A DNA stretch of 29,859 bases from a virus. The stretch spans positions 1-29,859 of the IMG/VR virus record IMGVR_UViG_3300025120_000338. One strand, 5' to 3'. The translations under genes and the position numbers were made by a program. Below are positions 1-29,859 of the stretch, one piece after another. The stretch's first letter is position 1. Every line of letters begins with the position of its first letter. Under the pieces are notes generated by a model. It had not been told where the DNA came from, ran no database searches, and worked only from the letters and a program-made list of their open reading frames with translations.

Positions 1-484
1 TCCATGTTCTCATTACAATAGCAGGTGATAAACTTCTATCTTCACCTTGTGAGCGTTGAAAACGTGTTTCATTTCTATCTAATGCTTTTTCTAATGAAGC
101 AAATACATAAACCATTAATATATCATACCCTAAATCCTCTAATTCTTTTTTTAATCTTAAGGTTGGTTTTGAGTTAGCAGCCGTTCCATCTAATATAAAG
201 TTCTTTTTTCCTAATATAATATCTTTCATATAAGGACGGAATTCTTTATTTGCTGCGGCCATTGCTGATGCTGCCTTACTTCTTGCTTCAGCGTCTGAAT
301 TTTTTAAATCTAAAGATACTCCCATATCTTTAAGATTACGCATATAATAATCATCTACATTTAATATCAATGTATTGTCAACATCTTCTATGAATGATGA
401 TTTACCAGCACCGGGAGAACCAGCGAGAATTAACGCTTTAGGATTGGATGAGCGTTCAAGTATTATATCACGTAATTTATACAT
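1..484 (-). CDS. P-loop kinase, zeta-toxin/polynucleotide-kinase-like (C-terminus beyond window)
   Basis: I translated this by hand from ATG at 484; 161 codons are open to the window edge, so the C-terminus is missing. A Walker A motif, GSPGAGKS, lies at residues 22-29 after a hydrophobic strand (ALILA). The sequences LNVDDYY and FILDGTAANSKP follow, as expected for small-molecule or nucleic-acid kinases of the zeta-toxin, AAA_33 and polynucleotide-kinase group. FASLEKALDRNETR, near the end of the visible part, resembles the lid region with its arginines. The protein probably transfers phosphate from ATP, but I cannot tell to which substrate. It starts 18 nt after an ATATTTATA motif (503-511) and so probably heads its own transcript. 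T4 pseT-like end repair and zeta-like kinases are both possible. Confidence 0.75.
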   Translation of the reverse strand, partial: MYKLRDIILERSSNPKALILAGSPGAGKSSFIEDVDNTLILNVDDYYMRNLKDMGVSLDLKNSDAEARSKAASAMAAANKEFRPYMKDIILGKKNFILDGTAANSKPTLRLKKELEDLGYDILMVYVFASLEKALDRNETRFQRSQGEDRSLSPAIVMRTW

Positions 485-502
485 AGACTTACATTATCAA
501 CA

Positions 503-511
503 TATAAATAT
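503..511 (-). promoter_or_regulatory. Putative late promoter, ATATTTATA
   Basis: On the coding strand the nonamer ATATTTATA ends 18 nt before the ATG of the P-loop kinase, within the 48-nt gap after the nuclease gene. The same nonamer occurs in four other intergenic gaps, each just before a gene. No -35-like box is visible. Promoter function is inferred from position and recurrence. Confidence 0.5.
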
Positions 512-532
512 ACGAAAAATTAATGAGGAATC

Positions 533-1291
533 CTAGGATTTTTTAACTGATGTTCTATATTTTTCAGATAAAGGTTTAAGAATTGGGTTTTCTAAGTCAA
601 ATAGGGCTCTGACGTTTGTGTAAATTTGTAAGTTTTCATCCATAGAACGGGGTGATTCATATACTTCCCATTTTTTACCTTGTATTTTACCTTCTTTTGG
701 ACCACGTTTAGATGATTTTAACCATAAAATACCTACCCTATCTACTTTTTGTTCATAACATTCTTCAAAACATCTAGCATATATAGCTGATTGGACATCA
801 TATGTGGTTTGTAGGTTGTTTGATGTTTTAATATCAATAACCCATATTTCACCATTAATTTTACAAACTAAATCACAGGTCCCTGCTATATGTAAAGTAT
901 CAGAATATAAAAATACTTCTGTTTCTATTAATTCAGCACCACTAGTTTCCCAAAAATCAACAAAACGTAAAAACATTTTCCAAACATGTAAATCATATTG
1001 TGGAGAACCATCTTTCATTAAATTAATTTCTTTACCTAATAAATACTGTTCACATAAATCATGAGCTAATGTCCCTTCACCTGCTGCTTTTTTAGCAATA
1101 AAATCAGCATTATATCCTACTCTTTTTAACCATTCTTCAAAATGTTTCCCTTTAGGAAAATAAGATAAAACATATGTAACTGAAGGGTATGTTTTTTCTC
1201 CATCTTCATAGAATCTAGAATCGTTAGTAGTAATTTGAGTAAATTCGCGGTTTAATTCCTGCTTAGGAAAATTAGCTTTCCTTAATTTCAT
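533..1291 (-). CDS. PD-(D/E)XK nuclease (Cas4/RecB-type exonuclease)
   Basis: The 252-residue protein has the ordered core of a Cas4/RecB-like PD-(D/E)XK nuclease. His77 lies in GEGTLAHDLC, acidic residues at 123-125 in IETEVF, Asp140 in AGTCDLV and the Asp153-x-Lys155 pair in VIDIKTS. These residues would bind Mg2+ and cleave DNA phosphodiesters. No helicase domain is attached. A role in phage recombination, DNA processing or host DNA degradation is likely. Its start overlaps the primase stop (ATGA, 1288-1291), so it belongs to the same replication transcript and is probably translationally coupled to the primase. The family assignment is firm; the exact role is inferred. Confidence 0.85.
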   Translation of the reverse strand: MKLRKANFPKQELNREFTQITTNDSRFYEDGEKTYPSVTYVLSYFPKGKHFEEWLKRVGYNADFIAKKAAGEGTLAHDLCEQYLLGKEINLMKDGSPQYDLHVWKMFLRFVDFWETSGAELIETEVFLYSDTLHIAGTCDLVCKINGEIWVIDIKTSNNLQTTYDVQSAIYARCFEECYEQKVDRVGILWLKSSKRGPKEGKIQGKKWEVYESPRSMDENLQIYTNVRALFDLENPILKPLSEKYRTSVKKS

Positions 1292-2217
1292 ATAGATAAT
1301 TTTAAGTTAAATAGAGAAGAAAATGTAAATTCTTGTGATTGTTGAATTTTATTTGTAAATAAAGCAAACCCCATATCAGCTGGGTCTTTATCATCTAAGT
1401 CTATTACAAATAGTTTTTTTCCTGCTTCTAGTAATTGTTTTGCTATTTTGTAAGTTGATTTAATAGCGTCTTTGTCTAAAGCTAAATAAACTTTTTTAAC
1501 TTCAGAAGTAACTAATTTTTGCATTAGTTTTTTAGATATATTTTTACCAAATAATGGTATAGCATTTCTTTTTATAGCTATAGCATCAAAAGCACCTTCA
1601 CACAACACAATAGGAATATCCCAATTTATCATATTTTCAAATCCTATAATATTTTTATCTGAGGATGGAGCGTCATATTTTCTTGATGGTTCTTTTTCAA
1701 ATGAACGTGCAACAAAATAATCAAGCTGCCCATCAACATTGTACGTGGGTATAATAATTTTATTAGCATATCTACCTTTTTCACAATATCCTATTTGATA
1801 TTTTAGAACATCCATAGTAGTAACTCCTCTTCTTTTAAGATAAGCTAATGCATGTCTGGCATGTATATCAGATTTAGTAAGATTATATAATGATTTGTAT
1901 TCTGGGGGTAGTTCTACTTTTGTGTTTGAAACTACAATATCATACTTTTCTGTAGTTCCTAATATATCTTTTAATTGTGTTCTTTTGTTAGCAGATACTT
2001 TTAATGCTTTAAATAAACCAAATAAAGTTTTACCTTTTTTATCACATACCCAACAATGCCATAAATTTTCTTTCTTTTTATTTGGAATTAAATTTATCTC
2101 TAATTTTGGGTTTTTATGATGACAAAAAGCACAATGGAAAGCATGATTTCCCCTTGCTGTTGGATTACTCTTACCCAGAACGGATTCCACTAACCCAAGT
2201 AATATTTGGTTTACCAT
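1288..2217 (-). CDS. DNA primase (CHC2 zinc finger plus Toprim), T4 gp61-like
   Basis: The 309-residue protein has an N-terminal zinc-binding site formed by Cys29, Cys32, Cys55 and Cys58, as in CHC2-type primases. A Toprim domain follows, with Glu207 in IVLCEGAFDAIAI and the DxD pair Asp248/Asp250 in YLALDKDA. DLDDKDPADMG, near residues 273-283, is the typical end of the Toprim fold. It should make RNA primers on the lagging strand at the phage replication fork. There is no helicase domain, so it would act with a separate DnaB/gp41-like helicase encoded elsewhere. It is short for a bacterial DnaG but normal for a phage primase. Its last codons overlap the nuclease start by 4 nt. Confidence 0.9.
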   Translation of the reverse strand: MVNQILLGLVESVLGKSNPTARGNHAFHCAFCHHKNPKLEINLIPNKKKENLWHCWVCDKKGKTLFGLFKALKVSANKRTQLKDILGTTEKYDIVVSNTKVELPPEYKSLYNLTKSDIHARHALAYLKRRGVTTMDVLKYQIGYCEKGRYANKIIIPTYNVDGQLDYFVARSFEKEPSRKYDAPSSDKNIIGFENMINWDIPIVLCEGAFDAIAIKRNAIPLFGKNISKKLMQKLVTSEVKKVYLALDKDAIKSTYKIAKQLLEAGKKLFVIDLDDKDPADMGFALFTNKIQQSQEFTFSSLFNLKLSI

Positions 2218-2248
2218 AAAAAAGACTTCAGTTTAGATTTAAGATACG

Positions 2249-2668
2249 TTAAATATTTGGATTAACCAAATCTTTCCTAAAAAACTTACCTAATATGTTA
2301 TCATTTATATATTCTGTATTTTCTAATACATTATTAGAAAATTGGTATTTAGTTTCTAAGTATGTAAGGTGTTTTTTATTAAAAGCAAATTCTAATATTT
2401 CACGTGAAAAATATTCTTGTTTACCTTCTGAAAGTAATTGTTTAATTTTAGTATGTGAACCATAATAGGTTTGCCAATCACTTTCTTTAATTACCTTACG
2501 TTTACGTTTAGTACCCTTTAAAGGTGGTAAAGTACGATTAAAAAATAATACTTTTTTACCTAAATATTTTTCTCTAGTTGGAATGTAAGTAGCTTCATAG
2601 ATGAAACCAAATGTATTTTTGGGCATCTGTTCGATGCTCTCTATAACCTCTCCTTTATATAACCACAT
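2249..2668 (-). CDS. GIY-YIG family endonuclease (Seg/Mob-like)
   Basis: The 139-residue protein begins with a divergent GIY-YIG module: GFIYEA at residues 21-26 pairs with YLG at 35-37. A basic segment (KGTKRKRKV) and the block DWQTYYGS, seen in T4 Seg-type and related phage nucleases, follow. Glu106 in TYLETKYQ is a candidate catalytic glutamate, and the asparagines around 123-125 fit the last GIY-YIG motif. It probably nicks or cuts DNA and may be a free-standing homing endonuclease, because it sits between the structural module and the replication genes. No intron is visible around it. The family call is good; homing activity is inference. Confidence 0.7.
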   Translation of the reverse strand: MWLYKGEVIESIEQMPKNTFGFIYEATYIPTREKYLGKKVLFFNRTLPPLKGTKRKRKVIKESDWQTYYGSHTKIKQLLSEGKQEYFSREILEFAFNKKHLTYLETKYQFSNNVLENTEYINDNILGKFFRKDLVNPNI

Positions 2669-2677
2669 ATTGTGTTT

Positions 2678-2977
2678 TTATTGATCGTATCTAACTACGA
2701 ATGTTGTGTCTGTTACACTAGACATTTGAATTGGTTGGGCAAATTTACCAACCAATAATAATTCATTATTATCATTATAAATCCCTACAGTCGTTACATA
2801 GGGCATAAAATCTGAACCAGTAGCAAAATCACGCATTGATCCTGAAGTGTCTGTACTAATAGTTGGGTTTTGACTTATATTAAATTCACCACTGTCTACA
2901 GTACATACAATTTCATTTTCATAAATTGTATAATTATTTTTAAATAATATTCTATTTGGTGATATTGTTATTGCCAT
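2678..2977 (-). CDS. Small virion protein related to the C-terminus of the 348-residue protein
   Basis: I do not recognise a named family. The 99-residue protein is β-rich. Its C-terminal half (VTTVGIYNDNNELLLVGKFAQPI) closely matches the C-terminus of the protein at 8349-9395 (ITSVGLYNDANELLSVAKLSKPL). Both are followed by a short charged strand (FVVRYDQ and ALVRVKLDF). The two genes flank the fibre genes, so this is probably a truncated paralogue used in the same baseplate or fibre assembly. It follows the 584-residue fibre gene after a 9-nt gap, and the leader is A/T-rich with no Shine-Dalgarno sequence. Confidence 0.7.
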   Translation of the reverse strand: MAITISPNRILFKNNYTIYENEIVCTVDSGEFNISQNPTISTDTSGSMRDFATGSDFMPYVTTVGIYNDNNELLLVGKFAQPIQMSSVTDTTFVVRYDQ

Positions 2978-2986
2978 AATTTATTT

Positions 2987-4741
2987 TTAACAAGGATCTG
3001 CTTCGTCAATTATAATACCTGTTTGTATTCTTACAAAAGTACCAGTTGTTGTTTTAAACCATCTTCCAGTACTTCCTCCTAGTGGAACATATTTATATTT
3101 TCCTCCTTTATAATTAAACCCATAATATATAATACCTGAGGGGCCTAATGAATAAGTTTCCAATAAGTTTCCACATATTAATTTTTGTAAACTTCTAGGA
3201 TTAATATTTTCTGGAGATTGTAAAGGGTAAACTTCATTATTAAATCCTATACTACCATATTGTACATCAGTAAGCTCTGTTCCACAAGTTTCAAAAGCTA
3301 TTATACGGCCCGAGCTTAAAATTACATTTCTTCCTCCTTTTTCTTGAGTACCATTAAATAGAGGATATCTTCCAGAAAGACGTGAACTAATTAATCTATT
3401 ATCTTTAAATTTAACATTTTCAGAACCTGAAGAGGTTCTTGTTCTCTTACAAGCCGATTCTTGATCTGGGAATGCTCCTCTTAAAGTATATATATCAAGA
3501 GAAGGTAATATACACCCTCCTCTATTTTGTATATATCCATCTTGATTAACTATTAAATAAACAGTAGGGCTAGTAAGAATGTAATTTACAGCAGAAGGAA
3601 ATACAGCTTTAGTATCATCTAAAGCATCTTCTCTAGAATTGTAAAGATATCCATTTGTACCAAAATAAGTTCTTTCTTTATAATCTACACCTGTAATAGC
3701 ACAAACTGAATCTTGTGTGTCTCGAGGTGATGATCCAAATATTGTTTTTACATAAGTAGTAGGGGCTGGAGGTGCTCCTGGGCCTGGATCCGGTTCAGGA
3801 TCTGGGGTTGGAGTAGGTGGTGGTGGTGACTTGGTTAATAAAGTAAAAGTTGTATTAGTAGTAGTTCCATTTTTAGGTAATACTAATTGTCTAATTTTAA
3901 AAGTTAAACCTTTATCAGGAGTAAATGCCGAACTATCATCTGTATTATTATTAGGGTTATTAAATCCACCTTCAGTAGTATATGTTTCTTTTTCTATACC
4001 CGTAGTTGTTCTTTGAACAAAATTTCCATATGTACTTTTTGATCCTCCTTTTATATTAATAGATAAATCTTCAGAACGACCATCTGAAGTCCAAGCACCG
4101 GGGTCTGGAGATGTGCTATAATCATAAGTTATTGATGCTCCTGCTTCTATTCTATAATTAACATTTCCTCTAGTACTACGAATTTCAACTTCCATGGCTG
4201 ATGAAAGGTTGTTTTTAAATATTACATTTACGCTACCTGCTGATAGTGGAGGGGGTAATAAATCATAAGTAAATGATAATAAATCAGAATTAGGTGAGGG
4301 AGTTGGTCCACTACAAGATGTAAATGCTCTAAAAAATACAGTTCCAGTTATAAATGAAGATGTAACTGAAAATGATGTACCTATTGACTGTGAGAGTATT
4401 TCCGTTCTTCCTGATGCAAAATTTATATCATCACTAATTGAAGCTGTTATTCTAGTAGGAGTGTTTGTTGAAGATTGGGTAACATAACTTACATCAAATC
4501 TTCCTCTACGAGAACCTGTATTTAAACTGGTTAAAAGAGGTACAAGACAATTTTCAAATCCTGGTTCACAGTCAATTGGATCATATGATCTATTAAAAAA
4601 ATCATCTCCATTTAATGAAGCACTAAAAGGGGATACACTTAAATTTACATCAAAAGATGAAGTTACTACACTACCTGAATTAACTCCAGAAGTGAAGTAC
4701 TGTCTTACTGTAGGCGATATTTGGTAACCTGTATTAGCCAT
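2987..4741 (-). CDS. Tail fibre/adhesin-like structural protein with cysteine-bracketed repeats
   Basis: The 584-residue protein has three visible parts. Residues 1 to about 300 are Ser/Thr-rich β-structure, with segments resembling Ig-like domains (RGRFDVSYVTQSS, ASISDDINFASGRTEI). A Pro/Asp linker (PPPPTPTPDPEPDPGPG) lies near residues 304-328. The C-terminal region holds three diverged repeats, each bounded by cysteines: 347-410, 431-486 and 523-584. The first two share the lead-in DTQDSVC/PDQESAC, and each contains a strand pair around an nG-x-ly/sGrI turn. The last residue of the protein is the final cysteine. It is probably a distal fibre or receptor-binding protein. Its start overlaps the end of the SprB-like fibre gene by 8 nt. 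The structural role comes from context; the repeats are seen directly. Confidence 0.7.
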   Translation of the reverse strand: MANTGYQISPTVRQYFTSGVNSGSVVTSSFDVNLSVSPFSASLNGDDFFNRSYDPIDCEPGFENCLVPLLTSLNTGSRRGRFDVSYVTQSSTNTPTRITASISDDINFASGRTEILSQSIGTSFSVTSSFITGTVFFRAFTSCSGPTPSPNSDLLSFTYDLLPPPLSAGSVNVIFKNNLSSAMEVEIRSTRGNVNYRIEAGASITYDYSTSPDPGAWTSDGRSEDLSINIKGGSKSTYGNFVQRTTTGIEKETYTTEGGFNNPNNNTDDSSAFTPDKGLTFKIRQLVLPKNGTTTNTTFTLLTKSPPPPTPTPDPEPDPGPGAPPAPTTYVKTIFGSSPRDTQDSVCAITGVDYKERTYFGTNGYLYNSREDALDDTKAVFPSAVNYILTSPTVYLIVNQDGYIQNRGGCILPSLDIYTLRGAFPDQESACKRTRTSSGSENVKFKDNRLISSRLSGRYPLFNGTQEKGGRNVILSSGRIIAFETCGTELTDVQYGSIGFNNEVYPLQSPENINPRSLQKLICGNLLETYSLGPSGIIYYGFNYKGGKYKYVPLGGSTGRWFKTTTGTFVRIQTGIIIDEADPC

Positions 4742-7700
4742 AAATTACGTTGTCTATAAAATATTTTCCAATTGCTATTGCTCTATTATCTAAATCATCT
4801 TGAATTATAGAACTTGAATCATACACATTTATTTTACCTCCCATATTAGAATGATTTGCACAGTAATAATATAATGTATCAGGTGCATCTGATGGTAAAC
4901 TAATGCTTAATTCACCTGTAGTACCTGCTGATCCTGTGTATATAATACCATCCGTATAAGCTGTTCCACCTGAATGTGTACCATTTTCAGTTTCGGATAG
5001 TCTAATAGGATGGCCACTATTACTATAATCTGTTTGATCTAAGGAAGAACTTACATTTCTTCTTAATGAAATAGTAGCTTGTTTTACACCATTTATATTA
5101 TATCTATTACCTTCACTATAACTTTCTACAGTTACATCATAAGAAGAACTAAAGTTATTTACAAAGGACGTTCCTATATTTGGAGACATAAATAAATAAT
5201 AAACTCTATTAACATCTCTTATTAAGTTTAATTTTCTTGAGAAAATTTCACCACCTCCTAATCCAGTAGGTAATGGCATTTCTGCAAATTCATCTTCATT
5301 TATTATCATAATATACATAAGACCATTTTCCATTCGTTGAGATCCTGCATATATGTTATAATCTCTATAACTTCCTGTTGTATTTGCCCTTACTCCTATT
5401 GGATCATTTGTATATTGTTCAGCATCTGTATAAGAGAAAACTTCTAAATAATTTATATTATCTACATCTGCTGTCATTAACCATACTTTATCTGTTCTTT
5501 GAGTAAAATACTGTGAATTTCCTCCTCCAAAATAACTTGAAGAAATTGAACCACTAAAAATCTTTCCATTAGTGTATTCTACATTTGAACCCGATATAGT
5601 ATTAATTACATTCCCAAAAGCATAATCTTCTCTAAATAAAAGTGTATTAGGCCCTATAAAACTACCTGTATTACCATATGCGGTATCTATAAATTCATTA
5701 TCACGAGCTATAAAGTTAGACCCACTGCTATTACTACCTGTAGTTATTAAAGTTGCTATACTTCCTGTAAAAGTATCTCTAATATCTTTTAAATCAACTT
5801 GTTTATCAAATTTAAAGTTTATATTTGTAGTTAAATCTTCTGTATTAACTTTTGATGCTGTTAAATGTAAAGAGCTTACAGAATGACTAGTACCAAATGC
5901 TAAGGAAACATCTACATTTTGCTCAAAGAAATCTACCCTACCATTACCTGTAATAATTGCAGAGTTTGTTATTTCGCTTCCTGTTAAATTAGCAGGAACA
6001 TTGCTTATATCACTAGAACCACTAAATTCTCTTCTTAATGTAAAATTATGGTTTGAACCTGTAAGTATATCTATGTATAAAGTATCATTCACATTCCAAC
6101 CATAACTTCCAGTTGCACTACCAGAAGTATCAAATTGTACAGGAGTTTCACTCCCAGAATGTATTCTAACGGATACATGTTCAGAACCAGTTTTTTGATA
6201 AAAATTAAGGTTACGTCGTGCTACACTACCTGTGCCGTCTTCACAAAATGATGCGCTTACTTCCCATACTCTACCATAAATTTCTAATGCTGTAGTTGAA
6301 GCAGTACATAATAAAGCATTATCAAACATTTCAACACTAGCTGAACCTGATTGTAGCCCTTCACCAGCTAAGCTAACATTTACATTTTCAATACTAAGTA
6401 AAGAGCCAGTATATACTGAAAGATCAGTAGTAATCCTATATCTAAAACTATCACTTCCTCCAGTTACATTTAAAAGATCTAAGGAGGTAGATACTGAGGA
6501 ACTATAATTTATACTAGCAGTATATAATATTTGGGGAGATGATGTAACTTCATAATTAAAAGAATAATTACAATTGTCAGCATCAAATATATTTAATATA
6601 TAAGATCCACTAGCTAAATCAACTATATTTTGGGATGCAGAAGAAAAACCACTTGGTCCTGACCAACTCCATGTTAAAGGTCCAGTTCCTCCTGTTAAGA
6701 AATAATCTTGTGGTTGGTTATCATCATCTAATTCATCTAATATAATTTTACCACTATTGGTTGCAAAACAATCAACGTTTGTAACTGTGTAACTTGCCGT
6801 TACAGGCATTGTTTTAGTTACGGCCATTGTAGAGCTACTAGTACATAAATTAGAATCCTTAAAATATACATTATAAGTTCCTACTTCTAACCCTGTAAAC
6901 TCATTTGGTAATGCCAATGAATTTGAAAAAGAAGCAGTTAATGACGCTGAGATTATTCCACTTGCACCACTAGCACTTATAATTATACTACCATCATTTG
7001 TACCACAATTTTTAACATCATTTTTAAATACTTTTCCATCTATTGCAGTAAAAGAAGTATTTAAAGATTGAGTTACAATTTCACCAATATTATCTTTAAT
7101 ACTTAAAACTAAAGAACGTGTTGGAGTTAAAGAAGCACTCAATATGGGTTGAAATAAATCACTTGTAGGATTATAATTTGTCCCATCTACAGACCAACTA
7201 TAAGGTGGAATTCCTTTATCTATAGAAAATGTTAATGATGCAGATTCATTACTTTCAAAACAAGATTGGGTAAGAGATAATATAGATGATTCTAAAGGTT
7301 GAGATGTAATTTCTAAAGATATAGAGGCTGTATTACTTGTAAGACCTAAAGTGTTATCTACTGTATATTGTAATTTATACCCTCCAGGTATAATACTATT
7401 TAAATTTGGAGTAATTACTAAATCCCCACTACCACTTATACTAAAATCAGGAAAAGAAAATCCTTCTGCTGCAAGGGTAGTTATAGAGCTAGAATCTATA
7501 CTTACACAATCATCAAAATCCCCTACTAAAGGAGATAATATTTTATTTTCTTGAGTATTTAAAATACTAATGTAATCATTTCTAGCTACTGGGTTACCAC
7601 CTATAAAACATAAATAATCAACATTTGTAATTACTGCTAAACCTTGGTTATAAAATACATTTCCTACGGGAACCGCTAAATTTTCTCCTGAATATATACT

Positions 7701-8345
7701 AATAGGGTTTGAGTAAAATACATCACCATATTTTGCTATTACTTTAATATAATCATAAATGTTACCTTGCCCATCATCTGCTATATAAAAATCAGATCCA
7801 GAAATAATAAATGTTTCAGGTTTAAAACCTTCACCATATGAATCTTTTGGGACAGAAATTACCCTAATTTTAGCAGAATTTTCTATAAAATATATAGCAG
7901 AACCATATTGAGATCCAGTAGCATCAAAATCAAATTCTCTTTTTTCAAAGTATGGAAATTCTCTAAAGTTCGGGAATGAGCCCGAAGCCATAGTATTTTG
8001 TAAAAAATTATCGTAAGAAGATGAATGCCAAAAATTATTTACATTATCAGGATAAACTAAAGCATCATCTCCTATATCTTGATCTTGGGATGAAGCTGTT
8101 ATATAGTTTTGATAATATAAATGACGAACTGATTCATAAATCAAACGTCTATAATTCCCATCAGTAGTTAGGTTATCATTTACGGGATCAAAGGGTTGAT
8201 CTGTTGTAATAGGAATATATTCCCCTATATAAGTTTGAATATTGTTGTCTGCGTATGAAGATGAATCGTACTCATATTGCTTATTAGCAACATATGGTAC
8301 TGATTTTATTTCAGCAGGGTTTAGTTTTTTGTATGCAAAACTCAT
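4734..8345 (-). CDS. Large tail fibre with Ig/SprB-like repeats and C-terminal cupredoxin-like motif
   Basis: The 1203-residue protein opens with what is probably a baseplate-anchoring N-terminus (MSFAYKKLNPAEI). An Ig/cadherin-like module follows near residues 255-350. Three SprB-like units come next, at about 358-430, 443-510 and 518-603. The last reads C-x3-NSGKI, GGTGPLTWSWSG, LASGSYILNIFDADNC, the hallmark of SprB repeats (PF13573) from flavobacterial surface adhesins. A long SGS/TGS-rich β-region follows. Near the C-terminus, YYYCANHSNMGG gives Cys1162, His1165 and Met1168; with His1112 in SGHPIRL these resemble a cupredoxin copper site. It probably mediates host contact. It starts 3 nt after the stop of the 348-residue gene and is probably coupled to it. 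Confidence 0.8.
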   Translation of the reverse strand: MSFAYKKLNPAEIKSVPYVANKQYEYDSSSYADNNIQTYIGEYIPITTDQPFDPVNDNLTTDGNYRRLIYESVRHLYYQNYITASSQDQDIGDDALVYPDNVNNFWHSSSYDNFLQNTMASGSFPNFREFPYFEKREFDFDATGSQYGSAIYFIENSAKIRVISVPKDSYGEGFKPETFIISGSDFYIADDGQGNIYDYIKVIAKYGDVFYSNPISIYSGENLAVPVGNVFYNQGLAVITNVDYLCFIGGNPVARNDYISILNTQENKILSPLVGDFDDCVSIDSSSITTLAAEGFSFPDFSISGSGDLVITPNLNSIIPGGYKLQYTVDNTLGLTSNTASISLEITSQPLESSILSLTQSCFESNESASLTFSIDKGIPPYSWSVDGTNYNPTSDLFQPILSASLTPTRSLVLSIKDNIGEIVTQSLNTSFTAIDGKVFKNDVKNCGTNDGSIIISASGASGIISASLTASFSNSLALPNEFTGLEVGTYNVYFKDSNLCTSSSTMAVTKTMPVTASYTVTNVDCFATNSGKIILDELDDDNQPQDYFLTGGTGPLTWSWSGPSGFSSASQNIVDLASGSYILNIFDADNCNYSFNYEVTSSPQILYTASINYSSSVSTSLDLLNVTGGSDSFRYRITTDLSVYTGSLLSIENVNVSLAGEGLQSGSASVEMFDNALLCTASTTALEIYGRVWEVSASFCEDGTGSVARRNLNFYQKTGSEHVSVRIHSGSETPVQFDTSGSATGSYGWNVNDTLYIDILTGSNHNFTLRREFSGSSDISNVPANLTGSEITNSAIITGNGRVDFFEQNVDVSLAFGTSHSVSSLHLTASKVNTEDLTTNINFKFDKQVDLKDIRDTFTGSIATLITTGSNSSGSNFIARDNEFIDTAYGNTGSFIGPNTLLFREDYAFGNVINTISGSNVEYTNGKIFSGSISSSYFGGGNSQYFTQRTDKVWLMTADVDNINYLEVFSYTDAEQYTNDPIGVRANTTGSYRDYNIYAGSQRMENGLMYIMIINEDEFAEMPLPTGLGGGEIFSRKLNLIRDVNRVYYLFMSPNIGTSFVNNFSSSYDVTVESYSEGNRYNINGVKQATISLRRNVSSSLDQTDYSNSGHPIRLSETENGTHSGGTAYTDGIIYTGSAGTTGELSISLPSDAPDTLYYYCANHSNMGGKINVYDSSSIIQDDLDNRAIAIGKYFIDNVIYG

Positions 8346-8348
8346 TCA

Positions 8349-9395
8349 TTAAAAATCTAATTTTACTCTTACTAGAGCTTCTTTTGTAAAATCTTTAACT
8401 AAGGGTTTCGATAATTTAGCTACTGATAATAGTTCATTAGCATCATTATATAAACCTACAGATGTTATAAAGGTTTGAGGGTTATTAATTAAACTAGAAT
8501 ATACAAATTCTCCACTACCACTAATCATAGAGGGGTTAGTAGAGTAATTAAAATCAGAGTTTCCTACTCTTACAAAAATATAATCAGAAGTTATTGTTTC
8601 TTCTGAGTTAAGAGAGAAAGTTTGAGCTAATTTAATTGATTCAAACAATTGACTGTGATTAGCTATAAGAGCTTCGTCTGTTAAATCATTATTAACAGTT
8701 AGACCTAAACCACCAAAAGAACCAGATAAAGCAAGTGCTCTTGGATTTAATACTATTAAACCTACATCAGGTAAATATTTTCCATATGATCCTGAAGGTG
8801 TATATCCAGCAGTTGTAGTAGAAGCAGAAATTGGGGTTGCTGTAGTAGCATTACCATTTGATCCACTTACTATATCAAACACACGACCAGCATCTGTAAA
8901 TGTTAAAGTAGTTATATCTTTTGAATTATCTGTTAATTGTAAACGTGTTACTTCAGTTCCATCTGAACCAGATAAAACAAGATTAAATGTACCAGGGAAT
9001 AGTTTTTCTTTATATCTAGCTCTATTAACATTTAATACAAAAATATCTCTTGAATTTGTATTTCCTGTTCCAAAGTTAAAGTTGGTATTTTCATCTCCAT
9101 TTACTAAGGTTCTAAATTGACCATAAGTTACTTTAGTAGGAGAACTTCCAGTTACTAAATTGTTATAAGGGGAAGAACCCGAACCTTCTGTTTCTCCATA
9201 CGCAATTGCAAACTGTACTTCAGAATCTGATCTTAAAGATGATGTTTGAAAAACATCTAAATAAGTATTAAATGAAGATGTTTGGGATGAAGTAAAAAAT
9301 TGGGTTAAGGTAGGTGTTTGACCTGACCATAAAGTAGAAGTGATAGAATCCGCACTTACTACAAAATCACTAGCGTTTAAACTTACAAAGCTCAT
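8349..9395 (-). CDS. Virion structural protein (baseplate/fibre periphery)
   Basis: The 348-residue protein begins MSFVSLNASDFVVSADSIT and is rich in SGS, TSS and short β-strands. I recall similar proteins annotated as structural in marine T4-like phages, but cannot name a T4 counterpart. RDIFVLNVNRARYKEKL near the middle and a strand-rich stretch with VLSGSDGTEVTRLQL suggest a folded β-core. The C-terminal ITSVGLYNDANELLSVAKLSKPL recurs in the 99-residue protein at 2678-2977. It lies 4 nt after the 219-residue gene and 3 nt before the large fibre gene, in an operon headed by the motif at 10077. It may connect the baseplate to the fibres. Confidence 0.65.
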   Translation of the reverse strand: MSFVSLNASDFVVSADSITSTLWSGQTPTLTQFFTSSQTSSFNTYLDVFQTSSLRSDSEVQFAIAYGETEGSGSSPYNNLVTGSSPTKVTYGQFRTLVNGDENTNFNFGTGNTNSRDIFVLNVNRARYKEKLFPGTFNLVLSGSDGTEVTRLQLTDNSKDITTLTFTDAGRVFDIVSGSNGNATTATPISASTTTAGYTPSGSYGKYLPDVGLIVLNPRALALSGSFGGLGLTVNNDLTDEALIANHSQLFESIKLAQTFSLNSEETITSDYIFVRVGNSDFNYSTNPSMISGSGEFVYSSLINNPQTFITSVGLYNDANELLSVAKLSKPLVKDFTKEALVRVKLDF

Positions 9396-9399
9396 AATA

Positions 9400-10059
9400 T
9401 TACGATGTTACTTTTGTTATGTTAAGTGGGATTGTTAATCTTGCTCCTGAATCTCTACCTGTTACTGTTATGATAGTATTCAGTGTATTTGATGTTCCAA
9501 ACAATGTATTAACTGTAGTTGCAGTTAAATTAATTGTTGTTCCAATTACTGTTCTAGATACATTTGTACCTATAGTAGTTGTAGTATTTAAGGTAGCTGC
9601 TGCTGCATTATTTACACCTACTCCTTCAAAATTAGATAATGTTCTTGAATCTCCAACAGTAGCTGTATAACCACTTGATTCAAATGTTGAATCTGTACCT
9701 AAATAATTAAGTGTTTGTGGTGTAATTGATAATGAAGCTCCTTGTTTTAAAGTAATTGTTGTATATCCTAGTTCTAATACAGGTAATTTAGCTGTACCTC
9801 TAGGTAATGTTAACAATTTATATTTCATTGTTTGAGTTTCATCAGGAAAAGCTTCAAGGATAGGCATGTTTTCAATTGCCTCTCCGTAAAATGCTGAGCC
9901 TGATGGGTGGTTTGGATTATAAAGTGTATAATCAATTTCATCATCTGCTAAAGAGAATTGTGTAATTCTAAATGATCCATCATTTCGTGCTAATAATTCA
10001 CGACCTTTTTTTGTTAGGATGGCATCAACAGTAACTGTAGTATTATTTAAATATCCCAT
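9400..10059 (-). CDS. Virion structural protein, baseplate/fibre associated
   Basis: The 219-residue protein starts MGYLNNTTVTVDAILTKKGRELLARNDG, a well-defined N-terminal region. FRITQFSLADDEIDYTLYNP follows, so the first half looks like a compact conserved domain. The second half (about residues 115-219) is almost entirely Thr/Asn/Ser-rich β-sequence (TATTVNTLFGTSNTLNT), like a repetitive Ig-like or fibre extension. The start is supported by the upstream ATATTTATA motif 17 nt away and by the A-rich leader. It is the first gene of the fibre block. Assignment as a structural protein rests on context and overall resemblance; no T4 equivalent is claimed. Confidence 0.65.
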   Translation of the reverse strand: MGYLNNTTVTVDAILTKKGRELLARNDGSFRITQFSLADDEIDYTLYNPNHPSGSAFYGEAIENMPILEAFPDETQTMKYKLLTLPRGTAKLPVLELGYTTITLKQGASLSITPQTLNYLGTDSTFESSGYTATVGDSRTLSNFEGVGVNNAAAATLNTTTTIGTNVSRTVIGTTINLTATTVNTLFGTSNTLNTIITVTGRDSGARLTIPLNITKVTS

Positions 10060-10076
10060 GTTTTATTCTTGTTGTA

Positions 10077-10085
10077 TATAAATAT
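10077..10085 (-). promoter_or_regulatory. Putative late promoter, ATATTTATA
   Basis: The coding-strand nonamer ATATTTATA lies in the 42-nt gap between the 1788- and 219-residue genes, 17 nt before the downstream ATG. It would start the fibre block (10059 leftwards). The leader after it is A-rich and has no Shine-Dalgarno sequence. Confidence 0.55.
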
Positions 10086-10101
10086 AGTATTTTTTAGTTT
10101 T

Positions 10102-13100
10102 TTACGAAATTAAATTTTGTGATTTTAATTCTTTAACAATATTACCTGCTCTTTCTTGTAGAGCTTTAGGTATATCAGCAGGTAGCACAATTCCAGAGGA
10201 TGTTCTACCAGACTGTTTTTCAAAATCAAGTACAATATTCGTTTCATCTTGTACCTTTTTTAATATAATAAATCTTTTTATTCGTTTAGCATCTTCTGGT
10301 AAAGTTGCTCCTGGAAAGTCTTCACATGCTCTTGCAGGTATATCTTTATCAAATTCAATTGTTAAACGGTTTGTATTTGTTACTTCGTCTCTTGGTATAA
10401 CATTTACACGTTTTACTTGACGTTCAAATTCTCTAGGGAATATTCCACTTCCTGTTCCTGCTTCTCCTGCCTTTACGTCTACAAATCTAAATAAATCTCC
10501 TTCTTGAATTGAAAATTCTTCATCTACTATACCAAAGGAATCTGATCCACTTTCATATACTGAAGATGTTTGTATGAAGTTTTCATACCAGTAAGACATA
10601 GAAACTGATGCTGTTAAAATATTAAATGAACCTGTGGTATTTCTTACAAATAAAGCATTTCCATTACCAGCATCACCCCCATCTGTAATACTTGAAGTTA
10701 AAGCAATTACAGGATCAGATGGGAAATAATAAGTATATTTTGGTTCAGAATGATCAGCCGATTCCTGTCCTATGTTTATAGAAGCACTTATAATTTCAGG
10801 TGTAGAGAAATCAGTTTCAAATCTACCACCCATAGATGATGGTGAATCTTCTAATATAGCTGATATTTCATTTGTATTTTTAGGTAAAATAACAGAGTTA
10901 GTTACATGGTATGTAGCTTTAAGTAAAGCAAATTCTCCTAAATCAATTGAAGAAGATAGAATAGGTTGTGAGCCATTAAAAGGATTCCAAGTTACATATT
11001 CAAATGAAGCAGAAGGGTTTTTAGGGATATTTATTTCAAGTTCAACTTGACCTTCAATATTAATTAATAAATCATTATCCCACCAAATTGTTGATTGGTT
11101 TACAGGAGCATTTCGAGTTAATTTTATAGAAGGATAACCCCCTACATTAACTACATTACTACCACTTGATATTTCTATTGTACCTAAATCAAAATTTCCT
11201 ATTTCAATAAATTGTCCTCCTAAACTAGTAGGTACTTGCCTTAAATCTTCTTTTGTAATATTAGTAACAGATCCAGAAGTAAAGTTATATACTAAAGTTG
11301 TACTTCCTGTTGGGTTTTGTAAAGAAGGTAAAAATCTAAACCCACCAGCATATACTGGTTTTAACCCATCAAGATATTTTTGATCTGAAAGTAGTTGGTT
11401 ATCATCTAATGATATATTAGCTTCCTTATTGGCATTAAAAATATTTTGTAAATCAAAAATAGTTTCATTTTTTCGAGTTAGCTCAGTAACATTTGCTCTA
11501 CCATCAATTAAGTATTTAACATAAACATTACACCTATCCGGAAAAAATGAGCCAGTTTCTACTACTTCTGAGAAGTATGCAAATTTAAGAGAATTTAAAT
11601 CAATGGCCGCTGTTTGTCCATATGAACTATCTCCTACAACATAATCATTATATTTTTGAGAAATAGTTTTACTACCTAAATAACGTGGATTGATGTTACG
11701 TAGTAAGGTATAATTACTATCCTGAATGGAAGCATCTAAAAATGGAGAATCTTCTTCAGTTATTTCACCAAAGGATCTACTTGTAATAAATCCAATATTA
11801 ACAGGGGTAATTATATTTGTAGAATAATCTAAGTCCATATATTGGACTGATTTTCTAGCTTCAGAAATATTATTAAATGTAGGGTCTAAAGGTGTTGCCG
11901 AATATGAAATTGAAGTGCTATACTCAGTTTCTGCATTAAAGAAATTTAATTCTGTTACTACACTTGTTGTAGGTTGAGTATAAACAGTTAATTCACTACC
12001 ACTATATTCACCTGTAAAAGGTTCTCTATTATCTGTAAAATTATAGACTACACCCGAAGCTGTAATTGTGTTTGCCGAACTTGAAGGTATTGTAATATTT
12101 CCAGTATAAGTTGTATCTAATGGTATTCCCATAGGGGTAGAACCTGTAATGCTAACAACATTAGATGAACCACTATGATCAACATAAGTAAAAGATGGTT
12201 CAAACTTTTCAGTTTTATTTCTTTCTAAAATGTGGGGTTTAATTATTAAACCTGTATTAAGTAATGTTTTAGCAGGGACAAAATCCTTTAACATTTTAAA
12301 TAAAGAACTATCATAATAAGATAGTAACTTTACTATATCTGTATAATTAGATTTTTTATAATATTTTTTAAAATAAAAATCTCTTAACTCATTTAAATCA
12401 GGATATGAACTTGAAGCAGCTAATTTAGGATCACCCACATATTCATCTATATCAAAGAAACCTAATTGGTTTATAATATCATTATCTATACTATTTTGTA
12501 TAGAAATACCTACTTCAGCTATGTCTAGATCAGCTGTAGTATCATCAATTGATTTTTCTTGAACTGAAATATAAGGAGATAAAGTAGAACCTGAAGCATA
12601 AGGGTAGGTTACTGTTCTAATTTTTTGATCGTTTGCTGTAAAGGCACCAATATCTGGACCTTGCATTAAATCAACATTACTATGAGTTACAAAACTAGAA
12701 GTTGAAAAATTAGTTATAATACCATAGTTTACTGTAGATGAACCAGTACCTAAAAAGGAAGCTGTAGGTGCAAATGAACCAGTAGACATAGGGTGAACTG
12801 TATATACAGCATTATCACCATTTGAACCTGAAACAAAATCATAATTACCTAAAGGTAATCTGTAAATTAAGTTATAATATGATGATGTAATATCATTATC
12901 AACATAGGATGTTGGGTTTAAAACATGTTGGTCATAAGTTGATTGTGATAAATTTGTAATCCAATATCTAAATTCTTGGAAATAACCATCAAATGTGATT
13001 CCATCAGGTGCTATAATATTACTACTACTTGCCCCTCCTAAATAACCATGTAATTGGTGGTTACCTGTAGTAAAAAGATATGAGTTCCAAGCTTCATTAT

Positions 13101-15468
13101 ATGATGATGAAGTTGAACCTGATATTACTAAACTAGCAGAACCTTCAAAATCAATGTAGTTGTTATTACCATCATATTGACCAGATTTTGCAATCAATTC
13201 ATAAGTAATGTTTGATCCAGTATCATTTAGGTTTTGACCAGCAGGACTTCTATCTAATTTTACATTCCAAAAACTTCCACTAAAGAAAGGAAAATATAAA
13301 GGATCTGTAGAAGTATATCCTTGTGAACCGGATAATATAAATCTTAATTCACCATAAGTGTTATAAGTATCTCCTCCTAAAGCAGCATTAGATGCAGAAG
13401 GGTATAATAGTTGAATTCCAAATTGAGACCTTGAATTTGAGTTATTTACTTGAAATAAAGATTGGGTATAATAGCTTGAAGAAGGTATTCCTTTAGTTTT
13501 AAATCTAAATTCAACTGAATCAGGTACTTGGTCTTCGGCAATTGTTCCATTCCACCAACCTTCAATATTATTCCAATCTTGCTCTACTTCTTCCCAATGA
13601 TCAGGGACCATAGGCATTAATGTTGGTAACCAAGGAACCTCTACAGAGCTAGTTCGTCTAGTATCTAGTATATAATTTGATTTCTCATGGTATTGAGTTA
13701 TTTGCCTTTTATTTTTTGTATTACCACCATACTCATTAATTCTTAATATATCATCTGCTATACCAAAACAATTTAAAAGTGCTCTTACTCCATTAATTGT
13801 TCCTCTAGTTTTTAAAAGGTAAGGTAAATTATGATAGATACGTTTATAGACTTCTTTATTTAAATCATCATATAATATTGGTTCATTTGATGCAGAAACA
13901 TAATTTTCTATTCTATAAGAACCTGTTTCTGGGACAAGTGAGCCTGAAGGCCCAAGTCCAGTTAATGATGAAAATATATTTTCACCTGTTCTATTAGTAG
14001 TATATAATTTTATTCCTAATGAACGTAAAGCATCTGCTACTAAGTCTTTTGAAATACCATGTTCAGGTCTATTATCAGCATCTCTTAAATCACTAATTGC
14101 TCTAGTGTAAGTCCAAATAGAATCAAAATGTTGACCTAACATAGAAACTAAAAGTTCTAAACCTTGATTTTGAACATCTTCTTGTACATAGGAAGGTAAA
14201 GTATTCCAAATATAATTCCTATTTTCAATATCATATAAAGAAGCGGATAAAATTTGACCACCAAAGAAATCACTATTTTCATCTTCTGATCCAAACCATA
14301 CGGAAGCTGTATCAGATGTTACAGCATAATTATTATAAGGAAGTGTTGTATTAGTTTTAGGCCATGCCTTACTTCCAGATTCAAAATATAAATAATATTC
14401 ATAATTGTCAAATTGTTCAATTAATTTATCTATATTTTCCTGAAGAGTTGCTTTTGAAGCTGAAATAGATGTTTGGTCTGTTAAGGGATCAAGAGCAGTT
14501 AATTGGTTTAAATCAGTTTGATAATTTTGAACTAAATTAAGTTTATATTTAAAATTTTCTAAACGTTCATAAGCTGAGGAGAAATGAACAAAACTACCAT
14601 ACTCAGTATGGTCTATGTTTATATTAATACTTTTTTCTTCAAGTACCGATTTAACTTGTTGATATGATGAAGTTAAAGTAGTACTTAATATTTCACTAAT
14701 ATTAAAATATTTTGTTGTAAAATTTGTTTTTTTATTTAAATCAATATTAGTATTTGGGCCTCTTAGATATTCTACTTCTTCAGTTTCATCAGCAATAAAT
14801 GAGACATTAATATTAAAAGAAATTGGATCAGATACTTCTTCTACTATCCATAAAGTATCTTTTAAATTATAATTTGATGGAAGAGGTTCATATAATTTTA
14901 CAAAAATACTAGGTTCAAGTTCATTAGCAGTATCTAATAAAGTATTTACTCCTATTAATGTTTGATTATTTCCAAAATTTAATATTAAATCAGAATAAAA
15001 ACTTTTACCTTGTTGTGAAGCTATATAATTAAAATAAGAAGTACCTACAGCATCAAAAGATAAATCATTAGTAGTAATTTTTATCTCTGTTCTATCCGAA
15101 GATATTTCTTTTATAAAATACCTTGTTGTATTTGAACTTAAAAGTAAGGGTCTATAAAATTGATATATTACATTATAATTCCCTATATTATATCCTGCTT
15201 GAGTTAAATCTTGTTTAGGATCTATATATAAAGTATCAAATAAAGAATTTTCAGGATTAGTAAGAAGAGTACTATAATCAGCAAAATTATAATTTGAATA
15301 TAAGATGTTATTAGTAGCAGAATATATGTGATGTTCTACTATATCCTGTTCAGCTCCAAACTCTCTATTTATTTCATATTCATTTAAAAGATTAATATCT
15401 TGAACTGAATAATCTTGAGTTTGTAGATTATTTGAAGAAATATTCGATATACTTGTTGTTTCTGCCAT
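10102..15468 (-). CDS. Very large baseplate/tail protein (tail-protein-I-like region plus ConA-like region)
   Basis: The 1788-residue protein has a recognisable middle region at about residues 416-602. It includes FGSEDENSDFFGG, LLVSMLGQHFDSIWTYTRAI and LPYLLKTRGTINGVRALLNCFGI, the last resembling the GT-x3-(A/G)-hydrophobic block of P2 gpI-type tail proteins. A concanavalin/LamG-like β-sandwich follows at about 636-840 (SVEFRFKTKG, GELRFILSGSQG, SFWNVKLDRS). The N-terminal 400 residues mix helices and strands. The last 700 are β-rich and end in a charged helical tail. By size and place next to gp6- and gp25-like genes it may do the work of T4 gp7 or gp10, but I do not claim orthology. Its ATG overlaps the preceding stop (TAATG). 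Confidence 0.75.
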   Translation of the reverse strand: MAETTSISNISSNNLQTQDYSVQDINLLNEYEINREFGAEQDIVEHHIYSATNNILYSNYNFADYSTLLTNPENSLFDTLYIDPKQDLTQAGYNIGNYNVIYQFYRPLLLSSNTTRYFIKEISSDRTEIKITTNDLSFDAVGTSYFNYIASQQGKSFYSDLILNFGNNQTLIGVNTLLDTANELEPSIFVKLYEPLPSNYNLKDTLWIVEEVSDPISFNINVSFIADETEEVEYLRGPNTNIDLNKKTNFTTKYFNISEILSTTLTSSYQQVKSVLEEKSININIDHTEYGSFVHFSSAYERLENFKYKLNLVQNYQTDLNQLTALDPLTDQTSISASKATLQENIDKLIEQFDNYEYYLYFESGSKAWPKTNTTLPYNNYAVTSDTASVWFGSEDENSDFFGGQILSASLYDIENRNYIWNTLPSYVQEDVQNQGLELLVSMLGQHFDSIWTYTRAISDLRDADNRPEHGISKDLVADALRSLGIKLYTTNRTGENIFSSLTGLGPSGSLVPETGSYRIENYVSASNEPILYDDLNKEVYKRIYHNLPYLLKTRGTINGVRALLNCFGIADDILRINEYGGNTKNKRQITQYHEKSNYILDTRRTSSVEVPWLPTLMPMVPDHWEEVEQDWNNIEGWWNGTIAEDQVPDSVEFRFKTKGIPSSSYYTQSLFQVNNSNSRSQFGIQLLYPSASNAALGGDTYNTYGELRFILSGSQGYTSTDPLYFPFFSGSFWNVKLDRSPAGQNLNDTGSNITYELIAKSGQYDGNNNYIDFEGSASLVISGSTSSSYNEAWNSYLFTTGNHQLHGYLGGASSSNIIAPDGITFDGYFQEFRYWITNLSQSTYDQHVLNPTSYVDNDITSSYYNLIYRLPLGNYDFVSGSNGDNAVYTVHPMSTGSFAPTASFLGTGSSTVNYGIITNFSTSSFVTHSNVDLMQGPDIGAFTANDQKIRTVTYPYASGSTLSPYISVQEKSIDDTTADLDIAEVGISIQNSIDNDIINQLGFFDIDEYVGDPKLAASSSYPDLNELRDFYFKKYYKKSNYTDIVKLLSYYDSSLFKMLKDFVPAKTLLNTGLIIKPHILERNKTEKFEPSFTYVDHSGSSNVVSITGSTPMGIPLDTTYTGNITIPSSSANTITASGVVYNFTDNREPFTGEYSGSELTVYTQPTTSVVTELNFFNAETEYSTSISYSATPLDPTFNNISEARKSVQYMDLDYSTNIITPVNIGFITSRSFGEITEEDSPFLDASIQDSNYTLLRNINPRYLGSKTISQKYNDYVVGDSSYGQTAAIDLNSLKFAYFSEVVETGSFFPDRCNVYVKYLIDGRANVTELTRKNETIFDLQNIFNANKEANISLDDNQLLSDQKYLDGLKPVYAGGFRFLPSLQNPTGSTTLVYNFTSGSVTNITKEDLRQVPTSLGGQFIEIGNFDLGTIEISSGSNVVNVGGYPSIKLTRNAPVNQSTIWWDNDLLINIEGQVELEINIPKNPSASFEYVTWNPFNGSQPILSSSIDLGEFALLKATYHVTNSVILPKNTNEISAILEDSPSSMGGRFETDFSTPEIISASINIGQESADHSEPKYTYYFPSDPVIALTSSITDGGDAGNGNALFVRNTTGSFNILTASVSMSYWYENFIQTSSVYESGSDSFGIVDEEFSIQEGDLFRFVDVKAGEAGTGSGIFPREFERQVKRVNVIPRDEVTNTNRLTIEFDKDIPARACEDFPGATLPEDAKRIKRFIILKKVQDETNIVLDFEKQSGRTSSGIVLPADIPKALQERAGNIVKELKSQNLIS

Positions 15469-15812
15469 TAGATATTAGTGCTCAAATTAACTAATTCTTG
15501 TTGTGCCGAGAATAGTTGGGCTCTTAATTGGTTTATTTCATCAAGTAAACCTTGTATTTCTGTAGATTGACCTGATGATCCAATATAAGAAGAGCTTCTT
15601 TTAACTATTTCTTCATGTGAACCTACTCCTTTTTGGGGTATTTCAAAAAATAACCTATCATATTCAACTAAAAATTCAGCAATTGTTATTGGTTCCTCAA
15701 CAATTTCTATTTCATCTGGTTGAACTAGTTGTTTAAATTCTGTATCTACTACTTTAGGATATGATACTTTACCATATACCTGTTTTTGAAGTTTTACCTC
15801 TTGTTTAGCCAT
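15468..15812 (-). CDS. Small baseplate-operon protein with C-terminal coiled coil
   Basis: I do not recognise this 114-residue protein. The N-terminus is basic and strand-like (AKQEVKLQKQVYGKVSYPKVV). The middle is acidic (PDEIEIVEEPITIAEFLVEYDRLFF). The last 30 residues form a likely coiled coil (EIQGLLDEINQLRAQLFSAQQEL). It joins both neighbours by one-base TAATG overlaps, so it is probably made in fixed proportion to the DNRLRE-like protein and the 1788-residue protein. It may be a small linker or assembly factor of the baseplate. Confidence 0.65.
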   Translation of the reverse strand: MAKQEVKLQKQVYGKVSYPKVVDTEFKQLVQPDEIEIVEEPITIAEFLVEYDRLFFEIPQKGVGSHEEIVKRSSSYIGSSGQSTEIQGLLDEINQLRAQLFSAQQELVNLSTNI

Positions 15813-16873
15813 TATCTAACTACTTTAAAATAGTTGTCTTTATCTTCAATTACTAGAGTTTCATCCCCAACTATAGTTTTAACCATTAATTGGTAATATC
15901 TTTCGGGTTCTAACCCATCCATGTAAACTGTAAAGTAATTACTACCACTATCAGCACTTATTTTAGTATATGAAGTATCAAAATCAACTACCATTTCATC
16001 TGTTTTAGAATCTTTTAAACCCCAATATGAAGATGTTGGAAGTGCTTTAGTATTTAAATATACTGAACTGGTTTGGAAAGTCCTAGTAGGATATGTATCT
16101 CTTACTTTTAATCTAAAATCATATATCCCACTGTCCTCAAATTCGCTTTTTAAATTCGTAAATGATACAATAAAATCACTTGAAGTTACTAAGGTTATTG
16201 GTGTAGCATGTGATGAATCATCCCACTTAAATTCTAATTCAGGTGGGTATATAGTGTGAGTATCCATGGAAAAATATTGCGTCTCCACGAATGAGGATGA
16301 AAATTCGATACTTGCACTATGTTTAACTATAAATCCATGATTATCAATTGAACTACTATTCCACAGTTTAACCATGTTAGTAACATCCATTGAAATATCT
16401 TTATCACTTGTGTATAAAAAAGTTTGTGACGAACCAGATTTATTTGTATAAAAATCTCCACCGGAGGATGACCAAGCATTTGAACCTGATTCTCCTCTCC
16501 AACCCCATGAACATCCATCTTGAGTTTTAGGATCATCACTTACTCTACCAGTTCCCATATCCCAGGCTCCTGATACAGGGTTTGCTTCTAGGGTGTAGTT
16601 TAAAGGTGCGTTTTCAGCATTTGCTAAATATAATTTTAAATTAGTAGAAAAAGCAGACCCAGTTATTATATTATTAACTACATTGTTTATATCAGTTGTT
16701 TTAAACTGAATTAAGGCACGTGTAACAGCAGGTAAATCACCAGCAGCTGATGAATTGATGTTAATACCATTATAATTAGAAATATCTAATATTTCATCTA
16801 AACCTGTATTTTGTGCAGGGTATTGGGATAAAATAAAAGTATCTTTTTCGGGAAATATTTTATATACTGCCAT
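15812..16873 (-). CDS. Baseplate-region structural protein with DNRLRE/CBM96-like N-terminus
   Basis: The 353-residue protein begins MAVYKIFPEKDTFILSQYPAQNTG and has TRALIQFK at about residues 51-58. This is the pattern of DNRLRE (CBM96-like) β-sandwiches, where an Arg-Ala-hydrophobic-Phe block follows a glycine-rich loop. A Trp/Gly-rich segment, CSWGWRGESG followed by AWSSSGGDFY (121-142), and DVTNMVKLW also fit that fold. The C-terminal half looks like fibronectin/Ig-like strands (YDFRLKVRDTYPTRTFQTSS, LEPERYYQLMVK). It sits between the gp6-like wedge and the large tail protein, where T4 has gp7 and gp8. A structural role is likely; carbohydrate binding is possible but unproven. The start is 4 nt after the gp6-like stop, in an A-run. 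Confidence 0.65.
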   Translation of the reverse strand: MAVYKIFPEKDTFILSQYPAQNTGLDEILDISNYNGININSSAAGDLPAVTRALIQFKTTDINNVVNNIITGSAFSTNLKLYLANAENAPLNYTLEANPVSGAWDMGTGRVSDDPKTQDGCSWGWRGESGSNAWSSSGGDFYTNKSGSSQTFLYTSDKDISMDVTNMVKLWNSSSIDNHGFIVKHSASIEFSSSFVETQYFSMDTHTIYPPELEFKWDDSSHATPITLVTSSDFIVSFTNLKSEFEDSGIYDFRLKVRDTYPTRTFQTSSVYLNTKALPTSSYWGLKDSKTDEMVVDFDTSYTKISADSGSNYFTVYMDGLEPERYYQLMVKTIVGDETLVIEDKDNYFKVVR

Positions 16874-16877
16874 TTTT

Positions 16878-18755
16878 TTAGTTTGTTACTACTCTTCCCT
16901 GGATATCAGTGTCAGGGTATTTTAATTCAAATATACTTGGGTCTAAAGATGGATATAATATTTCATTTATAGTAGCACCCTTAATATCATATGCTAGTTT
17001 TGAATATCCTTCATTTTCACCTACTTTATTTACAAATTCTAATGATTTAACTGTTTGAACTCCTTCTACACTATCAATTACATTTTTAGCGTTATTAATT
17101 AGAATTGGTTGATTAATTTGCCATTTATCTATATCAAAATAATCTTTTAATTGTATAATAATATTATTTAATACTGTTTGTGCATTATAATTTGGTAATA
17201 GAATTACATCAAAATTAATTCCAATATTAATAATAAAAGCATCTTTTATTTCAACAGCATCAGTTAACATTCTATACTCACTTAAATAAGTAATTAAATT
17301 TTGTTTTAAAGCAGGATCAGCAACTATTAAATCATTTATGTTATTTTGTGATAAAATACATAAGGATAATAAATTGTTATCATATCTTCCTTCAGTTGTT
17401 TGTCTGTTAGGTGAAATAGAAGAATCTTGAGTTACATATACTTTAGCTACTTTACCAAATTTTGAAGGTAAAGATAAAGATCTAATAGCATAATCATCTT
17501 TAGTTACAGTTCTTAATTGTGTTGGATATTGAGCTATTGATTTTCTTCTTATATCTTCATTTGTATCTCCATCTCCTCCTCCTGTAGCAGGATTAGTGTT
17601 TGTAAATGCTAAAGAATCTCTAACTGTAGATTGTAAAGTAGAATCTAAATTAGCTCCAAAAAATGTTACTGTACCAGAAGATAAAATTGTTAATGATTGG
17701 GCTGAAACATTAGATGTTGCCCCTCCTCCTACAAGATATTGTATTGTTAAAGTAGTATTTGCTGGTGATAACCCATAAGTTTTTGTATATAAAAAGTTAG
17801 AAGGATCATAAGCTGTTAATAATTTATCAGTACCATAAGGTAATCCTAAACCTACATTATCAGAATTAGGGGTAATAGTTTCATCCGGGCCTGAGGATAT
17901 TCCAGGGCCAAATTGCAATTCTACTTTATTATTTGATTTAAAACGTTTTATAAATCTTTTTGGGACTTTTAGTAGTTTTAAAAGATAAGGTGTTGTAGCA
18001 TTATATTGATATAAATCGGGGTCATTAGATGCTATATTAGTTTGTGGATCAAATATAGTTTCTTGTGCTAAATACGGGACTTCATACCATCTACCCCCAT
18101 TTGTATCTGTACATTTTATAATTTCAATTATATTTGTATCTTCAATTTGAATTGTAGAAAATCTTTCAGGAGTTGTAAAAGTAAATTGAGCTGTTTTTAA
18201 AGTACCAGCTGTAGCTTTAGCAGATTTTTTTAATAAATAAAAATCAGGATTATTAGTTCCATCTAGTGAGTAAACAGATATATCAGTAGGATCTGCACTA
18301 CCAGATATGGTAAAATCAACTTTATCTTCTATATAGAAAAAAACATCTGTACTATTAGATGATTGTATCTGTGCACCTTCAGCTAAAATCATAGCATAAT
18401 TGTAATCAGGTCTATATAATCCCCCTTCTATTGTCGAAGGTATAATTTGAAATATTTCTACATTAGTTGTTCCAGCATTTGTTACTTGTGGAAAGTAACC
18501 ATGTGTATAAGCTAAAGCTAATAAACTATCTCTTTGCTTAGCAAATTCCAAATAGTTTTCTTGAACCTGACTATCACCATAATAAGCTAAAACATCCCCT
18601 ACATAGGAAGCCATTTCAATTAACATTAACCCCGCAGATGTATCTGAGAAGTCATTATATGTGTTAGGGTAATATATTTGAGCAAATTCAAGCAGTTTTT
18701 GTTTGAACCCGTCAAAATCTTTATTTAAATATTGTATTTCTTTAGACTCCGCCAT
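16878..18755 (-). CDS. gp6: Baseplate wedge protein, gp6/J-like
   Basis: The 625-residue protein matches the T4 gp6 / baseplate J family. The N-terminus reads FDGFKQKLLEFAQIYYPN, then TSAGLMLIEMASYVGDVLAYYGD and LALAYTHGYFP, the conserved wedge dimerisation region. Around 413-445, TVTKDDYAIRSLSLPSKFGKVAKVYV is the typical J/gp6 core signature. The C-terminal third alternates strands and helices, as in the gp6 ring-forming domain. The protein should form the inner ring of the contractile-tail baseplate with gp25. Its length is close to that of T4 gp6 (about 660). The first 14 nt overlap the gp25-like gene, which supports both calls. Confidence 0.9.
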   Translation of the reverse strand: MAESKEIQYLNKDFDGFKQKLLEFAQIYYPNTYNDFSDTSAGLMLIEMASYVGDVLAYYGDSQVQENYLEFAKQRDSLLALAYTHGYFPQVTNAGTTNVEIFQIIPSTIEGGLYRPDYNYAMILAEGAQIQSSNSTDVFFYIEDKVDFTISGSADPTDISVYSLDGTNNPDFYLLKKSAKATAGTLKTAQFTFTTPERFSTIQIEDTNIIEIIKCTDTNGGRWYEVPYLAQETIFDPQTNIASNDPDLYQYNATTPYLLKLLKVPKRFIKRFKSNNKVELQFGPGISSGPDETITPNSDNVGLGLPYGTDKLLTAYDPSNFLYTKTYGLSPANTTLTIQYLVGGGATSNVSAQSLTILSSGTVTFFGANLDSTLQSTVRDSLAFTNTNPATGGGDGDTNEDIRRKSIAQYPTQLRTVTKDDYAIRSLSLPSKFGKVAKVYVTQDSSISPNRQTTEGRYDNNLLSLCILSQNNINDLIVADPALKQNLITYLSEYRMLTDAVEIKDAFIINIGINFDVILLPNYNAQTVLNNIIIQLKDYFDIDKWQINQPILINNAKNVIDSVEGVQTVKSLEFVNKVGENEGYSKLAYDIKGATINEILYPSLDPSIFELKYPDTDIQGRVVTN

Positions 18756-19164
18756 TAGTATTAAAGTTTATTTGAAGTTCATCTTCTATATTTGTATTAA
18801 TCACAGAGTAATTAAGATTTATAGTGACTCTGAAGTTATTAGGATCTAATTCCACTGTTAAAGTATTTATTTGAACTTGTGGAAAAAATGTTTCAACCCC
18901 ACCATAAATTAAATTTTCTATTTGATCCGTTATATTTTCTGTTATAGGTTCAAAGAGTAAATCTCGTACACCTGATCCAAAATTAGGATTCATTATTCTT
19001 TCCCTTTTACCTGTTAAGATAAAATTTAGCAAGTTAGATTTTATAGCATCTTTAGTAGTAAAGGTAGTATTAATGCCCGTAGGACCATTAAAGGGTAAAG
19101 CAATCCCTACACCTGTACTAGGTTTAAGATCTAAAATATCAACATTACGTACTATATAAGCCAT
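18742..19164 (-). CDS. gp25: Baseplate wedge protein gp25 (GPW/gp25 family)
   Basis: The 140-residue protein has the full gp25/GPW core. LPFNGPTGINTTFTTKDAIKSNLLNFILTG is followed by KRERIMNPNFGSGVRDLLFEPI at about 53-74, with the conserved Glu-Arg and Asn-Phe-Gly residues, and a strand-rich C-terminus (VELDPNNFRVTINLNYSV). This is the most conserved piece of contractile-tail baseplates; it clamps gp6 and nucleates the sheath. Length is typical (T4 gp25 has 132). Its ATG shares one base with the stop of the 160-residue gene (TAATG), and its end overlaps the gp6-like gene by 14 nt. Confidence 0.93.
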   Translation of the reverse strand: MAYIVRNVDILDLKPSTGVGIALPFNGPTGINTTFTTKDAIKSNLLNFILTGKRERIMNPNFGSGVRDLLFEPITENITDQIENLIYGGVETFFPQVQINTLTVELDPNNFRVTINLNYSVINTNIEDELQINFNTNGGV

Positions 19165-19646
19165 TATATTTTACCTGCATTTTTCATTTTACCCATTAAA
19201 CCTGAAAAATCTGGTACAGCATCAATTGATACTTGATTTATATCAGATGTTTTTTGGTTTGATATCATTGCATCAACAGAATCTACTACTTTAGTAGGTG
19301 TCCCAGGCATACCTCCTTGAAATCCTACAGCATCTTGTGATGACATCCCACCATTAAGGTTTCTCCAACCCCCTTCATTATGTGTTTGATTTAAAACATC
19401 TGCTAAGGCACCAACTCCTTCAAATAAAGGTTTTGAAAATGCTGTAGTTTCATGTTTAGGTGTTTCTGTTTTAGGTTTTTCCTCAATTAATTCAGATAAT
19501 GAGTTGTTATTTTTCTTTTGTTCGACAACTGGCTTCTGAACTACTTTGTTTTCAGTGATAGGAGTTTGCATAATTAAAGATAATTCTTCTTTAATCACGT
19601 CTCTTACTTCCTCTCTAATAACTTTTCTAAAAGCTTCTAATTTCAT
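19164..19646 (-). CDS. Small baseplate-operon protein with charged N-terminal helix
   Basis: I do not recognise a named family for this 160-residue protein. The N-terminus is a highly charged amphipathic helix (MKLEAFRKVIREEVRDVIKEEL). A Lys/Glu/Thr-rich, probably disordered stretch follows to about 85. A Gly-rich segment comes next (EGGWRNLNGGMSSQDAVGFQGG), and the end is short (VPDFSGLMGKMKNAGKI). It precedes gp25 with a TAATG overlap and is the first gene after the palindromic promoter-like site at 19650. A role in baseplate assembly, for example as an adaptor, is inferred from position only. Confidence 0.65.
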   Translation of the reverse strand: MKLEAFRKVIREEVRDVIKEELSLIMQTPITENKVVQKPVVEQKKNNNSLSELIEEKPKTETPKHETTAFSKPLFEGVGALADVLNQTHNEGGWRNLNGGMSSQDAVGFQGGMPGTPTKVVDSVDAMISNQKTSDINQVSIDAVPDFSGLMGKMKNAGKI

Positions 19647-19649
19647 GAC

Positions 19650-19663
19650 TATAAATATTTATA
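19650..19663 (-). promoter_or_regulatory. Putative late promoter within a 14-bp perfect palindrome
   Basis: TATAAATATTTATA is a perfect palindrome that contains ATATTTATA on the coding strand. It ends 3 nt before the ATG of the 160-residue gene and lies in the 19-nt gap after the 1007-residue gene. It would start the wedge operon. With so little leader, the transcript would be leaderless or nearly so if the motif acts as a -10 box. Confidence 0.5.
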
Positions 19664-19665
19664 TA

Positions 19666-22600
19666 TTAGTTTTTTCTTTTAAATGCTGGGCGTAATTTTA
19701 CTTTAACTTCCGAATTGGGCCCAAATCCAATTTGGTATTTATCTCTAATATTAAGATCATTTATACCGTATTGAATTTCTGTTTCGGTATATTCTTGCCT
19801 TAATAATAATTTTACCCATTTAGGTAATTCTTGTTCTTCAACTTTAGTAAAGTAATCTTCATAAGGCATAGGTGGGATACCTCGAGGACTATTTAAAGTT
19901 AATTGTTCCCAATCTATTCTAGTTTGTGTTCTTAATCCTTCATACCATTGTTCCGTTTTTCTTTGAACTTCTTTAACTTTATCTGGGTTAGGGTCTAAAC
20001 TACCTAATACTTGAGATTTTAGAGTAGCTAATAATTCTTCATCTGAAAGGTTTTCGCTTCCAGGTTGGTTAAGAACTTGTCCTATTGTTTCAGGATTAAT
20101 ATTATTTAAAGTATCAAATACATTTTTAATAGCTTTAAATTGTGGGTTTGATTCCTTCTGTTCTTGCAATAAAGGAGCAATTAAAGAATCAACATTAATT
20201 GTTTTATGTTTAGTATCTCCTTTAGGTTTAGAAGTTAAAGGTGGATTTGAAATTCCAGTTCCATCTACAGGTTTAAATGCTCCTCCTCCTATTCTACTTT
20301 CAGTAGGTTGTTTTGGATCTATAGGTCTACCTTCTACTGAATTATCAGGTTGACCCTGGATATTATTAGTAGATGGGTTATTAGCTCTAGCTTTTAAATT
20401 ATTTGTTTGTAAAGGATTTGATCCTAAATCTTCTGCTATATTAATTGCATCATCATCAGTAATTTGGTTAGGAGATGAATCAGGTGTATTTATTCCTACA
20501 ATTCCTTGTTGAAGTAACAAATTAAGTTTATATTTAACTTCAGTAACAATCCCATTTAAATCATCACTAAAAGTTAAATCAGTAGCAGTTATTATATTAT
20601 CATTTGAATCTAAAGCTATACCTCTTCTTCTTAGTAAAGTTTGTGAATTATTCTCTATAGGTTTATCTTCTTGTATCTTAATAGTATAACCTAAATATAT
20701 CTCTTGGAAGTTACCAAATCTATCCTCTGGATCTGCTATAATGATTTGTTTTTGGTTAAAGGCATTTTCACCCGCTTTAAGTAAGTCTCCATGTTTACTT
20801 TTATCAAATTTATTAAAAGTATAATATTTTAACTTACTCCTAAATTCTTGTCCTAAAGTATCTTCAAAATTAACTCCTGTAGATAATGAAACTAAATCAC
20901 CATAGAAAATTATATTTCCAAACTCATCAAACCCAAATACACTATCCGCTAAAGGCATTATAGTACCTTGTCCATCTATGACAACAAAAGTAGATACTCC
21001 CGTAGTATTAACTATACTTGATCCCTCTAATCCAGCTTCAAATTTATCTAATTGTGGGAATGCTGCTAGTAGATTTTTAAGGGCAATAAAATTATTTCTA
21101 GATGCTTCGTTTGCAGATTCTTGTAAACCGGATTTATTAAACCCTTCACAACTTTCTAATTTAGCAGCTAATTTTACTGATTCTTTAATAATTAGTTCTA
21201 GATAAGTTTTAACAAACCCTAATATAGATACTAATCTGTCAATTTCTTTACTTATTTTTTCAAGTAATTCAATACCTCTTTGTATCCCATCTTCAATACC
21301 TTTTAAGAAATTAGTAACAGTTTCTATAACCCCTACAGGTACAAATAGGGCAAGTATAATCTTAATTACAGCTCTAACTACTTTTAATATAATTCTTATT
21401 ACTTTTAAAACAATTATTACTGTTTTTATAATGGTATTAACAAAATTTAAAGCTACAATTATAGTACTTATAATTTTAACTATATTCCGTCCAAATGCAA
21501 CTACTATTCTAACAATTCGGGCTATTTCATCATATGGGATAGCATCTCTTAAAAACCTATTTATACTTTCTATTTGTTTTTTAAATATTTCCTGGATGGC
21601 AAAGGTTATATTAGTAAAGGGTAATACTTTACTATAAAAATCTCTTAGTACTCTTACCCTTTCTATAACATCTTCGGCGTTAATACCCCCACTAAGGGCT
21701 AAAGCTGCAGTATCAGTTGCATTAGCTATAGGTGCAGCCTCATCTGCTACATCATCTATTACTTTTTCAACATCCTTAAATGCTGCTTTTAATTTAGCAG
21801 CTCCAGGAATAGTATTAGGTAAACTTCCTATTTGGTTTGCAATATTATTAATACCTAATTCCCTTAAATCTTTAGTTAAACTATTTAAATCTGCACTTAG
21901 CTCGTTAACATCTCCTGTTAGTACAGATTCATATTCAATTTTAAAAGATTCAAATTCAGCTAATACTTCCTCACCAGATTCATCAACTAATACACTACCA
22001 TTTGGAGCCATTTCATATGGAGGGACAGATGGGGATATACTTTCGACGTTTATAACGTATGATCTTCCAAAAAAGGGATCTTCTATCTGTTCAGAATTTC
22101 CTACTATTCCTCTCATTACAGAGGTAATTTTAGGATTATCTAGTTGGGTTATAGTAACAGCAGACCCTTTTTCCATTACACCTTTTTTTGGTGAAGATGG
22201 GTCTTCTGATGGGACATTTAAAACAATGTTTCCAACTTGAAAGGGTATAGTAGAAAAATCTTCATCAGATAAGAAATCAATAGTAGGAACAGCAAATGGT
22301 ATCTCTTTGACCCCTCCGACTAAATTATAAGACCTAAATTTATTTACTACTTTATCAATTTCACCCTGTGCTCTTCCTAATGAATTTGCTACGGGGCTGC
22401 CTGGTGGGAATAATTGACTAGTAGCAAACATTAAAGGATTACAAAAATCATATGTGTTTATTACTGTTAGAGTACCATGTATGTTTATTAGTGATGGGTT
22501 TGCTCCTACATTTTTTATAGCTTTAAGAACTTGACCCCTATTTTCTTTAGAAAAGAAATCTACCTCTAACATTTCTACTAAATCATCATCACTTCCATAT

Positions 22601-22689
22601 ACAAGCTTTAAAGAATTTTCATGTAAAACATCATTAAAGTTAGATAATGATTTATAAGCCTGTTCTAATATTTTTTCAACTTTACTCAT
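19666..22689 (-). CDS. Large baseplate/hub-region protein with hydrophobic helical core
   Basis: The 1007-residue protein is not one I can name. The N-terminal 350 residues mix α and β, with hub-like strands (VGNIVLNVPSEDPSSP, VTITQLDNPKITSV) and a coiled-coil stretch (LSADLNSLTKDLRELGINNIANQI). Residues of about 375-470 are strikingly hydrophobic and basic (IVRIVVAFGRNIVKIISTII, VIIVLKVIRIILKVVRAVIK, IILALFVPVGVIETV), enough for several membrane-spanning or packed helices. Strands (TFVVIDGQGTIMP) and a charged, disordered-looking C-terminus follow. It lies between the spike and wedge genes, so a hub, tape-measure-like or membrane-puncture role is possible. Its ATG overlaps the preceding stop (TAATG). 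Confidence 0.75.
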   Translation of the reverse strand: MSKVEKILEQAYKSLSNFNDVLHENSLKLVYGSDDDLVEMLEVDFFSKENRGQVLKAIKNVGANPSLINIHGTLTVINTYDFCNPLMFATSQLFPPGSPVANSLGRAQGEIDKVVNKFRSYNLVGGVKEIPFAVPTIDFLSDEDFSTIPFQVGNIVLNVPSEDPSSPKKGVMEKGSAVTITQLDNPKITSVMRGIVGNSEQIEDPFFGRSYVINVESISPSVPPYEMAPNGSVLVDESGEEVLAEFESFKIEYESVLTGDVNELSADLNSLTKDLRELGINNIANQIGSLPNTIPGAAKLKAAFKDVEKVIDDVADEAAPIANATDTAALALSGGINAEDVIERVRVLRDFYSKVLPFTNITFAIQEIFKKQIESINRFLRDAIPYDEIARIVRIVVAFGRNIVKIISTIIVALNFVNTIIKTVIIVLKVIRIILKVVRAVIKIILALFVPVGVIETVTNFLKGIEDGIQRGIELLEKISKEIDRLVSILGFVKTYLELIIKESVKLAAKLESCEGFNKSGLQESANEASRNNFIALKNLLAAFPQLDKFEAGLEGSSIVNTTGVSTFVVIDGQGTIMPLADSVFGFDEFGNIIFYGDLVSLSTGVNFEDTLGQEFRSKLKYYTFNKFDKSKHGDLLKAGENAFNQKQIIIADPEDRFGNFQEIYLGYTIKIQEDKPIENNSQTLLRRRGIALDSNDNIITATDLTFSDDLNGIVTEVKYKLNLLLQQGIVGINTPDSSPNQITDDDAINIAEDLGSNPLQTNNLKARANNPSTNNIQGQPDNSVEGRPIDPKQPTESRIGGGAFKPVDGTGISNPPLTSKPKGDTKHKTINVDSLIAPLLQEQKESNPQFKAIKNVFDTLNNINPETIGQVLNQPGSENLSDEELLATLKSQVLGSLDPNPDKVKEVQRKTEQWYEGLRTQTRIDWEQLTLNSPRGIPPMPYEDYFTKVEEQELPKWVKLLLRQEYTETEIQYGINDLNIRDKYQIGFGPNSEVKVKLRPAFKRKN

Positions 22690-23390
22690 TATTGTGTTTT
22701 AACTAGTTGAGAAAGAGTTCCAGGTATTCTTTTTGCTAAAGCTCTTGTTGCTTTTTGAAGTGATACTCCTGCTCTTTGAGTAAATTTTATTGGTACATCA
22801 TTTACATCACTGGCTAATTTAAGGTTTTCACATACTTCTTGATCTAATATTTTTAAAAATTCAACAAAAATAATAGCAAGTGAATCTCCTTTAATTAATG
22901 GATGTTTTGCTTCTAACCCTAACATTATTTCCGATGAGTTTATAATTGTTTTTCCTCCACTGTTTATATTAAAAGTACCATTTGTAGAAATACCTACTGC
23001 TTTTTTACCAATTATAAACGTAGAATCTTGTTTAGAATTAATTAATACTCTATCTGAATCTATAATGATTTGATTTCCTCTATACGGAAATTCAGGTTTA
23101 TAGGTAGTTGAAGGTTCTTTTAATGTATTTTCTTTAGTAAGAGTTTCTTCACTAGCATCAGGTTTACCTTCTACTTGAGGGTTTGAAGCAGCTATATCTT
23201 TATTTGCTTGAACTTCAACTTCAACTTCTGGTATATCAATTCCATCCTTTTGGAGTGCCTCCATTTTCTTTTTAGCCCTCTTTCTTTTTCTACTTCCAAA
23301 TAATGCATAAGTGACTCCTTCAGGGATACCAAAGAATTGTTGATATAAATCAACTACATTACTCCATATGTCTATAATAAATTCAATCAT
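22689..23390 (-). CDS. Baseplate spike-like protein (β-helix segment)
   Basis: The 233-residue protein begins with a hydrophobic helix (MIEFIIDIWSNVVDLYQQFF) and a strongly basic patch (GSRKRKRAKKKM). An acidic, Thr/Glu-rich linker runs to about residue 100. The next 60 residues are short alternating strands (QIIIDSDRVLINSKQDSTFI, AVGISTNGTFNIN) that end in EIMLG-x8-IKGDSL. This matches the end of gpV/VgrG/gp5-type spike domains, where an x-I-x-LG strand precedes a Pro-Leu-x-x-Gly-Asp turn. The C-terminus is helical and basic. It is joined to both neighbours by TAATG overlaps. I read it as part of the central spike or its attachment. Confidence 0.65.
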   Translation of the reverse strand: MIEFIIDIWSNVVDLYQQFFGIPEGVTYALFGSRKRKRAKKKMEALQKDGIDIPEVEVEVQANKDIAASNPQVEGKPDASEETLTKENTLKEPSTTYKPEFPYRGNQIIIDSDRVLINSKQDSTFIIGKKAVGISTNGTFNINSGGKTIINSSEIMLGLEAKHPLIKGDSLAIIFVEFLKILDQEVCENLKLASDVNDVPIKFTQRAGVSLQKATRALAKRIPGTLSQLVKTQ

Positions 23391-24541
23391 TAGGCACCAG
23401 ATTCATTTCCATCATTATCTCTATAAGTAAATTCTCCTCTATTAGTTGGAGTAGAAGGTTGTTGAACACGGCCAGGTGTTCTAACAGAAGAAGGTTTTGG
23501 TTTTTTAAAAAATTCTTGAGGGAAATTTTGTTCTTCTTGTTCTGCTTTAGCTACTATTTCATTATTTAAATCTGGTTCTTGATTTATAGTATCATAGAAA
23601 TTTTCTATATCGTCTAATTCTTTAGATGATAAAGTAGCGTCTTCAATAGGAATTTCTTGTAATAGTTTAGTTGTGTTAGTTACAGGTGTAGAATCTACCC
23701 CAAATGAAGCAAAGTTATTTGAACCTAAATTTACAGGAATTAATTGACCATTAGTCATATAAATTGAAGACTTATCGTTTTGGACATCTTCATATGTAGG
23801 GATCCAAGTATTAAAAGGTAAATCTGTTTGTGATTGTCCATTTCTTATAATTGTAATTGGATTTCCATTTCTACCCTCAGTACTCCAGGGACTTTCTACA
23901 TTTTTACTTCCAGAGGGTTGTTTTGCTGTAGAACCAAATCTAATTGAATTACCAAATCTACCTTCTATAATAATATCTCCTTCATTAGGAAGTAAATTTC
24001 TTATATTTGATTTTTCTTCAAAAGTATTCCCAGGTATGGGTTCAGTTAAACTACCACTTTCATTATTTGCAATACCATCAAGTACACTATTATTATCTAC
24101 AACATTAGTATCTTTTGATATTCCTGAAGCTGGTGAAGGGAGTATATTTAAATGGTTACTATTCCAAGGTGATATAGGATTAAAATAATAAAATTGAACT
24201 TCATCAGAGTTTCCTTCTAGTATAGATTCTTTAGAAGGACCTATTGTAATGTATACTATTTCTCCTATTAAAGGAAGTTTTTTAAAATTAATATCAAATG
24301 GATAAGCAATATTTCCTTGGGGGTATTTTTTAGGTATAGATCCTTTATTTAATTGTTCAAACCTAATAGCTCCCAATCCAGCCCAACCACCGGCAACTTG
24401 AAATAAAGATTCCCCATTAGAATCTGTTGATAAAGATATATCTATAACTCTAACAGGAATTAACCCATTAGGGTTTAAAGATTCTTTAGCTTTAGAGGGT
24501 CTATTTAGAGAATTTACTAATGTAGGAAACTGCTCAGCCAT
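23390..24541 (-). CDS. gp5/gpV-like OB-fold baseplate spike protein, no lysozyme domain
   Basis: The 383-residue protein starts MAEQFPTLVNSLNRPS. OB-fold-like strands follow at about 28-110 (GLIPVRVIDISLS, AIRFEQLNKG, LPLIGEIVYITIG). At about 187-240, LPNEGDIIIEGRFGNSIRFGST and NGNPITIIRNGQ form a block I recall from spike/hub proteins of marine T4-like phages. SSIYMTNGQLIPV resembles another spike strand. T4 gp5 carries a lysozyme between OB fold and β-helix; I see no such insert here. The C-terminus is Pro/Gln-rich and probably disordered. It pairs with the β-helix-like gene next to it (TAATG overlap), so the spike may be built from two chains. Confidence 0.7.
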   Translation of the reverse strand: MAEQFPTLVNSLNRPSKAKESLNPNGLIPVRVIDISLSTDSNGESLFQVAGGWAGLGAIRFEQLNKGSIPKKYPQGNIAYPFDINFKKLPLIGEIVYITIGPSKESILEGNSDEVQFYYFNPISPWNSNHLNILPSPASGISKDTNVVDNNSVLDGIANNESGSLTEPIPGNTFEEKSNIRNLLPNEGDIIIEGRFGNSIRFGSTAKQPSGSKNVESPWSTEGRNGNPITIIRNGQSQTDLPFNTWIPTYEDVQNDKSSIYMTNGQLIPVNLGSNNFASFGVDSTPVTNTTKLLQEIPIEDATLSSKELDDIENFYDTINQEPDLNNEIVAKAEQEEQNFPQEFFKKPKPSSVRTPGRVQQPSTPTNRGEFTYRDNDGNESGA

Positions 24542-24915
24542 TAAACTGCTTTTTCTATATTTTCCTCTAATTGAGGTATTTCAACTTTACTATCTAATTC
24601 TTGAAGAGAACTAAAGAGCATTTCTTTATCTTCATCTGTGAGAAGTTCTTCTGAATCAGCTGCTTTGCTATTCATTGCTCTTTGAACAATCCCGGCCATT
24701 TTAATTAAGGCATCATCATTTTTAATAGCTAATTCCATATATTCTTTAATTAAGGGAACAATCATTGTTGCTTCACCTGGTGAAGTAATTAATGGTTTTA
24801 ATCCTTCTATTAAAGAACGTAATTGAACTTCTTTATCTTTTTGGTTTGTGTGTATTTCCTTTAAAAGATCGGCAAAGTTTTTCTTTCCGAATAATTTTAT
24901 GCTTGAAAAATCCAT
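24541..24915 (-). CDS. Small all-helical protein heading the spike operon
   Basis: I do not recognise this 124-residue protein. It is predicted to be helical throughout (FADLLKEIHTNQKDKEVQLR, TMIVPLIKEYMELAIKNDDALIKMAGIVQ), with an acidic C-terminus (LLTDEDKEMLFSSLQELD). There is no signal peptide or cysteine. It is the first gene after the promoter-like motif at 24931 and is coupled to the OB-fold spike gene by a TAATG overlap. A chaperone or small hub component is possible by position only. Confidence 0.65.
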   Translation of the reverse strand: MDFSSIKLFGKKNFADLLKEIHTNQKDKEVQLRSLIEGLKPLITSPGEATMIVPLIKEYMELAIKNDDALIKMAGIVQRAMNSKAADSEELLTDEDKEMLFSSLQELDSKVEIPQLEENIEKAV

Positions 24916-24930
24916 AAGCTACGCTTTGGA

Positions 24931-24939
24931 TATAAATAT
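24931..24939 (-). promoter_or_regulatory. Putative late promoter, ATATTTATA
   Basis: The coding-strand nonamer ATATTTATA lies in the 40-nt gap between the sigma-factor and helical-protein genes, 15 nt before the ATG at 24915. It would drive the spike/hub block. The leader has no AGGAGG-like sequence. Confidence 0.55.
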
Positions 24940-24955
24940 GGGTATATATAAGGGT

Positions 24956-25762
24956 TTAGAACTTCATACTAACATACCCATGTTCATTATATTGACCTAC
25001 TAACCTAGTATATATTTTCCTCATTTTTTTAATTATTTTAGTAATTTGAGGAGTAGATTGATCAGTCATTTCACGTATGTAGATATATATTGCTTTTTTA
25101 TTAAACAATTCTATATTTTCTCTTTTACGGAATAATTCTAATATAGCATCGGCGGTTTTAGCATCTTCAGATTTAGGAAAATGATCAAATAAGTATAATT
25201 CAAAATATCGAAGTAAATATTCTATAAATTCTGTAGCTCTATCTACGGGTTGATCTAATCCTGTATTATTAACTAAATCTATTACTATAGATTGGTCTTT
25301 ATCAACTGCATCTACATCTGTTTTTTGTTTTAATTTCTTATAATTATTATTATTATAAAGTATTAAATATCTTTTTGCTATAGTACCAAAATAAGAAAAT
25401 GCTTTACCTTTTTCTTGTTTATATAAATGGAGTTTTTCAAGTAAAAAGGTTATTACTTCGTGTTGAAGGTGTTGAATTGTGTCTACTTCTGTATAATAAA
25501 ATTTAAAAGTATGAATAATATTTTCTGTTAACTTAAAAAAAGCATATTTTATACGTGCATTATATATAGCATTACGTTTATCTTGATCCGTTTCATTAAC
25601 GTATTCAATAATAGCTTCTTCAGTATCAGCAGTAAAGTATTGATTTTTGGTCTTTGGTTTTCTTCTTCTTAAAGTACCTTTTTTGGTATATTGAGGTCCT
25701 TCATCTTTTTGAGGTACAGTTAGAATTTTTCCCTCAAGAGACTCGTCTAGTGGTGCAATCAT
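24956..25762 (-). CDS. gp55: RNA polymerase sigma factor, T4 gp55-like (late transcription)
   Basis: The 268-residue protein resembles phage late sigma factors. DTIQHLQHEVITFLLEKLHL, KGKAFSYFGTIAKRYLI and NNNNYKKLKQK fit sigma region 2, where the SYFGTIAKRYL block helps bind and melt the -10 element. The C-terminus, IREMTDQSTPQITKIIKKMRKIY, looks like a short helix-turn-helix (region 4 remnant). The first 60 residues are basic (KKGTLRRRKPKTKNQYF). It should direct host RNA polymerase to the late promoters of this phage. It overlaps the upstream membrane-protein gene by 4 nt (ATGA) and is followed directly by the spike operon with its own promoter-like motif. Confidence 0.85.
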   Translation of the reverse strand: MIAPLDESLEGKILTVPQKDEGPQYTKKGTLRRRKPKTKNQYFTADTEEAIIEYVNETDQDKRNAIYNARIKYAFFKLTENIIHTFKFYYTEVDTIQHLQHEVITFLLEKLHLYKQEKGKAFSYFGTIAKRYLILYNNNNYKKLKQKTDVDAVDKDQSIVIDLVNNTGLDQPVDRATEFIEYLLRYFELYLFDHFPKSEDAKTADAILELFRKRENIELFNKKAIYIYIREMTDQSTPQITKIIKKMRKIYTRLVGQYNEHGYVSMKF

Positions 25763-26043
25763 TTATTAAGGTTATACTCGTTGATTAGTTCTTGAATCTC
25801 CTTAATTCCTTTAAAAAACCACCCTATTTCATCATCTGATTCGAATATTTGTTTTGAATCAATTTCTTTGATTTTACGATTAGAATCGGACATTATCTTA
25901 GACAATTGATCAATATATCCATCTCTTTTATTAATTGCATCCTCTAATTTCTCATTTTTTCTCATCAAATTCCAAATAATATAGAAAATGACCCCGAAAA
26001 CAAGGATACCAACATTAATTAAGATAATAGTAAGTGTAGACAT
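25759..26043 (-). CDS. Small membrane protein with cytoplasmic coiled coil
   Basis: The 94-residue protein has one N-terminal membrane helix (LTIILINVGILVFGVIFYIIW, about 4-24). A positive residue pair (RK) follows it, so the tail is probably cytoplasmic. The rest is a charged coiled coil (EKLEDAINKRDGYIDQLSKI) ending in FFKGIKEIQELINEYN. I know no named family. It starts directly after the HD-gene stop (TAAATG) and overlaps the sigma gene (ATGA), so the three are probably translated together. A role at the host membrane is possible. Confidence 0.65.
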   Translation of the reverse strand: MSTLTIILINVGILVFGVIFYIIWNLMRKNEKLEDAINKRDGYIDQLSKIMSDSNRKIKEIDSKQIFESDDEIGWFFKGIKEIQELINEYNLNK

Positions 26044-26796
26044 TTAGAGATTTTTTACTAAATTCATTAAATTATCATTATCAGAACCTATTTTATCTAA
26101 GTTAGAGTTAACTCGATCTTGTTTTGTTTGTTTTGGTTTCGGTTGATTACCAAAAGTATGCAACCATTCTCTCTCAAATTCAATTCTTGCAGCCATAAGG
26201 TCAGCTTGATGTAAAATAAAGGGAAGTGAAGTACGTGGTTTAGTTTCGGGCATATAGCCTTTAAGATATGGTTGATTTGCATCATCATATAAACCATCAT
26301 GGGTTTTGATTGCTATGAATTCATTAGTAGTTAATTGAATTCCTGCTTGTTGTAATAAGAATAAACCTCTGTCTGGGACAGTCATGTATTCATTTGATGT
26401 ATTAAAGGTGTACATCTCACCTAAATTTTTCTTTCTCCATTCATCCTTAGATGGAACAACAGAAACATGTTCTAAGGATCCTATTTTACCTAAATCATGG
26501 TTTAAAGCGGAGACAAATAACTCTTCATCTGTGTACGTATCTTTTGTTCCCATTTCCTGCCATACAGCATTTATTTTAAATGCAGCAGTAATTACACGTA
26601 TAACGTGCTCAACATAACCCCCGGGAAAACAATTGTGATACGCCTTCTTATGAGAAGCTGGGAGTAGGGCAATACGTTCATCCAATTTATTGTAAAAATC
26701 AAGGAACTGATCTTTACGATCCCCCGTAACGTATTTGTTAATGCCACTAAGAAGTACCTCGTAGTTCTCCTTTATTTGCTCCGCTGTTAAAACCAT
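26044..26796 (-). CDS. HD-domain phosphohydrolase
   Basis: The 250-residue protein carries an HD metal site: His64 in GGYVEHVIRV, the His100-Asp101 pair in SALNHDLGKIG and a later acidic residue near IKTHDGLYDD or LHQADLMAARIEFE. This matches HD hydrolases that act on nucleotides or nucleotide second messengers. Likely substrates are (d)NTPs/dNMPs, (p)ppGpp-like alarmones or cyclic nucleotides; the sequence does not decide between them. The C-terminal part is basic and helical. It sits between a 57-residue coiled-coil gene and a small membrane protein with no gaps (TAAATG on both sides). Confidence 0.8.
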   Translation of the reverse strand: MVLTAEQIKENYEVLLSGINKYVTGDRKDQFLDFYNKLDERIALLPASHKKAYHNCFPGGYVEHVIRVITAAFKINAVWQEMGTKDTYTDEELFVSALNHDLGKIGSLEHVSVVPSKDEWRKKNLGEMYTFNTSNEYMTVPDRGLFLLQQAGIQLTTNEFIAIKTHDGLYDDANQPYLKGYMPETKPRTSLPFILHQADLMAARIEFEREWLHTFGNQPKPKQTKQDRVNSNLDKIGSDNDNLMNLVKNL

Positions 26797-26970
26797 TTAG
26801 TCTTGTGTTTCGTTATTTAGATAAGTTTGTGCTTGACTTATCTCTTCTTTAATGTTATCAATTGTTTGATTTACTTGAACGTGTTCACCTCTATGTGAAT
26901 TACTCTTTACAACATTAAGTTGATTTTCAATTTTTTCTAATTTGCGTTGTAATAATTCTTTATATCTCAT
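26797..26970 (-). CDS. 57-residue coiled-coil peptide
   Basis: I translated this by hand: ATG at 26970 and TAA at 26797. The product begins MRYKELLQRKLEKIENQLNV and ends SQAQTYLNNETQD. It is almost entirely a charged coiled coil with no membrane segment. It overlaps the glutaredoxin end by 11 nt in another frame and abuts the HD-domain gene (TAAATG). Its frame is open across the whole gap, which supports it as a real gene. The function is unknown; it may be a partner of the HD protein. Confidence 0.65.
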   Translation of the reverse strand: MRYKELLQRKLEKIENQLNVVKSNSHRGEHVQVNQTIDNIKEEISQAQTYLNNETQD

Positions 26971-27292
26971 AATAAAATTCTAAGAGGATTTCTAATGCTT
27001 CCTCGATTGTGGTAAATATACGATTGCCTCCCATGTTCTCCAAATTACTATCGGGAAGAATATAAATTTCTTCTCCTGGCCTTTTAGTAAAATTTATTAC
27101 TGGGTAGCCTTCGTTTTTATAATTTCTTTCAATCCAATCCCCCATGTATTCATTTTCATCAACATCAATTTCTCTGAAGGGAATATTAAGATGGTTGAGG
27201 GCTTTTTTTAAAGTATTGCAATAAAGACAGTGTGTAAGTGTGTATAACGTTATGTTCCCTACCCCTTTTTTTTCTATTTCTTTAACCCCCAT
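26960..27292 (-). CDS. Glutaredoxin
   Basis: The 110-residue protein has a thioredoxin-fold glutaredoxin core: strand NITLYTL, the redox pair Cys22-x-x-Cys25 (CLYC), helix NTLKKALNHL, strand IPFREIDVD and the cis-proline at GYPVINF (Pro64). The last part (MGGNRIFTTIEEALEILLEF) forms the C-terminal helix that follows a GG motif. It would reduce disulfides, for example in ribonucleotide reductase, as T4 NrdC does. No reductase gene is in the window. It starts 2 nt after an ATATTTATA motif, so the mRNA may be leaderless. A GTG in-frame downstream (…GVGNITLY) is a possible alternative start. Confidence 0.88.
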   Translation of the reverse strand: MGVKEIEKKGVGNITLYTLTHCLYCNTLKKALNHLNIPFREIDVDENEYMGDWIERNYKNEGYPVINFTKRPGEEIYILPDSNLENMGGNRIFTTIEEALEILLEFYYEI

Positions 27293-27294
27293 TT

Positions 27295-27303
27295 TATAAA
27301 TAT
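27295..27303 (-). promoter_or_regulatory. Putative late promoter, ATATTTATA
   Basis: The nonamer ATATTTATA lies 2 nt before the glutaredoxin ATG, in the 54-nt gap after the 96-residue gene. It would drive glutaredoxin through the sigma factor. The very short spacing puts it in the short class with the 19650 site. Confidence 0.45.
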
Positions 27304-27346
27304 TAATTTTTTAAATCTATCGTATCTCAAAGGTAATGGAAATATT

Positions 27347-27637
27347 TCAATTCTCCAAATGTTCTTTAAGAAGCTTTTCCCAAGATTTAATTTTCTTTAT
27401 TCCTTCTTCATGTTTGCTTTCTTCAAACATAGGTAACAAATCATTTTGCAAAGTTTCAAGTACAGGTTCAATTTCCTTTTTATCTACTGTTAGGAAAAGA
27501 GGTTCACCTTTATTTTCTAATTTAAACAAATATTCAAATTGTTCTAAAGAAGTATTTAAAAGTGAAGTTTTTAATTGTGTAAACTCACCTAAAGAACCTT
27601 CTAGTGCATCTATTGTATTTTTTAATATATCATCCAT
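27347..27637 (-). CDS. Small helical protein of unknown function
   Basis: This 96-residue protein is not one I recognise. It is acidic and helical (MDDILKNTIDALEGSLGEFT, KIKSWEKLLKEHLEN) with a short central strand (EPLFLTV). There are no cysteines or membrane segments. It begins one base after the stop of the 44-residue gene at 27639, and the motif-bearing gap before glutaredoxin follows it. Read-through of the two small genes as a pair is likely. Confidence 0.6.
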   Translation of the reverse strand: MDDILKNTIDALEGSLGEFTQLKTSLLNTSLEQFEYLFKLENKGEPLFLTVDKKEIEPVLETLQNDLLPMFEESKHEEGIKKIKSWEKLLKEHLEN

Positions 27638-27638
27638 T

Positions 27639-27773
27639 TTAATAAACTTTATTTTGAAGATCTAATCTCAGCTCTTCTATTTTTTCTTTTGCAGAGCGTA
27701 TGTGACCATCTTCCATTAATTCTTGAATTTGACCTACTTGTAGGTATAATCTATATAACTTATTTTTATCCAT
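27639..27773 (-). CDS. 44-residue helical peptide
   Basis: I translated this by hand: ATG at 27773 and TAA at 27639. The product reads MDKNKLYRLYLQVGQIQELM and then SAKEKIEELRLDLQNKVY, a charged amphipathic helix or coiled coil. The next gene starts one base after its stop. The tight packing and the open frame across the gap suggest a true small gene. The function is unknown. Confidence 0.55.
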   Translation of the reverse strand: MDKNKLYRLYLQVGQIQELMEDGHIRSAKEKIEELRLDLQNKVY

Positions 27774-27806
27774 ATTTTTTAAATTTGACTCAGCGGACTC
27801 TTCTTA

Positions 27807-27835
27807 AAAAACTAACCGATAATGAGTATACCCAA
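27807..27835 (-). promoter_or_regulatory. Weak candidate Bacteroidota-type promoter
   Basis: On the coding strand a TTG at 27835-27833 is followed 18 nt later by TAGTTTTT (27814-27807), one base off the Bacteroidota -7 consensus TAnnTTTG. It lies in the 75-nt gap before the 44-residue gene. The low-complexity A/T context makes chance likely. Confidence 0.2.
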
Positions 27836-27848
27836 TAATACATATATA

Positions 27849-28493
27849 CTATTTTGGGCGTAATTCAATTAAAATCGAGTCTTTTACACGGTAAAGACCA
27901 TCGTATGATACATCCATGTATATTTTAAGAGTCTCATTGTTAATTACCGCGGATTTAGGAATTGGCCCAACCATTTGTTGAGTAAAAAGAGCCAATTCGG
28001 TGGGGTAATATCCATAGCGAGCTGCAGGCGGTACAAAGCGTACACTAAAAGGGTACACATAATAAACAGGATAATTGCTAAAAACGCCGTTGCTATAACT
28101 CCAGTACTTATCAGTAGAGAAGACAGCGCGTATATTAGACTCGCCATTATATTTCTGATTTTCGGCCATATCGGTTGATTCGGCAAAAACTTTTGTGTAA
28201 GTGTAGTTTTCAAGTGTATCTAAATAAATTGTTTGTTGATAATTCTGGGTACCATCGATTGTAACAAATGCTTGACCCGTGCCACGCAAGGGTTCTTCAT
28301 ATACATACCCATCTAACGGATATCTTTGATCCCATACATAAACTTCTTTAGTGCAAGAAGTAAATAATAGTATTATAATTAATACTACAAGTCCAACTCC
28401 GGACCAAGCCGCTATTGTGTATGATGATTTTGTGCTTTCCCTATCGTAATATGGGTGTTCTTCCATTTTATATAACCTTTTTAATTCGGTCAT
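27849..28493 (-). CDS. Possible lipoprotein or single-pass membrane protein
   Basis: The frame is open from a TTG at 28523, but I prefer ATG at 28493 (214 residues, MTELKRLYKMEEHPYY) because a TATATTTG box overlaps the TTG; ATG at 28466 is also possible. A hydrophobic helix (IAAWSGVGLVVLIIILLFTSC) ends at a cysteine in a LLFTSC context, like many Bacteroidota lipoproteins, although about 45 residues precede the Cys, longer than usual. The rest is extracytoplasmic-looking β-structure rich in Tyr (YPVYYVYPFSVRFVPPAARY) with no recognised domain. If exported, it may alter the host envelope, for example to block superinfection. That role is inference. Confidence 0.65.
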   Translation of the reverse strand: MTELKRLYKMEEHPYYDRESTKSSYTIAAWSGVGLVVLIIILLFTSCTKEVYVWDQRYPLDGYVYEEPLRGTGQAFVTIDGTQNYQQTIYLDTLENYTYTKVFAESTDMAENQKYNGESNIRAVFSTDKYWSYSNGVFSNYPVYYVYPFSVRFVPPAARYGYYPTELALFTQQMVGPIPKSAVINNETLKIYMDVSYDGLYRVKDSILIELRPK

Positions 28494-28520
28494 CAATGTA
28501 CGAACAATATCTTGGGGAGC

Positions 28521-28528
28521 CAAATATA
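28521..28528 (-). promoter_or_regulatory. Bacteroidota-type -7 box TATATTTG
   Basis: The coding strand reads TATATTTG, an exact match to the Bacteroidota -7 consensus TAnnTTTG, 27 nt before the ATG at 28493. The region about 20 nt further upstream is A/T-rich but has no clear TTTG -33 element. It suggests an early promoter read by the host sigma factor. Confidence 0.4.
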
Positions 28529-28562
28529 CTTATATATACTTGTCGATATAAAAAATTTTTTT

Positions 28563-28587
28563 AAAAGAAAGGATTAAGATCTTAATC
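28563..28587 (-). terminator. Weak intrinsic terminator
   Basis: On the coding strand GATTAA-GATC-TTAATC (28587-28572, a perfect 16-bp palindrome) forms a 6-bp stem with a GATC loop and is followed by CTTTCTTTT (28571-28563). It overlaps the stop of the 44-residue basic gene. The stem is AT-rich and thus weak, but its position between two genes with separate promoter-like boxes fits a terminator. Confidence 0.45.
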
Positions 28588-28716
28588 TTGTTTCCCAAAA
28601 GAGGTAAAAGCGATTTTGAATAATGAAAGTATACGCTTCCATAACGGTAGCGATTCATTTTCTAAATCTTTTTTAGCGTCTCTTCTTTTTGCCTGCTTGG
28701 TCTTAAATATATTCAT
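28582..28716 (-). CDS. 44-residue basic amphipathic peptide
   Basis: I translated this by hand: ATG at 28716 and TAA at 28582. The product begins MNIFKTKQAKRRDAKKDLEN and ends with an amphipathic helix (PLWKRILSLFKIAFTSFGKQD). The very basic start and the Trp/Phe-rich helix suggest membrane association or binding to a host protein or nucleic acid. A near copy of the promoter motif (ATATTTATT) sits 4 nt upstream and a terminator-like palindrome at its end, so it may be a self-contained unit. No family is recognised. Confidence 0.6.
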   Translation of the reverse strand: MNIFKTKQAKRRDAKKDLENESLPLWKRILSLFKIAFTSFGKQD

Positions 28717-28720
28717 TGTA

Positions 28721-28729
28721 AATAAATAT
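28721..28729 (-). promoter_or_regulatory. Near-match late promoter, ATATTTATT
   Basis: The coding strand reads ATATTTATT, one base off the nonamer, 4 nt before the ATG at 28716. It abuts the end of the oxygenase-like gene. Less certain than the five exact copies. Confidence 0.35.
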
Positions 28730-29271
28730 TACCATAAATCGCCTGATATCTTATGTACTGGGCGTTTGTATGAAGAATACGAGTAATTTATACATATTCT
28801 TTTTTTATTATCGGTTTGGGGTAAAGGTCTATGAAGTAGCCATGAGGGAAATAAAGTTAATACATTCTCCTTAGCCTCTATAGAATATGGCTCTCTCGAT
28901 GGGTTAGAAACCTCTAATCCGCCACCCTGTTGAGGAGGTGTAATATACATGACTCCTGTTATAGAGGCCGTACTTTCCGTATGATTATGCCATACTGAGT
29001 TGTAATTTTTATTATCTTGAACGTAAATATTATATTCATTTCTCTCAAAATTGGAATCAACATTATAATACTCGTGTATAATAGGATTAATAATATTCTC
29101 TAAGTAATTATTAACCTCTGCAATATTGCAATAAACATTATAAACTCCCTCGGGAGGAGGATTATCATAAAAATGTTGAAGTAATCTATCTCTCCAAGGA
29201 TCTAAAAACTCTTTTAAAGGTAAATCGTAGTATTGATGAACCCATCTATCTAATCTCCAAAACTTAGTCAA
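28729..29271 (-). CDS. 2OG-Fe(II) oxygenase-like protein (TIGR02466-type)
   Basis: The 180-residue protein resembles the short 2-oxoglutarate/Fe(II) oxygenases common in marine T4-like phages. His95 and His97 lie in SVWHNHTES, followed by SITGVMYITPP. A distal His147 lies in LFPSWLLHRPLP, and Arg158 in KKRICINYSYS could bind 2-oxoglutarate. The usual HxD aspartate is not evident; the second position here is His97, so the iron site is atypical or the assignment of ligands is off. The N-terminus is aromatic and charged. It might hydroxylate a protein or nucleotide. Its start overlaps the end of the 47-residue gene by 8 nt. Confidence 0.75.
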   Translation of the reverse strand: MTKFWRLDRWVHQYYDLPLKEFLDPWRDRLLQHFYDNPPPEGVYNVYCNIAEVNNYLENIINPIIHEYYNVDSNFERNEYNIYVQDNKNYNSVWHNHTESTASITGVMYITPPQQGGGLEVSNPSREPYSIEAKENVLTLFPSWLLHRPLPQTDNKKRICINYSYSSYKRPVHKISGDLW

Positions 29272-29407
29272 ATTTATAGTATTTAATTGTATCTTCTCGT
29301 ATTACTTCCTTGATCTCTGGTTCACCTAATGAAATTAGTTTTTCTAACAAATTAGGTTCTACTGAATGCATATAATCAATAGTATCTTGCATATAAATTA
29401 AACTCAT
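29264..29407 (-). CDS. Small acidic protein, start at MSLIYM
   Basis: I take ATG at 29407 as the start, giving 47 residues (MSLIYMQDTIDYMHSVEPNL and then LISLGEPEIKEVIREDTIKY). The frame stays open further upstream, but there it runs through the membrane-peptide gene and gives a Cys/His-rich, unlikely sequence. The chosen ATG overlaps the stop of that peptide (ATGA, 29404-29407), which suits translational coupling. The protein is acidic and partly helical. No family is recognised. It overlaps the oxygenase-like start by 8 nt. Confidence 0.55.
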   Translation of the reverse strand: MSLIYMQDTIDYMHSVEPNLLEKLISLGEPEIKEVIREDTIKYYKFD

Positions 29408-29514
29408 AATACACCTATTAATATTATTGTAAGTAAAGCTATTAAAACAGCCGCACCGATTACCATGTAACCGATGAGAAGCCATTCTAATAAGTTTTTC
29501 TTTATTTTATTCAC
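29404..29514 (-). CDS. 36-residue single-pass membrane peptide, GTG start
   Basis: I translated this by hand: GTG at 29514 and TGA at 29404. The product begins with a short basic segment (NKIKKNLLEW), and almost all the rest is one membrane helix (LLIGYMVIGAAVLIALLTII). The GTG overlaps the stop of the Hc1-like gene (TAGTG), and the stop overlaps the next start (ATGA). An in-frame TAA lies just upstream, so no longer form is possible. Positive N-terminus inside, tail out is the likely topology. Role unknown; small phage membrane peptides may serve in lysis or exclusion. Confidence 0.6.
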   Translation of the reverse strand: MNKIKKNLLEWLLIGYMVIGAAVLIALLTIILIGVL

Positions 29515-29693
29515 TATAACCTTGGCTTACCTGCCTCGGCCATATTGGCCTTCTTATATGGCGTGATTAATTTTTTAATTGCTCCTGCTGCCTTTCTTGC
29601 TCTCTGTTGAGATGCCTTAGTACTACCATTATTTTCTCCTACTAGGATATTGAATTGTTCTACGATTTGCTCGTAAATCTCGTGTTTTGTCAT
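29514..29693 (-). CDS. Hc1/histone-H1-like small basic protein
   Basis: I translated this by hand: ATG at 29693 and TAG at 29514, 59 residues. An N-terminal helix (MTKHEIYEQIVEQFNILVGE) is followed by NNGSTKASQQRARKAAGAIK and a Lys-rich tail (KLITPYKKANMAEAGKPRL). The helix, GNxxAGTRxRKxxQEIKxLA-like order matches the Hc1 (histone-H1-like) family that is widespread in Bacteroidota, though the match is partial. It would bind DNA nonspecifically, perhaps to compact or protect phage or host DNA. The next gene starts on the last base of its stop codon (TAGTG). Confidence 0.6.
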   Translation of the reverse strand: MTKHEIYEQIVEQFNILVGENNGSTKASQQRARKAAGAIKKLITPYKKANMAEAGKPRL

Positions 29694-29698
29694 AATTT

Positions 29699-29859
29699 TT
29701 AATTTGATGTTATTAATATAATAAAGAGAATGGCTAAAGTAAGTATCATTAATTTGGCTACCACATCCATTATCTCTATATCTTTTAAACTACCTGTTGC
29801 TAAAACCGAATATAGAATGCCTTTTATTAACCAATCTATAGTTTTCCATGCTTTAAGAT
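29699..29859 (-). CDS. Membrane protein, C-terminal end only
   Basis: The frame is open to the window edge, so the start is missing. The visible 53 codons encode KAWKTIDWLIKGILYSVLAT and then DVVAKLMILTLAILFIILITSN, with a C-terminal membrane helix and perhaps a second one before it. It ends at TAA 29699, 5 nt before the Hc1-like gene. No family can be assigned from this fragment. Confidence 0.5.
   Translation of the reverse strand, partial: LKAWKTIDWLIKGILYSVLATGSLKDIEIMDVVAKLMILTLAILFIILITSN

Follow-up and report, generated by a model that had tools for sequence, protein, structure and literature searches.

A directional intergenic nonamer as the probable late-promoter core in the T4-like relatives of Flavobacterium phage immuto

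The nonamer and its genetic context

The window, that is, the whole stretch of DNA analysed (29,859 nt of an IMG/VR virus record), codes for T4-like baseplate wedge proteins gp6 and gp25, plus a primase and an exonuclease, and its minus strand carries essentially all of the genes. A megablast search with the whole window against phages gave no match; among cultured phages, its gp6-like protein is most closely related to that of the Flavobacterium immuto phages (46% identity), the host of immuto being Flavobacterium sp. LMO8. For comparison we took 80 IMG/VR relatives, and the named genomes include G001, a 166 kb relative, and immuto, a cultured Flavobacterium phage; for uncultured records, gene calling simply took the longest ORF with an ATG start.

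The preliminary description of this DNA listed five copies of the nonamer ATATTTATA on the minus (coding) strand and one near copy, ATATTTATT, all directly before start codons. All six sites and their placement were confirmed, and two further copies were found on the opposite strand. The relevant features are:

503..511, minus strand: ATATTTATA within TTTCGTATATTTATATG, 18 nt before the ATG (484) of a P-loop ORF; without an A at +4
3089..3097, plus strand: opposite-strand, in-gene copy
10077..10085, minus strand: putative late-promoter box before ORF 9400-10059, 17 nt to the next ATG; inferred start A10073
19650..19658, minus strand: putative late-promoter box, 3 nt before ATG 19646 of ORF 19164-19646, which shares the baseplate operon of gp25 and gp6; A19646 may be a leaderless start
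19655..19663, plus strand: opposite-strand copy, overlapping the 19650 box to form a 14-bp palindrome, TATAAATATTTATA
24931..24939, minus strand: putative late-promoter box before ORF 24541-24915, directly after the sigma-like gene, 15 nt to the next ATG; inferred start A24927
24956..25762, minus strand: sigma-70-like protein by remote homology, 268 aa, candidate reader of the late box
27295..27303, minus strand: ATATTTATA, 2 nt before the ATG of the glutaredoxin-like ORF 26960-27292
27328..27359, minus strand: predicted host-type promoter of the sigma-gene operon, TTTGG at 27359-27355 and TACCTTTG at 27335-27328
28721..28729, minus strand: near copy ATATTTATT, 4 nt before the ATG of the 44-aa ORF 28582-28716; A at +4

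The five coding-strand nonamers all lie within the 40 nt before a start, a space that makes up 4.0% of the window. The initial impression that no copy occurs inside genes holds for the coding strand, but the opposite strand has one at 3089-3097, which is probably due to chance. The number of copies in the window is not significant by itself (7 on both strands versus 4.03 +/- 2.05 expected, with 12 of 100 shuffles reaching 7), as would be the case for a chance A/T-rich word in A/T-rich gaps; what stands out is their position, and the significance of ATATTTATA comes from its counts in relatives.

Orientation, position and conservation in relatives

In whole records, the ratio of coding-strand to opposite-strand copies was 27:1 in G001, 16:1 in immuto, 16:2 in G002 and 10:1 in G003, and 188:11 in 10 further records, taken together, in each of which there is a gene for a sigma-like relative. 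The corresponding ratios were 6:7 in T4, 15:16 in Tenacibaculum phage pT24, 10:5 in Cellulophaga phage phi14:2 and 4:1 in Flavobacterium phage FCL-2, which are only rough controls because T4 and possibly others have genes on both strands. Position is equally biased: 21 of the 27 coding-strand copies of G001 fall in 4.8% of the sequence, and the nonamer is the most upstream-enriched 9-mer of all in this genome, where it also comes out on top in a set of 126 words with equal composition (strand p=2e-7, position p=1e-11). Across seven records, 116 upstream copies were in sense and 7 antisense with respect to the following gene, and 20 of 136 copies in relatives were situated outside the upstream 40 nt, some of them in-gene.

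We then compared orthologous gaps, counted as distinct sequences that are not phylogenetically independent. An exact 19650 box was present in 46 of 46 distinct gaps, its distance of 3 nt to the ATG never varying, and an exact 10077 box in 16 of 17; at the 24931 site, 124 distinct gaps contained ATATTTATA in 76 cases and ATATTTATT in 43. The nonamer was almost never present at 18 control gene starts. Interpretation of the 10077, 19650 and 24931 copies as late boxes is therefore well supported by sequence comparison, these being retained in divergent gaps. This conservation and the whole-record statistics of strand and position make chance a scarcely credible explanation of the motif; it is refuted for these three sites, and may still account for the copy at 27295, which has an exact counterpart in no more than 10 of 30 distinct orthologous gaps, is restricted to close relatives, and which we assign to the class with hesitation. 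In 7 of 7 relatives the 503 copy is retained within its TTTCGTATATTTATATG context and again without the downstream A; the context resembles the host-type class TTCGTATATTT (see below), and this site is a hybrid of a host-type promoter and a late box. The near copy at 28721 is identical to the variant found in 43 orthologs of the 24931 site and is plausibly also a late box; no homolog of its 44-aa ORF was found in the loci examined. The six sites cannot thus be treated as a single class, as was done at first, with 503 being a hybrid and 27295 limited to close relatives.

The box can be summarized as ATATTTAT[A/T], in which positions 2-8 hardly tolerate change (7 records), position 1 is occasionally C and position 9 may be T. 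An A occurs 4 nt past the box in 97 of the 124 sites lying at least 5 nt from the ATG and is likely to be the transcript start; with this A as start, the box would span about -12 to -4, near the flavobacterial -7 box, which spans -12 to -5 (PMC9723704). For a box situated 3 nt from the ATG, as at 19650, this suggests a leaderless mRNA beginning with AUG; only a minority of flavobacterial mRNAs lack a leader, 5.5% in F. psychrophilum (PMC9723704). The absence of a -35 element, already noticed in the window, extends to G001, where TTG is found at -33 in 4 of 28 late boxes (background 0.11), and immuto shows a weak excess (6 of 19, background 0.08).

The palindromic overlap at the 19650 site is also present in G001, G003, G009, G010 and G012, and would suit a site for some other DNA-binding protein (a repressor, or a DNA-structural or packaging protein) placed in gaps. 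The palindrome is site-specific and not general. The box is strictly oriented with its gene and the downstream A keeps a constant distance, both of which argue against such a function, which we consider very improbable.

The nonamer marks the heads of operons, as had been proposed: where the upstream gap is at least 12 nt, it precedes 137 of 543 genes, versus 5 of 597 where there is no such gap (p=1e-41). Several ATATTTATA copies directly follow intrinsic terminators; terminators were not significantly more frequent ahead of late boxes (15/137 vs 24/344, p=0.19). The proximity of the box to start codons, and the use by flavobacteria of A/T-rich starts without a Shine-Dalgarno sequence (PMC6847099), could instead indicate an RNA-level signal, either a translation enhancer or an mRNA processing site, and no promoter. 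This is rather improbable, since the box is nearly missing before operon-internal genes, its distance to the ATG varies in relatives from 3 to about 30 nt, and late and host-type boxes are mutually exclusive by gene class; the copies right behind terminators point the same way, in spite of the non-significant excess.

Two promoter classes and a candidate sigma factor

A second class of motif, TATATTTA[A/G] preceded at a distance of about 23 nt by TTG (in immuto, 18 of 18), is found before other genes. The late class was defined as the genes in the virion blocks of immuto, at 78.9-100.8 and 114-160.4 kb, together with homologs of these genes. In the five genomes compared, genes of this class were preceded by 55 late boxes and no host-type box, and all 53 host-type boxes were before genes outside it. 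Late boxes were enriched before virion-module genes in the five genomes (p=0.0006 to 0.014); that of the immuto tail sheath lies at 146992 of MW353175. Late boxes were also present before 72 genes outside the virion class, mostly unclassified.

The host-type class approaches the Bacteroidota sigma-A consensus (-33 TTTG and -7 TAnnTTTG), and the predicted promoter of the sigma-gene operon conforms to it; the TTTGG...TACCTTTG layout of the latter is shared by 19 of 30 distinct orthologous gaps, with a spacing of 23-24 nt, and immuto has several host-type boxes upstream of its sigma-like gene. The core TATATTT/AATATTT is common to the late box, the host -7 box and the phage host-type class, and the 503 copy is a hybrid, both of which favour reading of ATATTTATA by host sigma-A as a -7 variant, perhaps with a phage activator or a modification of the RNA polymerase. 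However, the late box does not fit the host consensus, because it lacks the -33 TTG and the final G of the -7 box; additionally, it has an obligatory TA after TATTTA, and the two types of box are split by gene class. We consider this explanation unlikely, if less so than the other alternatives.

The candidate for reading the late box is the product of 24956-25762, whose counterparts in annotated phages are labelled only as hypothetical proteins; at least 590 IMG/VR stretches encode a relative of it. The lead came through PHROG 234 (phrog_234, the PHROG of T4 gp55), which had a single weak match in immuto (E=0.008), immuto26A_153, the ortholog of this protein, and in immuto only. An hhalign comparison of the family with the gp55 family aligned region 2 only (E=6.5e-4, probability 28%); Sigma70_r2 was matched by 4 of 28 family members (best E=0.0011) and a phage sigma PHROG by four (best E=0.0064). 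No match was obtained for Pfam Sigma70_r2 over whole records or in a search with PHROG 12791, and neither the immuto protein nor the family profile drew a sigma match in sequence searches of the PDB. An AlphaFold (AF2) model of the protein (pLDDT 74.6, pTM 0.45) shows a predicted C-terminal helix-turn-helix (HTH), unlike gp55, and its Foldseek list from the PDB consists mostly of sigma factors, none significant (E>=0.3). The best viral Foldseek match is a 264-aa protein (E=8e-5), which we guess to be the family member of Rhodothermus phage RM378, likewise of 264 aa. These results indicate that the protein is likely sigma-like, by remote homology. Its 94-aa neighbour (25759-26043) was considered as a gp33-like co-activator and dropped, since it looks like a membrane protein.

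The direction, position and conservation of the box, its preference for virion genes and the existence of two promoter classes are consistent with ATATTTATA being the late-promoter core of an immuto-related, T4-like clade, probably read by the sigma-like protein, and we consider this the probable explanation. ATATTTATA would be a -10-like core element, acting toward the following genes without a -33 element, and would be recognized by the phage sigma-like protein together with host core RNA polymerase; transcription would start at the A four bases past it, giving a short leader, or none where the box is 3 nt from the ATG. Since the sigma-like operon begins with a host-type promoter, the protein would be made before the late genes, in a cascade leading from host sigma to late sigma to the late genes under ATATTTATA. 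The evidence is entirely sequence-based, and the pairing of protein and box, the start site and the timing are proposed on that basis; the cascade predicts late 5' ends about 4 nt past ATATTTATA and early 5' ends past TATATTTAGG.

More tentatively, Bacteroidota T4-like phages might possess a late system of their own, in which an abundant sigma family without annotation, with a C-terminal HTH, reads a TATTTA box modelled on the host -7 element, clamp-independent in immuto and producing mRNAs without leaders from a conserved part of the late genes. For this phage group, which is common in IMG/VR and has a cultured member, immuto, the analysis yields a map of the operons and a candidate for the master regulator. 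It also supplies a compact candidate pair of promoter and sigma factor for use in Bacteroidota, and a natural setting in which to test leaderless translation in these bacteria.

Comparison with T4 and other known systems

In T4, late transcription depends on the box TATAAATA, the sigma factor gp55, the co-activator gp33 and the sliding clamp gp45 (PMC2988020). The arrangement described here would, by analogy, function like T4 late transcription, as a variant with its own box sequence: in both there is an A/T box at the -10 position before virion genes, without a -35 element, with a single dominant sequence, a short A/T-rich stretch downstream and a diverged phage protein that here is sigma-like by remote homology, with a distant match to gp55 over region 2 only. 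The differences lie in the box, which departs from the T4 definition TATAAATA at two central bases, and in the sigma-like protein, which is longer than gp55 and has a predicted C-terminal HTH. A T4-family clamp was found in G013, G014 and G016 and a loader in G001, G013, G014 and G016; neither was detected in immuto.

The late-promoter interpretation offered in the preliminary description is retained insofar as the box is directional, intergenic, devoid of a -35 element and favours virion genes, but not in its view of the box as the T4 late promoter in the opposite strand sense, given the 116 sense versus 7 antisense copies of ATATTTATA before genes. Coding-strand TATAAATA is not enriched, and there are 28 sense upstream copies of it versus 130 of TATTTATA. 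The two sequences differ in two central bases, which in TATTTATA match the host -7 box TAnnTTTG, and the reverse-complement relation to the T4 box is incidental because of these two central AA-to-TT changes. The results suggest a testable rule by which the T4-like late box is built from the -10 element of the host (TATAAT to TATAAATA; TAnnTTTG to ATATTTATA).

Lineage- or host-specific variants of the late box occur in other T4-like phages, including Aeromonas phage Aeh1 (PMC2984593, PMC2988020), and T4-like cyanophages keep the late box NATAAATA (PMC2984593); the box described here resembles these in being such a variant, but their core is TAAATA and here it is TTTATA. Overlapping early and late promoters were proposed for RB49 and S-PM2 (PMC2984593), a likeness to hybrid sites such as 503. 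Our searches of the open-access literature on the motif, on flavophage late promoters and on RM378 promoters turned up no report of the motif, which is weak evidence of absence, and a paper on Baltic Sea Flavobacterium phages mentions neither promoters nor immuto.

Relatives of the sigma-like protein are also present in phages where the box differs or may differ. Two distant phages that encode such a relative, Mel-JY01 and LR756508, show only a weak bias of the nonamer (17:6 and 7:3, respectively); this counts against the main interpretation, and their box may be a different one. ORF 17032-17826 of RM378, a 264-aa frame, belongs to the sigma-like family (E=8.8e-7), and the first 50 kb of this phage contain 12 copies of TTATTTAA, nine of them in sense and at most 40 nt from a start, versus 0.3 expected, which counts in favour of it. 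RM378 differs in having TTATTTAA instead of ATATTTATA and genes on both strands, and it shares with the window and its relatives a member of the sigma-like family and a sense-oriented box before genes with the common core TATTTA.

Probable promoters of the window

Two features on the (-) strand involve, respectively, a host-type (early-type) promoter, with TTG near -33 and a box resembling the Bacteroidota -7 element TAnnTTTG, and a variant of the probable late-box nonamer:
27328-27359 (-): conserved host-type promoter TTTGG...TACCTTTG, heading the glutaredoxin-HD-sigma operon
28582-28716 (-): 44-aa ORF, preceded by the near copy ATATTTATT

The nonamer at 27295-27303 (-) lies ca. 30 nt downstream of the former. 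No homolog of the 44-aa ORF was found among the fetched loci. At 28521-28545 (-), TATATATAAGTATATTTGG contains an exact TAnnTTTG (28528-28521) adjoining an early-type TATATATAAGTAT, with no -33 element visible at this site.

Promoter-like repeats in relatives

Many small genes of Flavobacterium phage immuto (locus L089, 60.9-76.3 kb) are preceded by a long, near-identical early promoter, GTTG...TTC-TATATTTAGGTATCAATAATTAAAA, TTG being present in 18/18 copies. Record G002 (locus L103, 40-50 kb) has many small genes with a repeated upstream TTCGTATATTTAAGTAT; here a -33 TTG accompanies fewer than half of the copies, and in several it is replaced by purine-rich AAGG.

Phages with other recorded hosts

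Microcystis elabens is the recorded host of phage Mel-JY01 (PP395634, locus L321). Its gp6-like and sigma-like proteins have their nearest relatives in Bacteroidota phages, and the host assignment may need checking. The sigma-like family also includes hypothetical protein p020 of Rhodothermus phage RM378 (locus L326, 17032-17826). Gaps of this locus contain TTATTTAA upstream of genes, in sense, on both strands, and this motif is likely the RM378 late box.
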